A stretch of DNA of 64,000 bases from the NCBI GenBank assembly GCA_023701435.1, contig JAMPXB010000019.1, forward strand, positions 1 to 64,000. Reading direction: 5' to 3'. The stretch comes from Bacteriovoracaceae bacterium. Its GTDB lineage: Bacteria; Bdellovibrionota; Bacteriovoracia; Bacteriovoracales; Bacteriovoracaceae. Shown piece by piece: positions 1-64,000 of the stretch (position 1 is the stretch's first letter; each line of letters opens with the position of its first letter). Below the pieces are notes generated by a model, which was given only the letters and a program-made list of their open reading frames with translations, searched no databases and had not been told where the DNA came from. A program made the translations under genes and the position numbers.

Positions 1-40
1 AGGTTTTAAGTTCTTCTTGGCTCATTTGAATCTTTCCCAT
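1..40 (-). CDS. 5' fragment of an unidentified gene running off the window
   Basis: On the minus strand an ATG at 38-40 opens a reading frame that stays open to the window edge (13 codons, beginning M-G-K-I-Q-M-S-Q-E-E-L). A purine-rich AGGAAC lies about 10 bases upstream, at 51-56. A second ATG (23-25) is possible. Too little is present to name a product. It would lie downstream of, and in the same direction as, the ligase at 159-2564. Confidence 0.4.
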   Translation of the reverse strand, partial: MGKIQMSQEELKT

Positions 41-96
41 CGCTAATAGTTCCTAATCTAAGTGTATAGAATTAGGGTACACAACTATTATTGATG

Positions 97-150
97 GGTC
101 ATAATCGCTCAGAAATTAGATGAGGTCATAATCGACTAGAAACTATACAA
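97..150. repeat. Two imperfect 27-bp direct repeats carrying GGTCATAATCG
   Basis: GGTCATAATCG occurs at 97-107 and again at 124-134, and the following bases (CTCAGAAATTAGA and ACTAGAAACTATA) also match imperfectly, giving two head-to-tail units of 27 bp. They lie upstream of the minus-strand gene starting at 40. On that strand they read CGATTATGACC. The same GATTATGACC occurs at 16641-16650 just before another gene, so a protein-binding or promoter element is possible. Confidence 0.5.
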
Positions 151-158
151 AAATCGGC

Positions 159-2564
159 CTACAGGGCAAAAGCATTCAAGGCACACATCCCTAGTAAGAA
201 GATACTTCCACCTGTTTCCACCATCTTGGACATCTTACGGGTGGTCTGCCGTTTGAACATGATTAAGCTTAGAAGATAAATTCCTGAAAATGTGTAGGCG
301 AGAAGGCGATAAATCAGAGGGAAATCGAATTTCATAGTTTCCATCAAAACCATGATCACCACAGTCATGATGCCTTGGACGATAAGTGCCCCATTTATTC
401 CCCAAAAACGGGTATAGCTGTCGGCGTTTTCATTCTCCCGGTCAGGAGACCAGGTCTTACGGGCCATTTCATAGACCGTATAAAGAAGGGTTAGAAAGAG
501 CAGCACCGGAAAGAGGCCTGAGCCATTCTTAAGATGATCTAGAGTAATAAAAGGCAGCGCTGAATAGAGTGCCAAAGGAACCAGGATGAATTGATGCAAA
601 ACTAAATTCAAGGTTACCTTGGGGTCCAGAAACTCCTTGCAGAAAAACTCTTGGGCCATCAGGTTGGCCCAGATTTGAAGTATAATCATAAAGATCAAAT
701 GGCTTGTGCCCATCAAGGCACTGATAATCAGTTCGATGAGAATAGTCGAATAGAGCACGGCACGGACCAGGTCCAATTTTATAATACCGCGGGAGAGAAT
801 TCTCTCAGGGAAGGCCTTGGAGTCTTTGCCAAAATCTTTTATCTCATCGGCCATTCTTAATTGCAGCATGAAAAGAAAAACCGTTCCCATGGTGATCCAC
901 AATTTGGGTTCCTGCCAGCTAAAACTTGTCTTAAACCAGGCCGCAAAAAAATGGGCGTAACCTGACGTTAGTAAAAAAACAAAGAGAAAGATAGGAACCA
1001 GAGGGAATCTTTCATTCGTGTAGGCCAGCAATCTTTTAAAAAGAGGGGAATCATGAGTGATAGTCATCTTTGGTCCTTGCACAAGTTCAGTTTTTAAAGA
1101 GGGAAGATCAATTTTAGAGCGATGCCGGGCATCCATTGGTATCGATTCAATATTTTTGATTTCGTCACAGGGAAGATTTTCTTGCACGAAAAATTTTTCA
1201 ATGAGCAAGCGGGATGCAGGGTCACCTTCATAGGCGAGAACAATTTTGTTTTGCACTTGCAGATAGGCAGACTTTTTTACACCGGAGAGTTGATCGATTT
1301 GATTCTCAACCGGCACGGGATATAAGTCACCTAGCGGTGTTTGAATGGGATTACTCTTCCGTCCGATCATGCTTAAAAAGCTGTCACGCTCAAGCACCAT
1401 GTCTCCGGTTTTGTGCCAAATACGACCTTGTTCATCAACCCATTTATTTTCATGAAAAGCTTTTTCATTGTTCCAATAACGTTTACCGACGAAGTCGCCA
1501 GTCAGTGCTACTTCACCAACCTTGCCCTGATGATAGGGATGAACTTTTCCGGGAGGAGGAAGTAGATCATAAGTAAGGGCATCTACAATCCGTCCGAGCG
1601 GAGTTCCTGCTCTTTTGTCTTCTGATTTTTCCACCACCTCTTTCATTGAAACCAAAGCAATGGGTTCAGCTTCAGTAGAGCCATAGACGACCCAACCACC
1701 AATATCAGGATTAATTTTTAACAATCGCTCACAGATATCTCTTCTGACAGGAGCACCGCCAGTGAATACTTTTTTTAGTGGCAGAGGCTTTTTATGGTCC
1801 TCACAGTATCTGACAAGTTTCTCCAAAATAACGGGAGACACAGAAATCGATGCGACTTTGTAATGAGTCAATTGCTGGTACAACTCTTCTGGTTTAATGG
1901 TATCGATTTTTCTTAAATTGCCTTTGATTAAAACGGAGGTCATTCCAGATTTAAGATTACTCAGCACAAAGACTGGATACATCGACAAATCAATTTCTTT
2001 TTCATGATGATCAAAATAGGTATCGTGGGCCTTTTGCTGAGACAAAAGAAAGAAGTGAGAGCGGTCAAAACCCTTAGGAATGCCGGTGGTCCCGGACGTA
2101 AAAGTAATGAGAGCCGTGTGTTCATCTTCCACTTGTGTGACTTCAGTCAGCCGTCCCGTGGTTGGATCATTGATTAAGTCATCGAGCAAAATTTTCCAGG
2201 GAATTTGGCGGATGGACTTCTTGAGGTAGAAAAGCCGCGCTTTTTTGCTGATGATAAGAAATTCGGGATTAACTTGAGAAAGGGCCTTTTCAATGTAGTC
2301 AGAATTTGCCCAGGGGTCCACCAGGACAACGGTTGCCCCAATTTGAAAGCAGGCGGCAATGGCGCAGTAAAGGGGCCAGTCCAAAGAGGCGAGTAGGACC
2401 ACTTTAGAATTTTCTCCAAGCCCTTTAGACCGCAGGAGAAAACTCAGTTTGGTGGTGTGATCATAGAATGCTGAAAAACTTAACTCAGCGCCTTCCTGAT
2501 TGATAATAGCAGTCTCATTCTCTCGACTTTTAAGCATCAAGAGAGTTTCTTCCATAAGATTCAT
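159..2564 (-). CDS. AMP-dependent ligase (OleC-like) fused to a UbiA-like membrane domain
   Basis: This protein of about 801 aa has two parts. Residues 1 to about 510 form an adenylate-forming acyl ligase: the ATP loop TSGTTGIPKG is near residue 156, followed by a GGAPV segment, the YGSTEAEP adenine-binding motif and WHKTGD. The GGAPV/YGSTEAEP style recalls OleC-type ligases. Residues from about 515 are hydrophobic with several membrane helices and a DEIKDFGKD Asp cluster followed by PERILSRG, like the first Asp motif of UbiA prenyltransferases. A second acidic stretch (DRENENAD) lies in a later loop. It probably activates a fatty or prenyl-type acid at the membrane and passes it to an integral-membrane transferase; the substrate is unknown. 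The ATG at 2562-2564 was chosen over an upstream GTG (2588) that has no ribosome-binding site. It is divergent from the lipid/export operon. Confidence 0.8.
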   Translation of the reverse strand: MNLMEETLLMLKSRENETAIINQEGAELSFSAFYDHTTKLSFLLRSKGLGENSKVVLLASLDWPLYCAIAACFQIGATVVLVDPWANSDYIEKALSQVNPEFLIISKKARLFYLKKSIRQIPWKILLDDLINDPTTGRLTEVTQVEDEHTALITFTSGTTGIPKGFDRSHFFLLSQQKAHDTYFDHHEKEIDLSMYPVFVLSNLKSGMTSVLIKGNLRKIDTIKPEELYQQLTHYKVASISVSPVILEKLVRYCEDHKKPLPLKKVFTGGAPVRRDICERLLKINPDIGGWVVYGSTEAEPIALVSMKEVVEKSEDKRAGTPLGRIVDALTYDLLPPPGKVHPYHQGKVGEVALTGDFVGKRYWNNEKAFHENKWVDEQGRIWHKTGDMVLERDSFLSMIGRKSNPIQTPLGDLYPVPVENQIDQLSGVKKSAYLQVQNKIVLAYEGDPASRLLIEKFFVQENLPCDEIKNIESIPMDARHRSKIDLPSLKTELVQGPKMTITHDSPLFKRLLAYTNERFPLVPIFLFVFLLTSGYAHFFAAWFKTSFSWQEPKLWITMGTVFLFMLQLRMADEIKDFGKDSKAFPERILSRGIIKLDLVRAVLYSTILIELIISALMGTSHLIFMIILQIWANLMAQEFFCKEFLDPKVTLNLVLHQFILVPLALYSALPFITLDHLKNGSGLFPVLLFLTLLYTVYEMARKTWSPDRENENADSYTRFWGINGALIVQGIMTVVIMVLMETMKFDFPLIYRLLAYTFSGIYLLSLIMFKRQTTRKMSKMVETGGSIFLLGMCALNAFAL

Positions 2565-2593
2565 CGGCACTCTTTGATAAATAACCACATATT

Positions 2594-2623
2594 TTGAAAA
2601 TTAGTTATCATTTTACTCATAAT
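2594..2623 (+). promoter_or_regulatory. Putative sigma70 promoter of the 2647-11194 operon
   Basis: TTGAAA (2594-2599) and CATAAT (2618-2623) are separated by 18 bp in the AT-rich gap between the divergent ligase and kinase-like genes. The predicted start of transcription would lie just ahead of the AGGA ribosome-binding site at 2637-2640. This is a match by eye only. Confidence 0.4.
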
Positions 2624-2646
2624 AAAAATTATAGCTAGGATCATTG

Positions 2647-5370
2647 ATGACTGCCAATTTCATTCTCTCACCAAAATCTTCGGCCTTAGAATTTGAACAA
2701 TCTGGAGGTGGTAAGGCTTACCATCTGAAAAAGATGTTCGATCTGAATCTGCCGGTTCCTGAATGGGTGTGTTTATCAACTCACGCTTTTACTGCCTTTA
2801 TCGAACGCAATAATCTGACTGATCTTTTGGAAGAAGAAATTGATTTTCCTCTGAAAGAAAAAAAGATTGAGGAACAATTTCTTAAGTCCGTTTTGCCGGC
2901 CGAAATAAAAGCGGAACTGGATGCATTTTTCTCTTCCGTTAAAATTGACCAGAACTTTTTCGCTGTTCGCTCTTCAGGTAGCGATGAAGATTCGAAAGAT
3001 GCATCCTTTGCCGGTCAGTTCTCAAGCTTCTTGTTTCAAAAGGGCAAGGAGGCGATTGAAACCTCTATTAAACGATGTTGGGCTTCGGGATTTTCTGAAC
3101 GTGCCATGACTTATCGCCGCGAAAAGAATTTAAGTCTCAAGGGCATTAAAGTCGCGGTAGTCATTCAGAGAATGCTTTTCCCGGAAGCTGCTGGGGTCTG
3201 CTTTTCCCGCAACCCGATTGATCCTCTGGATCGCAATCACCTGCTGATCTCTGCCAGTTGGGGTGTAGGTGAAGGAGTGGTGAGTGGTCTCGTGTCATGT
3301 GATGAAATAAAAGTGAATCGCACCAATTTTTATGAGACAGAAATACAAATTGAAGAAAAGAAAATCCGTCTCGATTTTGCCAATGGCAAGATGGAGCAGG
3401 TGGCCAATAGTGAAGCCGACGTGAAGAGGCTTTGTCTGGATGAGAGTTCGATTGTGCAGTTGTCACAATTGGCACTGGAGCTGGAATCAAAATTGGGTGG
3501 TGCCCAGGATATTGAATTTGCCGTGGAAAAAGGCAAAGTTTATTTACTACAAACTCGTCCGGTCACTCATCTTCCCAATGATGCTTTTTTCAATAGTCAT
3601 ATTATGGGAGAAGATCTGGTGTTATGGGATAACTCCAATATCATTGAAAGTTATTCAGGAGTCGCTAGTCCTTTGACCTTTAGTTTTGCCTCCTATACCT
3701 ACCGTCAGGTCTATCGGCAGTTCATGGAGATGATGGGGATTCCTAAAAAAGAAATCGATGACAATGATCATATCTTCAGAAATCTCCTGGGGCTGGTGCG
3801 GGGACGTTTTTATTATCATCTGATCTATTGGTACAAACTCGTGCTCATGCTCCCTGGTTCTGAAAACAATAAACAGTTCCTTGAGACTATGATGGGGGTT
3901 AAGAAAACATTGGATGAAGATGCTCAGAAAATGTTTGATTCAGTCGGAGTCTCTGAAAAGAAAACCCCTCTTAAGACCAAGCTTTACGTCACTTACATGA
4001 CGATCAAAAACTTCATTAATATTGATTCCATTGTGGGTAATTTTACTCGTGACTTCGATAAAATCTACCAAGACTTAAAGAAAAGAGATTTCAAAAAGCA
4101 GAGTCTTAATGAATCAATAAATCTCTATAATTATCTGGAAGGCGAAGTCCTGTCGAACTGGAAAGCACCTATCATTAATGACTACCTTTGCATGATCTTT
4201 TTCGGTCTCTTAAAAAAACTGACTGATAAATGGATTGAGACCGAGGGCAAAATTGAAGGGACACAAAATGATCTCTTGTGTGGCCAGGGTGATTTGGAGA
4301 GTACTGAGCCCACCAAAATGCTGATGAGAATGTCCAAGAAAATAGACCTGGAAAATTCGCACATGCGTGAAAAACTCACCACCAGACCAGTGCCTGAGCT
4401 GCTGGAGGATAAGGAAGTTAAAGAATTAATCTGGCCATTCCTGGATCGTTTCGGATTTCGATGTGCCAATGAGCTAAAACTAGAAGAGCCCGATCTGCAT
4501 GATGACCCAAGTTTCGTCATCTATACTCTCGCCAATTATATCAAGATGAAAACTTATGACATTGAAGGGATGGAGAAGCGTGAAGGAGAAATCAAACGGG
4601 CCGCGGAAGAGAAGGTCAATAGGAAACTGACCGTCTGGCAGAAGCCTATCTATTTCTGGGTGTTAAAGCACGCCCGTATCGCCGTCCGTAATCGTGAAAA
4701 TTTACGATTCTTAAGAACTAAGATTTTCGGTATTACCCGTCATTTAATGAGGGGAATTGGTCACAACTTTTACCAGCTTAAAATGTTGAATGATCCTTCT
4801 CATATTTTTTATCTTAAAGTGGAAGAGATCCGCGGAATCGTAGAAGGACGCAGTATGGGCGATAATTACGCCAAACTCGCCCAAGAGAGATTTGATCTCT
4901 TTAACCATTACCGCAAGACACCTAATCCACCTGATCGCTTTATCACTAAAGGAGCTGTCGGACTCTATAATTATTTTCCTGCAGTTCTTTCGCAGCTTGA
5001 TCTTCTGAAAGGTCACGGCATTCCAGATGATCCAAACATGCTGATTGGTACACCTTGTTGTCCGGGTGTTATTGAGGGCGTTGTGAGAGTGGCCAAGGAA
5101 TTCGCCGATGCCGAAGGTCTTAATGGGGATATTTTAGTCACTGAAAGGACTGATCCAGGTTGGGTTCCGTTATATCCAAGTTGTTCCGGTCTTTTAATTG
5201 AAAGAGGATCTCTCTTATCTCACTCGGCAGTTGTCGCCCGTGAACTGGGATTACCGACAATTATTGGCGTGAATGGTGGACTGATGACAAAACTTAAAAC
5301 GGGAGATCGGGTCAGAATTGATGCCTCTACCGGAATCATTCAAATTCTTAATGAGGAAGTTAAAGCATGA
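2647..5370 (+). CDS. PEP-synthase/rifampin-phosphotransferase-like ATP-dependent dikinase
   Basis: A 907-aa protein. Residues about 15-315 form the ATP-grasp domain of PEP synthase and pyruvate phosphate dikinase (AVRSSGSDEDS, GVCFSRNP, QDIEFA followed by LLQTRPVT). The last 100 residues are the swivelling phosphohistidine domain, with the motif LLSHSAVVARELGLP giving His859. There is no C-terminal PEP-binding TIM barrel; instead about 430 unrecognised residues sit between the two domains. This order matches rifampin phosphotransferase (ATP domain, substrate domain, His domain) rather than PEP synthase. By family it should move phosphate from ATP through the histidine to a small hydroxylated substrate. 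The lipid context suggests a lipid or head-group precursor, not an antibiotic. The ATG at 2647 follows AGGA by six bases; a TTG at 2644 is less likely. First gene of a tightly overlapping operon. Confidence 0.8.
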   Translation: MTANFILSPKSSALEFEQSGGGKAYHLKKMFDLNLPVPEWVCLSTHAFTAFIERNNLTDLLEEEIDFPLKEKKIEEQFLKSVLPAEIKAELDAFFSSVKIDQNFFAVRSSGSDEDSKDASFAGQFSSFLFQKGKEAIETSIKRCWASGFSERAMTYRREKNLSLKGIKVAVVIQRMLFPEAAGVCFSRNPIDPLDRNHLLISASWGVGEGVVSGLVSCDEIKVNRTNFYETEIQIEEKKIRLDFANGKMEQVANSEADVKRLCLDESSIVQLSQLALELESKLGGAQDIEFAVEKGKVYLLQTRPVTHLPNDAFFNSHIMGEDLVLWDNSNIIESYSGVASPLTFSFASYTYRQVYRQFMEMMGIPKKEIDDNDHIFRNLLGLVRGRFYYHLIYWYKLVLMLPGSENNKQFLETMMGVKKTLDEDAQKMFDSVGVSEKKTPLKTKLYVTYMTIKNFINIDSIVGNFTRDFDKIYQDLKKRDFKKQSLNESINLYNYLEGEVLSNWKAPIINDYLCMIFFGLLKKLTDKWIETEGKIEGTQNDLLCGQGDLESTEPTKMLMRMSKKIDLENSHMREKLTTRPVPELLEDKEVKELIWPFLDRFGFRCANELKLEEPDLHDDPSFVIYTLANYIKMKTYDIEGMEKREGEIKRAAEEKVNRKLTVWQKPIYFWVLKHARIAVRNRENLRFLRTKIFGITRHLMRGIGHNFYQLKMLNDPSHIFYLKVEEIRGIVEGRSMGDNYAKLAQERFDLFNHYRKTPNPPDRFITKGAVGLYNYFPAVLSQLDLLKGHGIPDDPNMLIGTPCCPGVIEGVVRVAKEFADAEGLNGDILVTERTDPGWVPLYPSCSGLLIERGSLLSHSAVVARELGLPTIIGVNGGLMTKLKTGDRVRIDASTGIIQILNEEVKA

Positions 5371-6389
5371 GGCTCATAAGCTTAAATGACTATCCACAAT
5401 GGAAAAATGTTTTTTGTAATTTAACAAATCGTGTTTTATCAGAAGCGGATAGGTCATATGCCATAAAACCCGAGTATGTGGATAAAATTTTGGGATTAAA
5501 TTTTCCAGTACCCTCGGAAGCATTTTTCTTTGAAGATCTGACGGGTGAATTCTTTGGTCGTATTCTGCTGCAGGGGTCGGTGCTCGATCCTGAGGTTGGG
5601 CATTGGGGACTTTTTTGTCTTTCTTCTCAGCCCAAACATAAAGAGGGATTTATCAAACTGTGGCCTGAGATTGAGGCCTGGTTTAAAACATTTGGTATCA
5701 AAAAAATTATTGGGCCCTATCTCTATACAACTTTTTTCCCTTACCGCCTTCGTTCTGATGATTTTTCTGAAAAGTTCAGCTGGGAACCAAATCAACCCAA
5801 GGTAGACTTGGAAGTTTTTAAGGCACTTAATTTTGAAACTCATCAAACTTATTTCAGCAATATCATTAAAGGTTACGGGGTATTTGAAACAAAGGGAACC
5901 CGTGAGTATGACGAAGCCCTTAAGGCCGGATTTAAACTGCGGGAAATAAGTAAGGATCAGATGGAAGAGGATATCAAGATCCTCTATGAGCTTTCTATGA
6001 AAACCTTCACTGACAACTATCTATTTGCTCCTATCCCTTATGAATTATTTAAAAGCATTTATGTGCCGAGCTTTCAGGGCCTGGATTTAAGAATGTCTTG
6101 TATCGTGGAAGATCCACAAGGTAAGCCTGTGGGCTTCAATTTTACCTTCATCATGGATGATCAGATTGTCATCAAATCTGTCTGTGTGATCGATGAATAC
6201 CGTGGGAAGGGACTTTTAAATGCAACTTTCAGGTGGAGTATGCTGCAAGCGATGAAGTTATACCCGCAAGTAAAAAAAGTGGCCACGGCTCTGATCCATG
6301 AAGATAACACTGCCACTAAGCACGTGGCCAATCAGTCTCAGGATCGTCAGCGTCATGAGTATGTCCTCTTGAGCAAGGAAATCTTATGA
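5367..6389 (+). CDS. GNAT-family N-acyltransferase
   Basis: A 340-aa protein starting in an ATGA overlap with the preceding kinase-like gene and ending in an ATGA overlap with the ABC ATPase. The C-terminal half has the GNAT acetyl-CoA pyrophosphate loop, seen as VIDEYRGKGLLN near residue 275, after a beta-strand segment (IVIKSVCV). The N-terminal half has no motif I recognise but may be a degenerate second GNAT fold, as in proteins that use acyl-ACP donors. It probably acylates an amino group. In this operon the amino group made by the BtaA-like enzyme at 10127-11194 is a possible acceptor, but that is inference. Confidence 0.65.
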   Translation: MRLISLNDYPQWKNVFCNLTNRVLSEADRSYAIKPEYVDKILGLNFPVPSEAFFFEDLTGEFFGRILLQGSVLDPEVGHWGLFCLSSQPKHKEGFIKLWPEIEAWFKTFGIKKIIGPYLYTTFFPYRLRSDDFSEKFSWEPNQPKVDLEVFKALNFETHQTYFSNIIKGYGVFETKGTREYDEALKAGFKLREISKDQMEEDIKILYELSMKTFTDNYLFAPIPYELFKSIYVPSFQGLDLRMSCIVEDPQGKPVGFNFTFIMDDQIVIKSVCVIDEYRGKGLLNATFRWSMLQAMKLYPQVKKVATALIHEDNTATKHVANQSQDRQRHEYVLLSKEIL

Positions 6390-7069
6390 CACTTCTCTAT
6401 GACGTAAAAAATTTAAATTTTAACTATCAGCTCGAAGGTGTTGAGTTTAAGGCCCTCAAAAACATAAACTTGAAAGTTTCCGTTGGTGAGATGGTCACCT
6501 TTGCCGGGCCTTCAGGCTCTGGTAAATCCACACTGTTAAATCTCATGGGTTTAATGGAAGACACCTCTCGAGACATGATTTTCTATAATGGTAAATGTCT
6601 AGGAAACCTAGAAGAGCACGAGAAAAATACTATCCGTCGATTTGATATTGGCTTTATTTTTCAAAGTTTCCATCTTTTTCCTGTGCTCAGTACCTGGGAA
6701 AATATTGAATTCTTTCTCATACGGCAGGCCGTTGCAGAAAACAAAAGAAAAGAACTTATTGAAGAGGCCCTGGAAGTCCTGGGCATCACTGATTTAAGGG
6801 ACAAACGTCCCACTCAACTCTCGGGAGGACAGCGGCAGCGAGTGGCCATCGCCCGGGCCCTGGCCAAGCGTCCAAAAGTCATCATTGCTGATGAACCAAC
6901 TGCCAGTCTTGATCAAAAAAATGGTGAAGCAGTTGTTAATCATTTGTTCGAAATCAATAAAAAATTTGGCAGTACCATTATTGTCGCAAGCCACGACCCG
7001 ATGGTCTTGAAGCATTCCCCCAAAATAATTCATTTAAAAGACGGCGAAATTCAGAAGGAGAATGCATGA
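6386..7069 (+). CDS. LolD/MacB-type ABC transporter ATPase
   Basis: A 227-aa ATP-binding subunit. Walker A is GPSGSGKST (near residue 41), the signature is LSGGQRQRVAIARAL, Walker B is VIIADEPTASLD and the H-loop is ASHD. Length and sequence fit the LolD/MacB/FtsE class, whose partners are FtsX-fold permeases. Its partner follows immediately, starting in an ATGA overlap. The pair probably uses ATP hydrolysis at the inner membrane to release or drive a lipid or lipoprotein toward the periplasmic carrier encoded two genes downstream. Confidence 0.9.
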   Translation: MTLLYDVKNLNFNYQLEGVEFKALKNINLKVSVGEMVTFAGPSGSGKSTLLNLMGLMEDTSRDMIFYNGKCLGNLEEHEKNTIRRFDIGFIFQSFHLFPVLSTWENIEFFLIRQAVAENKRKELIEEALEVLGITDLRDKRPTQLSGGQRQRVAIARALAKRPKVIIADEPTASLDQKNGEAVVNHLFEINKKFGSTIIVASHDPMVLKHSPKIIHLKDGEIQKENA

Positions 7070-8265
7070 TCTTCAAATTCTCCTTTAGAAATATCTGGCG
7101 TCAGCGCTCCCGTGCCTTTGCCGTTTTGGCAACAGTGTCCTTAGGTATCAGTGCCCTGATGATATATCATGGTTTTAATGCCGGTATTATGAATCAATAC
7201 CGTGACAATACAATTCGGGCCCGCTTTGGACACGGCCAGGTCAATACCAAGAATTATAGAGATGAGATCTGGGATAAACCATGGGAACGTTGGATTGATC
7301 CAGCCGCGCCTTTTGTGGAAGAATTGAAAAATCGCCCGGAAGTTGAATTTATCTTTCCCCGTATTTCATTTTACGCACTTTTAAATAATGGTGAAAAAAC
7401 TCTATCTGGTGCCGGAGAAGGTGTTGACGGAAAAAGTGAGTCGCAATTTTTCACGACCTTAAATGTTATTGAAGGCAAAATTCTTTCAGGTGAAGAGGAC
7501 GGCATTATTCTGGGGAAGGGGCTGGCGGAAGCTTTAAAGTTAAAAGTGGGAGACCGGGTGACCGTTCTCGCTAACACTCATTCTGGAAGCTTGAACGCTG
7601 TTGATGTATATGTGACCGGAATTTTCTTTGCCGGGATGAAGAGTTTCGATGACACCTTCTTCAGAATTCAACTCTCAAAGGCACAGGAACTGCTGGATAC
7701 TCCCAAAGTGGAAAACATCGCTTTGGGTCTAAAGCAGCTTGAAGACTGGCCGAAGGTTGAGTCCTGGGTTGATGGCAGCACTGATTATGAAGCCACTCCC
7801 TTCAATGTTTTGGACAAGGTTTATTATCAAAATTCCGTGGACTTTCTCCAGGCGCAGTTTGGATTTATCTTCATTGTCATCGTTGTGATCGTGGTCTTAG
7901 GTATTTTCAATACCGTGAGTACCATCATTCTTGAACGGAAAGGTGAAATTGGAAATATGCGGGCCAATGGTGACTCCTATCGTGAGGTTTTGACCCTGCT
8001 TTTGACCGAAAGTCTGATTTTGGGATTCATTGGAGCAACTTTAGGGGTGTTACTATCTTATTTTTGTAACTTCACCATTCTTGCTAATGGAATTCAAATG
8101 CCGCCAGGTCCAGGAATTACCCGTCAGTTTACTACCTTTGTAGAGCTGCAATTAGCTTTTATTCCAGTTTGTTATCTGATCGGTATTCTCTCAAGCCTCC
8201 TTGGTACTGCCATGGCCGCAAGAAGAGTGCTGAAGATGCCAATTACCGAACTTCTTAGAGGTTAA
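7066..8265 (+). CDS. FtsX-type ABC permease (LolC/E-like)
   Basis: A 399-aa permease: one N-terminal membrane helix (residues about 17-38), a large periplasmic domain (about 40-265), then three helices (about 272-295, 315-340, 365-390). This is the LolC/LolE/MacB topology. The last segment carries the usual AARRVLKMPITELLRG ending. It overlaps the ATPase by ATGA and is followed three bases later by a LolA-like protein. Inner-membrane half of an envelope export system. It could form a homodimer, since only one permease is present, unlike the LolC/LolE pair. Confidence 0.88.
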   Translation: MIFKFSFRNIWRQRSRAFAVLATVSLGISALMIYHGFNAGIMNQYRDNTIRARFGHGQVNTKNYRDEIWDKPWERWIDPAAPFVEELKNRPEVEFIFPRISFYALLNNGEKTLSGAGEGVDGKSESQFFTTLNVIEGKILSGEEDGIILGKGLAEALKLKVGDRVTVLANTHSGSLNAVDVYVTGIFFAGMKSFDDTFFRIQLSKAQELLDTPKVENIALGLKQLEDWPKVESWVDGSTDYEATPFNVLDKVYYQNSVDFLQAQFGFIFIVIVVIVVLGIFNTVSTIILERKGEIGNMRANGDSYREVLTLLLTESLILGFIGATLGVLLSYFCNFTILANGIQMPPGPGITRQFTTFVELQLAFIPVCYLIGILSSLLGTAMAARRVLKMPITELLRG

Positions 8266-8267
8266 GC

Positions 8268-8957
8268 ATGAAGTCAATAATTACCGGATTCCTCTTTTTA
8301 TTTTTAAGTTTGAATGTCCTGGCTTCTGATCTTTTGGAAGAAGTGGATAAATACCGTAATCCCAGTGACTCCTACTTAATGCAGGTTAAGATCATCTCCA
8401 GTAATGAGAAGGAAGAGTCGAGTTTCCTGGTTTACTTAAAAGGAAACAACAAAACTTTGATCAAAGTTCTAGGTCCGAAGAAAAATCTTGGCCGCAATAT
8501 GCTGATGATCGGTGAGAATATGTGGGTTTATGTTCCTAATATCCGCCGTTCAGTCAGAGTCTCCTTAAATCAGAAATTAACCGGAGAAGCCGCTAACGGA
8601 GATATTTCCCGTATGAGATGGGCGGGAGATTACTCTCACAAAGTTGAAAAGAAAGGTGCTAAAGAATGGGAACTCTTTCTTGAGGCCAATAAGCCAGGAC
8701 TCACTTATTCCAAGATCAAGGTATGGATTGATGCCCAGGATAAGCGTCCACTGAAAGCCGAATTCTTAACTCTCTCAGGGAAAACCATCAAGACCGCCAC
8801 TTATGAGGATTATCAGCAAACGTTAGGTCTGAATCGACCCCGCAAGATTCACATCGTGGATAACCTCAAAAAAGATCAATACTCCAATATTCTGATCGAG
8901 AAGATGGATAACAAAAACTTTCCTGATTCTATGTTCAGTGAGAAGAGCCTCGAGTGA
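8268..8957 (+). CDS. LolA-like periplasmic outer-membrane lipid/lipoprotein-sorting protein
   Basis: A 229-aa secreted protein with an N-terminal signal peptide (hydrophobic core about residues 5-18, cleavage near VLAS-D). The body resembles the LolA-like sorting proteins often encoded next to FtsX permeases: NMLMIGENMWVYVPNIRRSVR followed by an alternating beta-strand pattern and a KADFL-like segment near residue 165. Such proteins have a half-barrel that carries acyl chains across the periplasm. Its place between the permease and an outer-membrane barrel fits a carrier between the two membranes. It is not the standard LolA, which is usually a separate housekeeping gene. Confidence 0.75.
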   Translation: MKSIITGFLFLFLSLNVLASDLLEEVDKYRNPSDSYLMQVKIISSNEKEESSFLVYLKGNNKTLIKVLGPKKNLGRNMLMIGENMWVYVPNIRRSVRVSLNQKLTGEAANGDISRMRWAGDYSHKVEKKGAKEWELFLEANKPGLTYSKIKVWIDAQDKRPLKAEFLTLSGKTIKTATYEDYQQTLGLNRPRKIHIVDNLKKDQYSNILIEKMDNKNFPDSMFSEKSLE

Positions 8958-10120
8958 TTTTTCTTCTGCTCCTTCTCCCACTCATTGCTCTGTCTCAGGA
9001 TTTTTCTGAAGAAAGTTTTACTGTCGGCGGGAGAAGCAGCTATTTCACTAATTCAAGTGAATGGGACAATACTTTTTTATATTATGTCCCGGAATACTCG
9101 TCCGAGACTTTCGGAGAAACCGTAGGTCTACGCCGAAAATTAAAACTGCGCGTCCTGGATTATGTTTCAAGCGATGAGAAGGTCATCATTGATCCGCTGG
9201 ATGTTTCGGCAGAATTCTTTACCAACAATAACAGCTTTCAGGTTGGTTTTTTACGATACCGTTTCTCAGAGACTTTCGGTGTTCAGTTTCTGGACGTTGC
9301 CAATCCCCGGGATTATTCAGAATTTATTATTAATGATCTCGCCTGGTCCAAGCGTTCAGTCTTTGGAGTAAATAACACTTATAAATGGAATGATTTGCAG
9401 ATTCAGTTGATACTGACTCTTTGGCCTAATGGAGACCGTCTTCCCTATAAGGATTCCGCCTTCGATCCCACGAATGGGCAAATTGATTACCAGGGTGGGG
9501 TAGTGGAGCGACCTTGGCTTAAAGACCTCGAATATGGCACTCGCTTTAAATACTTGTTTCAAAATGGTCTGGATCTGAGTTTTCTTTATTATCACCATTT
9601 CAGCCGTCCTACATTTTTGGATATTAAATTTAATAATCAATCGCTTCCTAAAGCAGTGCCCACTAATCACTTGGTGGATTCTCTGGGAAGCTCAGCGAGT
9701 TATGTGTGGGAGAATTGGGTGTTAAGAGGTGACGCTCTTTTCACTTTCAATGATCTGGTTCAAGAAGACCTTATTAATTATAAAAAAGAAAATCACTTTC
9801 AGGCACTGGCAGGAATTGATCGGAACTTTGATAACTTCTTGTTTGGACTACAGCTTCAGGGCGACTTTGCTACCCAAAGGCATTTCTATGGTGTGCGCAG
9901 TGAATACACCAATAACACCTGGTGGAAACCATCAGTTATGGTTTTTCGGAGCTTTAAGGCCAATGATCAATGGCTTCAGTTAAAATCTCTCTTCGAATCA
10001 GATGATTGGAAATTTAGTTTAGTATACGACAACATTCATGGTGGTAAGGACGAGGAAAACTTATTCGGACTTTATCGCACTGAGGACCGCTTCCTGGTGG
10101 ATGTGAGTTTTACCTATTAG
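8954..10120 (+). CDS. Outer-membrane beta-barrel protein
   Basis: A 388-aa protein with a short signal peptide (MIFLLLLLPLIALS-Q) and long runs of alternating aromatic and polar residues that end in a terminal aromatic (VDVSFTY), typical of an outer-membrane barrel. It starts at GTG in a GTGA overlap with the LolA-like gene, so the two are translationally coupled. No family-specific motif was recognised. It may be the outer-membrane acceptor or exit point of the ABC/LolA-like pathway. Confidence 0.7.
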   Translation: MIFLLLLLPLIALSQDFSEESFTVGGRSSYFTNSSEWDNTFLYYVPEYSSETFGETVGLRRKLKLRVLDYVSSDEKVIIDPLDVSAEFFTNNNSFQVGFLRYRFSETFGVQFLDVANPRDYSEFIINDLAWSKRSVFGVNNTYKWNDLQIQLILTLWPNGDRLPYKDSAFDPTNGQIDYQGGVVERPWLKDLEYGTRFKYLFQNGLDLSFLYYHHFSRPTFLDIKFNNQSLPKAVPTNHLVDSLGSSASYVWENWVLRGDALFTFNDLVQEDLINYKKENHFQALAGIDRNFDNFLFGLQLQGDFATQRHFYGVRSEYTNNTWWKPSVMVFRSFKANDQWLQLKSLFESDDWKFSLVYDNIHGGKDEENLFGLYRTEDRFLVDVSFTY

Positions 10121-10126
10121 GAATTT

Positions 10127-11194
10127 ATGACACAAAGTTATTTTCAGAGTTTAAATTATTCGATGGCCAATGAGGATACAACTTTAGAATTCAAGTTGGC
10201 CGAAAGTATTGGTGCCAAAAAAATACTGACCGTAGGCGGAAGCGGTTCCCGAGCACTGCCTTTCATTGCACTGGACCCTGATGAATTGTGCATCGTCGAT
10301 GTCTCGACCGATCAACTTCTTTTAATACAGTTAAAATTGGAAACGATCCGACAATTGTCCCGACCCGACGCCATCCTCTTCTGGACTAGTGAAAACGGCG
10401 AGGCAAGGAAAACGGTCTTTGACAGGATGAAATTAGATGAAAAATTCAAATCCTTTTTTAAGTTTCAGACCGAAACGAATCCGAATACTCCACCTCTGTA
10501 TTGGGGGAAATGGGAAAAGACCTTTCAAACGTTTTCTAAGCTCAGCAAGCTTTTATTTTCACGCCAGACCAGAGAAGGCCTCTTTACTGCTGCTGACCCA
10601 TATGATTTTTATCAAAAAAATATCAAAGGTAAACGCTGGAGCCTTCTTTTAAAGATCGTCGGCAACAAGGCGATGTTTAATTCTCTCCTTTATAAGGGTA
10701 GTTTTATTCAAAAGAATTCTCCTCTTTCTTACTTTGATTATTATCATCAAGCCTTTGACCGTCTTTTTAAATTGGACGTCAAGAAAAGCCATTTCCTTCA
10801 ACTATGTTTGTGCGGGAAAGTATTGCATGAAGAGGCTTTGCCGATTGAATTTAGTCCTGACCTTTTTGCCAGGATCAAGGCTTCTGGCAGTCAGCCGACT
10901 TATCAGCAAGGATCAATATTTGAAAGGGCCGAAGGCACCTGTTATGACCTGGTTTCTCTAAGCGATGTTCCCAGCTATCTTTCAGGTGAAATTGAGCGGG
11001 ACTACATTCAGCTACTGTCAAAAAATCTTGCAAATAATGGAGTGATTGTTAACCGCTTCTACTTAAGAAGCACTGAAAATACAGACATCAGTTCTTTTAC
11101 TGACATCACCAATGATTATCGCGGGATTATTGACCAGGAACTCGTCCAGATGTACGAGGTCCAGCTTTTAAAGCATGGTTCCGGCAAAGGGTAA
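10127..11194 (+). CDS. DUF3419/BtaA-like SAM:diacylglycerol aminocarboxypropyltransferase homologue
   Basis: A 355-aa protein resembling BtaA. An NYSMANEDTTLE segment (compare the W-E-D region of BtaA) is followed by LTVGGSGSRALPFIA and VDVSTDQLLLIQLKL, the SAM-binding part, and a YWGKWEKTF segment. BtaA moves the 3-amino-3-carboxypropyl group of SAM to diacylglycerol, making diacylglyceryl-homoserine, the first step of betaine-lipid synthesis. The methylase BtaB is not nearby. ATG at 10127 follows TAGGAA. The 3' end overlaps the convergent gene by 68 bp. The family call is fairly firm; the substrate is inferred. Confidence 0.7.
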   Translation: MTQSYFQSLNYSMANEDTTLEFKLAESIGAKKILTVGGSGSRALPFIALDPDELCIVDVSTDQLLLIQLKLETIRQLSRPDAILFWTSENGEARKTVFDRMKLDEKFKSFFKFQTETNPNTPPLYWGKWEKTFQTFSKLSKLLFSRQTREGLFTAADPYDFYQKNIKGKRWSLLLKIVGNKAMFNSLLYKGSFIQKNSPLSYFDYYHQAFDRLFKLDVKKSHFLQLCLCGKVLHEEALPIEFSPDLFARIKASGSQPTYQQGSIFERAEGTCYDLVSLSDVPSYLSGEIERDYIQLLSKNLANNGVIVNRFYLRSTENTDISSFTDITNDYRGIIDQELVQMYEVQLLKHGSGKG

Positions 11195-13178
11195 TTTCTT
11201 CTTCGGTAATTTCACCAGCATGTCCCATGACGGCGGCCAATCGCACTCCATGCTTACGGGCCAGACGGTCAATTTCACAGACCCGCTCATAGGAGAGGTC
11301 TCGGGACAAACTGAATGATTCATGACGCCCTTCCATGGCAAGCAGGGCCGTTTCGGCGAGACAGGCATAAACGATATTCCCTGGAAGTCCGATGCTCTTC
11401 TCAATATTTACATTTCCTGGAAGTGCTACTTCACCGCTGGCGATGACTAAAATGTCGGGCCTTCTGGCGGCTTCATCGAGGCTGATATCAAAAGGACGGC
11501 TAACATCACAGATAACACATCCAGGTTTTACCTGCATGATATCCAAAACACTTTCTCCCTGAGCGGAAGTAGAGGTGATGATCAAATCACATTCAGCTGA
11601 GTATTTATCTGGATTGCTGGTTCCCAAAACTTCCGCCTTGGGATTTTGTTCTTTAAGTTCGGCTATGAGCTCCAGCACTTTATAAGGTCTTGGAGCAGAG
11701 ACAATGATGCGCTTCCATTGATTCGTTAAAATCCTGGCACAAACTTTACCAATACTGCCCGTGGCACCGATAACCATGACGGTACCCTGATAAGTGCCGC
11801 TGTCTTTGGTGACCAGACCCATTTTTTCCACGCCAAAACTAGCGGCCCACAATGTAGCCGAGGCGGAAAGAGAATTTCCCGTTGTCACAGGAATTGGAGA
11901 GTGTTCATTAACTGTGACACCGGCGTCACCAACTATTTTGGTGTAGGCCCCCAGACCGATGATCTTGGAACCTTTCTTATGAGCTTCCTGACAAAGTGAA
12001 TTCAGGGCACTGTAAACTTTCTCAGGTTTTTGTTTCATCATTACTTTAGGAGTCATAGGTAGAACAAATAGATCTCCTTCAACTTCTTTGCCATTAAAGT
12101 CCGATTTTATTCCGGTAACTTTCCCATAAAAATATCCAGGTGCATGTTTCATCATGTCTTCTATCTTCGCTCCTGCCGGAGTTGTCTCCAGCGGTTTAAT
12201 GATAGGGATTTGAAACAACTGAGACTTACTTAACGGATGAATGATGAATGAAAAGCGCTCGGTAGTAAGAGTCTTCTGGGATTTCGGCGTATAAATTTCC
12301 GGACGAAGTTTAAATTCAGCAATGATATCTAAAAGATCATCCTGATCTAGTTTGGTCTTTTCTGTATGAGCAAGAAGGATCGCCTCCAGTCCAGTGAATC
12401 CTAAATGGGGCATATTCACAAAATCCGGAAAACAACTATAGACCTTATCGGCATTCGCCTGATCCAGTTGCTTGCGGGAGAAATTATCGATCTGATCGAT
12501 AATAACTGTTTTTCCTGTGAGATCTTGAAGCTTCAAATATTCCATCTGTGTCTCATTGACGATGAAGATATCAGCATCAAAAAAAGCCTTCATGGTAGGT
12601 GCTTTAGTGAACTTATGGGTAAAATCTTTTTCTTTCAGATTCTCAAGGTTAAGTCGTTTCAAAATAGGACTGACCTGACCTGCCATTTTCTTAAAGGGGG
12701 CGAGCCCTTTTACAACAGTTGGTATGCCGGTCAAAGAATAAGGATCGGCAAAAATAAGATCTTCGCTCAGTTCACTGTAGGCTTGCAAATAGTCCCACTG
12801 AACAATCCCTGAATAGAAGGCTATCTTTTTTCCTTTAAAGAGAAATGGTTCCTTCTGGGCAAGATTTTTTAAGAACAAAGGAATCGCCATGAATTTTAGA
12901 TTGGCGCCATCGGTCCAGGGTGTATCTCCAGCAGCATTCCGCAATTTCTGGGTCTGTTCATGAGTATGAATTTTACCCTGATGTTTGATATCGATAGGGA
13001 ACCCAGAGAAGGAGAGGATGTCACATTGTGTGCGGTATTTGCGGACTAGTTCCAGTGCCAGTTCAAAATGAAAATCAACTCCCAGCCGTTTGACTCTGAA
13101 AGTATCTCCCAGCAGATTGATTTTTTCATCGAAGTTTTCTTTAGCTGAGCCAAAGGCGATGGTGATGATTTCTTTCAC
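11127..13178 (-). CDS. Large protein with a C-terminal acyl-ACP reductase (AAR)-like module
   Basis: A 683-aa protein. From about residue 303 it parallels cyanobacterial long-chain acyl-ACP reductase: a FSFIIHPLS start, LGAYTKIV, a TTGNSLSA segment, the Rossmann loop VIGATGSIGK (about 469-478) and YACLAETALLAMEG, in which Cys606 matches the acyl-accepting cysteine. AAR reduces acyl-ACP to fatty aldehyde with NADPH. The first 300 residues are an extra domain I do not recognise. It starts at GTG (13176-13178), one base overlapping the stop of the upstream SDR gene, and ends inside the 3' end of the convergent BtaA-like gene. Last gene of the minus-strand lipid operon. The AAR assignment rests on remembered motif order, not a search. 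Confidence 0.7.
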   Translation of the reverse strand: MKEIITIAFGSAKENFDEKINLLGDTFRVKRLGVDFHFELALELVRKYRTQCDILSFSGFPIDIKHQGKIHTHEQTQKLRNAAGDTPWTDGANLKFMAIPLFLKNLAQKEPFLFKGKKIAFYSGIVQWDYLQAYSELSEDLIFADPYSLTGIPTVVKGLAPFKKMAGQVSPILKRLNLENLKEKDFTHKFTKAPTMKAFFDADIFIVNETQMEYLKLQDLTGKTVIIDQIDNFSRKQLDQANADKVYSCFPDFVNMPHLGFTGLEAILLAHTEKTKLDQDDLLDIIAEFKLRPEIYTPKSQKTLTTERFSFIIHPLSKSQLFQIPIIKPLETTPAGAKIEDMMKHAPGYFYGKVTGIKSDFNGKEVEGDLFVLPMTPKVMMKQKPEKVYSALNSLCQEAHKKGSKIIGLGAYTKIVGDAGVTVNEHSPIPVTTGNSLSASATLWAASFGVEKMGLVTKDSGTYQGTVMVIGATGSIGKVCARILTNQWKRIIVSAPRPYKVLELIAELKEQNPKAEVLGTSNPDKYSAECDLIITSTSAQGESVLDIMQVKPGCVICDVSRPFDISLDEAARRPDILVIASGEVALPGNVNIEKSIGLPGNIVYACLAETALLAMEGRHESFSLSRDLSYERVCEIDRLARKHGVRLAAVMGHAGEITEEEITLCRNHALKAGPRTSGRVPGQ

Positions 13179-14209
13179 TAAAACATTCCTTTAGCACCTT
13201 CCACTATTTTGGACAGATACTCTTTAACAGCAGGTGCTTTGAGGTGAGGGAAATCTTGTTTAATTTGAGCCTTGCTGTAACTGGTCCGGGACTGCATATA
13301 AGGGACCAGTTGCTTGGGGATTTTTAAAAAAGGCATTAACTTCGAGTAAATGCCGGGAAAGGGCAGTCGCAAAACTTTTAGCTTAAGCTGATAATGTTTA
13401 AGAATTTGATTCACAAAACCAGTGATATAAATTTTTTCATCCGGCACCAGATGATAGCTTCGCATTTTATCTGTGGTCGGATGTGTGATCATTTCAAACA
13501 GCCATTCTACCAGGACATCAACCGGAAGTAGAGGAAGGGTCGAGGTGGCATGACAACTCAGAGGCAGATACTTAATAGGTAACTTGTTTTTGAATTTCGC
13601 CAGTTGATTGAAAAGCCGGAGGAAGTAATAAGGTCCATCGATTTTGTCCATTTCACCGGTTTTAGAGTCTCCAATAATAATGCCCGGACGATATATTCTA
13701 ACCTTGGTCTCTCTCAGGATAGCGTTTCTTACTAGATGTTCGGCCTGCATTTTGGTGCGGGAGTAGTGATCAGGAAAATCTATATTGGAAGCAATCTGAT
13801 CTTCCTGGAATTCACCGTCATACAGACCACTGACAGCATAAGTGCTCATATGGTGATAATACTTAAGCTGCTTCATCCTTTGGATTAGATAAATGATATT
13901 TTGAGTGCCGACCACATTGTTGGAATAGGCCTGTGCAAGATCAACTTCCAGGTCGTAGGAAGCGGCCAGATGGAGCACGCTGTCTATGTCTTCCGGCAAA
14001 TTCTCGACTCCCCCAACTGTATCCAGCACATCGTTGTTGGCAATATCGCCCAGAATAAAATGGAGGTTCTTTCTTTCCGTGAAGATCAGGCGGGCCTTCT
14101 CCAGGCTCTGCCTACGTACCAGAACATAGACTTCATGCCCACCTGCCAGGAGCTTTTCTGTGAGACGTTTACCTATAAAACCAGTTGCACCAGTAATTAA
14201 AATTTTCAT
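13178..14209 (-). CDS. Extended SDR, fatty-acyl/thioester-reductase-like
   Basis: A 343-aa NAD(P)-binding protein. The N terminus is ILITGATGFIGKRL (Rossmann loop), with a LHLAASYD segment and the catalytic Tyr-x-x-x-Lys seen as YSRTKMQAE. It resembles the extended SDR domain of fatty-acyl-CoA reductases and thioester reductases more than sugar epimerases. The ATG at 14207-14209 overlaps the stop of the upstream lipid-kinase gene as ATGA; an in-frame start 13 codons earlier would lie inside that gene. With the AAR-like neighbour it could take acyl thioesters or aldehydes to alcohols; this pairing is inference. Confidence 0.75.
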   Translation of the reverse strand: MKILITGATGFIGKRLTEKLLAGGHEVYVLVRRQSLEKARLIFTERKNLHFILGDIANNDVLDTVGGVENLPEDIDSVLHLAASYDLEVDLAQAYSNNVVGTQNIIYLIQRMKQLKYYHHMSTYAVSGLYDGEFQEDQIASNIDFPDHYSRTKMQAEHLVRNAILRETKVRIYRPGIIIGDSKTGEMDKIDGPYYFLRLFNQLAKFKNKLPIKYLPLSCHATSTLPLLPVDVLVEWLFEMITHPTTDKMRSYHLVPDEKIYITGFVNQILKHYQLKLKVLRLPFPGIYSKLMPFLKIPKQLVPYMQSRTSYSKAQIKQDFPHLKAPAVKEYLSKIVEGAKGMF

Positions 14210-15186
14210 TGTATGGTAGGAATTGTATCCAGTGAATAGCTTGGACACAAGACGATATCCTCGTTATTAGAATAAACCACCAGACCTTTAGGAACGATGC
14301 TGATATCCAACTCTTTTGCTGGAGTAAAATTCTCGCCATCTCCAAAGAAAGACAAATCCTTGCCATCGAGGGACATCATCTTAAGATTGTCTGTTTCAAA
14401 CTGGATAATATTTTTATCATCTTCAGGAAACTGCCCCATGAGAAATGAGGTCGCAGATTTAATAAATTCCAATTTATTATGATGAAGAAAAATTGTGACA
14501 TTAAATTTTCCGTCATCATTTCGAGTCGATGGAGCTACTGGAAATTTTCCGGCCAGGCGCGGTTGATTGTTCACTAGAATAAGAGGCGAGGAAACTCGTT
14601 TATCGAGAAGCGGCATATCTGGCGAATCCATAAAAATATCATGCAGTTCAAATTTGGCCGTCATAATCTGCTTAATGAACATTATGGAATAAGCATTCTT
14701 TCCTGCAGCTTTTAGAAATGATTTAAAAAGAGACATTTCTTTACGGAGTTTATTCACTTCCTGGGCCACTTTGTGGGCAATGCCCACTCCGCCATTGGTA
14801 ATCAGGTAGCGGCCGTTGACTTTAATAATGTCAACTTCGCGGGTCGTGCGAGCATGAAAAATATGGGCCAGTTTTTTTAAGTTGGAATTCGTCCCCATCT
14901 CATGAGCAAAGTCATTGGCCGTGCCGCCGGGAAGTACCAACAGTTTTGTTTTACTGCCAATGAGATTCTGGGCAATGGTGTGGGCGGTGCCGTCGCCACC
15001 AATGGAGAAGATACAGTCAACTCCATCTTCACGGTCTTTTTGGATGAGTTCAATGAGTTCAGTAACGGAAGCCGGACTATTGAATCTGATCTCCTGACGG
15101 AAGAAATATTTCTTTATTTCCACGGCCTGAAAAGAGTGGAGGGATTGTGAAGCATGTGGATTTAGATAAACTGATATTTGTGCCAT
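14206..15186 (-). CDS. Diacylglycerol/sphingosine kinase-family lipid kinase
   Basis: A 326-aa protein of the DagK/YegS/LCB5 family. The nucleotide-binding motif GGDGTAHTIAQ is near residue 61 and LPGGTANDFAHEMG near residue 83, and the C-terminal beta-sandwich is present (KFNVTIFLHH, LDGKDLSFFGDGE). The family phosphorylates diacylglycerol or long-chain bases with ATP. ATG at 15186 has AGGAA about 10 bases upstream. It couples by ATGA to the SDR gene. It fits a role in making or recycling the lipid handled by this locus. Confidence 0.85.
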   Translation of the reverse strand: MAQISVYLNPHASQSLHSFQAVEIKKYFFRQEIRFNSPASVTELIELIQKDREDGVDCIFSIGGDGTAHTIAQNLIGSKTKLLVLPGGTANDFAHEMGTNSNLKKLAHIFHARTTREVDIIKVNGRYLITNGGVGIAHKVAQEVNKLRKEMSLFKSFLKAAGKNAYSIMFIKQIMTAKFELHDIFMDSPDMPLLDKRVSSPLILVNNQPRLAGKFPVAPSTRNDDGKFNVTIFLHHNKLEFIKSATSFLMGQFPEDDKNIIQFETDNLKMMSLDGKDLSFFGDGENFTPAKELDISIVPKGLVVYSNNEDIVLCPSYSLDTIPTIQ

Positions 15187-15198
15187 ATATTTCTATTC

Positions 15199-15942
15199 CT
15201 ACTTCAAGACTTTTAAATCAGGGTTATTAAGATCAAACAATAAATCAGGGATCTCACTGCAAAGAATAGGAATCCCGCTCATTTGAATAGGCTGGGCCCA
15301 TAAATCAATTCGGTAAGAATCTTTCAAGCCCAATAAATGAAGCTTCATTACATTGAACATAATATTTTCCGGATCCTTCAGTTCCATTTCGGCGGCCTGC
15401 TGGGAGCGAAGAGGGATAAAGTGAGCAAAACGGTAGATAGATTCAATAAGATGTCGGGAAAAACAATAGTATTTTGGCTGGGATTTTAATTCAATCAGCG
15501 CTTCTACTGCTGTTCTTTTGACTTCATTAACATCTTTATGCTTTAGAGCGTCGGAAATCCGTCCTTTATAAAACTGCCAGTCAAATGGTCTGAATTGTTC
15601 TTTAGGAATAATTCTGGTCAGTGAATCAAATTCTGGTGAACGGATCATGCTCATAAATTCATGACAGAATAAATCCATGCCGTTCTTCTGATATGACAGG
15701 GCCTGTAAATCAAAGAAGGCAGCAGGGGCAAGAGATAGGTATTCATAACCTATCAAGAGATTAAAAATCTTATCTGAGCGTCCGTTAGTGATCTCGGCAT
15801 AGGCCTTTTTTCGTTCTTTATTAATAGCAATAGATTCTCTGATATGCGCCTGAAAGCAGAAACTGTCATAGGATTTGGCATACGCCGCAAAGGCACTTGT
15901 CATAAAGATTCCTAGGCTAAGGAGAAAAGGGGTTAACTTCAT
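15199..15942 (-). CDS. Secreted protein of unknown function
   Basis: A 247-aa protein with a clear signal peptide (MKLTPFLLSLGIFMTSAFAAYA). The mature part is mostly helical with four cysteines (FCFQAH, LFCHEF, YYCFSR, ILCSEI). No family recognised. It lies 12 bases upstream of the lipid-kinase gene on the same strand, so it is probably the first gene of that operon and acts in the periplasm. AGGA precedes the ATG by about six bases. Confidence 0.65.
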   Translation of the reverse strand: MKLTPFLLSLGIFMTSAFAAYAKSYDSFCFQAHIRESIAINKERKKAYAEITNGRSDKIFNLLIGYEYLSLAPAAFFDLQALSYQKNGMDLFCHEFMSMIRSPEFDSLTRIIPKEQFRPFDWQFYKGRISDALKHKDVNEVKRTAVEALIELKSQPKYYCFSRHLIESIYRFAHFIPLRSQQAAEMELKDPENIMFNVMKLHLLGLKDSYRIDLWAQPIQMSGIPILCSEIPDLLFDLNNPDLKVLK

Positions 15943-16020
15943 TTGATCCTATGATAGGTCCAAACGAGGTCCAGAAGTAGGAGAGATGTCTTTTCTTCAA
16001 TGACCGTCTAGAAACTAGAC

Positions 16021-16050
16021 AAAAAAAAGGGGACCTTTGAAGGTCCCCTT
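16021..16050 (-). terminator. Intrinsic terminator of the DksA-like gene
   Basis: AAGGGGACCTT (16027-16037) and AAGGTCCCCTT (16040-16050) are perfect inverted repeats. On the minus strand the hairpin is followed by eight U residues (A-run 16021-16028). It sits about 20 bases past the stop of 16070-16441. Beside it, GTCTAG-AAA-CTAGAC (16006-16020) forms a second small inverted repeat of unknown role. Confidence 0.85.
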
Positions 16051-16069
16051 AGGTAAGTTTGCTTTTCTA

Positions 16070-16441
16070 TTAGGCTTGGCGCCAGGTTTGAGACTCTTCT
16101 CGTTCTCTCTCTTCTGCATGTTGAATGCAAAGGTCGGCCCATGGCTGATTTTCAAGACGCTTGGAATTGATCTCTTCATCGCACTCTTCACAGTGCCCAT
16201 AAGTGCCATCTGCAATTTTTTCCAAGGCCGCATCGATCAGGCGCAGTTTGGCATACTCTCGATCACGGATAGTGCAGCTAAGCTGTTGTTGAATTAAAGA
16301 TGAGGCCAAATCTGTTTCATCAGCGAGGTCTTCCTCGGCAACATGTAAGTCATCAGATTTATTGAGTAGGCCCACATTTAGAATCTGCTGCCTGTGTTTT
16401 AGGAGCAATTCTTTGTAGTGATCTAATTTCTTTTTATCCAC
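16070..16441 (-). CDS. DksA/TraR-family zinc-finger protein
   Basis: A 123-aa protein with the DksA/TraR layout: a helical coiled-coil N-terminal half (DHYKELLLKHRQQI through ALEKIADGTYG) and a C-terminal finger (GHCEECDEEI, then ADLCIQHAEE). The finger is CxxC...CxxH, with histidine at the fourth ligand. Such proteins bind the RNA polymerase secondary channel and tune transcription with ppGpp. The GTG at 16439-16441 was chosen because GAGGAGG lies directly upstream at normal spacing; an upstream in-frame GTG (16492) lacks one. It is followed by a strong terminator, so it is probably a single-gene unit. Confidence 0.85.
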   Translation of the reverse strand: MDKKKLDHYKELLLKHRQQILNVGLLNKSDDLHVAEEDLADETDLASSLIQQQLSCTIRDREYAKLRLIDAALEKIADGTYGHCEECDEEINSKRLENQPWADLCIQHAEEREREESQTWRQA

Positions 16442-16640
16442 AGGATCCTCCTCGGACGTACTAATAATAATGAGCCTCAGTTGGGTACCCACACTCCCTT
16501 CTATATTAATCGTTCAAGGGAACTGGCTCAAGTGACCCAACTTATCGGCAATATTTTACCAAAAATTCAAAAAAATGCCCCGTGTTAGGCCATGTTTAAG
16601 GTCCTATAATTGACAAATATAGTTATGCCTCGTTAAGCTT

Positions 16641-16650
16641 GATTATGACC
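16641..16650 (+). promoter_or_regulatory. GATTATGACC motif upstream of the flavin reductase gene
   Basis: The ten bases GATTATGACC lie 19 bases before the ATG at 16670. The same decamer occurs twice, on the other strand, in the direct repeats at 97-150, and one mismatch away (GATTATGGCC) at 60860-60869. All four are intergenic and point toward a gene start. The function is unknown. Confidence 0.35.
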
Positions 16651-16669
16651 CTAATGAAAATGAGGATTT

Positions 16670-17155
16670 ATGCTGCATAGCGATAGTACTGCTACTTCTG
16701 TGGGCCATATACCTTCAGGCCTATTTATCGTAGCCGTACAAGATGAGGCCACTGGAACAGTGGATGGTTATCTGGCCAGCTTCGTCCAACAGGTTTCTTT
16801 CAATCCCCTTATTGTCGCCTTGGCCATCAAGCCAGGACGGCCAGCTTACGATCTCATTAAATCCGGCAAGGCCTTCGCGATTAATATAATCGGCGATCAT
16901 GACAAATCTTATTTAAAGCACTTTTGGAGGGGTTATGACCCGAACCAGAATCCTTTTAGTGAATTGCCTCATCAAATTGGTCAAAACGGTGGAGTGATTC
17001 TAAGTCAGGCGAAATCTGCTATTGAATGTGAATTGCTGGAAGTTGTCAGACCTGGGGATCATGATATCGTATTCGCCAAGGTTCTCTCGTCCTATATTAT
17101 GAATGAAGAAGCACGGCCTCTTGTTCATATCCGTAAATCGGGAGCAGATTACTAA
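16670..17155 (+). CDS. Flavin reductase-like FMN-binding protein
   Basis: A 161-aa protein of the flavin reductase domain family (split-barrel FMN binder): GLFIVAVQDEATG, a TVDGYLASFVQQVSF segment in place of the usual G-x-T-x-x-x-x-V-S, NPLIVALAIKPGR, then IECELLEVVRPGDHDIVFAKV. It may reduce FMN with NAD(P)H for a partner oxygenase or work as a stand-alone oxidoreductase. GAGGA precedes the ATG at good spacing. Its stop codon shares one base with the start of the lipoprotein at 17155. Confidence 0.85.
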   Translation: MLHSDSTATSVGHIPSGLFIVAVQDEATGTVDGYLASFVQQVSFNPLIVALAIKPGRPAYDLIKSGKAFAINIIGDHDKSYLKHFWRGYDPNQNPFSELPHQIGQNGGVILSQAKSAIECELLEVVRPGDHDIVFAKVLSSYIMNEEARPLVHIRKSGADY

Positions 17156-18495
17156 TGCTTCTGAAGCGCATCTGTAAGATTAAGCTTTTACTTCTCATCG
17201 GAATTTGTTCCCTGGCGGGTGCCTGTGGTAAAAAGGCCAAAACCAAGCATCTTGAAGCTGAGCCGTATCAAGAGCCGGTTTCGGTTAATGAGCGATTTAT
17301 TGAGAAGCAGACCGTTGCCTGCGAGACCGATTCCTTTTGTCCTAATTATATTGCCAAAATTGTGGCCTTTGATGGCGTGGATTACCGTTATTGCACTGGT
17401 TTTTTAACGGATGAAAATACCATTGCCACTAGTTCTAGTTGTTTACCTTCTTTAATGAGGCGCGAAGGGCAGGACTGCAGTAGGGATATTTTCATTTTCT
17501 TTCCGAAGACCGCTAACCGGGAGGCTGAACGAGTGAGCTGTAAGAGCGTACTCAAATTTTCTCCTTTACCGGGGAATGATCCAAATCTTTGGAGAGATGA
17601 CGTCAGTTTTTTAAGCCTGGGTAAAACCCTTTCTTACCGCAGACAGGCTTCTATCAAGCGTGATGGGATTCCTAATCATAGGTTTTTTACTACTTGGATG
17701 GTGGATCAACAGGGCGAATACGCCGCCCTTATCAAAAAATCGACCTGCCAGGCAGTTCATAATAATTATGTGAATCCTTTGGTCTCTAATGAGTCTTCGC
17801 CCAACATGATTTTCGCTGATTGCGGACTTACAGTGGGAAGCACCGGCGCTCCCGTTCTGGATAATTACGGTAAAGTCCGAGCAATCATCTCTAAGGGTAT
17901 TTCTCAAAGCCTGCTTGATAGTATTAAAAAGTTCGACTGGTTGACTGAACCTTTAAGAGAGATGGCCCACGGGACTAACTTCGCCTGTGCTCCAACGATC
18001 TATGACTATGAGTTATTGGATGAAGCTGAATGCACTAAGGATATGTCAGACATGCTAATCGCTAACCTTAGGGAACAGATGACTTCATTTAACGTTTTAT
18101 TTGATGAGCAGAAGGAAAAGCTTCGGGAGAGCCTGACAACAAAATCTGAATACATCTATTTCGACATGAAGTTATCTACCAATGGCAATGTACAGAATGT
18201 AGATGTAATACCGAAATGTTTTAAGCCACTCTCGGGATGGCTGCCCATGATTAATTCCAGCAGAAATAATTACGTTTTTGATATTACTCTTCCCCGAATT
18301 CAATTTAAGAAAATCATGGATGGAAGTGGAAGAATTGGTGGTCAGGTAGAAGAAGGTCCTGAAAAGCCTTATTACATCCAATTTTCTTTAAAACAGCTTA
18401 AGTCTATTAAGCGCTCTTTTGTCTGGATGTGGAATAGTCTTGATAACCTGACTTTTCCCAATATGTCAGAACAGTGTTCTGAATCATTGCTTTAA
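17155..18495 (+). CDS. Trypsin-fold lipoprotein, probably catalytically inactive
   Basis: A 446-aa lipoprotein: signal helix then LAGAC lipobox (Cys24). Residues about 55-280 follow the trypsin pattern: YCTGFLTDENTIATSSSC where active enzymes have TAAHC, DDVSFLSLG matching the Asp strand, and VGSTGAPVLDNYG where active enzymes have GDSGGP. The catalytic His is replaced by Ser and the nucleophilic Ser position by Thr, so proteolysis seems lost. The C-terminal 150 residues are unassigned. It starts at ATG sharing one base with the flavin reductase stop. It may act as a binding or scaffold protein in the envelope. Confidence 0.65.
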   Translation: MLLKRICKIKLLLLIGICSLAGACGKKAKTKHLEAEPYQEPVSVNERFIEKQTVACETDSFCPNYIAKIVAFDGVDYRYCTGFLTDENTIATSSSCLPSLMRREGQDCSRDIFIFFPKTANREAERVSCKSVLKFSPLPGNDPNLWRDDVSFLSLGKTLSYRRQASIKRDGIPNHRFFTTWMVDQQGEYAALIKKSTCQAVHNNYVNPLVSNESSPNMIFADCGLTVGSTGAPVLDNYGKVRAIISKGISQSLLDSIKKFDWLTEPLREMAHGTNFACAPTIYDYELLDEAECTKDMSDMLIANLREQMTSFNVLFDEQKEKLRESLTTKSEYIYFDMKLSTNGNVQNVDVIPKCFKPLSGWLPMINSSRNNYVFDITLPRIQFKKIMDGSGRIGGQVEEGPEKPYYIQFSLKQLKSIKRSFVWMWNSLDNLTFPNMSEQCSESLL

Positions 18496-19509
18496 GTTTC
18501 TCCAACTCTTACCTTGTCTGGCCTTCGTATTTCTCTGAAAATTTTCTACGGCATTTTCATGATCTTTGTAGCTCTTCGAGAAAACATGAGTTCCATCGTT
18601 TTTACTGACAAAATAAAGATAATTATGTACTTCCGGTTTTAGCACGGCTTCTATCGCCTGCAGGCTTGGATTAGAAATCGGGCCTTCGGGAAGAGCAGGA
18701 ATTTTATAAGTATTATAAGGAGTCTGCTCCAAAAGATCGGCCTTTCTGATATTTCCCTTATAGCGGCTCCATATGCCGTAAATGGTTGTTGGATCGGACT
18801 GAAGTCTCATTCTTTTCTTGAGTCGGTTGGTAAAAACTCCGGCAATTGTCGGTCGCTCAAATTTTGCCCCTGTCTCTTTTTCCACGACCGAGGCTAGAAT
18901 AATGACCTGATGCCTGTTTAAAAATGGGTGATTGAAATCAAGATCTTTGGTTCGCTCATTAAAGAGATCAATCATCGCTTTGGCCACCGCCTTGGCAGGA
19001 GTGTTGGGGGCAAAACGATAAGTCTCGGGATAGAGATAACCTTCCAGAGAATTCGCCTTAATGCTTATTTTAGAAATAAGATCTGGATGTTGAACTGCTT
19101 CAAGAAAATCTTTTTCACTGGTAATGCCGGCACTCTCAAAGAGCTTGGCGATCTCATACATATTTTTCCCTTCCGGGATAGTAATGCTGGCAAGATTAGG
19201 CTGACCATAAACCAGGGTGTCTAAAACCTGGCGCAGATTAGAGCCCTTGGTGATAGTGAAACTGCCAGCGCGGAATCTGGTCATCACATTTTTATATTTA
19301 GCATAATAATGAAACATTCTTTTATCAGGAATAAGGCCTTCTACGAAAAGACGCTGATTGATCCGCCCAAAAGTTTCACCGTTGTGGACTATGAAAACCT
19401 TATCTGGCCCTGTGTAGCTCTGGTTAAAAACCATACCCAGGTAAGTGCCGGCGGTAGCGATAAGAAGAAGAGGAATAATGACGAAAATAATAAGCAGAGA
19501 TTTTTTCAT
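18484..19509 (-). CDS. mltG: Endolytic murein transglycosylase MltG
   Basis: A 341-aa protein of the YceG/MltG family: one N-terminal membrane helix (residues 5-25), a LysM-like region, and the catalytic core with ASVVEKETG (catalytic Glu), FERPTIAGVFTNRL, LQSDPTTIYG and the C-terminal NYLYFVSKNDGTHVFSKSY. It cleaves nascent glycan strands at the inner membrane and sets their length. It shares 12 bases at its 3' end with the convergent lipoprotein gene. ruvX lies eight bases upstream on the same strand. AGGG directly abuts the chosen ATG, so the start is uncertain. Confidence 0.93.
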   Translation of the reverse strand: MKKSLLIIFVIIPLLLIATAGTYLGMVFNQSYTGPDKVFIVHNGETFGRINQRLFVEGLIPDKRMFHYYAKYKNVMTRFRAGSFTITKGSNLRQVLDTLVYGQPNLASITIPEGKNMYEIAKLFESAGITSEKDFLEAVQHPDLISKISIKANSLEGYLYPETYRFAPNTPAKAVAKAMIDLFNERTKDLDFNHPFLNRHQVIILASVVEKETGAKFERPTIAGVFTNRLKKRMRLQSDPTTIYGIWSRYKGNIRKADLLEQTPYNTYKIPALPEGPISNPSLQAIEAVLKPEVHNYLYFVSKNDGTHVFSKSYKDHENAVENFQRNTKARQGKSWRNLKQ

Positions 19510-19516
19510 CCCTAGA

Positions 19517-19990
19517 TTATAGACCAGGACGATGCTTCGTGCGGCGAATAAAATCTTCTAAAATTACACTGGCGGCAACCGCATCTATTTGTTTTAAATC
19601 CACTTGGAAATTGTAGCGGGGAGAATTCTTCATACGGGATTCCGCTTCGAATGTGGAGAGAGTTTCATCCTGTTCTTCGATAGGCAGAGTAAAATGCTCT
19701 TTTATAAAGTTTACAAACTTCTGGGCCTTTTCCGTGGTGCTGGTTTTTTTTCCATCTGTCAGGTGGGGAAGTCCAATCACGATTAAATCGATCAGCTCAT
19801 CATCTATGATCTTCTTTAATTCCTTAATGACCGCATCCGGTCCTGTGTTTTGAATCCGACCGTAAGGAGTCGGGAAGGGATCCCGGTTAACACAGTAAGT
19901 GGCCACGCCAATAAATTTTTCACCAAAATCCATCGCCAGAATATTTTTTAGATGAAGCGCATGTTCAGAGGGAAGGGTAAATTCAGTCAT
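19517..19990 (-). CDS. ruvX: Putative Holliday junction resolvase RuvX (YqgF)
   Basis: A 157-aa RNase-H-fold protein: AMDFGEKFIGVA (first catalytic Asp), LIVIGLPHLTDG, EEQDETLSTFEAE and a final DAVAASVILEDFI carrying the last acidic residue. The family processes Holliday junctions or pre-16S rRNA. It lies between dinB and mltG on the same strand with gaps of about eight bases, an operon pairing often seen for yqgF with mltG. Confidence 0.9.
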   Translation of the reverse strand: MTEFTLPSEHALHLKNILAMDFGEKFIGVATYCVNRDPFPTPYGRIQNTGPDAVIKELKKIIDDELIDLIVIGLPHLTDGKKTSTTEKAQKFVNFIKEHFTLPIEEQDETLSTFEAESRMKNSPRYNFQVDLKQIDAVAASVILEDFIRRTKHRPGL

Positions 19991-19998
19991 GAGCTTTT

Positions 19999-21045
19999 TT
20001 ACGTCAAAAGCGGAAGCTGGGCCAGTTCTTTTGTATCTTCAAACTTAACACCCACTCCCAGTAGCCTGACTGGTCGGGGATCCCGGGTCCAGCGTTCTTC
20101 CAAAAGGTAGAGGAAGTTCTCCTCCGTAAAGGGCATCTGTCTTTCAATGGTGGTCTGCTTAAAATCAAAGTACTTAATTTTTACATGAAGGTTTTTAATG
20201 GAGCGCTCTTCATATCCGGCCAGGGCTTCCCTGACTTCCTGGACCATGCGAACAATATGGTCTTTCATTTCATCATAGTTTTTAATGTCTTTAGCAAAAG
20301 TTTCCTCAGTGCCAAGTGACTTTCGTTCATACTCTGTTTCAACTTCTCTTTCATCAACTCCCCGGCAGAAATCAAAGAGAGTATCGCCAAACTTTCCAAA
20401 ATAATGAATGAGTTCACTTCGGGTGTAGCCCTGCATATCAAGACAGGTCTTGATTCCCATTTCATGCATGTGGGCGGAGGTTACTTTGCCAATGCCCCAG
20501 ATTTTTTCCACCGGAATTGATTTAATGAATTCTTCAACCTGGTGAGGAGCGATAGTGAATTGGCCATTGGGCTTTTTAAAATCACTGGCCATCTTCGCGA
20601 TCAGCTTGTTGGGAGCAATCCCCGCCGAGGCAGTAAGACCGTTGGTCCGATCAAAAATTTTTTTCCGGATATCCTGAGCAATAAGAGTAGCCGAATTATT
20701 AAAGAGAGGGGAGTCAGATACATCCAGGTAGGCCTCATCCCAGGAAAGACCTTCCACCAGGTCAGTATATTCATGAAATATTTCGAAGATTTTTTCAGAT
20801 GCTTCTTTGTATTTTCTCATTTGACCGCGAACTAAAACCAGTTGTGGGCATAGTTTTAAAGCATGGGCAGTTGCCATAGCAGACCGAACACCGTATTTTC
20901 GGGCTTCATAGTTGGAAGTCGATATGACTCCCCGGCGGTCACTGGAGCCACCAACTGCCATTGGGACATGACGAAGGGCCGGGTTATCTCTCATTTCTAC
21001 CGCCGCAAAAAACGCGTCCATATCAATGTGAATGATTTTTCGCAT
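19999..21045 (-). CDS. dinB: DNA polymerase IV (Y-family)
   Basis: A 348-aa Y-family polymerase: HIDMDAFFAAVEMRDNP at the N terminus, GVRSAMATAHALKLCP, SWDEAYLDVS with the catalytic acidic pair, TASAGIAPNKLIAKMASD, and the VEKIWGIGK helix-hairpin-helix region, ending with the little finger domain. It synthesises across lesions with low fidelity. A perfect palindrome sits 6-23 bases before the ATG, over the ribosome-binding region, suggesting repressor control. First gene of dinB-ruvX-mltG. Confidence 0.95.
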   Translation of the reverse strand: MRKIIHIDMDAFFAAVEMRDNPALRHVPMAVGGSSDRRGVISTSNYEARKYGVRSAMATAHALKLCPQLVLVRGQMRKYKEASEKIFEIFHEYTDLVEGLSWDEAYLDVSDSPLFNNSATLIAQDIRKKIFDRTNGLTASAGIAPNKLIAKMASDFKKPNGQFTIAPHQVEEFIKSIPVEKIWGIGKVTSAHMHEMGIKTCLDMQGYTRSELIHYFGKFGDTLFDFCRGVDEREVETEYERKSLGTEETFAKDIKNYDEMKDHIVRMVQEVREALAGYEERSIKNLHVKIKYFDFKQTTIERQMPFTEENFLYLLEERWTRDPRPVRLLGVGVKFEDTKELAQLPLLT

Positions 21046-21050
21046 AAGAG

Positions 21051-21068
21051 ATATTTTACGTAAAATAT
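21051..21068. promoter_or_regulatory. Perfect 18-bp palindrome in front of dinB, candidate operator
   Basis: ATATTTTACGTAAAATAT is fully self-complementary and ends six bases before the dinB start. Its core TTAC-GTAA has the same half-sites as the TTACN3GTAA LexA box described for Bdellovibrio, but without the three-base spacer. It could bind a LexA-type or other dimeric repressor. Confidence 0.5.
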
Positions 21069-21154
21069 ACGGAAAATGCTACAAGATTTTAAACAGATAC
21101 ATGATGTTAAGTGTTTGATATTATTTTTTGAACACGCTAGAGAAAACAAGAATT

Positions 21155-21182
21155 TGACTTTGATTCAAATCAGGTTAAGATA
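21155..21182 (+). promoter_or_regulatory. Putative sigma70 promoter of rho
   Basis: TTGACT (21155-21160) and TAAGAT (21177-21182) with a 16-bp spacer. Transcription would begin near 21189, giving a leader of about 105 bases before the rho ATG. A long leader fits known Rho autoregulation, but no attenuator structure was identified. Confidence 0.45.
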
Positions 21183-21296
21183 GTCGGGAATCACAGATAT
21201 TCGACCGGCCTTCGTAATCGAGACCAAAAATCCCAAAAATTTTAAAATGATGAACCAACAATACAGAACCTTATTTAACATCACCGTGGAGTCAAA

Positions 21297-22544
21297 ATGC
21301 ATTTGAGTGCTTTGCGCGAAAAAGACATCGAAGAACTAACTAAAATGGCAGAAGAAGCCCAGATTGAAAATGCGGCCGGTTTAAAAAAGCACGAACTAAT
21401 CTTCTCCCTCCTCACAAAAAAATCAAAAGATAATGAAGAAATTTTCGGAGACGGCGTACTAGAAATCCTACCAGATGGTTTCGGATTCTTACGTTCTCCT
21501 TCATATAACTATCTTCCGGGAGCGGATGATATTTATGTTTCTCCGTCTCAGATCCGTCGTTTTGGTCTGCGTACTGGTGATACCATTGAAGGCCAGATCC
21601 GTACTCCCAAAGAGGGTGAAAGATATTTCGCTCTACTGAAAGTAAATCACATCAACTTTCGTGATCCAGAACAACACCGCTCAACTGTTCTTTTCGATAA
21701 CTTAACTCCGCTTTACCCAAACAAAAAAATTAACCTGGAATCAAAACCAACGAATTACTCAACTCGAGTGATTGATCTTTTTGTTCCACAGGGTTTTGGT
21801 CAGCGTTGTTTGATCGTGGCACCTCCTAAAGCTGGTAAGACCATGCTGATGCAGGACATTGCCAACTCTATTTCTGATAACCATCCGGAAGCGAAACTGA
21901 TCGTTCTTTTGATTGATGAGCGTCCGGAAGAAGTTACTGATATGAAACGCAATGTTCGTGCAGAAGTTGTTTCATCTACTTTCGATGAACCTGCTACTCG
22001 TCACGTACAAGTAGCCGAAATGGTCATTGAAAAGGCGAAGCGTCTGGTTGAGGCCAAGCAGGACGTAGTCATTCTTCTTGACTCGATTACACGTCTGGCC
22101 CGTGCTTATAACACCGTCGTTCCACCATCTGGTAAGATTCTCTCTGGTGGTGTGGATTCAAACGCACTTCATAAACCGAAAAGATTCTTTGGTGCTGCCC
22201 GTAATATTGAAAATGGTGGTTCACTCACTATTATTGCGACTGCCTTGATCGATACTGGTTCAAGAATGGATGAAGTTATCTTTGAAGAATTCAAAGGTAC
22301 TGGTAACTCAGAAGTTCAGCTTGATAGAAAGCTCATGGAAAAAAGAATATTCCCGTGTCTGGATATCAACAAATCATCTACCCGTAAGGAAGACCTCCTT
22401 ATGGCCGACAAAGATCTTCAGAGAGTGTTCGTTCTTCGTCGGGTACTTAACCCAATGAATACTATGGATTCTATGGAATTTATCCTGGAAAGGATGAAAG
22501 ACACCAAGACCAACATCGCTTTCCTGGATAAAATGAACGGATAA
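21297..22544 (+). CDS. rho: Transcription termination factor Rho
   Basis: A 415-aa protein. The N-terminal helical domain (residues 1-45), the cold-shock RNA-binding domain ([23 protein letters not shown]), Walker A ([10 protein letters not shown]), Walker B ([16 protein letters not shown]) and the Q/R loops ([21 protein letters not shown]) are all present at standard length. Hexameric RNA helicase that ends transcription at unstructured sites. This suits a window where few intrinsic terminators are seen. GGAG precedes the ATG. Its stop overlaps the next start as TAATG. Confidence 0.98.
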
Positions 22545-23668
22545 TGAAGAAAACTTTAAAACGCATCATTCTCTTAACTACTAAGCAGTACACCTCGATT
22601 GGTGGGCAGGCAGTTATTGAGGGAGTGATGATGAGATCTCCCAATGCTTTTGTCGTGGCCGTTCGTAAGCCTGACGGTTCCATTCGTTTAAGAAGGGATC
22701 AGTGGTACGGACTTTCTAAGAAACTAGATTTCTTAAAAAAGCCCTTCCTCCGTGGAGTTCTCATGTTAATTGAAACTATGGCCAATGGTCTGGTCTCTCT
22801 TAACTATTCTGCCAATATTGCCATGGCCGAAGAAGAGCGTGAAAAGGCTCTCAAAAAAGGCAAGACCCTGGAACAATTTGAGGCGAGCCAGAAGAAAAAA
22901 GAAAAGGTCGATATTGCGACTTTTCTGACCATGGCCGTTTCTTTTTCATTCGGTATTGGGTTGTTTGTTTTTCTTCCTCATATGGTAGCTTTTGGAATTG
23001 GCGACCTTTTGGGTCAGAACTGGACCCTGGATAGTTTTGCTTTCCATGCGGTCGATGGGATCGTTAAGGCGCTTATTTTTGTTGCCTATATTTGGGGCAT
23101 CTCTTTTATGGAAGATGTTTATCGCGTTTTCCAATATCACGGTGCCGAACACAAATCGATTGCAACATTTGAAGCAGGGATGGATTTGACTGTTGAGAAT
23201 GCTAAGAAATTTACAACGCTTCATCCGCGTTGTGGAACCAGCTTCATTTTCTTTCTGATCCTGATTTCAATAATTCTGTTCTCGGCCGTCTTTACGATGA
23301 TTCCGGTGGGCGAAAATCTTCCACCACTTCTTCGTCATGTTGTGGCCGTTCTTTTTAAAGTGGCCCTGATGTTGCCGGTGGCCGGTATCAGCTATGAGCT
23401 CATTAAGACAGCAGGCAAGTGTTCTGATCAATGGTGGGCCCGGGCCATGAGTGCTCCGGGAATGCTGCTGCAGAAACTTACCACAAAAGAGCCTGATGAA
23501 AAGCAGCTGGAAGTTGCTCTCTCCAGTATTAAGGCCGTTCTCTTCCTGGAAGAGAAGTACAATCTGAAAGAGGCAACTGCAAAAATTTTAAATCTAGAAG
23601 AAATCGATATTCAAACAATTCATGATATCGAATCAACCAATTCAACTCTCAAAGAATTCTTAGAGTAG
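22544..23668 (+). CDS. DUF1385 (YqhQ-like) membrane protein
   Basis: A 374-aa protein with SIGGQAVIEGVMMRSPN at the N terminus and YHGAEHKSIATFE before membrane segments, both hallmarks of DUF1385. Three or four membrane helices are seen at about residues 125-150, 165-190, 225-250 and 260-285. The C-terminal extension (LEVALSSIKAVLFLEEKYN) is a helical tail. Biochemical role unknown; the gene is commonly found between rho and prfA/prmC in diverse bacteria, as here. Translationally coupled to rho. Confidence 0.9.
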   Translation: MKKTLKRIILLTTKQYTSIGGQAVIEGVMMRSPNAFVVAVRKPDGSIRLRRDQWYGLSKKLDFLKKPFLRGVLMLIETMANGLVSLNYSANIAMAEEEREKALKKGKTLEQFEASQKKKEKVDIATFLTMAVSFSFGIGLFVFLPHMVAFGIGDLLGQNWTLDSFAFHAVDGIVKALIFVAYIWGISFMEDVYRVFQYHGAEHKSIATFEAGMDLTVENAKKFTTLHPRCGTSFIFFLILISIILFSAVFTMIPVGENLPPLLRHVVAVLFKVALMLPVAGISYELIKTAGKCSDQWWARAMSAPGMLLQKLTTKEPDEKQLEVALSSIKAVLFLEEKYNLKEATAKILNLEEIDIQTIHDIESTNSTLKEFLE

Positions 23669-23687
23669 CACCCCGAAGGAAAATTCC

Positions 23688-24758
23688 GTGTTCGACAAAT
23701 TAGAAGCTGTGGTCAGACGTTATGAGATATTAACCGAGAGGTTAGCAGATCCTACCCTCTACGACCGTGCTCAGGAATTGCGTGAAACCAATGCTGAGCG
23801 CTCAAACATAGAACCAATTGTTTTTAAATTCAGAGAATATAAAAAGCTCGTTGCCGATATCGAAGGCAACAAAGACATCATTCATAATGAAAAAGATGAA
23901 GAGATGCGAGAAATGGCCAAGGAGGAGCTTTCTGAATTAGAAGCAAAACTCCCGGTCATCGAGCAGGAATTAAAATTGCTTCTTCTCCCTAAGGATCCCA
24001 ATGATGACAGAAACGTTATCCTGGAAATCCGTGCCGGTGCAGGTGGTGATGAAGCTTCCATTTTTGTGGCCGATGTTTGGCGTATGTATAAGAACTACTT
24101 CGGTACTAAAGGCTGGAAGGCAGAAGTTGTTTCACTATCGGCTGGGGATCAAGGACTTAAAGAAATCGTCATCAGTGTTTCAGGTGATAAAGTTTATTCT
24201 AAAATGAAGTATGAATCAGGTGTTCACCGTGTTCAGCGAGTGCCTGATACTGAAGCCCAGGGCCGAATACATACTTCAACTATCACCGTGGCAGTTATGC
24301 CAGAAGCAGATGAAGTAGATGATGTCGTTTTGAACATGGATGAAATCCGTATCGACGTTTATCGATCAGGTGGTTCAGGCGGTCAGTCAGTTAACACCTC
24401 GGATTCAGCGGTACGACTTACCCATGCACCTACAGGTATCGTGATTGCCATGCAGGATGAGCGTTCTCAATTAAAGAACAAAGAAAAAGCATTCAAGATC
24501 TTGAAAGCCAAAATTTATGACTTACGTATCCAGGAAGCTCACGCCAAAGAAGCTTCTATGCGAAAGGGTCTGGTTGGTACAGGCGACCGTTCAGAGCGAA
24601 TCAGAACTTATAACTATCCTCAAGGACGGATTTCCGATCATCGGATCAACTACACTGTTTATAATCTTCCAAGCTTTATGAATGGTGACATTGAGGAAGT
24701 GATTGATGCTCTGATTGCTCATAACCAGGCAATCCTTCTTCAAGGGGCAGAAGAATAG
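23688..24758 (+). CDS. prfA: Peptide chain release factor 1
   Basis: A 356-aa class I release factor. The catalytic GGQ is in RSGGSGGQSVNT. The codon-recognition tripeptide is P-D-T, in RVPDTEAQGRIH, at the position of RF1's PxT (RF2 has SPF), so it should read UAA and UAG. Starts at GTG (23688) with GAAGGAAA upstream. Followed immediately by prmC, whose product methylates the GGQ glutamine. Confidence 0.97.
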   Translation: MFDKLEAVVRRYEILTERLADPTLYDRAQELRETNAERSNIEPIVFKFREYKKLVADIEGNKDIIHNEKDEEMREMAKEELSELEAKLPVIEQELKLLLLPKDPNDDRNVILEIRAGAGGDEASIFVADVWRMYKNYFGTKGWKAEVVSLSAGDQGLKEIVISVSGDKVYSKMKYESGVHRVQRVPDTEAQGRIHTSTITVAVMPEADEVDDVVLNMDEIRIDVYRSGGSGGQSVNTSDSAVRLTHAPTGIVIAMQDERSQLKNKEKAFKILKAKIYDLRIQEAHAKEASMRKGLVGTGDRSERIRTYNYPQGRISDHRINYTVYNLPSFMNGDIEEVIDALIAHNQAILLQGAEE

Positions 24759-25606
24759 AGACACTCAAAGATAGCTGGACGTCCTTCTTTAAGGAACATC
24801 AGACTGAGCTGTCACAACACTATCCAGGTCTGGGCCTCCACCGTTTTTTGATGGAGGTTCAGGACATTCTCAAAAAACGACTTCATAACAATATTCTCCA
24901 TCTTTCAGATGCTGACCTCAGTATCTCTCAAAAAATGAAGAATGATCTGGCAGAATCTTTCCTGAAAGGAATTCCTTTTGCTTATCTCTTGGGAAAAAGT
25001 GAATTCTACGGAAATGATTACTTCATTAATCATGATGTCCTCATTCCCCGTCCTGAAACGGAATATCTAGTGGATCTCATCACTCAGGAGTTCAAGGGCA
25101 AGGCCACTCGCATTCTTGATGTGGGGACGGGCAGCGGTGTTATCCTTCTAAGTCTCCTGCAGAACAATGTCGGAAAGACTGGTGTCGGAGTGGATATTTG
25201 CGAGAAGGCCTTGAAGGTGGCAACCATTAACTCCCAAAGGCTCCGTCTTCAGGATCGAGTGAGTCTTTTAATATCTGACCGCTTACAAAATGTTGAAGGC
25301 TCTTTTGATCTCATCGTCTCCAATCCGCCTTATATTAAAGCGACTTCCCATAAGAATCTGGTGCACGAGTCCGTGGATACCTATGAACCTCATCAGGCGC
25401 TCTATCTACCGGATGATTTTTATGTTTTCTGGTTTGAAGATTTTTTTCAGGAGATTCGGAACCATCTTAAGGGAACATTCTTCATGGAAGGCCATGAGCT
25501 CGAAGTTGAAGAGCAGGCAAAGCTTCTTAGTCGATTAGGTTTTACCAATATTTCGATTTTTAATGATTTAACCGGAACGAAAAGATTTTTGAGGGCGTGT
25601 ATTTAA
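24755..25606 (+). CDS. prmC: Release factor glutamine methyltransferase PrmC, likely with a non-canonical start
   Basis: SAM-dependent methyltransferase for the GGQ glutamine of release factors: VLIPRPETEYLVD, DVGTGSGVILLSLL (SAM loop) and SNPPYI (the NPPY catalytic motif). The first ordinary start codons are TTG 24848 and ATG 24851, with no ribosome-binding site, and would leave only about 66 residues before IPRPE against about 90 in E. coli PrmC. The frame stays open upstream to 24755 and reads like protein (SWTSFFKEHQ, then SQHYPGLGLHRFL). That gives 283 aa, the normal length. The best start would then be an ATA overlapping the prfA stop with GGGGCAGAAGA before it. The exact start is uncertain; the function is firm. 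Confidence 0.88.
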   Translation: METLKDSWTSFFKEHQTELSQHYPGLGLHRFLMEVQDILKKRLHNNILHLSDADLSISQKMKNDLAESFLKGIPFAYLLGKSEFYGNDYFINHDVLIPRPETEYLVDLITQEFKGKATRILDVGTGSGVILLSLLQNNVGKTGVGVDICEKALKVATINSQRLRLQDRVSLLISDRLQNVEGSFDLIVSNPPYIKATSHKNLVHESVDTYEPHQALYLPDDFYVFWFEDFFQEIRNHLKGTFFMEGHELEVEEQAKLLSRLGFTNISIFNDLTGTKRFLRACI

Positions 25607-25681
25607 ACGGCCTTCATACCAGAGTTCGGTTTGTAATTCTCTAAGCAAGCTAAGGTTTTTTGAAACTAATCAAAATCATGT

Positions 25682-26104
25682 TTAGAACTGACTACTTTCT
25701 GGGGAGATTAGTTCCTTTAAAACCTTGCACTCCTTAAGTCCCCTGAAGTGTTTAACATTTTTTGCATTCTGGATAAGCCCCATTGGATAGGCTGGCTCTT
25801 TATCGAACAGTTCCAGCGATTTTTTTGTGGTTAAAAATATAGGAATGCCGGAGGGAACTTTGAGTTTAGACATGCCTCTTTCATCACTTTTATCCAATAG
25901 GATGAAAACATCATCTTTACTGAGGCAATCAAGTTTCTTTAATTGAATTTTGCAATAATTGCATTGAGGAGTAATTAAAAGAACAATTTTATTATCAGGA
26001 ATCACAAGGTCGCTAAAGGATTTTATATCCACCCGAAGGTGAGGACCCAGATTCAGATCTTCAGCATAAGTAAAATTTATGAGAAGTAAGATGCTAAAAA
26101 ACAC
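25682..26104 (-). CDS. Secreted thioredoxin-fold protein with CxxC
   Basis: A 140-aa protein with a short signal peptide (MFFSILLLINFTYA-ED) and a thioredoxin-like core: KIVLLITPQCNYCKIQL gives the redox CxxC near residues 48-51, and VPSGIPIFL contains the cis-proline loop (GIP). It starts at GTG inside the last 11 bases of the TonB-receptor gene, so its translation is coupled to the receptor. A third and fourth cysteine occur at LDCLS and KECKV. It may reduce or form disulfides in the periplasm, possibly that of the receptor plug (CSIC). Confidence 0.65.
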   Translation of the reverse strand: MFFSILLLINFTYAEDLNLGPHLRVDIKSFSDLVIPDNKIVLLITPQCNYCKIQLKKLDCLSKDDVFILLDKSDERGMSKLKVPSGIPIFLTTKKSLELFDKEPAYPMGLIQNAKNVKHFRGLKECKVLKELISPESSQF

Positions 26105-28181
26105 TCTTTAGTCCTGCGTAGATCTGCCGGCCTTGGAGCGGACCCCATGTGTGGGCAACATCAAAGTCTCCATTACTATTAAAATAAAGCGGGGACTCGG
26201 TTTGAGTGTAATCGAAAAGGTTTTTTGCCCCAAAAGAGAGGTTGGTTTGCTTATTTAATTCATACGAGACATTCACATCTACTGTAAAGAATTGGGGTGA
26301 ATATCTACTTTTCTTAGCACCAGGATTGGTCCCGTCAAAAGTGTTGTAGTGGTCTTCATAACCGTAATCATGGAGGTCTCGCGTTCCTGTCCAGGTCAGT
26401 GTTGAATTTATATCCCAGGCTCCTTTATCCCAGTCCATGAGGAAACTCACTCTTTCTTCTACTGCTGCAACGATTAGAAGTTTTTTATAGCGATTCTGGT
26501 AAAAGTATTTTTCTGCTACGATACCTAGCTTAAGTTCGGGGTTTACTTTAAAACCAAATGAACCATCAATGTTGGCTACTTCCACGCTTTTTTCATCAAG
26601 ATTGCGAAGAACTGGAGTACTGCCTGAATTATCAACGAAGGCAATGTTTTTAACTTTTGTCCAGGCGCCGCTAAAAGTAGTTGTGCTTTTTTCACCATTC
26701 CTATTGAGTGAATATGTAAAAGAATCACTGGTTTCAAGATTATCGATATTCGTATCAAATCCGTTGTCTAAGAGACCGTGTTCTGATTCAAAAAAAGTAA
26801 GAGGGGAACGATAACCTTTACCATATGCAAAACGGGAATCTAGACCGGGATTGTGTTTCCATAGGACATGTATTCTAGGAGCGATTATCACATCATCAAT
26901 TTCATTTTTTTTGACATCCTTATCAGTAAAATTTGTGACGATTTTATTCAACCTGAGAGCAGATGAAATTTCCAAATTATCATTCGGGAGCCAAATATCC
27001 TGAATGTACATACCTGGTGCATGATAATCAAAACTGTCTGAGTCTCGCCCCTGGAGTTCAAAAAAAGTGTGTGATTTTGATTTTAATGTCTCATTTTTGT
27101 AATCCAGACCTACTGTCAGAAGATTGCTTTCGCTCGTGTTGATATTGGTTTTAGCATCATAAAAGAATGCTTCATTTGTGTTTTTATAATCAGCACCTTC
27201 ATACCAACTGTCCTGTTTTCCCAATGCATATGATAAAGTTGCTCCGAGATTGAGCATACTATTTGTGGCGTGAGTTAGTTTTAGAGTTCCTTCATTTCTA
27301 TCAACGTCTACAATCTCAGCAGTGGATCCGGGTGCTCCGATGAATTTTTTTCTGACGTCGCCGTTGATAAAAGAATTAAAATCTATGGCCGGCGTGGGCT
27401 GATTTACCGTCTCAAAGGTCCCGCGATTCATAGGTCCTCCAAAGATGTGGGCCCTGAGAGTATTTATTCTGATATCCATGTTCAATTTTTCATTAAGGTC
27501 TTGAGAATATTTTGCCATCAGTGAACGAGTGTCTCTTTCAGGGATTTCATTTATTTCATTATTGTCTTTGTCCCATTGCCCTTGGTTTGAATATTGACCG
27601 GCGAGAGTTGTTCTCCTTTTCCCGTTATCTCCAACTGCCGTTGTGACGACTGTTAGATTTTTATAGTCATTGTTTCCGCCTGAAATATCGATGATTGATT
27701 TATTTTCCTTCGCCTTCAGAGTAACAACATTGATAACACCACCGATCGCCTCTGGTGCGGAAAGAGAAGCCCCAGGTCCGCGAGAAACCTCAAGCGAGGC
27801 AATTCCTAACGTTCCAAGTGACTCGAAACCATAGTAACTTGAAACAGTGGAGTGCAGGGGCACCTCATCCACTAGAACTGTGGTGTACTCACCTCTTAAA
27901 CCATTGATTTGAACTCTTTTTATGCCACAAATTGAACATCCATTAAGGACCTGAAGGCCTGGTTCCTGTTCAATGGCCTGAACAAGATTTTGGGCGTTTT
28001 TCTTCTGAATTTTCTCAGCAGTTACTACTTCCGTTTTAACAATCGAATCTTTTAACTGTCCTGACCTTTTTAAGCTTTCGCTGACGTCGCGTACTTCGAC
28101 AGCCTCTAGTTCCTCAGGTGCGGCCTTAGCTTGACTGATAGATAGTATAATGAGTGAAATAAAGATAAGGGATATTTTCAT
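26094..28181 (-). CDS. TonB-dependent outer-membrane receptor
   Basis: A 695-aa receptor: signal peptide (residues 1-20), then a TonB-box-like ELEAVEVRD, the plug domain (QNLVQAIEQEPGL, INGLRGEYTTVLVDEVPL, RGPGASLSAPEAIGGVINVVT) and a long beta-barrel that ends in a TonB-receptor-type C terminus with terminal Phe (IYAGLKSVF). The plug contains an unusual CxxC (GCSICG, Cys82 and Cys85). The substrate is unknown; metal, heme or cofactor uptake is typical. AAGGAC precedes the ATG. The downstream thioredoxin-fold gene overlaps its end by 11 bases. Divergent from murA. Confidence 0.92.
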   Translation of the reverse strand: MKISLIFISLIILSISQAKAAPEELEAVEVRDVSESLKRSGQLKDSIVKTEVVTAEKIQKKNAQNLVQAIEQEPGLQVLNGCSICGIKRVQINGLRGEYTTVLVDEVPLHSTVSSYYGFESLGTLGIASLEVSRGPGASLSAPEAIGGVINVVTLKAKENKSIIDISGGNNDYKNLTVVTTAVGDNGKRRTTLAGQYSNQGQWDKDNNEINEIPERDTRSLMAKYSQDLNEKLNMDIRINTLRAHIFGGPMNRGTFETVNQPTPAIDFNSFINGDVRKKFIGAPGSTAEIVDVDRNEGTLKLTHATNSMLNLGATLSYALGKQDSWYEGADYKNTNEAFFYDAKTNINTSESNLLTVGLDYKNETLKSKSHTFFELQGRDSDSFDYHAPGMYIQDIWLPNDNLEISSALRLNKIVTNFTDKDVKKNEIDDVIIAPRIHVLWKHNPGLDSRFAYGKGYRSPLTFFESEHGLLDNGFDTNIDNLETSDSFTYSLNRNGEKSTTTFSGAWTKVKNIAFVDNSGSTPVLRNLDEKSVEVANIDGSFGFKVNPELKLGIVAEKYFYQNRYKKLLIVAAVEERVSFLMDWDKGAWDINSTLTWTGTRDLHDYGYEDHYNTFDGTNPGAKKSRYSPQFFTVDVNVSYELNKQTNLSFGAKNLFDYTQTESPLYFNSNGDFDVAHTWGPLQGRQIYAGLKSVF

Positions 28182-28466
28182 GGTTTAATGTCCTTAACGT
28201 ATTGTTTTTAGGTGTTGTTTTATTTGTGCTACGTTTGTTTGGGTTACCATACACAGCAGAGACATTTTTGCAAATGACTCCGGTCAGCTTTTAGATGGAT
28301 TAAATATTTGTTCTTAGGTTTTTCCAAAGATGATCAGTTTCTATTGAAGAGATCAGATCGAGGATTGAAGAAGGCAAGTAAACATCCGTCCTTGAGTACA
28401 CGAACGAAGGAGACTTTTTATAGAAGAATTCCTACAATCAGCTTAAAACATCTTCCTGGAAGGTTT

Positions 28467-29732
28467 ATGGATAAGCTCATAGTCGAAGGACCTTGCACTC
28501 TTAAGGGTTCAGTTCATATTTCATCAGCTAAAAACGCTACGCTACCGATCCTGGTGGCCACATTATTATGCCCATATCCGGTAACATTTGATTCCATTCC
28601 GGAACTGATGGATGTGGGAACTATCTTAAAACTTCTGCAAAGTATGGGAGTCAAAGTTACTAAAAAAGATAACCAGACAATTCTTGATGCTTCTCACCTG
28701 GATAACCAGCATGCTGACTATGCCTTAGTTAAAACCATGAGAGCTTCGGTTCTTGTGCTAGGGCCTTTGCTTGCCCGTTATGGTGTTGCTTCGGTTTCCC
28801 TGCCTGGCGGTTGTGCAATCGGTGCCCGTCCCGTGGACATCCACTTGATGGGGATGGAGAAAATGGGAGCGCAAATCGAAATTGAAAATGGTTACATCAA
28901 GGCCAAGTGTGAAAAGTTAAAAGGTGCGACAATCGCTCTTCCTTTTCCAAGTGTTGGTGCCACTGAAAATCTTATTATGGCAGCGGTCCTCGCTGAAGGG
29001 ACCACCATTATTGAGAACGCGGCCATGGAGCCGGAAATTGATGATCTGGCCGATTTCCTGATCAATCAGGGGGTCAAGATTGAGGGTGCCGGCACATCTC
29101 ATATCACTATTCACGGCATGGATATTAATCAATTAAAGGCTCCTAAGAAGCCTTACCGTGTGATCGGTGACCGGATTGAAGCCGCGACCTTTATCATTGC
29201 CGCCATCATGAGCGGCGGTGAAGTGAAAGTGGAAGGTTTTAATCCTAAGCATCTTACCTTTGTTTTAGAAACACTTACCAAGATGGGCGCCAAGCTTGAA
29301 ATTGGAGAGGATTTTGTTCTGGTGAAAAAAGCGGATCGATTAAGAGGTGCCATTATTGAAACTGCTCCTTATCCGGGATTTCCCACTGATGTTCAGGCCC
29401 AGATGATGGCGCTGATGAGCATTGTGGATGGTAATTCGGTAGTGACAGAAACCATCTTTGAAAATCGATTTATGCATGTTCCAGAGATGGGACGAATGGG
29501 ATCAAAAGTAACGCTTAAGGGTAATTCGGCGATGATTGAGGGTGTTGAAGGCCTCAGTGGAGCGCCTGTTATGTGTACTGACTTACGTGCATCAGCTGCT
29601 TTAATTCTCTGTGCACTTGTGGCCAGCGGGGAAAGCGAAATTCAGCGTGTCTACCATCTTGATCGTGGCTATGAGAAAATTGATGAAAAGCTCACCCAGT
29701 TGGGGGCCAAAATTAGAAGAGTGAAGGGTTAA
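28467..29732 (+). CDS. murA: UDP-N-acetylglucosamine 1-carboxyvinyltransferase MurA
   Basis: A 421-aa EPSP-synthase-fold enzyme making the first committed peptidoglycan precursor. SSAKNATLPIL holds the UDP-GlcNAc lysine/asparagine, LPGGCAIGARPVD the catalytic Cys (about Cys116), and the C-terminal RGYEKIDEKL is typical. The frame is open 53 codons further upstream, but the ATG at 28467 is preceded by GGAAGG and gives the usual length and N terminus (MDKLIVEG). The 285 bases upstream, shared with the divergent TonB gene, show no clear promoter or small gene by eye. Confidence 0.96.
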   Translation: MDKLIVEGPCTLKGSVHISSAKNATLPILVATLLCPYPVTFDSIPELMDVGTILKLLQSMGVKVTKKDNQTILDASHLDNQHADYALVKTMRASVLVLGPLLARYGVASVSLPGGCAIGARPVDIHLMGMEKMGAQIEIENGYIKAKCEKLKGATIALPFPSVGATENLIMAAVLAEGTTIIENAAMEPEIDDLADFLINQGVKIEGAGTSHITIHGMDINQLKAPKKPYRVIGDRIEAATFIIAAIMSGGEVKVEGFNPKHLTFVLETLTKMGAKLEIGEDFVLVKKADRLRGAIIETAPYPGFPTDVQAQMMALMSIVDGNSVVTETIFENRFMHVPEMGRMGSKVTLKGNSAMIEGVEGLSGAPVMCTDLRASAALILCALVASGESEIQRVYHLDRGYEKIDEKLTQLGAKIRRVKG

Positions 29733-29733
29733 T

Positions 29734-30078
29734 ATGAGTGATTGTATTTTTTGTAAAATCGTTGAGGGAAAAATTCCTTCAACCAAAATTTTCGAAAATG
29801 AGAAGGTCATTGGTTTTAAAGATCTGAGACCTCAGGCAGTCATTCATAATCTTTTCATTCATAAGAAGCACACCAAAAACATCAATGATCTTTCTCAGAA
29901 TGATCCCTCGCAACTGGCCGAGATGTTTGAGGCCATGAGGCTTTATTCGGAACAAGAAAATCTTAGCAAAGATGGCTTTCGGATTGTGACGAACTTGGGA
30001 CCGAATGCAGGGCAGACGGTCTTTCATACGCATTTTCATCTACTCGCCGGTGAGCCGTTGGGGCACTTCGGATCTTAG
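29734..30078 (+). CDS. HIT-family nucleotide hydrolase (HinT-like)
   Basis: A 114-aa histidine-triad protein: the N-terminal CIFCKIVEGKIPS and the catalytic triad FHTHFHLLAG. Members hydrolyse AMP-linked phosphoramidates such as adenosine-5'-phosphoramidate and aminoacyl-AMP. It starts one base after murA stops, so the two are probably co-transcribed. Its stop overlaps that of the convergent gene by four bases (TTAG). Confidence 0.93.
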   Translation: MSDCIFCKIVEGKIPSTKIFENEKVIGFKDLRPQAVIHNLFIHKKHTKNINDLSQNDPSQLAEMFEAMRLYSEQENLSKDGFRIVTNLGPNAGQTVFHTHFHLLAGEPLGHFGS

Positions 30079-30845
30079 TTCTGAAGGCCGTTAAAAAGAC
30101 CCGCCAGTAAAGTTCTTTGCAGCTGATTTAATTGAACAGTTCTTGCCATGAAAATGATCGGGCTTCTTTCAATTTGCGTTGTTGCCACAAACTGACCTTT
30201 GGCACCGTTAAATTCTGTGACTTCAAAAACATCATGAAATTTATCCAGGTAGTTCTGCATAAGTTCTTTTTCCTTGGCAGAACCTTGCTGAAAGTTGGCC
30301 TTTTTTGTTCCTGAAAGAAGAGATTGAGTGAGTTTAGGTCTTTCTTTCTTCTCATTGTTTTCATCTTTTTCTTCAGTCGAAATGATGTCATTGAAAAGAA
30401 TAGTCAGATCGGTTGCTCCAATGTTTCGTTTGATCCAATACCAAAGCTCTTCAAAGAATGACAGACGATCTTTTTTCCACAAGTCGCGGAAGTGATTGGT
30501 GATCTGAAAAAGGTTTTCAATGGAATTGAAGTTCTGATGCAGCGTCCAGCGGTTTAAAATTTTAAGATAAAGATCTTTAAATTGTTGGGCCGGTAATGAC
30601 TCAAACGATGACACTGTCAGATTTTCATCCTGAGCATCCAGGATAGGGTAGTGGGCCTTTTCTTTTTCCAGAATGCCTACCAGCGAGCTGAAATGTTCAT
30701 TATCGTGAACGAACAAGGCCTGCAGATTCTCGTCGGCCAGATCTGTGACGTCGATAATTCTTGATTCCAATGAATTTTGCGGCCAATTGAGCTCTTTAAC
30801 GAGCACCTGGCTGGAGGAACGGATAAAACCGAGCGAAATAATCAT
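30075..30845 (-). CDS. Conserved-looking protein of unknown function
   Basis: A 256-aa soluble protein with no signal peptide or recognised domain. The first 60 residues look like a Rossmann-type alpha/beta start (MIISLGFIRSSSQVLV), the middle is helical (FRDLWKKDRLSFFEELWYWI), then there is a charged KDENNEKKERPK linker and a C-terminal region resembling a regulatory beta domain (QFVATTQIERSPIIFMA). AAGGAAGG precedes the ATG. Divergent from the secreted gene at 30907. Confidence 0.6.
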   Translation of the reverse strand: MIISLGFIRSSSQVLVKELNWPQNSLESRIIDVTDLADENLQALFVHDNEHFSSLVGILEKEKAHYPILDAQDENLTVSSFESLPAQQFKDLYLKILNRWTLHQNFNSIENLFQITNHFRDLWKKDRLSFFEELWYWIKRNIGATDLTILFNDIISTEEKDENNEKKERPKLTQSLLSGTKKANFQQGSAKEKELMQNYLDKFHDVFEVTEFNGAKGQFVATTQIERSPIIFMARTVQLNQLQRTLLAGLFNGLQN

Positions 30846-30906
30846 GCAAAACCTTCCTTTGAACCAAGAGATACTAACAAACGCAACTTTAAGTTACAAT
30901 GGACTC

Positions 30907-31548
30907 ATGGTGCATCATTGTTGCTTTTTATTCATCCTGCTCTTTATCAGTGTCTCTGGTTTTGGCCAGGACGAGCGCTATTACCGTCAAATTCTGACTG
31001 GAGAATTACCTCGGTTGAATTTAGAGGCCGGTGAAGCCGCCATTGCCCAGTTTAATGTCATGGGCGCCCAATATAAAGTCGATCTTGATGGAGACGGGAT
31101 AGAAGAGATCATCCAACCCCAAAAGCGGGACGGAGTGGATTGGCTGGAAATCAGGAATTCCTCTCAAAGTAAACTCTTTGAAGCCAAGCTCCTGGCAATG
31201 GGGGCCGGAAGTTATATTTATAAGCTTAGACTGGTTCAGATATCCGCCAAGGTAAGGGCCCTGCTTATTTTTCTGGATGAGGGAGTGACTGCTGGTAAAA
31301 GATTTGAATCAACCGGACGCTTCTTTGTTTTGAGTTTTGAAAACAATGATCTCTCAAAGATGACACTGACTGATGGGCCTCATTTTTATCATGAAAAAGA
31401 GGCACAGAGAGAGCAATACTGGCGTCGGGATTATGCCGTGAATGTTTATGATATAGATGGAGATGGTAGCCGGGAAATTGCTGTTCAGTACAATCACATC
31501 CAAAGAATCATGAAATACCTGGGAAGGGGAGAGTGGCAGAGGCTCTAA
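30907..31548 (+). CDS. Secreted protein with two DxDxDG calcium-type loops
   Basis: A 213-aa protein. The ATG at 30907 gives a signal peptide (HHCCFLFILLFISVSGFG-Q); longer in-frame starts (30745, 30844) would bury that peptide. The mature protein contains VDLDGDGIEEII near residue 58 and YDIDGDGSREIAV near residue 181, the loop found in FG-GAP, VCBS and dockerin-type calcium sites. No enzymatic motif. It is probably periplasmic or surface-exposed. The stop overlaps the convergent gene by four bases. No strong ribosome-binding site is visible. Confidence 0.6.
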   Translation: MVHHCCFLFILLFISVSGFGQDERYYRQILTGELPRLNLEAGEAAIAQFNVMGAQYKVDLDGDGIEEIIQPQKRDGVDWLEIRNSSQSKLFEAKLLAMGAGSYIYKLRLVQISAKVRALLIFLDEGVTAGKRFESTGRFFVLSFENNDLSKMTLTDGPHFYHEKEAQREQYWRRDYAVNVYDIDGDGSREIAVQYNHIQRIMKYLGRGEWQRL

Positions 31549-31961
31549 GAAGCTTTTCTGATACTTTCTTCGCTCTTCTTTTCACGCTCTCTACGGTATT
31601 TTTCCAGCACTTCAATATTTGAAGCACTTTCAAGAGAAGCCTTCTTCTTCAGATGGGCCATGACCAGAAACCACACCACTAGCGGCAGTCCTAAGAAAAT
31701 CGATATTCCAAAAAGGGCACCAGTGCTAAATGGTTGTGAGGGAGCGATTTCTGAAGGAGTCGTTTTAGCTGCCTGATTTTTCTTCGCCTCAATTTTATTA
31801 ATGTCTTGTTCGAGGTTATAGAGTGACTCAGTACCTTGAGGAAGAACTTGCGGTTGATCAACTTCAATGCCTACAAAATCTTCGACGGCAGGCCTTCTTC
31901 CTTGGGCATAGGATGCTGTTGAAATCAAAAGGATAAGTAAGCCAAGTGTACGAAAAACCAT
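31545..31961 (-). CDS. Small envelope protein with signal peptide and one membrane helix
   Basis: A 138-aa protein with signal sequence (RTLGLLILLISTASYA-Q), a periplasmic segment of about 60 residues, a second hydrophobic helix (LFGISIFLGLPLVVWFLVMA) and a charged cytoplasmic tail (EKYRREREKKSEES). No family recognised. AGGAGC lies eight bases before the ATG at 31961, which decides this start over an upstream one. It is divergent from the TPR gene at 32078 and convergent with the 30907 gene. Confidence 0.6.
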   Translation of the reverse strand: MVFRTLGLLILLISTASYAQGRRPAVEDFVGIEVDQPQVLPQGTESLYNLEQDINKIEAKKNQAAKTTPSEIAPSQPFSTGALFGISIFLGLPLVVWFLVMAHLKKKASLESASNIEVLEKYRREREKKSEESIRKAS

Positions 31962-32077
31962 AGTAAATTGCTCCTTGAGACCATATCGGCAATGTTGGCC
32001 CGTTTCTTTAGCTAAAGATCTCTCCTGAATATCCGATAAAAAACACGAGTATTTCTTGATTCTCACAGGTGAGCCAT

Positions 32078-32788
32078 ATGAAGATATTTTTCGTTTTTTC
32101 ATTCCTTGCTTTCGGTTATGTCTTTTCACTCTGGAAGTGGGGTGGAATGGAAACGACCGTAACCGCCAAGTGGAAACAGCAGACGCTGATGGAACAAAAG
32201 GCCCTGGCCTTGGCCAAGGACAATCGCGTACTGCAGATGAAAATATCCAGTCTGGAGTACAAAATTTCAGAGCTTGAATCCAAGAACAAATATTTTACTT
32301 CTCAGGCCCAGCAAAAGTCGGGTAAGGCCCGCACTATTGCCAGCGTTCCTCAAATGAACACCAATGATCTTGTTAATTATGAAGTCTATAAGTGGACTCC
32401 AGAAAAACTTCTCGCCATCGGGGAGAAGGAATTCCATTTCAAAAACTATGAGAAATCGGCCCAGTTCTATAGCGAGTTAATTGATCGCTTTCCCAAGCAT
32501 GAAATTGTCAGTGATCGGGTTCTTTTTGGTGCAGGTGTAGCCGCTTTTGAAACAGGCAAACGCTTTGACTGGTCTGAAAAATATCTCGGTCGACTGGTGA
32601 AAAATCATCCTGAGTCGCAGTTTTACCGTGGGGCCAAATTATGGCTGGCCCTGGCCCAATACAATCAGGGCGAGCACGAGAAGTTTCTTAAAACGGTTGA
32701 AGAATTCCGCCTTAAATACCGAAATACTGAAGAATGGAAAATATTAAGCAGGTACTATGAAGACATCTCTTACAAAATTAAGCAGTAG
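32078..32788 (+). CDS. Membrane-anchored coiled-coil/TPR protein (YbgF-like)
   Basis: A 236-aa protein with an N-terminal hydrophobic anchor (KIFFVFSFLAFGYVFSLW), a coiled coil at about residues 40-70 (MKISSLEYKISELESK), then TPR-like repeats from about residue 110 (EKEFHFKNYEKSAQFYSELIDRFPKH). This layout recalls YbgF/CpoB, which links peptidoglycan synthesis to outer-membrane constriction, but no tol-pal genes are here. ATG 32078 follows AGGTGAG. Its last 32 bases overlap the next gene. Confidence 0.7.
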   Translation: MKIFFVFSFLAFGYVFSLWKWGGMETTVTAKWKQQTLMEQKALALAKDNRVLQMKISSLEYKISELESKNKYFTSQAQQKSGKARTIASVPQMNTNDLVNYEVYKWTPEKLLAIGEKEFHFKNYEKSAQFYSELIDRFPKHEIVSDRVLFGAGVAAFETGKRFDWSEKYLGRLVKNHPESQFYRGAKLWLALAQYNQGEHEKFLKTVEEFRLKYRNTEEWKILSRYYEDISYKIKQ

Positions 32789-33740
32789 TTTTTTACTCCT
32801 TTCACTTTCTCTTTCTGTTTGGGCCAAGCCAGTAGCTCAGGTGACACAGATATCGGGGAAAGCGTTTGTCGTAACGGACGATGGGAAAACCACTGCCTTG
32901 AGACTTAATCAACACCTCGATGAAAGATCTGAAATTATGGTGAGTGATGACGCCTCAATTACTTTAAATGACTATTACAATGCCACTTATCATCTGACTG
33001 GTGGATCACATCTGAAATTCTTTAATCAGTCTGTTCAGCTTAAGAATGGAAAAGCCTGGATTCAGTCTATGAATTCCAAGCATCCGCTTGCTCTGACCAC
33101 GGCCAATGGGTATGTGAATTTCCTGAATGGCGAATTCATCACTATCTTCGATCAGGGGACTTCACGCTCTCAGGTCCTGGTGGTAAATGGCGAAGTGGAT
33201 GTTTCCAATGTTCTGGATCAGGACATGAAATATACTGTTCCGGCTGGCTCCTTTACAGTGGTGGATCCGGAAATTGAAAATGGTTTCCCGCGTGCTCCCA
33301 CTAAGATCGGTCTGCAATCCCTGAATGCTGCTCTGGCGGAATTTAAGAGTTTACCTACCCAGATCAAGTCAACAGAAGTGCATACACGCTCCATTGCCTC
33401 TGTCAGTGAAGTGCCAGTTAAAAAGGGGGAGATTATCTACATTAAATCCCACCGCTTGCCGGCATCAGTTAAAAAATATAGAAATAAAAAAGCTAATTCC
33501 GAGCCTGCTACTCCAATACCGATCAAAATTTATGGTACATCTTGGAAGAATAACCAGGCCTATTCTGCACCGAGAACCCCAGCTTCAATCCAAGTAAATA
33601 ATCCAAGTCTGCCAAAAATTAGTGACCCTAAGTTGCTAAATGATCCAGAGTTTGAAAACTCTCTTAAGAAGCAAGCCGTCAAGCAGCCTAAATACTCAAA
33701 AGAACTAGAAAAGCTCATCGAAGATCTTAAAAGTTACTAG
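32757..33740 (+). CDS. Secreted FecR-domain protein
   Basis: A 327-aa protein with signal peptide (SSSFLLLSLSLSVWA-K) followed by a FecR domain at about residues 28-165 (VAQVTQISGKAFV, RSEIMVSDDASITL, LTTANGYVNFLNGEFI). Classical FecR proteins are membrane-spanning anti-sigma regulators; this one has no cytoplasmic part or nearby sigma factor, so the domain is probably structural in the periplasm. The C-terminal third is low-complexity, Pro/Lys/Ser-rich. It starts within the last 32 bases of the TPR gene, implying joint function. Confidence 0.75.
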   Translation: MKTSLTKLSSSFLLLSLSLSVWAKPVAQVTQISGKAFVVTDDGKTTALRLNQHLDERSEIMVSDDASITLNDYYNATYHLTGGSHLKFFNQSVQLKNGKAWIQSMNSKHPLALTTANGYVNFLNGEFITIFDQGTSRSQVLVVNGEVDVSNVLDQDMKYTVPAGSFTVVDPEIENGFPRAPTKIGLQSLNAALAEFKSLPTQIKSTEVHTRSIASVSEVPVKKGEIIYIKSHRLPASVKKYRNKKANSEPATPIPIKIYGTSWKNNQAYSAPRTPASIQVNNPSLPKISDPKLLNDPEFENSLKKQAVKQPKYSKELEKLIEDLKSY

Positions 33741-33880
33741 GGCTTAGCATTTTTTTAGGAGTGTTAAGTCATTGTTAATATTTGGTTTAATATCAAATAC
33801 TTCCGCTGAAAGCGAACAATTCAAATTATTTAAGATATCTTGAGTTTTAGTTCCACCTAAACCTGCCTTAATATACGTGT

Positions 33881-34558
33881 ATGGAAAAGAATAAAATGCA
33901 CGTAACTATTATTGATGACAACAAAGACCTTCTGGAAGTCCTTTCTAGTTCTTTAGGAGATTCGTTTAGTGTCGAGTCTTTTACAGAGCCTGATAAAGGT
34001 CTGGACTTCATCCGGAACAACCACACAGATGCCATTTTGCTGGATCTTCACATCCCAGGTAAAGATGGCTTCCAGGTGTATGAAGAGGTTAAGAGGGCCA
34101 AACAAAACCTTCCTGTGCTCTTCCTGACAGGTGACTCGGATATCGGAGCTCGTGTTAAGGGTCTGGAGATCGGTGCTGATGACTTCTTGCTCAAGCCTGT
34201 TCAAACAGAAGAGCTTGTTGCTCGCATCAGAAACAGAATTGCGCTCTCCAAGCGTAACCTTCAAAACAATAAACTGATCAAGTTTAAAGATCTTGTCATT
34301 GATTTGGATGGCCATCAAGTTATTCTAAATAACCAAGCGATACGTTTAACTCCCAAAGAGTACCAATTGTTGCTTGTTCTTTCTCAGAATCCAAACCGTG
34401 TCATTCATAAAGATGATTTGATTCACATGCTGTGGAAAGATGTTCATGTCGAAGTGAACAATCTGGATACTCACTTTTCAAATTTGCGCAGGAAGTTGAA
34501 GCCTTTCTCTGGGCACATCAAAACGCTCAAGAACTTGGGCTACGTTCTACGAATATAG
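33881..34558 (+). CDS. OmpR-family response regulator, orphan
   Basis: A 225-aa regulator: receiver domain with the acidic pair TIIDDN, phosphoacceptor Asp in AILLDLHIPG, Thr in LFLTGDSD and Lys in LLKPVQ; a winged-helix DNA-binding domain follows (LTPKEYQLLLVLSQN, DTHFSNLRRKL, LKNLGYVLRI). No histidine kinase gene is adjacent. An alternative ATG (codon 6, at 33896) is equally plausible because GGAAAAG lies before it. The gene is followed by the guaB leader hairpin, which may also end its transcript. Confidence 0.9.
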   Translation: MEKNKMHVTIIDDNKDLLEVLSSSLGDSFSVESFTEPDKGLDFIRNNHTDAILLDLHIPGKDGFQVYEEVKRAKQNLPVLFLTGDSDIGARVKGLEIGADDFLLKPVQTEELVARIRNRIALSKRNLQNNKLIKFKDLVIDLDGHQVILNNQAIRLTPKEYQLLLVLSQNPNRVIHKDDLIHMLWKDVHVEVNNLDTHFSNLRRKLKPFSGHIKTLKNLGYVLRI

Positions 34559-34584
34559 TTCCCACTACAAAATTTACATAAATC

Positions 34585-34613
34585 AGCTATCCTTTGATAA
34601 TCAAAGGATAGCT
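34585..34613 (+). promoter_or_regulatory. Perfect 13-bp hairpin masking the guaB ribosome-binding site
   Basis: AGCTATCCTTTGA (34585-34597) and TCAAAGGATAGCT (34601-34613) are exact inverted repeats with a three-base TAA loop. The right arm contains AAAGGA, the only ribosome-binding sequence for guaB, whose ATG begins two bases after the hairpin. In RNA it would hide that site; in DNA it is a symmetrical operator candidate. Confidence 0.7.
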
Positions 34614-34615
34614 CT

Positions 34616-36079
34616 ATGTTTTATACCGAAGATTCAGCTCTCACATACGATGATGTACTAATCGTCCCCAATTATTCCGAGGTCCTTCCGACCGAGGTTA
34701 AATTAAAAACCAGATTCAGCAAAAACATCACGATGAATATTCCAATTGCTTCCAGTGCCATGGATACCGTAACGGAGTCCAGAACAGCGATTGTTATGGC
34801 CCAGGAAGGTGGTATTGGAGTGATTCATAAGAACATGACTCCGGAAGAGCAAGCCTTCGAAGTGGAGAAGGTAAAAAAATATGAATCAGGAATGATTATT
34901 GATCCGTTTACCGTTACCCCAGATCAAAAAATTTCAGATCTTTTTGAATTGATGAAGAAATATAAAATTTCTGGTTTTCCAGTCATTGATGCTGCTGGGA
35001 AGTTGGTAGGAATGATTACCAACCGCGATCTTCGTTTCGTTTCAGATCATTCGAAAAAAGTGAAAGACGTGATGACGTCTAAAAATATTGTGACGGCCCC
35101 GGAAGGGACTAGCTTTGAGAAGGCAAAAGAGATCCTTCAGAATCATCGAGTAGAAAAACTTCCAGTGGTTAATGCTTCCGGAAAATTATGCGGACTCATC
35201 ACCATTAAGGACATTGAAAAGACCATCGCTTATCCCAATTCAAATAAGGATCAGTATGGCCGGCTCAGAGTGGCCGCAGCCTGTGGGGTTTCCGAGAAGG
35301 AAATGCTCAGAGTGGAGGCCCTTATTAAGGCCCAAGTTGATGCCATCGTAGTGGACACTGCCCACGGACACTCTAAGGGCGTGATTGAGATGGTAAAAAA
35401 GATTAAGAAATTAAATGCCAATGTTGATGTGGTTGCCGGTAACGTTGCCACTGCCAAGGCCTGTGAAGACTTAATCGCTGCAGGCGTGGATGGTATCAAA
35501 GTAGGGATTGGTCCTGGATCAATCTGTACCACCAGAGTCATTGCCGGGATCGGCGTTCCTCAAATGCAGGCAATCTTTGACTGTAATAAAGTTTGCTCAA
35601 AGTTTGATATTCCTTTTATTGCAGACGGCGGAATTAAATACTCCGGAGATATTGTGAAGGCACTGGCAGGTGGTGCTTCTTGCGTGATGATTGGATCACT
35701 GTTTGCCGGAACTGATGAAGCTCCGGGTGAAATGGTTTTGTATCAAGGCCGTGCCTATAAAATGTACCGGGGCATGGGTTCCCTTGGAGCGATGGAAATG
35801 GGGTCAAAAGATCGCTACGGTCAAAGTGCCGTGGAAGAAGTTTCTAAATTAGTGCCGGAAGGGATTGAAGGACAAGTGCCTTACCGTGGCTCTCTTGCCA
35901 ACAATTTATATCATCTCATCGGCGGTGTGCGCTCGGGCATGGGATATGTGGGCGCTGAGACGATCGAGCTTCTGAAAGAGCGCGCCAAGTTTATCAAGAT
36001 CACGGCGGCCTCCCTCAAAGAGTCTCATCCTCATGATGTTATTATTACGAAAGAAGCCCCTAATTATCGTCAGGTATAA
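34616..36079 (+). CDS. guaB: Inosine-5'-monophosphate dehydrogenase
   Basis: A 487-aa IMPDH oxidising IMP to XMP with NAD+. A split TIM barrel surrounds two CBS domains (about residues 95-205, with [18 protein letters not shown]). The catalytic loop is [12 protein letters not shown] (Cys near 305) and the flap region is [11 protein letters not shown]. guaA follows three bases after its stop. The preceding hairpin at 34585-34613 suggests translational or operator control of the guanine branch. Confidence 0.97.
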
Positions 36080-36082
36080 TAA

Positions 36083-37630
36083 ATGAAAAGTTCTATTTGG
36101 ATTGTTGATTTTGGTTCTCAATACACGCAGCTCATCACCAGGAAGTTTCGTGAACTTGGATTTACTTCTGAGATCATGACAGTAGAAGATGCTTTTCTTC
36201 GTCTGGAGAAAGAAGGACCAAAAGCTCTCGTGCTGTCGGGTGGTCCCCAGAGCGTATTTGAAGACACGACAGACTATAACCAGTTTTTTTCTCATCTTGA
36301 TCTTCCTGTCTTGGGAATTTGTTATGGGATGCAGATTCTGGGGCAGAATTTCGGCGGTAAAGTAGAGAAGGGTGTTCAGGGCGAGTATGGGCTGGCCAAG
36401 CTCCATACAGTTCCGGGTTTTAATGTTCCGGGATGTCCACCTGTCAGTGATGTGTGGATGAGCCATTCTGATCATGTCAGTGTGCTTCCGAAAGATTTTA
36501 AATTGATTTTTCAAAGTGAAAATGGACTTGTCGCTGGAATAAAACATGAAAAACGACCAATCCTTGGTTTGCAATTTCATCCTGAAGTTCACCATACCGT
36601 TCACGGAAAAGATATTCTCAGCTATTTCTTAAATGATGTGGCAAAACTTAAAACTGACTGGTCTTCAAAAACCATGCTGGAAACTTCCCTGGAAGAAGTG
36701 AAGGCCATTAAAGGCAAGAAAGTTCTGTGTGCCTTCTCCGGAGGAGTGGACTCTTTGGTTGCCGCCACCCTTACACAAAGAGTGATTGGTGACGATCTTT
36801 ATTGTTTCTTTGTGAATAATGGTCTTTTACGTCCGCAAGACTTGCACCACATAAAACTGTTGCAGGAACAAACATCTCTTAATATCGAAATTATCGATGC
36901 TTCCAAATTATTTATGAATGCCCTTCAGGGACAAAAAGATCCGGAACAGAAACGGAAGATCATCGGTAAGACCTTTATTGATGTCTTTGAAGAAAAAGTT
37001 CATCAGTATGAAAGCAGTCATGGAATCAAGTTTGAATACCTGCTCCAGGGAACTCTCTATCCGGACGTAATTGAATCTATTTCCCCTCATAAAAAAGGTG
37101 GAAAATCAGTTACCATCAAGTCTCACCACAATGTAGGTGGTCTGCCTGAAAGAATGCACTTGTCGCTACTTGAGCCTTTGCGTTTTCTCTTTAAAGATGA
37201 AGTTCGGGCGATGGGGAAGGAGCTGGGGTTGGAGCATGATTGGGTTTATCGCCATCCATTTCCAGGTCCGGGTGTCGGCGTGCGTGTCTTAGGCGAACTT
37301 AAGAGTGAGTCAATCTTGAAAGTTCAGGAGTCAGATCAGATTTTATTTGAGGAGCTTAAGGCCCACAAGCTTTACAACTCAACCTGGCAAGCCTTTACGG
37401 TTCTTCTTCCTGTGAAAACCGTGGGAGTTAAAGGCGATGGCAGGGCCTATGAAGAGGTGATTGCTATCCGCATGGTTAATTCTGAGGATGGTATGACGGC
37501 ATCGGTAACTGAAGTGCCCTGGTCTTTTTTAAATCGTGTTTCATCACGAATTTGTAATGAGGTGAAGGGTGTCACCAGAGTGGTTTATGACTGCACATCC
37601 AAACCACCCGGTACTATTGAATGGGAATAA
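36083..37630 (+). CDS. guaA: GMP synthase (glutamine-hydrolysing)
   Basis: A 515-aa enzyme aminating XMP to GMP. The N-terminal class I glutamine amidotransferase has GICYGMQILGQNFGG (nucleophilic Cys) and LQFHPEVHHT (His/Glu). The ATP-pyrophosphatase domain has LCAFSGGVDSLVAA. The C-terminal dimerisation domain ends in PPGTIEWE. Co-transcribed with guaB. The next gene is convergent, one base beyond the stop, with no terminator between. Confidence 0.97.
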   Translation: MKSSIWIVDFGSQYTQLITRKFRELGFTSEIMTVEDAFLRLEKEGPKALVLSGGPQSVFEDTTDYNQFFSHLDLPVLGICYGMQILGQNFGGKVEKGVQGEYGLAKLHTVPGFNVPGCPPVSDVWMSHSDHVSVLPKDFKLIFQSENGLVAGIKHEKRPILGLQFHPEVHHTVHGKDILSYFLNDVAKLKTDWSSKTMLETSLEEVKAIKGKKVLCAFSGGVDSLVAATLTQRVIGDDLYCFFVNNGLLRPQDLHHIKLLQEQTSLNIEIIDASKLFMNALQGQKDPEQKRKIIGKTFIDVFEEKVHQYESSHGIKFEYLLQGTLYPDVIESISPHKKGGKSVTIKSHHNVGGLPERMHLSLLEPLRFLFKDEVRAMGKELGLEHDWVYRHPFPGPGVGVRVLGELKSESILKVQESDQILFEELKAHKLYNSTWQAFTVLLPVKTVGVKGDGRAYEEVIAIRMVNSEDGMTASVTEVPWSFLNRVSSRICNEVKGVTRVVYDCTSKPPGTIEWE

Positions 37631-37631
37631 C

Positions 37632-38258
37632 TTAGAACAAGAGATCGGAATAGTTTCCCTCAACACAATCTTGTGAATCTTCGCCAGTGCAAAATAAGAC
37701 ATTGGTGAGATCCAGAGAATGGACATCAATGTCGACGAGAATTTCACTTTTGGTCTCAAAGGCTTCACTTTTGGTCATCACCATATTGTTGAAGGCCGAT
37801 TTGGTAAGATCATACTGAATGGTTAATTCTTTATTTTCAGAATAGTTAAGTTTCATGGTGATAATTTCTCCGCTCTTGGAGAGGGTGCGGATATCAGCGG
37901 CAGCAGCATCCAGGTCCGCTAGTTCTGCTGCAAGCGAAGGCTTATCTTCGTAGAAAAGGGCAGTCTCTTCATAGGCTTCATATCCAGCTTCCAGGCATGC
38001 TTCGCTCTGAGCGGGTATGAATAATTCTTTTGAATAAATAATGATCTTTGATGCTTCAATTTTTAATACTGTCTGAACTGCCGTTTCCGTAAAATCACAC
38101 TGACCAAACTCGGTTTCAACTTTTGAAGTAGTAATGAGCTTTTTAGTCATCCCTTGGTGCACTTCCTCGAGTACCTCTTGTTGCTGGGTCAGAAGATTTT
38201 TAAAATCATTAAGGGTAATTGAACCAACTAAAAGCGACGAAATCAGCAGGGTCTTCAT
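37632..38258 (-). CDS. Probable secreted protein of unknown function
   Basis: A 208-aa acidic protein beginning with a short hydrophobic signal-like stretch (KTLLISSLLVGSITL). Four cysteines occur (FGQCDF, EACLEA, LFCTGE, QDCVEG). No domain recognised. GGAGC lies upstream of the ATG. It is convergent with guaA and divergent from the dehydrogenase at 38389. Confidence 0.55.
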   Translation of the reverse strand: MKTLLISSLLVGSITLNDFKNLLTQQQEVLEEVHQGMTKKLITTSKVETEFGQCDFTETAVQTVLKIEASKIIIYSKELFIPAQSEACLEAGYEAYEETALFYEDKPSLAAELADLDAAAADIRTLSKSGEIITMKLNYSENKELTIQYDLTKSAFNNMVMTKSEAFETKSEILVDIDVHSLDLTNVLFCTGEDSQDCVEGNYSDLLF

Positions 38259-38388
38259 TAAAGCTCCTTCATGTTATGAGGTCTTCTTACCAAGTTGTTT
38301 TGAAGATTTATAGACCCCAAAACGACACCACTGGAACTCCTTGAAAAATCATGATATCTCTTCTCCCACTTATCAAAAGGAGTTGTGT

Positions 38389-39126
38389 ATGACTAAGGTA
38401 GCCATCGTTACAGGTGGATCAAGTGGGATTGGTCTTTCAATTGTTAAGGACTTACAAGCACAGGGCCTTAAGGCCGTGTCCTGGGACATTAAAGCTCCCT
38501 CAGAGAATGTTCCCTTTATTGAGTGTGATGTAACTTCAGAAACGAAGGTTCAGGCCGCCTTGGCGCAGACCATCGAATTATACGGTGCCCCAAGCATCTT
38601 GATTAATAATTGTGGACTGCAGTTCATGGCACCGGTGGATGAATTTCCATTAGAAAAGTGGAACCAGCTGATTGGCATTATGCTGACTGGTACTTTCCTA
38701 TGTTCTAAATTTGTAATCCCTTCCATGAAAAAAAATGGCTGGGGAAGAATCATTAACGTTTCAAGTATTCATGGCAAGGTAGCAAGTCCTTATAAAGCCG
38801 CTTATGTATCCGCTAAGCACGGAGTCTTAGGACTTAGTAAGGTAATGGCACTGGAGCTTGCGGAATATAACATTACGGTAAATTCCATTTGTCCGGGATT
38901 TGTCGATACTCCGCTTATGCGTCAGCAAATTACTAAGCAGGCAGAACTCAATCAAATGAGTGAAGCAAAAGTGGCCAGCGAGATCATGTTAAAACCTGCT
39001 TGTATCAAGAAGTTTACAACTACTGAGCAAGTGGCCGACTTGGTGAAATTTTTTGTTTCAGATTCGGCTTCAACCATTACTGGTGAAGCCTTCAATATGA
39101 GTGGTGGTTGGGGTATGGGTCATTAA
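38389..39126 (+). CDS. SDR, probable 3-hydroxybutyrate dehydrogenase
   Basis: A 245-aa classical SDR: the cofactor loop TGGSSGIG, NNCG, the catalytic Ser in INVSSIHG, and YVSAKHG (Tyr-x-x-x-Lys). SPYKAAYVSAKHGVLGL and NSICPGFVDTPL are typical of D-3-hydroxybutyrate dehydrogenases. It interconverts 3-hydroxybutyrate and acetoacetate with NAD. ATG 38389 has AAAGGAG seven bases upstream, so an earlier in-frame TTG is rejected. It faces a GntP-family permease, a pairing that fits hydroxybutyrate use. The stops overlap by four bases. Confidence 0.82.
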   Translation: MTKVAIVTGGSSGIGLSIVKDLQAQGLKAVSWDIKAPSENVPFIECDVTSETKVQAALAQTIELYGAPSILINNCGLQFMAPVDEFPLEKWNQLIGIMLTGTFLCSKFVIPSMKKNGWGRIINVSSIHGKVASPYKAAYVSAKHGVLGLSKVMALELAEYNITVNSICPGFVDTPLMRQQITKQAELNQMSEAKVASEIMLKPACIKKFTTTEQVADLVKFFVSDSASTITGEAFNMSGGWGMGH

Positions 39127-40511
39127 AATGACCCAAAAACCGAACCTAATGTAATCACAGTGATAGTGGCAACCACAGGGATGGCCACCGCGGTCATAAA
39201 GATATCGAAGTAGGAATCTCTGTGGGTTAAACCGCAAATAGTTAATAAGCTGATCACGGCACCATTGTGAGGGAGGGTATCAAATCCTCCCGAACTTAAA
39301 CTGGCCACACGGTGTAAAAGATCAGGTGAAATATTTAATTCCTGTGCTAGTTGAAGATACTTCGCCCCTAAAACTTCCAGACCAATACTCATCCCTCCCG
39401 AAGCTGAACCGGTAATACCGGCAAGAGCGTTAATGGCAATGGCCTCTGAGATAAGAGGATTTGAAGGGAAGATGCCAACGACCGAATCTTTTAATAATGC
39501 AAAGGCCGCAAGGGAAGCAATAACTGCACCATAGCCCACTTCAGAAGAAGTATTGAAAATTGGGAGCAGAGATCCCATGGTTCCCTTGTTTACCGATTCG
39601 ATCATGTCCTTATTATATTTTCTCATAAAGATCAGGATGAAAAAGACTGAAAGGGTGAGGGAGAGGATAATGGCCCAAAGTCCCTGGGTGTTTTTTAAGG
39701 AAATTCCGCCAAATTTTGGAAGACTTAAATAACCTGCTTCCCACTGAGGAATGAGAATCTGGGAAAAGGTAAAGTTAAGCAAAATAACAAGCAAGAGAGG
39801 AGTCATTGCTAACCAAAAAGCTGGCCTGTTTTCAGTGCTGGAAGCACTATTTGTTTCAGTAACCGCGACTCTTTCTTTTGCCGAGTGATAATTCATCCAT
39901 ACCAGTCCCAGGCCAAGCATGATAACACTGGCAATGATTCCCAGTCCTGGAGCTGCAAAGGCCGTTGTTCCAAAATATGGCATAGGAATGGCGTTCTGAA
40001 TGGAAGGAGTGCCTGGAAGGGCAGTCATGGTAAAGGTAAAAGACCCCAGAGCAATGGATCCTGGAATAAATTTTCTCGGTATGCCAGCCTCTGCAAAGAG
40101 CGCCAAGCTGATGGGATAAACACAGAAAGCAACGACAAAAAGAGATACTCCACCGTAGGTAAGGATCCCACAGGCAAGCACTGTTGCCAGAATAGCATGC
40201 TTAGAACCGAGTTTCTTGGAAATGGTTTCCCCAATAACTTCTGCTGATCTGGTATCGTTCATGAGCTTGCCAAAGATCGCCCCCAGCAAAAAAATAGGAA
40301 AATAATTAACGATATATTTCCCCAAAGAGCCCATGAAAATCTGGGTGTAATGGGCGAGGGATATTCCGTGATTGCCGGCTTCATAAATTTCCGGCTGAAA
40401 TAGCACTGCGGCAATAGCGCAAATGGGAGCAAGAACCAAAACATTCACACCGCGATATGCAAAATACATAAGAGCAATAAGTGAGATAACTAAACCTGAT
40501 AGTCCGATCAT
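39123..40511 (-). CDS. GntP-family permease
   Basis: A 462-aa integral membrane protein with about 12 hydrophobic segments. The GntP pattern is seen in FPIFLLGAIFGKLM, TYGGVSLFVVAFCVYP, TALPGTPSIQNAIP and the C-terminal GGFDTLPHNGAVISLL. The family transports gluconate and other hydroxy acids by proton symport. With the hydroxybutyrate dehydrogenase opposite, a short hydroxy-acid substrate is likely. A long T-rich stretch lies upstream. Confidence 0.88.
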   Translation of the reverse strand: MIGLSGLVISLIALMYFAYRGVNVLVLAPICAIAAVLFQPEIYEAGNHGISLAHYTQIFMGSLGKYIVNYFPIFLLGAIFGKLMNDTRSAEVIGETISKKLGSKHAILATVLACGILTYGGVSLFVVAFCVYPISLALFAEAGIPRKFIPGSIALGSFTFTMTALPGTPSIQNAIPMPYFGTTAFAAPGLGIIASVIMLGLGLVWMNYHSAKERVAVTETNSASSTENRPAFWLAMTPLLLVILLNFTFSQILIPQWEAGYLSLPKFGGISLKNTQGLWAIILSLTLSVFFILIFMRKYNKDMIESVNKGTMGSLLPIFNTSSEVGYGAVIASLAAFALLKDSVVGIFPSNPLISEAIAINALAGITGSASGGMSIGLEVLGAKYLQLAQELNISPDLLHRVASLSSGGFDTLPHNGAVISLLTICGLTHRDSYFDIFMTAVAIPVVATITVITLGSVFGSF

Positions 40512-40647
40512 ATAAGCCTTTTTTTTATCTAATGCAGTGATGCTACCTTTTGGAATACTTGTTGAAAAATAAATTTTGGATAAACCGCTGATAATTCATC
40601 AGATGTTTTCTTCGTCTAATAGAGTTGGCCGTGGTAAATCATCTGAC

Positions 40648-40998
40648 ATGAAAATTATCCTCCTTCTTATTCTTGCCAGTTGTACCCAGAAATATGCTGA
40701 TTACGATCTCATTCGTAAGGTTGATTTCAATAAAGAAAGTTATGAAAGACCAGTCGCTATGACTCAGATTGTTCCTGTAGGGAACGACCATCTTAAAGCT
40801 TGTTTTAATCAGTGGTTATTTTTTTCTAATGCAGAAAAAGAAAAGGAATCATCAATCCCGATGTTGATCAGAAGCCTGTGTCCTGGTCAAGAATATCTTC
40901 TTCAGTCTGAAATGCAAGAGAGCTGGTGGACGACTATTCTCTTTACCCGTTCTTGTGTGAGCGTTGAAACCAAGTGCGCTGAAGCTAGAAAGCTGTAA
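40648..40998 (+). CDS. Small lipoprotein of unknown function
   Basis: A 116-aa lipoprotein with the short signal KIILLLILASC, the lipobox Cys being residue 12. The ATG at 40648 puts this signal at the N terminus; a longer frame (40576) would bury it. The mature part contains four further cysteines and no recognised domain. The ribosome-binding site is weak. Confidence 0.5.
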   Translation: MKIILLLILASCTQKYADYDLIRKVDFNKESYERPVAMTQIVPVGNDHLKACFNQWLFFSNAEKEKESSIPMLIRSLCPGQEYLLQSEMQESWWTTILFTRSCVSVETKCAEARKL

Positions 40999-41020
40999 TT
41001 AGGATTGGCTGTTTTACGAT

Positions 41021-41707
41021 TTAAAGGAAACTCATAAAAACCCTGAAGTCCGCCACTCCCTCAAACGAGGAAGGCTTGGTGCCTGGTCTTACAATGTGGG
41101 TTACTCCCATGCCTGCTTCGCGGGCCGCCTCCAGTTCCTCAGGAACGTCTGAGAAAAAATGAATTTGCGCAGGGGAGAGTTGAGTCTCATGGGCTATTTT
41201 TTGATAGGAAGATTTCTCTCGTTTTCCTCCCACCTTGGTATCAAAGTAATACGAAATCATCGGAGTCAGATCGCCTTCAACTGAATAACCAAAAATAAGT
41301 TTCTGCGCATGCACCGACCCGGAAGAGTAGATGCCGATCTTAGAGCCTTTATCGAGAATTTTCAGGAAGAAAGGTTTTACGTCCTCATAAACGTGGCCTT
41401 TAAAGTCATTTTTCATATAGCCTACGTCCCATATAAGACCCTGGATTTCTTTCAGGCCCCCATGCTTTCTATCGGTCTTTATCCAATGGAGGAGCTTCTC
41501 AATGACTTCGTTCAAATCCAGCTCTTTTCCCTCTTCCTCCCGAACAGTCGCCTTTACACTCTCACAGGCCTTGATCACTTCTGGATGGTCCTGATGGTTA
41601 AGGACATATTCCTTTAAACACTTTTCAGCGTAAGGAAATAGGACCTGGTGGACAAAGTTTATGTCAGTTGTCGTGCCTTCAATATCGAAGAGGAAGAGTT
41701 TAATCAT
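41021..41707 (-). CDS. mtnC: Acireductone synthase (enolase-phosphatase)
   Basis: A 228-aa HAD-family enzyme: LFDIEGTTTDINFVHQVLFPYA (catalytic Asp), GIYSSGSVHAQKLIFGY, and FFSDVPEELEAAREAGM. It converts diketo-methylthiopentyl-phosphate to acireductone in methionine salvage. It starts in an ATGA overlap with mtnD. Last gene of mtnB-mtnD-mtnC. Confidence 0.95.
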   Translation of the reverse strand: MIKLFLFDIEGTTTDINFVHQVLFPYAEKCLKEYVLNHQDHPEVIKACESVKATVREEEGKELDLNEVIEKLLHWIKTDRKHGGLKEIQGLIWDVGYMKNDFKGHVYEDVKPFFLKILDKGSKIGIYSSGSVHAQKLIFGYSVEGDLTPMISYYFDTKVGGKREKSSYQKIAHETQLSPAQIHFFSDVPEELEAAREAGMGVTHIVRPGTKPSSFEGVADFRVFMSFL

Positions 41708-42231
41708 ACGTTATACTTTTGTTCTTTACCGCTGTTTGTATAATTGGCCACCCAACCTTCAGGTGTTTGAAAAATGCGAATGGCCTTAACAAAATATCGA
41801 GGGGCGAGATCAAACCAGTGGGTGTAGCCTTTAGGCACTGATATAAAATCTCCCTTCTCACAAAGAAGCTTAAAAACTTCCATTCTGTCTTCTAGATGGA
41901 AATAGAAGTATCCTTCGCCATCAACAAAAAAACGGACTTCATCTTCTTCGTGGGTATGTTCCGACAGGAATTTCATCCTTACAGCTTCAACATTGGGAGT
42001 ATCCTGATGGACATTAATGACATCCGCATTCACGTAACCATGTTTTTTCATGTAAGGAACCAGTTCATGCTCGTAGGCCTTAAGAATTGTTTCCTGAGAA
42101 TCAGTGTCTTTAAGAGGCATAGAAGCTTGCCACTGCTCAAAAATTATTCCGCGCTCATTCATGAACTGCTTAATGTCTTTAGGATCTTTGAATTCTTTTC
42201 TTACTGGATCCAAGAGTGTTAAAATCGCCAT
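41704..42231 (-). CDS. mtnD: Acireductone dioxygenase
   Basis: A 175-aa cupin. The metal-binding cluster is seen as HTHEEDEVRFFVDG, with a second histidine in YTHWFDL. It oxidises acireductone to the methionine precursor (iron form) or to off-pathway products (nickel form). The ATG at 42231 overlaps the mtnB stop as TAATG and is preferred over an upstream start nine codons earlier that lies inside mtnB. Confidence 0.94.
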   Translation of the reverse strand: MAILTLLDPVRKEFKDPKDIKQFMNERGIIFEQWQASMPLKDTDSQETILKAYEHELVPYMKKHGYVNADVINVHQDTPNVEAVRMKFLSEHTHEEDEVRFFVDGEGYFYFHLEDRMEVFKLLCEKGDFISVPKGYTHWFDLAPRYFVKAIRIFQTPEGWVANYTNSGKEQKYNV

Positions 42232-42857
42232 TAGAATCTCCTCATCATGTGATAGCATTCAAATAAAAATTCATAAGTTTCAATATGTCTTTTGGCCGTG
42301 GAAATATCCTTTCCCCAGGTATAAAGACCATGGCCTGCTATCAGGAATCCATGAACGTCATTGCTAAAGCGACCTTCCATTTTACCCAAAATTTCAGACA
42401 TAGTCTGGGAGTTGGGGACAATAGGGAGAGTTTCCCGAAGCTCATGGGTGGAATTACCTTCCAGTCCCTTGAGAATTTCATAGCCCTCAAAAACAATCTG
42501 TTTTTCTTGCAAGTGCGTCAGTGAGAGAACGGTTCCCAGCACTGAATGAGTATGAAGAACACAATTGACCTCGGGGAATTGTTCGTAAAGAGCGGTGTGA
42601 ATTTCGGTTTCCGCCGATGACTTAATACCTGGTCCTGCAAAGGGAGGTTGTACCTCGCCCCGGGTATTGATCAGGATCAAATCCTCCAGGGAAAATCGAC
42701 TTTTATCGACTCCAGAGCGTGAAATGATATATTCATTTTTATTTTCAGATCGCACGGAATAATTAGTGGATGTGGCCGGGGACCAGCCTTTTTTATTGAA
42801 AAATTGGATCGACTCCAGCAGGTCCTCTGCAAGTTTTTTATTATGACCGGTAAACAT
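42231..42857 (-). CDS. mtnB: Methylthioribulose-1-phosphate dehydratase
   Basis: A 208-aa class II aldolase-fold protein: GWSPATSTNYSVR, GPGIKSSAETEIH (catalytic Glu), VLHTHSVLGTVLS (zinc histidines) and AGHGLYTWG. It dehydrates 5-methylthioribulose-1-phosphate. First gene of the mtnBDC operon. The first enzymes of the pathway (MTA nucleosidase/phosphorylase, mtnK or mtnA) and the final transaminase are not in this window. AAGGAG lies in the loop of a small imperfect hairpin just upstream. Confidence 0.93.
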   Translation of the reverse strand: MFTGHNKKLAEDLLESIQFFNKKGWSPATSTNYSVRSENKNEYIISRSGVDKSRFSLEDLILINTRGEVQPPFAGPGIKSSAETEIHTALYEQFPEVNCVLHTHSVLGTVLSLTHLQEKQIVFEGYEILKGLEGNSTHELRETLPIVPNSQTMSEILGKMEGRFSNDVHGFLIAGHGLYTWGKDISTAKRHIETYEFLFECYHMMRRF

Positions 42858-43049
42858 GGAAAAAGAGCTCCTTACTTAGAGCTTTTCCTATCGCGAACAC
42901 CTCAATATTACAAGACTTGGTTAGTTGCGTTAATTTGACAGTTTTTTGACTCGTAAATTACTGTTTAGATGCATAGCCGCTTTTGTCATTTGCTGTGAAA
43001 AATGATTATCTAGTAGAGTCATACACACACATTTTTTCGAGGACACATA

Positions 43050-46000
43050 ATGAAAAACCCCTTTCTTGGGAGTGATTTTCAAAATACACATAAAGACAGT
43101 TTTACCCACCTGCACCTTCATAGTCAGTATTCGTTACTCGATGGCGCCATTCGTTTAAACGATCTTTTTAAGCGTGCCAAAGAACTGGAAATGCCGGCCA
43201 TCGCTTGTACTGATCATGGCAACATGTTCGGTGGTATCGATTTTTATACTCGTGCCATTTCTGCTGGCATTAAACCGATCCTGGGTTCCGAGATTTATTT
43301 CACCCCAGGTTCCCGTCATGACCGTCGGGCACCACGAAACTTAAAGACTCTTGATTCTCAGGATGAAGTGGAAGGTAAGCACCAGATTCATCACCTGATT
43401 CTTCTTTGTAAGAACCTCACTGGTTATCAGAATCTTTGTAAGCTTCTTTCCCGGGCCTATCAGGAAGGTTTCTACTATAAGCCAAGAGCTGATATGGAAC
43501 TTTTGCGCGAGTTTTCAGAAGGACTGATTGCCACCACCGCCTGTTTGAAAGGGGAAGTCGGCTACAATCTTTTCACTAGTCAGGATGAGCGTGCCTACCA
43601 AGCCGCTATGAAATATCGTGAAATTTTTAAAGATGATTTTTATCTGGAAATTCAAGAAAACGGGATTCCGGAACAGGTTGAAGTTAATAAAAAAATTATC
43701 GCCTTCGCCAAAGAGAATTCAATTCCTTTGGTGGCCACCAACGATTGTCACTATTTGACCCGTGAGGATGCTGCCGCTCAGGAAGTTTTAATGTGTATTC
43801 AAACGGGTAAGACCTTTGAAGATGAAAAACGCATGAAGCTTTCAACAACGGAATTTTATTTCAAGTCGGCCCAGGAAATGCGCCAGTCTTTCAGTTATAT
43901 TCCTGAAGCCTGTAATAATACTTTGAAAATTGCTGATGCCTGTAATCTTGAAATCCGCTGGCAGGATGATAAGGGCAAGCAAATTTATCTTCTTCCTAAG
44001 TTTGAAATTACTACTCAGGAAACCGAAGAGGATTATTTTGCTCGCCTGACCCGTGAGGGATTAGAGGAACGATTTAATGGTCCTCACTTTAAGTATTTGC
44101 GTGAAAAGCCCAATTGGGAAAGTGAACTTAAGCCCCAATATCTGGATCGTCTGGAAGTTGAAATCGGACTGATCAAGCAGATGGGCTTCACCGGTTACTT
44201 CCTGATCGTATCAGACTTTATCATGTGGTCTAAGTCTCAAGGAATTCCTGTTGGTCCGGGGCGAGGTTCCGGAGCCGGTTCGATTGTGGCCTACGCTCTT
44301 AAAATTACCAACGTGGATCCTATCCCGTATAACTTGCTCTTTGAGCGTTTCATTAACCCGGAACGTATTTCCATGCCGGACTTTGATATCGATTTCTGTC
44401 AGGACCGACGACAGGAAGTGATTGAGTATGTGACTAAGAAATATGGTGAAGAGCGGGTAGGACAGATTATTACTTTCGGAACACTCTCTGCGAAAGCCGT
44501 TTTAAGAGATGTTTCACGGGTATTTGCTCTTCCTTATTCAGAAGCTGATACTTTGGCAAAACTGATTCCGGAAGAATTAGGAATCGAGCTCCAGGAAGCC
44601 ATTGATAAGGAACCTAAGTTAAAGGAGCTGGAGGATAATGATCCTAAGATCAGAAGAATTCTTCAGATTTCCAAGCGACTTGAAGGTTTAAACCGTCATG
44701 CTGGTATTCATGCTGCCGGAGTTATTATCACCAACGAGCCGCTCGTTACTTATTGTCCGCTTTTCAGAGGGGCCAAGGGTGAGCAGGTTGTTCAGTTTGA
44801 TAAAGATTTTTCGGAAAAGATTGGTCTAGTTAAGTTTGACTTCCTGGGACTCAAGACTCTGACGGTTATTTCCAATGCATCCAAACTCATTCAACGTGAT
44901 CTTGATCCAAAGTTTGATATTGAATTCATCGACTATCATGATAAATCAGTTTTTGATCTGATCTCTAATGGTGATACGGTCGGAGTCTTCCAGCTTGAAT
45001 CATCCGGTATGCAGGATCTTTGTAAGCGGATTAAGCCAGATTCAATTGATGATATTACCGCGATCAATGCGCTCTATCGCCCGGGCCCGATGGGCTCAGG
45101 CATGCACCTTGAATTCGCGGAAATCAAGCACGGCCAAAAACCTGAACTTTATTCTTTTGAAGAATTAAAGCCGGTATTAAAGGATACCTACGGAATTATT
45201 GTTTATCAGGAACAGGTGATGAACATTGCCCGAGTGGTGGCAGGATATACGTTGGGACAAGCGGATATGCTCCGAAGGGCCATGGGTAAAAAGAAAGCTG
45301 AAGAAATGCAGATGCATAAAGAGATCTTCCGCAAAGGAGCCGTTGAAAGAGGCTTTGATGAAGAGAAAGCAATTGCACTGTTCGACTTGATGGAAAAATT
45401 TGCAGAGTACGGATTCAATAAATCTCACGCTGTTGCTTATTCGGTGGTCGCTTATCAGACGGCCTTTCTAAAAAGATATTTCCCTGCCCAGTTTTTTGCT
45501 GCACTTCTTGGTACGGAACTTAACAACAAAGAAAAAATCACTTCTTATATTCAGGAAGCAAAAGTTTGCGGTATCGCTATTCTTCCTCCTGATGTGAATG
45601 AGTCCTTGTGGCTTTTTAACGTTATTGGAGACACTATCCGCTTTGGTCTTGGAGCAGTTAAGGGTGTGGGAGAAGGTGCTGTAGAGGATATTGTTAAAGA
45701 AAGAACTGAGAACGGGCCATTTGCAGGATTCGTCGACTTCTGTGAACGAGTTAATCTCAAGACTGTGAACAAGCGTGTACTAGAAGCCTTGATTAAAGTC
45801 GGTGCCTTCGATTCATGTGAAAAGTTTAATCGGAAGACCCTGCTGGAAAACATGGAATTCATCGTTAGCTTTGCCGAGAAAAAGCAGGAAGAAAAGCTGA
45901 TGGGTCAGACCTCACTGTTTGATCTGGGTGAAGTCGTCCAGAGTTCCGAAGAACAGTTAAACATCAACGAGTCCCCGGAGTTTGATGAAAAGCAAAAGCT

Positions 46001-46700
46001 TTCATTGGAAGCCGAACTCCTTGGTATCTATGTCTCAGGCCATCCACTCACGAGATTTAAAGATATCATGACGAAGCTTGCTTCTATGGATATTGCTAAA
46101 ATCCAGGAACTGCCGACGATGGCCCGTCCGGAAGGACTGGGACCACGGGTGAGAGATGAGAATGATCCCACCAAACGCAGTATGGTGATTGCGGGAATGG
46201 TTTCTGAAGCAAAGATCATTATGACTAAAAAAGGTGACAAGATGGCCTTTGTTAATTTTGAGGACCTTTCAGGAAAAATTGAATGTCTTTTCTTTCCTAA
46301 AGTTTTTGCTGAGTACCAAGAATTTCTCGCTATGGATGAGCCGCTAATTATGTCAGGTGTCGTGAATATGGCGGAAGATCCTAAAAAGTTTTATCCCAAT
46401 AAGATTAGTCTTTTAAAGGATGAACAAGATGAACGGGTTACTTCTGTACGGGTTAACGTGCCTGTCCAGCATCTGAATGGTTATTCACTTTCTCAAATCA
46501 AGCAGATCCTTCTAAGTTACAGGGGCTCGATACCTATCCATTTTATTTTTGAAACTCCAGAAGGCAGAGCACGCATGCCGCTAGATGATAACTTCCTGGT
46601 GAGTCCTTCTCCGCAGATGGCCGCAAAAATAAATGAACTGCTTAACAGCAATTCTGTTTCGTTCATTATTGACGGCAAAATAGAGGAAGTTCGCCAGTGA
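43050..46700 (+). CDS. dnaE: DNA polymerase III subunit alpha
   Basis: A 1216-aa replicative polymerase. The N-terminal PHP domain begins at HLHLHSQYSLLDG. The palm has GPGRGSGAGS and MPDFDIDF with the catalytic aspartates. The tandem helix-hairpin-helix follows, and an OB-fold begins near residue 1050 (MVIAGMVSEAKIIM). AGGA precedes the ATG. Its stop overlaps the GTG of the next gene (GTGA), coupling replication polymerase expression to an envelope gene chain, which is unusual. Confidence 0.98.
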   Translation: MKNPFLGSDFQNTHKDSFTHLHLHSQYSLLDGAIRLNDLFKRAKELEMPAIACTDHGNMFGGIDFYTRAISAGIKPILGSEIYFTPGSRHDRRAPRNLKTLDSQDEVEGKHQIHHLILLCKNLTGYQNLCKLLSRAYQEGFYYKPRADMELLREFSEGLIATTACLKGEVGYNLFTSQDERAYQAAMKYREIFKDDFYLEIQENGIPEQVEVNKKIIAFAKENSIPLVATNDCHYLTREDAAAQEVLMCIQTGKTFEDEKRMKLSTTEFYFKSAQEMRQSFSYIPEACNNTLKIADACNLEIRWQDDKGKQIYLLPKFEITTQETEEDYFARLTREGLEERFNGPHFKYLREKPNWESELKPQYLDRLEVEIGLIKQMGFTGYFLIVSDFIMWSKSQGIPVGPGRGSGAGSIVAYALKITNVDPIPYNLLFERFINPERISMPDFDIDFCQDRRQEVIEYVTKKYGEERVGQIITFGTLSAKAVLRDVSRVFALPYSEADTLAKLIPEELGIELQEAIDKEPKLKELEDNDPKIRRILQISKRLEGLNRHAGIHAAGVIITNEPLVTYCPLFRGAKGEQVVQFDKDFSEKIGLVKFDFLGLKTLTVISNASKLIQRDLDPKFDIEFIDYHDKSVFDLISNGDTVGVFQLESSGMQDLCKRIKPDSIDDITAINALYRPGPMGSGMHLEFAEIKHGQKPELYSFEELKPVLKDTYGIIVYQEQVMNIARVVAGYTLGQADMLRRAMGKKKAEEMQMHKEIFRKGAVERGFDEEKAIALFDLMEKFAEYGFNKSHAVAYSVVAYQTAFLKRYFPAQFFAALLGTELNNKEKITSYIQEAKVCGIAILPPDVNESLWLFNVIGDTIRFGLGAVKGVGEGAVEDIVKERTENGPFAGFVDFCERVNLKTVNKRVLEALIKVGAFDSCEKFNRKTLLENMEFIVSFAEKKQEEKLMGQTSLFDLGEVVQSSEEQLNINESPEFDEKQKLSLEAELLGIYVSGHPLTRFKDIMTKLASMDIAKIQELPTMARPEGLGPRVRDENDPTKRSMVIAGMVSEAKIIMTKKGDKMAFVNFEDLSGKIECLFFPKVFAEYQEFLAMDEPLIMSGVVNMAEDPKKFYPNKISLLKDEQDERVTSVRVNVPVQHLNGYSLSQIKQILLSYRGSIPIHFIFETPEGRARMPLDDNFLVSPSPQMAAKINELLNSNSVSFIIDGKIEEVRQ

Positions 46701-48004
46701 GATTTCTCATCCTGTTACTATGTATTCTGTCCGCACCTGCCTGGGCCCAGTTGACCAATGAAAAGACTGTGGCCCTGGAACTAAAAACGAATGATGCTAA
46801 TGAGGCGAAGTCTTTTTTACTTTTTGAGGCCATCAAGACCACCATTGAACAATACTCCTCTGAGATTGGTCTTAATTCCGTAACCTTTCAAAGTAAGCTC
46901 GATGAAAGATTCAATAAATATTTTGAGGCCTACAAAAATCGCCAGCTCCTGGAAAAATTTGGGAAAAATTACACCAGCGAATTGACGGCCGAGCAGAAGC
47001 AATTATTTTTAACGAGTCTTGAAGAAAATCGAGGCAAATTATTTATCAAGAATGCCAGATTGGATCAGGTGCTGGATTCTTATGCTTTTAAAGAAATAAG
47101 ACGAGATCAGGAAAATCAATCTTTATGGAAGGCAACCATTGTTCTTAATTTAAATCGCTCTAAGCTTGAAAAGTTAAATAAGCGGCTTATGTCTCCAGAT
47201 TCCAAACAGTACTCTAAGTTGCTGGTGCTATCTGAAATTAACCTGATTGGTATGAACTGGAATGAGCTGGAACTCGACCAGGCATCAACTTTCACCGATC
47301 CTATAATGGATTCTTGGCTTAAGTGGCTGGACTCCAATGCCCCTTCCAATGTAGAGGAGATCGCTCTTTGCATGGGAGAGTGTTTAAATGCTTTTAGCAG
47401 TTGGCAAGATTTGCCTCAAGAAGAAGGTATGAGGATTTCTGAAGATCTCCTTAATGGGGTATGGTTAAAAGTTTCTTTCAATTTGAGGAAGATTAGCTAC
47501 TCCAAAAGTTTGAACGAGTGGGAGCTTACCTGGGATGGCAGGGTCGTTTTGCTGGATATGAATACGAAGAAAATTATCGCCTCATACAACATGCTTCCAG
47601 AAACAAAATCCTGGCGAGGACTGGACCAAAAGACCTTGAACTCAACTCTTGCCAGTGCTATGTACCGATCGCCTCTGGATGCTTTAAACAAGTCTGTCCG
47701 GAAAATCCAGGAGGGCCTTCGTCTCAACCGACTAAGTCGATTGGTCATTCAGGGCCATTCTCACCTGGGTGATGTTGTTTCGTTGATAGAGTTACTCAAG
47801 AAAGAGGGAGAGGCCCTGAACCTGGAACTGCAATTAGATCTGTTCTCGCAAAAGGAAGCCCAGTTACTTTGTTTTTATCAAGGTGAGGAAAAATCGTTTA
47901 CGGATTTATTGTCTCGCTTAAAAGAGTTAAAATCATCCCATAGCTATAGATTAGTGAATGAATTTACAGGCGTTCACCATGTATTGAAACTGATAGCTGA
48001 ATAA
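46697..48004 (+). CDS. Secreted protein of unknown function
   Basis: A 435-aa protein with a signal peptide (RFLILLLCILSAPAWA-Q). The mature part is helical and charged early (residues 40-115), then mixed alpha/beta. No family was recognised. It starts at GTG in a GTGA overlap with dnaE and ends 20 bases before the lipoprotein at 48025, so it belongs to the dnaE operon. The C terminus (FTGVHHVLKLIAE) hints at a small alpha/beta domain of the kind repeated in periplasmic assembly proteins. Confidence 0.6.
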   Translation: MRFLILLLCILSAPAWAQLTNEKTVALELKTNDANEAKSFLLFEAIKTTIEQYSSEIGLNSVTFQSKLDERFNKYFEAYKNRQLLEKFGKNYTSELTAEQKQLFLTSLEENRGKLFIKNARLDQVLDSYAFKEIRRDQENQSLWKATIVLNLNRSKLEKLNKRLMSPDSKQYSKLLVLSEINLIGMNWNELELDQASTFTDPIMDSWLKWLDSNAPSNVEEIALCMGECLNAFSSWQDLPQEEGMRISEDLLNGVWLKVSFNLRKISYSKSLNEWELTWDGRVVLLDMNTKKIIASYNMLPETKSWRGLDQKTLNSTLASAMYRSPLDALNKSVRKIQEGLRLNRLSRLVIQGHSHLGDVVSLIELLKKEGEALNLELQLDLFSQKEAQLLCFYQGEEKSFTDLLSRLKELKSSHSYRLVNEFTGVHHVLKLIAE

Positions 48005-48024
48005 AATATTCTCAAGGATGAGAC

Positions 48025-48954
48025 ATGCTTTTTTTGCGGTTAGGCGTTTTTCCTATTTTAATTCTTTCGTTTATTGCCAGTTCCTGTGCTCCTATCACAC
48101 GCAGGAAGCCGATTTCTAAGGCATCCAAGTACAAAACAGTTCAAGAATTCAGCCCCATCAAGAAGAAAATTGCGCTTTTGCCTTTTTACAATGAATCCCC
48201 AATGGGGGGGGAAGATATCGCTGTTACTGCAACCGAAGAATTCCGTCGTGAAATTTCCAAATCCCGGGAGTTCCTCTTTGATCCTGAAGCAGAAAGGATC
48301 TTTGGCAACTCCAAAGAAATCTATGCCGGAGGAGGCATTAAGCTCGCACAGCTGGCCCGCAAAGCGAAAATGTCCGGAGTCAATATGGTGGTCTTCGGAA
48401 GAATTAAAGAAGCACGCCTTAGACAAAAAAGTGATGAGGTTGGTTTCGTAAGAAAGGTAAAATCACTGGCCGAGTCCTATGTTGAAATCAAAGTTTATGA
48501 TGTTCTTTCCAATAAGGAACTCTTTTCTGAAACCGTAGATGGCAATATTTCAGACGATAACCTGCGTTTTTATCAGGCAGAAAGCGAAGATAATTTATCT
48601 TATCGCCAGGACCTCCTTCGTTATTCCATTAAAGTTGCTGTAAGAAAATTTGTTCCCAAGGTTATTAAGGTCGGTGCTCGTCTGGATTGGATGGGCCGTG
48701 TGGCAAAAATCATTGGAACCCGCATCTATATCAATGCCGGCCGCTCATCAGGCATTAATATGGGCGATATTTTAAAAGTAATCACTGAAGGTCAGGAGAT
48801 TTATGATCCTGAAACTGGTGCCATGATCGGCATGTCACAGGGAGAAGTCAAAGGAACCCTGGAGGTCATTGATTACTTTGGCCAGGATGGAGCCGTTTGT
48901 AATCTTCATTCCGGCGGATCTGTTACAGAAGGGGACTTTGTCCAACTCTACTGA
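48025..48954 (+). CDS. CsgG/FlgT-like lipoprotein
   Basis: A 309-aa lipoprotein: signal then IASSC lipobox. The middle resembles CsgG-type domains (KIALLPFYNESP, MVVFGRIKEARL, YVEIKVYDVLSNKELF). The C-terminal 90 residues resemble the FlgT C-terminal domain (GTRIYINAGRSSGINMGDIL, DPETGAMIGMSQGEVKGTLEV). The latter is found in flagellar outer-membrane-associated proteins. No flagellar genes are nearby. It probably sits at the outer membrane. Its stop overlaps the next start as TGATG. Confidence 0.7.
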   Translation: MLFLRLGVFPILILSFIASSCAPITRRKPISKASKYKTVQEFSPIKKKIALLPFYNESPMGGEDIAVTATEEFRREISKSREFLFDPEAERIFGNSKEIYAGGGIKLAQLARKAKMSGVNMVVFGRIKEARLRQKSDEVGFVRKVKSLAESYVEIKVYDVLSNKELFSETVDGNISDDNLRFYQAESEDNLSYRQDLLRYSIKVAVRKFVPKVIKVGARLDWMGRVAKIIGTRIYINAGRSSGINMGDILKVITEGQEIYDPETGAMIGMSQGEVKGTLEVIDYFGQDGAVCNLHSGGSVTEGDFVQLY

Positions 48955-50330
48955 TGACTACAGAAATTAAAAAGCTCCCATTCCTGGTTGTATCGAATTC
49001 ATCTTATATGAGAGGGATTCTTAAATTCGTGCTGGAAACACTTCTCCATACAGAAGTGACTGAACTGGAATCGGAAGAGAAGGCCCTGTCCTTTCTTAAA
49101 AATCTTGAATCCGCACCCAGCATGATCATTTATGATTACACCCCCAATGCTTATCTGGTTGAAGATTTTATCACTTACCTGAAAGATCACTCCAAACAGG
49201 TGAGAATTGTTATTTTGGTAGATAAGATTCGCGAGGAGGGCAAAGAGCTCCTTAAAGAACATCAGCAGTTAATCCTGATGGATGAATCTACTCTTCCGGC
49301 GGCATTAATAGAGGAGTCAAAGAAGCTATTTTCTAATTCTCCTTATCTTAATGAAGATCACTATTGCCGGATTGATATAAACTTTCTTTCAATCTTGGAT
49401 GGTATTAATAAAAATCTTTTTATCCGCCTCGGACAGGATAAGTACATTAAGATTTTTCATGAAGACGACAATACCAATGTGATCGATATTCAGAAGTATA
49501 AGGTCAAAGGCATTAATTATTTATACTTAAATCGTGAGACTGCTGGCTGGGTTATTACTCAGATTCAGAGTCAGATTGATATCTTTCTTAAGGCCAGCAA
49601 TTTCCGTTTTGTTTTAAGAGGGGCGAGTGACAGTCCTAAAAAAAGATTCGAACAAAAGATCCTGCGAATTGATGACGAAGTTTACATTGATAAGGACTTT
49701 AAAGAATCCATTGATAAGGCAGTCGAAAGAATCCGCTCCATAGTTGAAAAAGAAGCAAAAGTAGAGCAGTACCTGAAGGTCCTGAAAGATAAGCAGGACA
49801 ATTATGCTCTTTATACCCAGAAGATGAATTTAACCAGTCTCATCGCCTGTGCCCTTGCCAAGCAGTTGGATTGGATTTCCAAAACCACAATGGATAAGAT
49901 TGTGTACGCAGCGGTATTGAGTGATATTACCCTGGCAGTCCGACCTGAACTTTTGCAAATCCAGAACCTCGGGGAATTTGAAAAGATCAAAAATACCCTG
50001 ACCGAAGAAGATCAAAAGATATTTCTCTCGCATCCTAAGGATGCGGCCAATCTAATTAAACGTTATTTCAATACCGCCCCTCCTGACACAGACGTGCTGG
50101 CCTACCAGCATCATGAGTTGCCAGATGGCAGCGGCTTTCCTCAAGGACTTCGCGCAGAAAAAATTTCTCCTCTCTCGGCCTTGTTCATTGTGGCAACGGA
50201 GTTCTCCTTTTATTTTCTTAAGGATGACGAGCCCACTCTGGACGACTTTATTTTGAAGTGCCATAGTCGTTTTGACTTTGTGAACTTCCGAAAGGTCATT
50301 AAGGCCCTAGAGAGGATTAAGAAAAAATGA
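48954..50330 (+). CDS. Receiver-like plus degenerate HD-GYP protein
   Basis: A 458-aa cytoplasmic protein. Residues 1-120 look like a response-regulator receiver (LVVSNSS, IIYDYTPN with a possible phospho-Asp, RIVILVDK). The last 190 residues follow the HD-GYP phosphodiesterase order, with HPKDAANLI (His360) and HHELPDGSGFPQG (from residue 386), but the defining HD pair is S-D (LSDIT, residues 323-324). HD-GYP enzymes degrade cyclic di-GMP; with the metal-binding His missing this is probably a sensor or scaffold. It overlaps its neighbours at both ends (TGATG, ATGA) in the dnaE-envelope chain. Confidence 0.75.
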   Translation: MTTEIKKLPFLVVSNSSYMRGILKFVLETLLHTEVTELESEEKALSFLKNLESAPSMIIYDYTPNAYLVEDFITYLKDHSKQVRIVILVDKIREEGKELLKEHQQLILMDESTLPAALIEESKKLFSNSPYLNEDHYCRIDINFLSILDGINKNLFIRLGQDKYIKIFHEDDNTNVIDIQKYKVKGINYLYLNRETAGWVITQIQSQIDIFLKASNFRFVLRGASDSPKKRFEQKILRIDDEVYIDKDFKESIDKAVERIRSIVEKEAKVEQYLKVLKDKQDNYALYTQKMNLTSLIACALAKQLDWISKTTMDKIVYAAVLSDITLAVRPELLQIQNLGEFEKIKNTLTEEDQKIFLSHPKDAANLIKRYFNTAPPDTDVLAYQHHELPDGSGFPQGLRAEKISPLSALFIVATEFSFYFLKDDEPTLDDFILKCHSRFDFVNFRKVIKALERIKKK

Positions 50331-50761
50331 GACTTCTTTTCTGCTTTATGATGCTTGTGTTTCTTGGCTCCTGTGCCAGTGAGAAACCAAAGTTCGTTAA
50401 AGAGAAAGTGTGTTCCCGTGAAGCCCTAAAATACCTGAATAATCCTCGCAATAAGCATAAGCGCTCTCACAGTAGTCCCTCTCTCATGACGGAGATTGCG
50501 AATACCTCAAAAAGCATGCAGCTTTGTTATGAAGACTTTAAAAACAGGACCGGTTATGAAGAGTTCAATACCTGTCTGGTGGTGGGGGTTGATCACTGGG
50601 GAAATACTGAGTTTTTAAACTTCTCTTCCCGGGAGATTAAATTGGATCAGGCATTCTTGGATTGTGCCCGAAGTGTTACCGGTAGTGTGCCTTACTCAAA
50701 ATATGGAACCAATTATATCTTGATACAGTCCTATCAGTTTTATGTCAGTTCGTTTGAATAA
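50327..50761 (+). CDS. Lipoprotein with a TonB_C/AgmX-like terminal domain
   Basis: A 144-aa lipoprotein (lipobox FLGSC). The C-terminal 90 residues have the pattern C-x-V-x-V-x-x-x-G (CLVVGVDHWGNTEFL), LDCARSV, then VPYSKYGTNYILIQSYQF. This resembles the TonB-C-terminal/AgmX repeat found in many myxobacterial and Bdellovibrio envelope proteins. It starts in an ATGA overlap and is the last gene of the dnaE chain, followed by a terminator. Confidence 0.65.
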   Translation: MRLLFCFMMLVFLGSCASEKPKFVKEKVCSREALKYLNNPRNKHKRSHSSPSLMTEIANTSKSMQLCYEDFKNRTGYEEFNTCLVVGVDHWGNTEFLNFSSREIKLDQAFLDCARSVTGSVPYSKYGTNYILIQSYQFYVSSFE

Positions 50762-50771
50762 GAGCAAAAAC

Positions 50772-50797
50772 AGAGGCCCATAAGGGCCCCTCTTTTT
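50772..50797 (+). terminator. Intrinsic terminator ending the dnaE-envelope operon
   Basis: AGAGGCCC-ATAA-GGGCCCCTCT forms a hairpin with a two-base bulge, followed by TTTTT (50792-50797). It begins 11 bases after the lipoprotein stop and abuts the stop of the convergent gene at 50796. Confidence 0.75.
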
Positions 50798-51086
50798 AAG
50801 ATTCTTTATTTTGTTTCATTTGTTTTTTAAGTTTTTGCATTTTCTCTTTCATCTGGTGGCGCAATTCTTTATGAGCTTCACGCATTTCTTCCTTACATAC
50901 TTTAAGGGTTTCATCATCTTTGGCCGAAGAAATGCATGACTTGGCTTTTTGAAGAGCTGCTATTCTTTCATCGAGGTGGCCCGATAATTTGGCCTTTCTT
51001 TCTTCAAAGTTTTCAGCGCCTTTTTTTTCTTGGGCGAAGGCCGTTAAAGTACCAAGACAGAGAATGAGAGCGAAGACTAATTTCAT
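50796..51086 (-). CDS. Small secreted Lys/Glu-rich helical protein
   Basis: A 96-aa protein with signal peptide (KLVFALILCLGTLTAFA-Q) and a mature part that is almost wholly charged helix (HKELRHQMKEKMQKLKKQ) with two cysteines (KSCISS, KVCKEE) that could pair. It loosely resembles Spy/CpxP-type periplasmic helical proteins, but no motif proves this. AAGGAG precedes the ATG at 51086 and decides this start. Confidence 0.65.
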   Translation of the reverse strand: MKLVFALILCLGTLTAFAQEKKGAENFEERKAKLSGHLDERIAALQKAKSCISSAKDDETLKVCKEEMREAHKELRHQMKEKMQKLKKQMKQNKES

Positions 51087-51130
51087 ACACACTCCTTGTG
51101 TTTAAAGAATAGTCTTAGTTTAAAGTGGCC

Positions 51131-51799
51131 TTATTGATAGTCAATGGGATCATTAATTCCGGCCTCTTTGAAACCCCTGAGGCGTAGTGCACAAGAGTCA
51201 CATTGACCGCAGGCCTTCTCACTACTTTTGTAGCAAGACCAACTAAGTGCAAAGGGAACCTTAAGTTCCTGGCCCTTAAGAACAATCTCTCGTTTTTTCA
51301 TATTGATGACCGGAGTGATGATTTCAATATTCCCTGCCTTCGTGCCTTCTTTAATGACCTTATTAAAGGCTTCATAATAAGAAGGACGACAGTCGGGATA
51401 CCCCGGAGAATCCTCGTAATTGGCGCCAATGAAGAGCTTCGTGGCCCCAACAGCTTCGGCCCATGAAACGGCGAGTGAGAGAATAATTGAATTTCTAAAG
51501 GGAACATAAGAGTCAGGAATTTCCTTGCTGTCACCCTGATATGACTTCACAGCAATGGTTTCGTCTGTCAGAGAGCTTCCACCAATTTGTTTTAAGAAAG
51601 TCATGTCAATGACCTTACGGTCCTTTTCAGGAATCTTATAATAATCAGCGATATCGTCAAAGGCCTTGCGCTCTCGAGCTGAAGTTTTTTGTCCATAATT
51701 CATATGGAGAAAAGAGACGTTGTAGTTTTCTTTTAAAGCAATTCCAGCACAGACCAGAGAGTCCATGCCGCCGCTTAAGAGGACAATTGCTTTTTCCAT
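51131..51799 (-). CDS. queC: 7-cyano-7-deazaguanine synthase
   Basis: A 222-aa PP-loop ATPase: VLLSGGMDSLVCAG, a VPFRNSIILSLAVSWAE segment and the zinc site CYKSSEKACGQCDSCALR. It makes preQ0 for queuosine tRNA modification from 7-carboxy-7-deazaguanine. Its ATG overlaps the stop of the phosphohexomutase gene by one base (TGATG). Other que genes are absent from this window. Confidence 0.96.
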   Translation of the reverse strand: MEKAIVLLSGGMDSLVCAGIALKENYNVSFLHMNYGQKTSARERKAFDDIADYYKIPEKDRKVIDMTFLKQIGGSSLTDETIAVKSYQGDSKEIPDSYVPFRNSIILSLAVSWAEAVGATKLFIGANYEDSPGYPDCRPSYYEAFNKVIKEGTKAGNIEIITPVINMKKREIVLKGQELKVPFALSWSCYKSSEKACGQCDSCALRLRGFKEAGINDPIDYQ

Positions 51800-53562
51800 C
51801 AGGCCTTCTCACACAGTTCTAAAATTTTATCTTCAATGATCTTCACTTTCTTTAAAGCATTCATTTTCTTCTGCGCCAGATCGCCTTCAGTTTCTCTAAC
51901 CATGGTGTAGAACTTGATTTTTGGCTCTGTTCCCGATGGTCTTAAGAAAAGACGGTTGCCACTGGCAAAGGTAAAGCTTAGGACATTGCTTTTTGGAAGA
52001 GCGATCGCCTTGTTGCTCTTTAAACGAATATCGGTGGACATTGAAGCCTGATAGTCTTCGGTCGCAACAATTTCTTCTCCGGCAAAATGAGTTTCTGGAT
52101 ACTTTCTGAAAAATTCCATAATACGGGAAATTTTCTGAGCACCCTGGATGCCTTCATAATCCAAAGAAACCAGTGACTCAAAAAAGAAGCCGAACTTGGT
52201 GTAAATTTCATCAAGGGCATCAACTAAAGTCATGCCTTTCTTTTTATAATAAAGGGCCACTTCAGACATGATGGCCATTGAACTCACTCCGTCTTTATCA
52301 CGGGACTCATTGTGAGGCATGTATCCAAAAGATTCCTCAGAAGCAAAAACAAAGTTGTAAGGAGACTTTTTCTCTTCTAGTTCTCGAATCAGTCCCGCCA
52401 TCCATTTAAAGCCAGTCAGCGTATCCATCACTGTTCCGCCAAAATGCTCCACGATGGCATTTTGAATCGGAGAAGTCACAATGGACTTAATAACAAGTGC
52501 TTTTTCTGGAAGTGTTTTTTTCTCTGCCTTAACTGAGAAAACGTAATAGAGCATGAGTGCTGCAATTTGATTCCCGTTAAGAATGGCAGGCTTGCCATGG
52601 TCATTTACCACCACACCAAGTCGGTCTCCATCAGGATCAGTGCCATAGGCAATATCACCATTGTTTTTTAGCATGTAATCAATGGCCATCGCCATTGCCT
52701 TAGGATCTTCCGGGTTTGGAGATTTAACTGTCGGAAAGTTTCCGTCAGGTTTTGCTTGCTCTGGAATAGAGTAGAATTTTGTGAAGCCCAGTCTTTTGGC
52801 CGTTTCATTACATGGAACTTCACCTGTTCCATGAAGGGCGGTATAAACGATAGAAAGTTCTGAGCCAAATTTTTTGCAAATATCAAGATCTTGAATAACT
52901 TTATTTTCAATCACCTGATAAAAAGCTTCCTCGACCTTTTCGTCTGTCCAACTGGCCAGACCCTGGGCCAGGGCATCTTCAAAGCTCATATGCTTAATCA
53001 TGCTCCAGTCAGTGAGTTTATTATACTCATTGATGATTTCTTTATCGATCGGTGGAACAACTTGAGCTCCATCATTCCAAAAAGCTTTAAAGCCGTTATA
53101 GATAGGAGGGTTGTGGCTGGCAGTAATCATGATTCCCGCTTGGGCCTTATAGTAGCGAACTCCAAAAGAGAGCATTGGTGTTGGTGTGAGCACTCTGAAA
53201 ACATGGGCCTTGATACCATTGGCCGCAAAAACGCCTGCCGCTTCAAGAGCAAACTCTTTTGAGCAGTTTCTTGAATCATAGGAAATGACAGCACTACCAC
53301 TACCAAATTGTCTGATGACATTATTGGCCAGGGCCTGAGTCGCTCGACGAACATTATATTTATTCATCCGATTTTGACCCATACCCATCGGGGCACGAAG
53401 TCCGCCGGTTCCGAATTCCAGATCCCGATAAAACCTTTCAGTTAATTCCAGTTCATTTTTAGGCAGGTCAGCTAAAAGGGCGTTAATTTCTTTTCTATCA
53501 GCTTCACTAAAATAGGTATTATTTCCCCATAAAGTGGCATTTTCAATAATCTTCTGGTCCAT
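51799..53562 (-). CDS. Phosphoglucomutase/phosphomannomutase family protein
   Basis: A 587-aa alpha-D-phosphohexomutase: MITASHNPPIYNG (phosphoserine), GTDPDGDRLGVV (magnesium site), FASEESFGYM (sugar binding) and RPSGTEPKIKFY (phosphate binding). It moves phosphate between C1 and C6 of glucose or mannose. Length matches the large phosphoglucomutase type rather than GlmM. The ATG at 53562 has GAGGAT upstream and is chosen over one ten codons earlier. Operon with queC. Confidence 0.92.
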   Translation of the reverse strand: MDQKIIENATLWGNNTYFSEADRKEINALLADLPKNELELTERFYRDLEFGTGGLRAPMGMGQNRMNKYNVRRATQALANNVIRQFGSGSAVISYDSRNCSKEFALEAAGVFAANGIKAHVFRVLTPTPMLSFGVRYYKAQAGIMITASHNPPIYNGFKAFWNDGAQVVPPIDKEIINEYNKLTDWSMIKHMSFEDALAQGLASWTDEKVEEAFYQVIENKVIQDLDICKKFGSELSIVYTALHGTGEVPCNETAKRLGFTKFYSIPEQAKPDGNFPTVKSPNPEDPKAMAMAIDYMLKNNGDIAYGTDPDGDRLGVVVNDHGKPAILNGNQIAALMLYYVFSVKAEKKTLPEKALVIKSIVTSPIQNAIVEHFGGTVMDTLTGFKWMAGLIRELEEKKSPYNFVFASEESFGYMPHNESRDKDGVSSMAIMSEVALYYKKKGMTLVDALDEIYTKFGFFFESLVSLDYEGIQGAQKISRIMEFFRKYPETHFAGEEIVATEDYQASMSTDIRLKSNKAIALPKSNVLSFTFASGNRLFLRPSGTEPKIKFYTMVRETEGDLAQKKMNALKKVKIIEDKILELCEKA

Positions 53563-53686
53563 AAGTTTATCCTCAGGTTTTAAGTACATCAAAACTACGG
53601 GCCAGAAGGAAAAATGTCAAAAATAACACGCAGCAAATATCTCTTTGGAGCTTGATACTTACTCTTCGGGGAATTAGAATGCCCGC

Positions 53687-53935
53687 ATGGCCAACGTAAA
53701 AAACAAACACCCTAAAAATATCCCTGGACCTTTTTATTGTACTGACCCCGACGATGATGGGGGAGAAGGTTGCATTGCCTGCAATGTTTGCTATTCAGGC
53801 GCTCCTGAATTCTTCGCTGAAGACGATTCCGGTAATGCTTTTGTAAAAAAGCAGCCGACAACTCCTGATGAAATCGCTTTATGTGAAGAGCAAATGGATG
53901 CTTGTCCCGTAAATTCTATCGGTAAAAACGGCTAA
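53687..53935 (+). CDS. Small 4Fe-4S ferredoxin
   Basis: An 82-aa ferredoxin: CIACNVCYSGAPEFF gives CxxCxxC (Cys29, 32, 35) and DACPVNSIG supplies the fourth ligand, enough for one 4Fe-4S cluster; Cys18 and Cys66 are extra. An acidic, aspartate-rich segment precedes the cluster (DPDDDGGEG). Electron carrier in the cytoplasm; partner unknown. It has its own promoter region between divergent genes. Confidence 0.9.
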   Translation: MANVKNKHPKNIPGPFYCTDPDDDGGEGCIACNVCYSGAPEFFAEDDSGNAFVKKQPTTPDEIALCEEQMDACPVNSIGKNG

Positions 53936-53971
53936 GTCCTTTTCCAAACCTAAATTTCCCTTTAGACTAGT

Positions 53972-53985
53972 GAGATATATATCTC
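53972..53985. promoter_or_regulatory. 14-bp palindrome before the antiporter gene
   Basis: GAGATATATATCTC is perfectly self-complementary and lies 13 bases before the ATG at 53999, just upstream of the AGGGGAAGG ribosome-binding sequence. It could be an operator or part of a promoter (TATATA). Low information, so possibly chance. Confidence 0.3.
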
Positions 53986-53998
53986 AAAAGGGGAAGGT

Positions 53999-55279
53999 AT
54001 GAATCCTAGTTTAATTCAGGTGGTGGCGACCGTTATTTTTGCCGTTGCCATTATACACACGTTTTTAGTGGGCAAATTTGCCCATATCGCACACAAGTAT
54101 CCTGAAGGATCGATTGGTGAGAACTTCTGGCATTTTATGGCCGAAGTGGAAGCCGTCTTTGGAATGTGGGCCGCGGTCTTTATTGTTTTCTTGTTCACTC
54201 AAGGTGGACTGGAAATGCCGATCAAGTATCTGGAGAGTTTGAACTTTACTGAGCCGGCCTTCGTGTTCGTTATTATGGCCATGGCCGGAACTCGTCCTGT
54301 GATTAAGCTTTCTGAAAAGATTATTGTGGCTATTTCAAGACTTATTCCACTTCCAAGAAAGATGGCTTTCTATGTAACGGCCTTGGTTGTTGGACCTCTT
54401 CTCGGTTCATTTATTACTGAGCCAGCTGCCATGACTGTGACAGCGATCATTTTGCTCAAAAACTTCTTTAGTAAAGAAATGAGTCCTAAGTTTAAATACG
54501 CTACGATTGGTCTTCTTTTCGTAAATATTTCAATTGGTGGAACTCTTACTCACTTTGCGGCTCCGCCAGTTCTAATGGTGGCCGGAAAATGGGGATGGGG
54601 TATTGGCCACATGTTCCTGACTTTCGGATATAAAGCAGCTATCGCTTGTATCATCAGCGCTGTCGCTGTTGCCTTCTTTTTTAAGAATGAACTTACTGGA
54701 GATTTTAACCTTCGTCCTGATAATACTGAGAAGATGCTTCCGCCGATGTGGATCACCTTGGTTCATATCTTCTTCCTGGCGATGGCGGTATTGACTGCTC
54801 ACCACATGGTTTTCTTCATGGGTCTATTCCTATTCTTCCTGGGTTTCACAGTGGTGACTCAAGAATTTCAGGATGAAGTTCAGGTTAAGTCTTCTTTGAT
54901 GGTAGGATTCTTTCTTGGTGGATTAATTGTTCTAGGTAATGAGCAGAGCTGGTGGTTAAAACCATTAATCGCCGGTCTTTCTGATCAGGTTCTTTATTTT
55001 GGTACTTCAGCGTTGACTGGTATTACGGATAATGCAGCCTTAACTTATCTGGGCTCGCTGGTTGAATTAACTGATTCAGCTAAATACTATCTGGTTGCCG
55101 GTGCTGTAACTGGTGGTGGTTTAACTGTTATCGCTAACGCTCCTAACCCAGCTGGTTACGGGATTTTGAAAGACTCTTTTGGTGCTGACGGAATCTCTCC
55201 TTTGGGTCTTCTGAAAGGTGCCTTGTTCCCGACGGCCATCGCCATTTTATGTTTTGAAATTTTGCCAAGTCTTGGCTAA
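53999..55279 (+). CDS. Putative Na+/H+ antiporter
   Basis: A 426-aa membrane protein with about 11 hydrophobic segments, resembling the putative Na+/H+ antiporter family (Pfam Na_H_antiport_3): FWHFMAEVEAVFGMWAAVF, GPLLGSFITEPAAMTVTAI, GTLTHFAAPPVLMVA, TSALTGITDNAALTYLGS and ANAPNPAGYGIL. The conserved Asp in TDNAALTY and Glu in TEPAAMT probably carry ions. Strong ribosome-binding site. A canonical terminator follows. Confidence 0.88.
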   Translation: MNPSLIQVVATVIFAVAIIHTFLVGKFAHIAHKYPEGSIGENFWHFMAEVEAVFGMWAAVFIVFLFTQGGLEMPIKYLESLNFTEPAFVFVIMAMAGTRPVIKLSEKIIVAISRLIPLPRKMAFYVTALVVGPLLGSFITEPAAMTVTAIILLKNFFSKEMSPKFKYATIGLLFVNISIGGTLTHFAAPPVLMVAGKWGWGIGHMFLTFGYKAAIACIISAVAVAFFFKNELTGDFNLRPDNTEKMLPPMWITLVHIFFLAMAVLTAHHMVFFMGLFLFFLGFTVVTQEFQDEVQVKSSLMVGFFLGGLIVLGNEQSWWLKPLIAGLSDQVLYFGTSALTGITDNAALTYLGSLVELTDSAKYYLVAGAVTGGGLTVIANAPNPAGYGILKDSFGADGISPLGLLKGALFPTAIAILCFEILPSLG

Positions 55280-55283
55280 AAAT

Positions 55284-55308
55284 AGGGGGCACTTCGGTGC
55301 CCCTTTTT
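55284..55308 (+). terminator. Intrinsic terminator after the antiporter gene
   Basis: GGGGCAC-TTCG-GTGCCCC with a stable tetraloop followed by six T residues (55303-55308). It begins five bases after the stop codon. The next gene's ATG lies only eight bases beyond the T run. Confidence 0.95.
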
Positions 55309-55315
55309 TATTTAC

Positions 55316-56422
55316 ATGGATAATCCCAACGCCTTTAAAAATAAGATAAATGCAGAAGTCGCCAGAAAAATAGCGATAGGCATTTCCCGTCACTATCCCT
55401 CATTTAATTCAAAAAAGTTTTTGCTGCTTATAAAAGACTTGGACCAACTTGAGCTGAAGGCACGGGTCCTTTTAATCACCAGGCACCTAAGGCTCAATCT
55501 TGAGCATGACTATCCTGAAGCCGTGGCCATTTTAGTGAAGGTGATGGAAGAGAGTGATCTTCAAGGATTCGAACTATGGCCCTTCTCTGAATATATTTCC
55601 CAATTCGGTCTGGAGCATTTTGACCTGTCGATGAAGGCGATGTACCTGCTGACACAGAAGTTTACTTCAGAGTTTGCTGTTCGACCTTTTCTCTTAAAAA
55701 ACCATAAAAAAGTTCTTAAGTACTTTGATAAATGGGCCAATGATAAAAACGTCCACATCAGACGTTGGGTCAGTGAAGGTTCAAGACCTTTGTTACCTTG
55801 GGGGCAGAGCATCCCATTATTTATTATGGATCCCACCCATACGCTTTTACTGCTCGATAAACTGAAGTTTGATCAAGAGCTCTATGTCAGAAAAAGTGTC
55901 GCGAATCATTTAAACGACATCTCTAAAAATCATCCTCAGGTTGTTATTGAGGTACTTCGCTTATGGGAGAAGAACGTTCCAACTGAGCATATCGAGAAGA
56001 TTCTTTGGATTAAAAGGCATGCCCTCCGCACATTGATCAAGAAGGGTCATTCTGGTGCTTTGAAACTCATGGGAGTAGAGGGTAAGGCAAAAGTAGTAAT
56101 CAAAAAATTGGCCTGTCTAAAAGATTCTTATCATCTCCATGATGAACTGATCTTCAGTTTTGACCTTGAATCCAAGGCCAAGACCTCTCAGAAGCTGATT
56201 ATTGATTACATCATCGATTTTGTTAAAGCGAATGGGAAACTAGGAAAGAAGGTTTATAAGTTAAAGACCTTAGAACTTGAAGCAGGGGAGAGAGTGACTA
56301 TCAGTAAGAAGCATTCCCTGAAACCTATCACCACCATGAAATACTATTCTGGAACCCATCATCTCTTGATCCAGATAAATGGAGAGATGATGGGGCAGAT
56401 AACTTTTTATTTAGAAGTCTAG
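55316..56422 (+). CDS. AlkD-like DNA alkylation repair family HEAT-repeat protein
   Basis: A 368-aa protein of the HEAT-repeat DNA alkylation repair family: GFELWPFSEYISQFGLEHFD, RRWVSEGSRPLLPWG and YVRKSVANHLNDISKNHP are its strongest conserved blocks. The C-terminal third is a beta domain (IIDYIIDFVKANGKLG). AlkD removes positively charged alkylated bases; whether this larger branch has glycosylase activity is not established. The ATG at 55316 lies eight bases after a terminator with no ribosome-binding site, so it may be leaderless or the true start may differ. Its 3' end overlaps ilvE by 12 bases. Confidence 0.82.
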   Translation: MDNPNAFKNKINAEVARKIAIGISRHYPSFNSKKFLLLIKDLDQLELKARVLLITRHLRLNLEHDYPEAVAILVKVMEESDLQGFELWPFSEYISQFGLEHFDLSMKAMYLLTQKFTSEFAVRPFLLKNHKKVLKYFDKWANDKNVHIRRWVSEGSRPLLPWGQSIPLFIMDPTHTLLLLDKLKFDQELYVRKSVANHLNDISKNHPQVVIEVLRLWEKNVPTEHIEKILWIKRHALRTLIKKGHSGALKLMGVEGKAKVVIKKLACLKDSYHLHDELIFSFDLESKAKTSQKLIIDYIIDFVKANGKLGKKVYKLKTLELEAGERVTISKKHSLKPITTMKYYSGTHHLLIQINGEMMGQITFYLEV

Positions 56423-57490
56423 GTTACGAACAGGGTGCAGCCAGCCTTCCGGCGCTTCAGCTCTACCGGCCTGGATGGCAATGAGTTTTTCACGCAACTG
56501 CATACCAATTTTTCCCTGACCATCTTTCAGTTTATAAACAGAACCATCTTTATCCATGAGTGAAGCAACCGGGGCCACCACTGCAGCAGTTCCGCAGAGG
56601 AAAGCTTCTGTGCAGGTTTCATTCTGAATGCCCTTTATCACTTCATCAATGCTAAGACGTCTTTGCTCTACAGGTAATTTCTCTGCAATAGCAATATCAA
56701 TAATGGAGCGTCTGGTAACACCATCCAGAATGGTATCGGTAAGAGCAGGAGTTACGACTTTACCATCAATGATGGCAAAGAAGTTCATGCCCGACATCTC
56801 TTCGATATACTGATGTTCAACTGAATCAAGCCACATGGTTTGATCGCAGCCGAGCTTTATCGTTTTAGCATAAGAGTTCAAGCTGGCCGCATAGTTGCCG
56901 CCTGTTTTGGCAAAGCCGATACCACCTGGAGCACAACGAATATCATCTCGCTCAATATAGACCTTAACCGCATCACCGGAGAAATATGAGCCAGATGGTG
57001 AGGCCACAACCATAAAGAGAAACTGGTTGGCAGGCTTAATCCCCATACCAACTTCAGTGGCAATCATGAAGGGACGAAGGTAGAGAGACTCACCTAATCT
57101 TCTTGGAACTAAATTTTTAGAGTAAGCACAAATAACCTCACAGGCCTCCAGAAATAGATCTTCCGGCACCTCTGGCATCGCCATACGGCGGGCCGATTGG
57201 TTGAATCTACGGGCATTCATTTCTGGACGGAACATATGGATACTTTCATCAGGATGACGGAAGACTTTCATGCCCTCAAATATTTCCTGACCATAATGCA
57301 AGACTTTAGAACAAGGATCTAATTGAATCGGGCCGTAAGGAAGGAGATCAAATCGTTGCCACTGCCCATCTTCATAGAGTGCTTGGATCATGATGGGAGA
57401 CATGTATTTACCGAATCCCAATTGTGTATCATTAATAGTGAACTTTTTTACTCGTTCAACTGCTTCTGGATGGATCTCCACTTTCTTCAT
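56411..57490 (-). CDS. ilvE: Branched-chain amino acid aminotransferase
   Basis: A 359-aa PLP class IV transaminase of the long (BCAT) type: LHYGQEIFEGMKVFR, NARRFNQSARRM, YLRPFMIATE, the PLP lysine in GFAKTGGNYAASL, and FLCGTAAVVAPVASL. Performs the last step of valine, leucine and isoleucine synthesis and the first of their breakdown. A single gene converging with the AlkD-like gene and divergent from the ExbB-like gene. Confidence 0.95.
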   Translation of the reverse strand: MKKVEIHPEAVERVKKFTINDTQLGFGKYMSPIMIQALYEDGQWQRFDLLPYGPIQLDPCSKVLHYGQEIFEGMKVFRHPDESIHMFRPEMNARRFNQSARRMAMPEVPEDLFLEACEVICAYSKNLVPRRLGESLYLRPFMIATEVGMGIKPANQFLFMVVASPSGSYFSGDAVKVYIERDDIRCAPGGIGFAKTGGNYAASLNSYAKTIKLGCDQTMWLDSVEHQYIEEMSGMNFFAIIDGKVVTPALTDTILDGVTRRSIIDIAIAEKLPVEQRRLSIDEVIKGIQNETCTEAFLCGTAAVVAPVASLMDKDGSVYKLKDGQGKIGMQLREKLIAIQAGRAEAPEGWLHPVRNLDF

Positions 57491-57559
57491 AGGACTCCCT
57501 TAGCTTTTTTAACCAGTTACCGATAATTAGCTTAAGTTTAATAACACGGATTTTACAAG

Positions 57560-58306
57560 ATGAAAAACCTAAGAAACCTAACTCTGGCGGCTGGGCTGGC
57601 ACTTTTGATTACAGCTATTTGTATAATCTTGTTTGCTTTGACGAATAAGACCAGCTCTCCTGCCTTGCATAGGATCGTGGTCCTTCTGGGTGGCGATGTC
57701 ATTAGCGGTGGTTATATCCAGTTTTTGACTTACATTGCATTTTTTTGGTCTTGGTTTGAAGTGCGTGAGAAGCTCAAAGTCATTGCACGAGAGCGAAAAG
57801 CATTTAAATTAAATTTAATCCCGACCAGTGAGAAGGTCGTCTTCATGCCTTCTGACGTGAATAATCTTAAATTCAAACTCATAGAGTTTGAGCGCAAAGA
57901 AAAATACATTCTAAGTGATCTCTTGAAAAAGGCTTGTACTAAATTTCATACATCGGGATCACTTTCAGAATTAATAGATATTGTAAGCATTCAGATCGAA
58001 GTTTCTCAGGAAAAATCGGAAGGTGAGCAGTCAATCATTCGTTATTTAACCTGGGTTATTCCTTCTATAGGATTTGTTGGAACGGTGATTGGTATTTCTC
58101 AGGCGCTCATCGTCGCCAATTCTGGTGATATGGATAAAATCACATCGTTATTGGGAGTGGCCTTTGACACCACTTTGGTAGCGCTGGTTCTTTCCATTAT
58201 TATTATGTGGTTTGTGCATCAATTGCAGGAGGAAACCGACCGCTTTCATTCTGATCTAAAAGAATTCGTCATCGATAATTTAATTAATAAAATTGAAATC
58301 CAATGA
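57560..58306 (+). CDS. MotA/TolQ/ExbB-like proton-channel protein
   Basis: A 248-aa membrane protein. Helices lie at about residues 8-28 and 45-65. After a cytoplasmic loop of about 100 residues come the two channel helices, WVIPSIGFVGTVIGISQAL and LGVAFDTTLVALVLSIIIMW, the classic TolQ/ExbB/MotA signature. Such proteins form the pentameric ring that channels protons around a TolR/ExbD/MotB-type partner. The partner is the next gene, starting in an ATGA overlap, but with a von Willebrand A domain in place of a standard periplasmic domain. Confidence 0.85.
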   Translation: MKNLRNLTLAAGLALLITAICIILFALTNKTSSPALHRIVVLLGGDVISGGYIQFLTYIAFFWSWFEVREKLKVIARERKAFKLNLIPTSEKVVFMPSDVNNLKFKLIEFERKEKYILSDLLKKACTKFHTSGSLSELIDIVSIQIEVSQEKSEGEQSIIRYLTWVIPSIGFVGTVIGISQALIVANSGDMDKITSLLGVAFDTTLVALVLSIIIMWFVHQLQEETDRFHSDLKEFVIDNLINKIEIQ

Positions 58307-59130
58307 GAAAACGACGTTCGATTGAAGTATTTTCAATTTCCTTTCTTGATCTCCTGAGTGGTGCACTGGGGGCGGTCATTATTCTGTATGTGGCCATACC
58401 CAAAAATCAACCAAAGGAAATTCCACAAGTCGATCCTGCTCGTATTACTTTGGAAAAAGATCTGGCATCCTCGCAGAAAATAATTGATGACTTAAAGAAA
58501 GAATTAACTGAAGCCACTACCAAAATTGCTTCGATGGAAAAAGTGGTGGTACCGGAAGCGCCGCCGGCATCTGGCCCGGATCTCGATGCAGGTTTTAAGT
58601 TTAAAGGTAAGAATATCGTTTTTATTATTGATACATCTTATTCCATGACTGAAGAAGATCGCATGGGTCAAGTGAAGGCGGGACTCAAAATGCTGCTGAC
58701 CTCACTGGCGGGAAATTTTAAAATAGAAATTGTGCAATTTCCGTTGGGGCAAAGGGCCCCTTTTAGAAGCATGTGGGGGAATATCAAGGACTTCACATCA
58801 ATCAATCGATCTGACGCTTTTGAGTTTATCTATTCCTTAAAACCCTCAGGAGGAACTCCTACGCGAGATGCTCTTTTGTTTGTCCTGCAAAACTATGATC
58901 AGGTCAGTGACATTGTCTTACTCTCTGATGGTGCTCCGACTTATCATAATTCAAATACAAAAGATGATATTTACGAAATTCTTAGAGTTATCAGAGAACA
59001 AAATACCAGTAAAATTCAGATCAATACCATTGGAGTAGGATCGAACTTCTTACGGGACAAATTAAGCGAGCAGTATAAATTTCTGAGCCTTCTTGCTTCC
59101 GAAAATAACGGATTTTTTGTCGGTTTCTGA
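58303..59130 (+). CDS. Membrane-anchored von Willebrand A protein with an ExbD/MotB-like helix
   Basis: A 275-aa protein. The N-terminal helix SFLDLLSGALGAVIILYVAI carries Asp16, placed like the proton-carrying Asp of ExbD, TolR and MotB. A coiled linker (residues 45-82) and a Pro-rich stretch lead to a VWA domain from about residue 100, with a full MIDAS metal site: DTSYS (110-114), GGTPT (Thr187 or Thr185) and SDG (Asp209). It is coupled by ATGA to the ExbB-like gene. Together they resemble a proton-driven motor whose force is delivered to a metal-dependent adhesion domain in the periplasm. Role unknown. Confidence 0.78.
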   Translation: MRKRRSIEVFSISFLDLLSGALGAVIILYVAIPKNQPKEIPQVDPARITLEKDLASSQKIIDDLKKELTEATTKIASMEKVVVPEAPPASGPDLDAGFKFKGKNIVFIIDTSYSMTEEDRMGQVKAGLKMLLTSLAGNFKIEIVQFPLGQRAPFRSMWGNIKDFTSINRSDAFEFIYSLKPSGGTPTRDALLFVLQNYDQVSDIVLLSDGAPTYHNSNTKDDIYEILRVIREQNTSKIQINTIGVGSNFLRDKLSEQYKFLSLLASENNGFFVGF

Positions 59131-59709
59131 TTACAGGGGAGCCGGTATCAGGTCATATTTATTCATTAATTTTGTAATTTCAGCGTTACGATTTAGCACC
59201 TGATAATAGGTCCAGGGAAAGAGCCTGTCCTTTTTCATAAGATCATTGATTGTTTTCTTTGCTTCTTTGTCACCCAGATAATAGCTCAAGGCCTTAAATT
59301 CCAGATTACAGATAATGAGAAGTAAGTGAGCGTGACCCGAGGCTCGAGGATAAATATTTTGTAATTCCTTTAGCACCGGAGCGAGCTTGGCCTTATTTTG
59401 CTCTGTCCACCAATAAAATTCTTCATGCAGCCAGGCGGCCAACAACTTTCGGGGATTTTCAGCGAAGTGAGTAGTTAAAGTGAGGTCTGGAGCCGGGTGG
59501 GAGTTTACATCGGAGCTGATTAGAACTTTACGAGTATAAAAAAAAGGGCTCAGGTCATAAACTTGTTCAAGTTGCTGTAAGTTCTGTTTGGTTAGATAGG
59601 TTCCTTTATCAGGATTAATTTCCACTATAATTAGCCCAGTAGGGGTGGGCTCCCGATGGGAGCTGCAGCTAATGCTAATGAAAATAATGATCAAAAAGAA
59701 ACTTTTCAT
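59131..59709 (-). CDS. Lipoprotein of unknown function
   Basis: A 192-aa lipoprotein with a signal (KSFFLIIIFISISC) whose lipobox is SISC. The mature part is alpha/beta to helical with HEEFYWWTEQNKAKLAPVLKEL. No family was recognised. Its stop codon directly abuts that of the convergent vWA gene. The ATG at 59709 puts the lipobox at the right distance. The ribosome-binding site is weak. Confidence 0.6.
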   Translation of the reverse strand: MKSFFLIIIFISISCSSHREPTPTGLIIVEINPDKGTYLTKQNLQQLEQVYDLSPFFYTRKVLISSDVNSHPAPDLTLTTHFAENPRKLLAAWLHEEFYWWTEQNKAKLAPVLKELQNIYPRASGHAHLLLIICNLEFKALSYYLGDKEAKKTINDLMKKDRLFPWTYYQVLNRNAEITKLMNKYDLIPAPL

Positions 59710-59821
59710 CTTGAAACAATAACATACTTGAGTAATGAAGGTGCCACTAGGCAAAGTCTTTACTCATGTGGTCTCTGCTGGCCTACCTCTGGCATAATAG
59801 AGTCAAATGAGGGTCTCCTAT

Positions 59822-60757
59822 ATGGTGCAAAGTTTACTCCTGTTATTTCTTCTTCTGACAACGTCTTCTTGGGCAAATGATTTTGCTCAGAAATTATGTG
59901 ATGCTGACTCTACTAAGGCCCAACTGCTTTCGCCCTGGAAAAAAAAGAATAAAAAATACTGTACTCAGGTCGCCTGTCAAAGGGGGGCCAATAGTATCAC
60001 GCGCGAAAAGTGCTTTTATCAGGAAGAGCATGAAAATGAGGTCGTTGTTACCTATAGTGATGATGTCAATGTCACAGGTCCTAATTTAATGGCCGACCAA
60101 AGTCGGGCAGAATTTGTGCGCTTGCATGAAGAGGACAGCTGCTTCAATGCCTGTGCTCCAGTTAAAAAGAAAGGACTTTTGAAAATTAAATTGATCGCCG
60201 GTCTTGAACGAGATTCCTGCAGGGAGTGCTTCGAGAAAAGGGAACATAAACCCTATGATGAATCATTTGAATATAAAGAAATTGGTAAAAGGCTTTATCC
60301 ATCGCAGAAGTGCTTTTTCTTATGCCGTGATCCGAAAGGGCCAATTGTGACAGAGAGGAAACTCTCACCAGCTTGCCAGCAATGTGTCGGGGCTAATGGT
60401 TTGAGAGGTGAGGATTTTTCCTATATGTTGAATCATGAGAAAAATTGTTTTGAAGTCGATTTTGACAACGAAGTGAGATCAGTTCCGGCCCATCTATGCG
60501 CCAGACCAGTAGATGAAATTATTTTAACTCATTACCAATCTGATTCGCCATATAATCTCAGCACCATCTTTTTGAAGCAAAAACCGCCTTGCCGGGAATT
60601 GGATAACAGGACCAATGGTTTGCTCTACAAACGAAGTGTTGACCATTCTCATTGCGACTCTGAAGCAAGAGATAACTCTGATAGAAATAACATTCCAGAA
60701 AAATCAGTTACGCCCAAAAGCAAATCCATATCAGGAAATAATACTTCCAAACAATAA
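59822..60757 (+). CDS. Secreted cysteine-rich protein, paralogue A (16 Cys)
   Basis: A 311-aa protein with signal peptide (VQSLLLLFLLLTTSSWA-N). The mature protein holds 16 cysteines in order: single Cys, CxxxxC, Cys, CFNAC, CREC, CFFLC, CQQCVGANGL, then four spaced Cys. The gene at 61739-62647 has the same 16 in the same order, and shared blocks (EIGKRL, CxxCVGxNGL, CFEVD). The tail is Ser/Lys-rich and low-complexity. Probably a disulfide-stapled periplasmic or exported protein; no known family. GAGGG lies before the ATG at 59822; an ATG at 59807 is also in frame. Confidence 0.65.
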   Translation: MVQSLLLLFLLLTTSSWANDFAQKLCDADSTKAQLLSPWKKKNKKYCTQVACQRGANSITREKCFYQEEHENEVVVTYSDDVNVTGPNLMADQSRAEFVRLHEEDSCFNACAPVKKKGLLKIKLIAGLERDSCRECFEKREHKPYDESFEYKEIGKRLYPSQKCFFLCRDPKGPIVTERKLSPACQQCVGANGLRGEDFSYMLNHEKNCFEVDFDNEVRSVPAHLCARPVDEIILTHYQSDSPYNLSTIFLKQKPPCRELDNRTNGLLYKRSVDHSHCDSEARDNSDRNNIPEKSVTPKSKSISGNNTSKQ

Positions 60758-60964
60758 CGAGCTCGCTATCAGAATCTAAATTCATCCGCATGGCCAGCTC
60801 TTGATTGGCCATGATTCTGCATTTGTCATTGAATGACTTCACCAACTTAACTCCCGTCTGATTATGGCCTAAGAATCATAAATCATTTCTTATGATGATT
60901 AACTTTGAAGGCCACTTGTATCTCTTTTGTCATCGGTTTTCTAACTTTAACAAAAGGGTTAAAA

Positions 60965-61618
60965 ATGAAAATTTTCAAGTTTCACGTAGGTTTTTTTCTC
61001 GCAGTTTCAATGCTTCTAACATCGGTTATTCCACAAGGGGCGCAGGCCAGTGTCATGACGGATTATAAAGAAGCAGCCGTTTCGTCAGATCAAAAAATTG
61101 ACGAAGTTTTTGACCGCTTTCATTACACCATGGCAGTTGAGTGGGATCAAAAGGATGAAAGCTTTAAAGCGCAGGCCGAAGCTGATTTAGCGCAGGCTCT
61201 GGAAGCCCTTAAGGCTTCGGGTGTCTCTACATCCACTATTCAAAAACATATGGAAAGAAGCCTTCTGACTGGTAAGTTTCAGAAAGAATACCAACGCTTT
61301 TTGAATGCTTTAAAAGAGCAGAATGTTTCTCCTGATGAAGCCACTGCTATGACAACTGACTTTATGGAGAAAAATTATGCTGAAGGCACTAATTTCAATG
61401 GTGGCGGTTCTACAAATGGAAGATGGAGAGTTGTTGCTGCGATCATTATCGTAGTAATTATTACTCATCTGATCATTCGTGATCGTCATGATGATGACAA
61501 TGAAAATGAAGAGAATGGTAAGCCAGATCATAACCCACGTCCTTGTCATAATTACTCGCACAACAAAACTTGGGGCGGCGGATATGATAACTGTTACCCA
61601 GGCTATGATCTTCACTAA
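60965..61618 (+). CDS. Small envelope protein with signal peptide and C-terminal membrane helix
   Basis: A 217-aa protein: signal peptide (FFLAVSMLLTSVIPQGAQA), a soluble helical domain of about 115 residues (ADLAQALEALKASGV, EEQNV-like), a Gly-rich linker (NFNGGGSTNG), a membrane helix (VVAAIIIVVIITHLIIR), an acidic patch (DRHDDDNENEENG) and a short tail with two cysteines. It loosely recalls PA2779-type proteins. It lies between two cysteine-rich paralogues. The 207 bases upstream contain GATTATGGCC (60860-60869) and an inverted repeat ATGGCCA/TGGCCAT (60790-60812). A strong terminator follows. Confidence 0.6.
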   Translation: MKIFKFHVGFFLAVSMLLTSVIPQGAQASVMTDYKEAAVSSDQKIDEVFDRFHYTMAVEWDQKDESFKAQAEADLAQALEALKASGVSTSTIQKHMERSLLTGKFQKEYQRFLNALKEQNVSPDEATAMTTDFMEKNYAEGTNFNGGGSTNGRWRVVAAIIIVVIITHLIIRDRHDDDNENEENGKPDHNPRPCHNYSHNKTWGGGYDNCYPGYDLH

Positions 61619-61626
61619 TCTAAAAA

Positions 61627-61650
61627 GAGAGGCACCTTCGGGTGCCTCTC
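61627..61650 (+). terminator. Hairpin terminator after 60965-61618
   Basis: GAGAGGCACC-TTCG-GGTGCCTCTC is a perfect 10-bp stem with a tetraloop, nine bases after the stop, followed by GTTGTTCT. The A run before it (61622-61626) would act as a U tract in the other direction. Confidence 0.85.
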
Positions 61651-61738
61651 GTTGTTCTAAGTGCTTGATTTAAGGTTTGGCATTTTCTTCCTACTAAAAA
61701 CAGAGATGACCCATGATAATCTAAAGTGGGGGATTCTC

Positions 61739-62647
61739 ATGAAAACGTTATTAACCATCATTCTATTTTCCATAAGCTCCACTTCTTTTGCGACTGATAC
61801 CGCCCAGGTAATTTGCGGCAAAGAATTTACGACAGTTAAGCTGGTTGATGATTGGAGTCATTCGAAGAAGAAAGGAGGCTATTGCGCGAAAGCAGAATGC
61901 TCTCCTTCGATTAGGCGTGAGCATTGTTTTGTTCGTAAAGAGCACGACACGGGTGAGAACATGGTACGGGTCATTTTACAAGACCACTACCAGGAAGTTA
62001 ACAAATCGGGTGTCAGAACTTATGGCCACCATACAGTCGTAATTGGCAAAGATGATGCTTGTTTTAAGGCTTGTAGTCCTGACAAAGCGGGAGGTAAATC
62101 AAGCCTTGAGAAAAAATCCTGTGTTGAGTGTTTCAAAACGAGATCTTTCGCTGATTATGATAGTTCAATCAATTACCCCGAAATTGGAAAGAAGCTCGAG
62201 AAAGGGACTAAGTGTTACTCTCTCTGTATCGACAAGCCAGGTCCATTCCAATCGGAACGTATCCTGACTCCGGAATGCCAGACCTGTGTTGGTGTTAATG
62301 GTTTAGTCGCTGAAAAGTTTGAATACCTGCAGACCAAACACGGTCAGTGTTTTGAGGTAGATCAAAATAATAAACGCAAAGAAGTAGGTAAGAGATTATG
62401 TAAGGAAGCTAGTCAGCTCCTTTTGACTGAATATGACGATTCACAAACACCTTATCAGTTTATTTTCAACAAGCGGGGTGATTGTTTTGAAATCGACTCA
62501 AAAACTGGTGGTTTTATTTATCAAGCGGCGAGAAGTCCAGCTTTATGCGAATCTTTAAATATCAATGACGGTGATAGAAATGCAGAAATTGATAAAGATT
62601 CTTCTCCAGTAAAAAAGAAGGCGTCTGCCGGGGCGTCGGTTCAATAG
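61739..62647 (+). CDS. Secreted cysteine-rich protein, paralogue B (16 Cys)
   Basis: A 302-aa protein with signal peptide (KTLLTIILFSISSTSFA-T). All 16 cysteines line up with paralogue A at 59822-60757: CxxxxC near the start, CFKAC, CVEC, CYSLC, CQTCVGVNGL, then four more. The tail is charged (SSPVKKKASAG). The ATG at 61739 has a GGGGG purine run upstream; a longer frame (61661) would bury the signal. The even cysteine number suggests eight disulfides in the oxidising periplasm. Function unknown. Confidence 0.65.
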   Translation: MKTLLTIILFSISSTSFATDTAQVICGKEFTTVKLVDDWSHSKKKGGYCAKAECSPSIRREHCFVRKEHDTGENMVRVILQDHYQEVNKSGVRTYGHHTVVIGKDDACFKACSPDKAGGKSSLEKKSCVECFKTRSFADYDSSINYPEIGKKLEKGTKCYSLCIDKPGPFQSERILTPECQTCVGVNGLVAEKFEYLQTKHGQCFEVDQNNKRKEVGKRLCKEASQLLLTEYDDSQTPYQFIFNKRGDCFEIDSKTGGFIYQAARSPALCESLNINDGDRNAEIDKDSSPVKKKASAGASVQ

Positions 62648-62780
62648 ATTTTAACTATACCTCAGTTAATTAATCATTACTCCAATTTTTTATATTCATT
62701 GAATTTCGTCTCATCCGCTGTCCCTCTATTCATGAGGGCGGTCAACTTTCTCGGAATTAACTATAACCAGAGGAGGTTGT

Positions 62781-63146
62781 ATGGAGTCCCAGTCACAAAA
62801 CATTACCCAAGAGGGGAGAGTTAATGAGTTAACCGGTCTCAATTTAGATAGCTTGAATGAAACTCTCAAGGCACTTAAGGCGAATCCAGAACTGGCGGAA
62901 TTTAAATTTCGTTGTGAAGATTGATATTCTAAGTACGAAGGTGATATTAACTTACAAGGCTTTTTAGGACTCAGTGATAAAGTGAAGAAAGGTTATAAGG
63001 ATATTTGAATTGTTTTTGATGTTGAAACGGATGCCACAGAGGCTGGATTAAGAGAATGCGCAATTTTTTCTCCTGTATACGAAATGATTTCATGTGGAGT
63101 TCCATTTAAAATTGACTTTAATATTAAGAAACCGAAATTGTCTTAA
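62781..63146 (+). pseudogene. Decayed OsmC-family peroxiredoxin-like gene with two in-frame TGAs and an internal deletion
   Basis: From the ATG at 62781, with an intact GAGGAGG ribosome-binding site, one frame runs 122 codons to TAA at 63144-63146, interrupted by TGA at 62922-62924 and 63006-63008. Read through, it gives an OsmC N terminus (NELTGLNLDSLNETLKALKA), then EGDINLQGFLGLSDKVKKGY and SPVYEMISCGVP from the OsmC C terminus. Roughly 80 residues of the normal middle, including the first reactive cysteine, are missing, and a few near LRECAIFSP. Other genes here use TGA as a stop, so recoding is unlikely. OsmC proteins reduce organic hydroperoxides. The remaining parts of 62648-63216 show no other gene. 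Confidence 0.8.
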
Positions 63147-63216
63147 TCATATAATGGGATTCTACTTCTCACTAAGAAGGATTTTTCAATGATCCTGCTT
63201 AATTAGTTGAAAACGA

Positions 63217-64000
63217 TTAATTGATCCAGAATTTTCCTGTAGGAACTTCTCGGTTAGACATATCCAACTCGACTTTAAAGGTGTTTATTTCGCGAGAGAT
63301 TTTTACCGGCCATGGGCTGTTATATTTATTGTTTAAAACTTGGAAATAGGTCTTTTTTATCCATGAGTGCATGGCCTCAGGATCCCATGCTTCAAGATGG
63401 ACATGAGGTTCATAAGAATTCCATCGAGCGGCAGTGCGAGTGAGGAGATAGGTAAGCTTAACCCGTCTTCCAGTCATCGGACCTCCAATGAGTCTCTTCG
63501 GAACATCAATGATTTTTTTCCACTTCTGAGTAAAATCATCCATGAGTCCCGCTACTTTCATAAAGCTAACAGCAAAAGCTGAACAACCAGCGCCTTCTCG
63601 TTTCAAAGGATCTGCTTGTAAACCAGAGTACATATTGCCGTAGCCCAGATCTTCATATTCCTGGGCGTAGTCGATCATGCGCTCGCAAGCTTCTGGCGAA
63701 ACCTTAAAAGTTAATTCGGACCTTCTTTTTGAGCCAGTATAAGGGGCAAGGTCCTGAAGGATTTCTTCATCTTTTTCTAATTTTCCCTTATAAGTGTGGA
63801 ACATGACTCCTAAGCCGTACTTCTTGTTTAAAAGAAGATCTCTCTCTTCGGTATTAGTCGCTGACGTCATACCTCTTAAGATATGTTTCCCGGTAGAATC
63901 ACATTTAACTGCAACGAAGACGTGGCTGATAGAGTAGGCCCTTCTGTTTCCAACCGGTGCCACTTGATTCTTAAGAGTAGAAACCGCGAGCTTCCAGGGT
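63217..64000 (-). CDS. Unidentified protein, 5' end beyond the window
   Basis: The frame is open from the stop at 63217 to the window edge; a GTG at 63961-63963 is in frame, but coding-like codons (P-W-K-L-A-V-S-T-L-K-N-Q) continue upstream, so the start is probably outside. About 261 residues are seen. GAGCSAFAVSFMKVAGL resembles the active-site helix of a papain-like or NlpC/P60-type cysteine peptidase, and EPHVHLEAW could supply a histidine, but the family is unproven. The protein is probably a hydrolase or structural envelope protein. Confidence 0.55.
   Translation of the reverse strand, partial: PWKLAVSTLKNQVAPVGNRRAYSISHVFVAVKCDSTGKHILRGMTSATNTEERDLLLNKKYGLGVMFHTYKGKLEKDEEILQDLAPYTGSKRRSELTFKVSPEACERMIDYAQEYEDLGYGNMYSGLQADPLKREGAGCSAFAVSFMKVAGLMDDFTQKWKKIIDVPKRLIGGPMTGRRVKLTYLLTRTAARWNSYEPHVHLEAWDPEAMHSWIKKTYFQVLNNKYNSPWPVKISREINTFKVELDMSNREVPTGKFWIN

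Follow-up and report, generated by a model that had tools for sequence, protein, structure and literature searches.

A modular locus of Bacteriovoracaceae and its possible role in making a fatty-aldehyde-derived, N-capped amphiphile

What might be produced by a block of twelve adjacent genes that combines acyl-activating, reductase, lipid kinase and exporter-like proteins, and where would the product be delivered? The block lies within the window, the whole stretch of 64,000 nucleotides analysed here (contig JAMPXB010000019.1 of a Bacteriovoracaceae bacterium). We favor, with a probability of about 0.4, the reading that it encodes one modular pathway to a fatty-acid-derived, fatty-aldehyde-derived and N-capped amphiphile.

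Layout and conservation of the locus

The original prediction had described this gene set in a divergent and convergent layout with small overlaps. All twelve ORFs were found at the coordinates predicted (159-15942), confirming the set and its arrangement (Table 1). The divergent ligase-UbiA and dikinase genes are separated by 55 bases; the convergent DUF3419 and reductase genes, ending at 11194 and 11127, overlap by 68 bases. Overlaps of 4 bases were present at four junctions (dikinase/GNAT-like, GNAT-like/ABC, ABC/FtsX and LolA-like/outer-membrane protein) and of 1 base between reductase and SDR, and the remaining junctions are gaps of 2, 6, and 12 bases. SDR and lipid kinase genes overlap by 43 bases with a GTG start, or by less if the SDR begins at the ATG of its relatives. 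Promoter consensus matches of 11/12 (minus strand) and 10/12 (plus strand) overlap the 55-base gap; the number of promoter-like sites in the region (24 vs 31.0) was not above chance. The terminator-like hairpin separates the minus-strand run from a DksA-like gene.

Table 1. Features of the locus, with window positions and the matches on which their names are based
Feature	Module	Position	Strand	Basis
Ligase-UbiA fusion	B	159..2588	-	PF00501 (AMP-binding) 2e-40
Divergent intergenic gap, 55 bases		2589..2643	.	two promoter-like sites facing apart
PEP-synthase-like dikinase	B	2644..5370	+	PF01326 4e-72, PF00391 5e-20
GNAT-like protein, proposed N-capping enzyme	B	5367..6389	+	PF00583 16.8 bits
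ABC ATPase, LolD/DarD-like	C	6386..7069	+	PF00005 (ABC_tran) 1.2e-33; LolD model 184/308 bits
FtsX-type permease, LolCE-like	C	7066..8265	+	PF02687 (FtsX), PF12704; lolCE 95/362 bits
LolA-like periplasmic carrier	C	8268..8957	+	PF17131 4.1e-38, 131.3 vs 30 bits
Putative outer-membrane protein	C	8954..10120	+	signal-like N-terminus, aromatic C-terminus
DUF3419 (BtaA-family) protein	B	10127..11194	+	PF11899 80.8 vs 28.2 bits, 1.4e-22
Two-domain reductase	A	11127..13178	-	PigE 4e-51 and AAR 7e-14 models
Extended SDR, male-sterility/acyl-reductase type	A	13178..14248	-	PF07993 (NAD_binding_4) 4.2e-40
Diacylglycerol-kinase-type lipid kinase (DAGK)	A	14206..15186	-	PF00781 (DAGK_cat) 2.2e-17
Secreted protein, accessory		15199..15942	-	no Pfam match up to E 0.1
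Terminator-like hairpin		16027..16050	-	10-pair stem then T run; consensus match only

Conservation was counted in 39 loci of Bdellovibrionota in which the reductase gene is flanked on both sides by 5 kb or more. The SDR gene was directly upstream of the reductase gene in all 39, and DAGK (38/39), DUF3419 (36/39), and dikinase (33/39) were nearly as constant; ligase, UbiA, and dikinase occurred jointly in 29, and the secreted protein in 5. Among twelve reductase loci outside the phylum one SDR and one P450 were seen, and otherwise nothing of the set. In a set of 78 genomes, dikinase, UbiA, and DUF3419 have an identical distribution over 26, of which 23 also carry the reductase (the Fisher co-occurrence values ignore phylogeny). 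The neighborhood was conserved though gene order varies; as conservation in distant relatives went well beyond chance, chance adjacency was rejected. The genes mostly stay together among relatives instead of being scattered, with one exception (G027) in which modules A and B, defined below, are more than 1 Mb apart. A co-occurrence check had been proposed for four kinds of genes. Co-occurrence held for the AAR-, BtaA-, and RPH-like genes, whereas a LolA-like match of at least 200 bits, our measure of exporter presence, was found in 8 of the 25 reductase-bearing genomes and missing from 17.

The locus is modular: module A comprises DAGK, SDR, and reductase; module B ligase, UbiA, dikinase, and DUF3419 together with a GNAT-like gene or a formyltransferase; and the ABC-FtsX-LolA-like exporter, module C, is accessory. 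The two capping genes exclude each other, the GNAT-like gene being present in 15 of 42 loci, the formyltransferase in 23, neither in 4, and both in none. The formyltransferase stands in for the GNAT-like gene in other lineages, and by the tree this exchange took place at least twice or three times. Exchange and module structure are invisible in the window alone, because relatives are needed to see them. Modules A and B stand together in the cultured Bacteriovorax sp. BSW11_IV (L132). Module B occurs without A in three genomes (G009, G037, and G061), and a single alphaproteobacterial plasmid (Roseinatronobacter) carries it in a six-gene operon (L190) with neither A nor C; the aldehyde step is therefore not obligatory. 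Within the same genus, a paralogous sister locus holds the toolkit together with an aminotransferase, a CarS-like gene, and another exporter of the same class. No description of this gene set was found among openly licensed PMC titles and abstract beginnings, and the passages available from an antiSMASH survey of Bdellovibrionota (PMC8067016) do not mention the locus.

Enzymes of modules A and B

The reductase consists of an N-terminal domain (residues ~1-305) and an AAR/PigE-type thioester reductase domain (~308-670). The predicted AAR-like character was supported by the fold (Foldseek E 9.5e-20, TM 0.80 on the target) and by Cys606, which is invariant in 17 sequences and, counted along the alignment, lines up with the catalytic Cys294 of AAR. 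The protein shares fold, Rossmann domain, and catalytic Cys with cyanobacterial acyl-ACP reductase and the PigE/TamH reductase domains, but it carries ~300 additional residues as an N-terminal domain, is accompanied by no ADO, lacks a fused aminotransferase, and stays below the family cut-offs (51.8/449.7 bits for the AAR equivalog TIGR04058). According to two papers (PMC8341465, PMC9594044), domains of this type in PigE and TamH reduce acyl thioesters. In 6 of 9 loci of the Desulfobacterales type, a similar reductase has a wax ester synthase homologue next to it.

The dikinase, predicted as an RPH-like phosphotransferase, belongs to the phosphohistidine dikinase superfamily, with an ATP domain (PPDK_N), a middle domain, and a swivel domain (PEP-utilizers) containing His860; 59 of 66 ORFs from relatives have the His motif. 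By family cut-off it is not a rifampin phosphotransferase (Rph), scoring 304/999 bits against the equivalog NF041857. PEP synthase was likewise rejected, as Pfam searches at E 0.01 returned just PPDK_N and PEP-utilizers and no PEP/pyruvate barrel at the C-terminus, and the best PEP-synthase-named model reached 843/883 bits. The same applies to PigC prodigiosin ligase (329/1300 bits against the equivalog cut-off).

Matches of the dikinase to the PigC and RedH models (~1e-98) and of the reductase to PigE, all below cut-off, would agree with a different product: a secreted specialised metabolite made by prodiginine/tambjamine-like logic, in which a PigC-like dikinase would join a fatty aldehyde to an amine-bearing partner, and which would serve as a released weapon, signal, or pigment instead of a membrane lipid. 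The pig/tam clusters likewise combine an AAR-type reductase, a PigC-type dikinase, and an AMP-forming ligase; pig-type clusters on plasmids share the protein kinds found here, and the sister locus encodes an aminotransferase-reductase fusion resembling PigE/TamH. However, among the twelve genes no ketosynthase, dedicated acyl carrier protein, bipyrrole, or PigF-like gene was recognised, and family searches returned none of the PigA-, PigD-, PigH-, or PigJ-type, so that a prodiginine cluster as such was rejected. The locus instead adds lipid kinase, SDR, DUF3419, and UbiA-like genes, and lipid kinase and DUF3419 are not known to take part in prodiginine/tambjamine-type pathways. We consider such a metabolite unlikely.

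Within the proposed pathway to an N-capped amphiphile, activation of an acid would fall to the ligase half of the fusion protein (residues ~1-500, OleC/PRK09274-like), which carries the adenylation motifs TSGTTGIPK, YGSTE, and TGD. Its closest models are PRK09274 (273/478 bits) and OleC (136/850 and 132/900 bits, below the equivalog cut-offs), a likeness to the OleABCD olefin/beta-lactone clusters. In contrast to these, the locus has no recognised OleA-like gene, and an olefin cluster was rejected since the OleC cut-offs were missed and no thiolase was recognised among the twelve genes. A hydrolase lies beside the ligase or is fused to it in relatives (GxSxG motif in 3/3 sequences read). An active OleA has been reported from Halobacteriovorax marinus (PMC7064751).

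The UbiA-like membrane domain (residues ~516-809) is more divergent. The window protein had no Pfam match at E 0.01 in this half and scored 74/443 bits against the NCBIfam prenyltransferase model PRK13592; the PF01040 cut-off was reached by the sister-locus and Roseinatronobacter proteins, and not by those of the window and of locus L079. The first Asp-rich motif, LRxxDExKDxxxD, was kept in 15/15 aligned rows, and ExxRK stands in every row at the place of the second. As the second motif has a role in UbiA prenyltransferases, its alteration leaves the reaction uncertain. A plasmid search with the UbiA protein as query gave no match; a UbiA-like relative does sit on a plasmid, and was reached through the dikinase.

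These data bear on an archaeal-like ether-lipid pathway, in which the UbiA-like enzyme would make an alkyl or prenyl ether on glycerol, followed in the sister locus by a CDP-lipid step. DGGGP synthase was the sole PDB match of the UbiA profile (9e-6), and in two other loci, the sister locus (3.2e-14) and the hybrid locus L110 (3.2e-6), UbiA has a CarS-like CDP-archaeol synthase gene as its neighbor. But the DGGGP synthase match is weak, the second motif differs, and the window's own locus has no recognised CarS-like gene, which makes an ether lipid of this kind doubtful.

For the DUF3419 protein, predicted as BtaA-like, membership of the Pfam family stood, although the protein is remote from BtaA. 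A SAM-type fold was predicted (pLDDT 88.9); the fold search gave weak methyltransferase-like matches, and neither it nor sequence searches of the PDB yielded anything firm. If a BtaA homologue simply made betaine lipid (DGTS), the score above the Pfam cut-off would be explained. This is nonetheless highly improbable: no BtaB-like gene was recognised within the locus, and in 26 of 28 genomes DUF3419, linked here to capping genes as well, tracks UbiA and dikinase, two proteins not known to be needed for making DGTS. Of the capping genes, the one predicted as GNAT retained a GNAT-like match, but below the PF00583 cut-off of 20.7 bits.

The accessory exporter

The ATPase and permease (FtsX family match 2.9e-16) resemble LolCDE-LolA lipoprotein sorting in combining a LolD-like ATPase, an FtsX permease, and a LolA-type carrier. 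They differ from it in having one permease gene, a PF17131 carrier, and a putative outer-membrane protein of their own. The NCBIfam LolD and LolCE cut-offs were missed, no lolCE match in this incomplete genome exceeded its cut-off, and a canonical Lol system was rejected. A separate LolA (PF03548) is encoded on contig C43 of the same genome. The predicted outer-membrane barrel was not borne out by Pfam, where the protein had no match up to E 0.1; a barrel may be suggested by its sequence and position. Among the 78 genomes, relatives of this protein had 72% identity in four and at most 33% in five more.

Absence of the exporter, by the measure used, from 17 reductase-bearing genomes would agree with two adjacent functions, in which an unrelated outer-membrane carrier system lies inside the biosynthetic genes by accident. 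However, the exporter recurs beside biosynthetic genes in distant lineages and at varied positions (L080, L085, L089, L133, L152, and L154), the sister locus holds its own exporter, and all eight genomes with a LolA-like match of at least 200 bits also carry the reductase. In four further genomes the LolA-like match was weaker (101-125 bits), and three of these lack the reductase. We regard accidental adjacency as quite improbable.

Proposed pathway and its meaning

A single pathway to an N-capped amphiphile is suggested by the conserved neighborhood, the shared distribution over 26 genomes, the exclusivity of the capping genes, the AAR fold with Cys606, the wax ester synthase neighbor, the link between LolA-like protein and reductase, and the sister locus with its exporter of the same class. 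The reductase would convert an acyl thioester, bound at Cys606, to a long-chain aldehyde; the SDR may act on the aldehyde-derived chain, and the DAGK-type kinase would phosphorylate a lipid. DUF3419 might transfer the aminocarboxypropyl group of SAM and so create an amine and a carboxylate as in homoserine. The amine would receive its cap from the GNAT-like enzyme in this locus and from the formyltransferase in other lineages, the ligase would adenylate a carboxylate, the dikinase could activate or join a partner via phosphohistidine, and the UbiA-like enzyme might carry out a membrane-level transfer. In species with module C, the LolCDE-like pump would extract the product and the LolA-like protein carry it to the outer membrane, where it would be received.

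Several observations weigh against this pathway, namely the exporter-less genomes, module B without A, the lack of a firm structural match for DUF3419, the altered UbiA motif, and the capping step, which leans on a sub-threshold family match. The ether or amino lipid originally predicted is partly supported: a lipid-like nature is backed by reductase, lipid kinase, and DUF3419, but none of the observations demonstrates an ether or amino lipid as such; delivery to the outer membrane retains the exporter genes in its favor, but as an accessory part.

A bolder and more tentative reading is that the locus might make a new class of envelope lipid in predatory bacteria, with a fatty-aldehyde or fatty-alcohol chain and an N-acylated or N-formylated, SAM-derived aminocarboxypropyl head. 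Dikinase and altered-motif UbiA-like enzyme would assemble it, a dedicated LolA-type pump would place it in the outer membrane, and module B would act as a head-group cassette able to move between lineages, which would have reached Alphaproteobacteria as well.

The locus supplies functional context for DUF3419, PF17131, and UbiA-like proteins, which are usually annotated singly. Acyl-type and formyl-type capping genes predict two chemotypes among related species. Many Bdellovibrionota are predators of Gram-negative bacteria, and if the phylum does have a lipid or secreted amphiphile of its own, the compound would matter for the envelope of these bacteria and for predation.

Genes and predicted enzymes of the locus

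All twelve genes that the original prediction had assigned to the locus were recovered as described by ORF and family scans. A plus-strand run of seven encodes a PEP-synthase-like dikinase, a GNAT-like protein, ABC, FtsX and LolA-like proteins, a putative outer-membrane protein and a DUF3419 (BtaA-family) protein; a minus-strand run of four encodes a secreted protein, a lipid kinase, an SDR and a two-domain reductase. The ligase-UbiA fusion gene is divergent to the plus-strand run. The best promoter-like site (11/12) overlaps the 55-base divergent gap, as does one of a second-ranked pair (10/12); the number of such sites in the locus region was not above that in shuffles. The contig measures 76 kb (genome, 3.6 Mb), and the window takes in its first 64 kb, starting at the contig end, so that genes past the ligase in this genome lie outside the data. 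In the related genome G018, which encodes all twelve proteins at 70–89% identity, the next gene past the ligase is not a member of the set. Because G018 has the same gene order inside a 579-kb contig, the order is no assembly artefact. Past the locus (to 62647), ten proteins were scanned, eight with ordinary matches and two with none.

The closest relatives of the reductase from named genomes are from Bacteriovoracaceae. Its C-terminal half takes the AAR fold (E ~1e-19 in Foldseek); Cys606 is invariant across 17 sequences and aligns to AAR Cys294. PigE and TamH, both with the same domain, are described as reducing acyl thioesters (PMC8341465, PMC9594044). A secreted prodiginine-like metabolite is one of the two nearest alternatives to the pathway proposed below. 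In six of nine Desulfobacterales-type loci the two-domain reductase lies near a homologue of an L163 protein assigned by Pfam to wax ester synthase/DGAT; weaker homologues occur in two loci from other groups. The L163-type Desulfobacterales loci, which combine two tandem two-domain reductases with this homologue and a hydrolase and in four cases an ABC1-type kinase, look like wax ester or fatty alcohol loci.

The dikinase retains the ATP domain, the swivel domain and His860, whose pattern is present in 59 of 66 relatives' ORFs (of six of the misses, three are truncated and three variant). A PEP barrel was not found at E 0.01 (Pfam). As Rph, PigC or PEP synthase the protein fell below all three cut-offs, narrowly so for PEP synthase (843 of 883 bits). 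In the ligase the adenylation motifs are present, the nearest models, PRK09274 and OleC, both being below cut-off. In the UbiA half the first Asp motif is intact and ExxRK replaces the second; the profile of this half matched a sole PDB entry up to E 1, archaeal DGGGP synthase (9e-6). An ether lipid formed by archaeal-like steps is the other of the two nearest alternatives. The DUF3419 protein scored above the Pfam cut-off, and a fold search with its predicted model (pLDDT 88.9) returned nothing at E 0.001, with weak methyltransferase-like matches. A homoserine-type head group on the product is a tentative and rather doubtful suggestion.

Coordinates of the features discussed
Feature	Location	Remarks
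Ligase-UbiA fusion gene	window 159-2588 (-)	
Two-domain reductase	window 11127-13178 (-)	
Terminator-like hairpin	window 16027-16050	between minus-strand run and DksA-like gene
Genes past the locus	window 26094-55279	TonB-dependent receptor, AroA, GuaB, GuaA, DNA polymerase III alpha, HD-domain protein, phosphoglucomutase, Na+/H+ antiporter; all ordinary family matches
Paralogous locus	L181 4975-19223	also in L179, L183, L186
Sister exporter, window's genome	L194 8477-13910	contig C3
Desulfobacterales locus	L163 8020-17632	kin: L162, L164, L165, L173, L177
Stand-alone relatives of reductase N-terminal domain	L096 5592-6545; L097 7887-8843	~31% identical; both genomes carry the two-domain reductase as well
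Roseinatronobacter sp. S2 plasmid NZ_CP121116.1	L190 523-8507	
Rhizobium plasmid pMK-2	L192 5829-12167	other DUF3419 setting: ketoacyl-ACP synthase III, NAD(P)-dependent oxidoreductase, MBL-fold hydrolase, CoF synthetase, DUF3419, hypothetical protein
Gene converging on dikinase gene	L078, L079, L086 ~2800-4960	all three loci formyltransferase-type

Conservation of the gene set in relatives

The neighbourhoods compared came from 40 stretches in relatives, of which 38 were new loci and the others L011 and L055, and from the best 80 of 254 reductase relatives in named genomes. The relatives are mostly metagenome-assembled and incomplete, score thresholds were our choice and BLAST labels are uncurated. 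We counted 59 of the 80 loci as Bdellovibrionota, including four titled just as proteobacteria (L108, L109, L147, L148), and 39 of the 59 have at least 5 kb on either side of the reductase. Among these 39, the SDR gene lies immediately upstream of the reductase in all, and a lipid kinase (38), DUF3419 (36), dikinase (33), ligase (32) and UbiA (31) are frequent; ligase, UbiA and dikinase occur together in 29. Any exporter gene was seen in 7/39. Gene order and orientation differ between loci, and the locus is therefore not one frozen block. Other phyla contributed 21 loci; after L160 was dropped (no labelled reductase ORF), 12 had such flanks, and these held one SDR and one P450 and none of the remaining genes.

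At the genome level, 78 genomes were surveyed, the window's own included. With cut-offs of at least 500 bits for the dikinase and at least 200 bits for the UbiA domain (a fragment was accepted in G001) and DUF3419, which leave out lower-scoring paralogues of dikinase and UbiA, present in many genomes, as well as two DUF3419 matches below 80 bits, all three marked the same 26 genomes; two more (G033, G036) have DUF3419 without dikinase or UbiA. The reductase was found in 25 genomes, once as a fragment: in 23 of the 26 (not in G009, G037 and G061) and, without the dikinase-UbiA set, in G007 and G033. The genes fall into a module A (lipid kinase, SDR, reductase) and a module B (ligase, UbiA, dikinase, DUF3419 and a capping gene). 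With phylogeny ignored, Fisher p was 1e-18 for module B with DUF3419, 2e-14 for module B with the reductase and 5e-5 for exporter with reductase. In G027, modules A and B lie ~1.2 Mb from each other. On the Roseinatronobacter plasmid, UbiA, dikinase, DUF3419, a 439-residue protein, a GNAT-like protein and an AMP ligase form a single run, and the 12 annotated features of that stretch include no reductase, SDR, lipid kinase or exporter gene.

Exchangeable putative capping genes and an optional exporter

Ligase, UbiA and dikinase are all present in 42 of 100 distinct loci, together with a formyltransferase alone (23), a GNAT-like gene alone (15), neither (4) or both (0). A hydrolase adjoins or is fused to the ligase in all 23 formyltransferase loci and in 0/19 others; GxSxG was present in all three hydrolases read. 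GNAT-type loci are joined by a P450 and, less frequently, a metallo-hydrolase. In three formyltransferase-type loci the gene converging on the dikinase gene has an N-terminus that we take to be asparagine-synthetase-like. Capping labels, assigned by hand, require three changes on a reductase tree (43 rows) and two on a dikinase tree (48 rows), both quick trees with some long branches. In G023, of the window's genus, the reductase is 68–69% identical to the window's but module B is formyl-type.

A cognate LolA-like protein (at least 200 bits) was detected in eight of the 78 genomes, all with the reductase. Since 17 reductase-bearing genomes had no such match, and weaker matches (101–125 bits) occurred in four more genomes, three of them without reductase, the exporter is an optional partner. 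The exporter proteins of G021 are 72–84% identical to the window's, yet the adjoining dikinase is just 44% identical.

A paralogous sister locus was found, among the genomes compared, in three of the window's genus (L179, L181, L183) and in one of the family (L186). Its reductase is an aminotransferase-AAR fusion of ~970 residues (class-III aminotransferase PF00202, ~1e-59; PigE model, 2.7e-79, below cut-off), followed by a GNAT-like protein, a P450 (missing from L183), a dikinase, a UbiA and a small protein, CarS-like where scanned (L181, 3.2e-14). Next come FtsX-FtsX-ABC-LolA-like-OMP and a second dikinase. L110 mixes both locus types. The window's genome keeps the sister exporter, 72–94% identical to that of G011, but of the fusion just a 104-residue similar ORF adjoins it, near the contig end; the sister biosynthetic genes may have been lost or lie on another contig. 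Searches of this genome found a single reductase gene and a single UbiA gene from these families. Because the same toolkit is paired twice with the same exporter class, gene content supports a putative link of synthesis to export.

The locus genes very probably act together, and their product is probably lipid-like. With a probability of about 0.4 for the proposal as a whole, the locus would encode a single pathway whose product is an amphiphile made from a fatty aldehyde and bearing a capped amine, with transfer to the outer membrane as an optional step.
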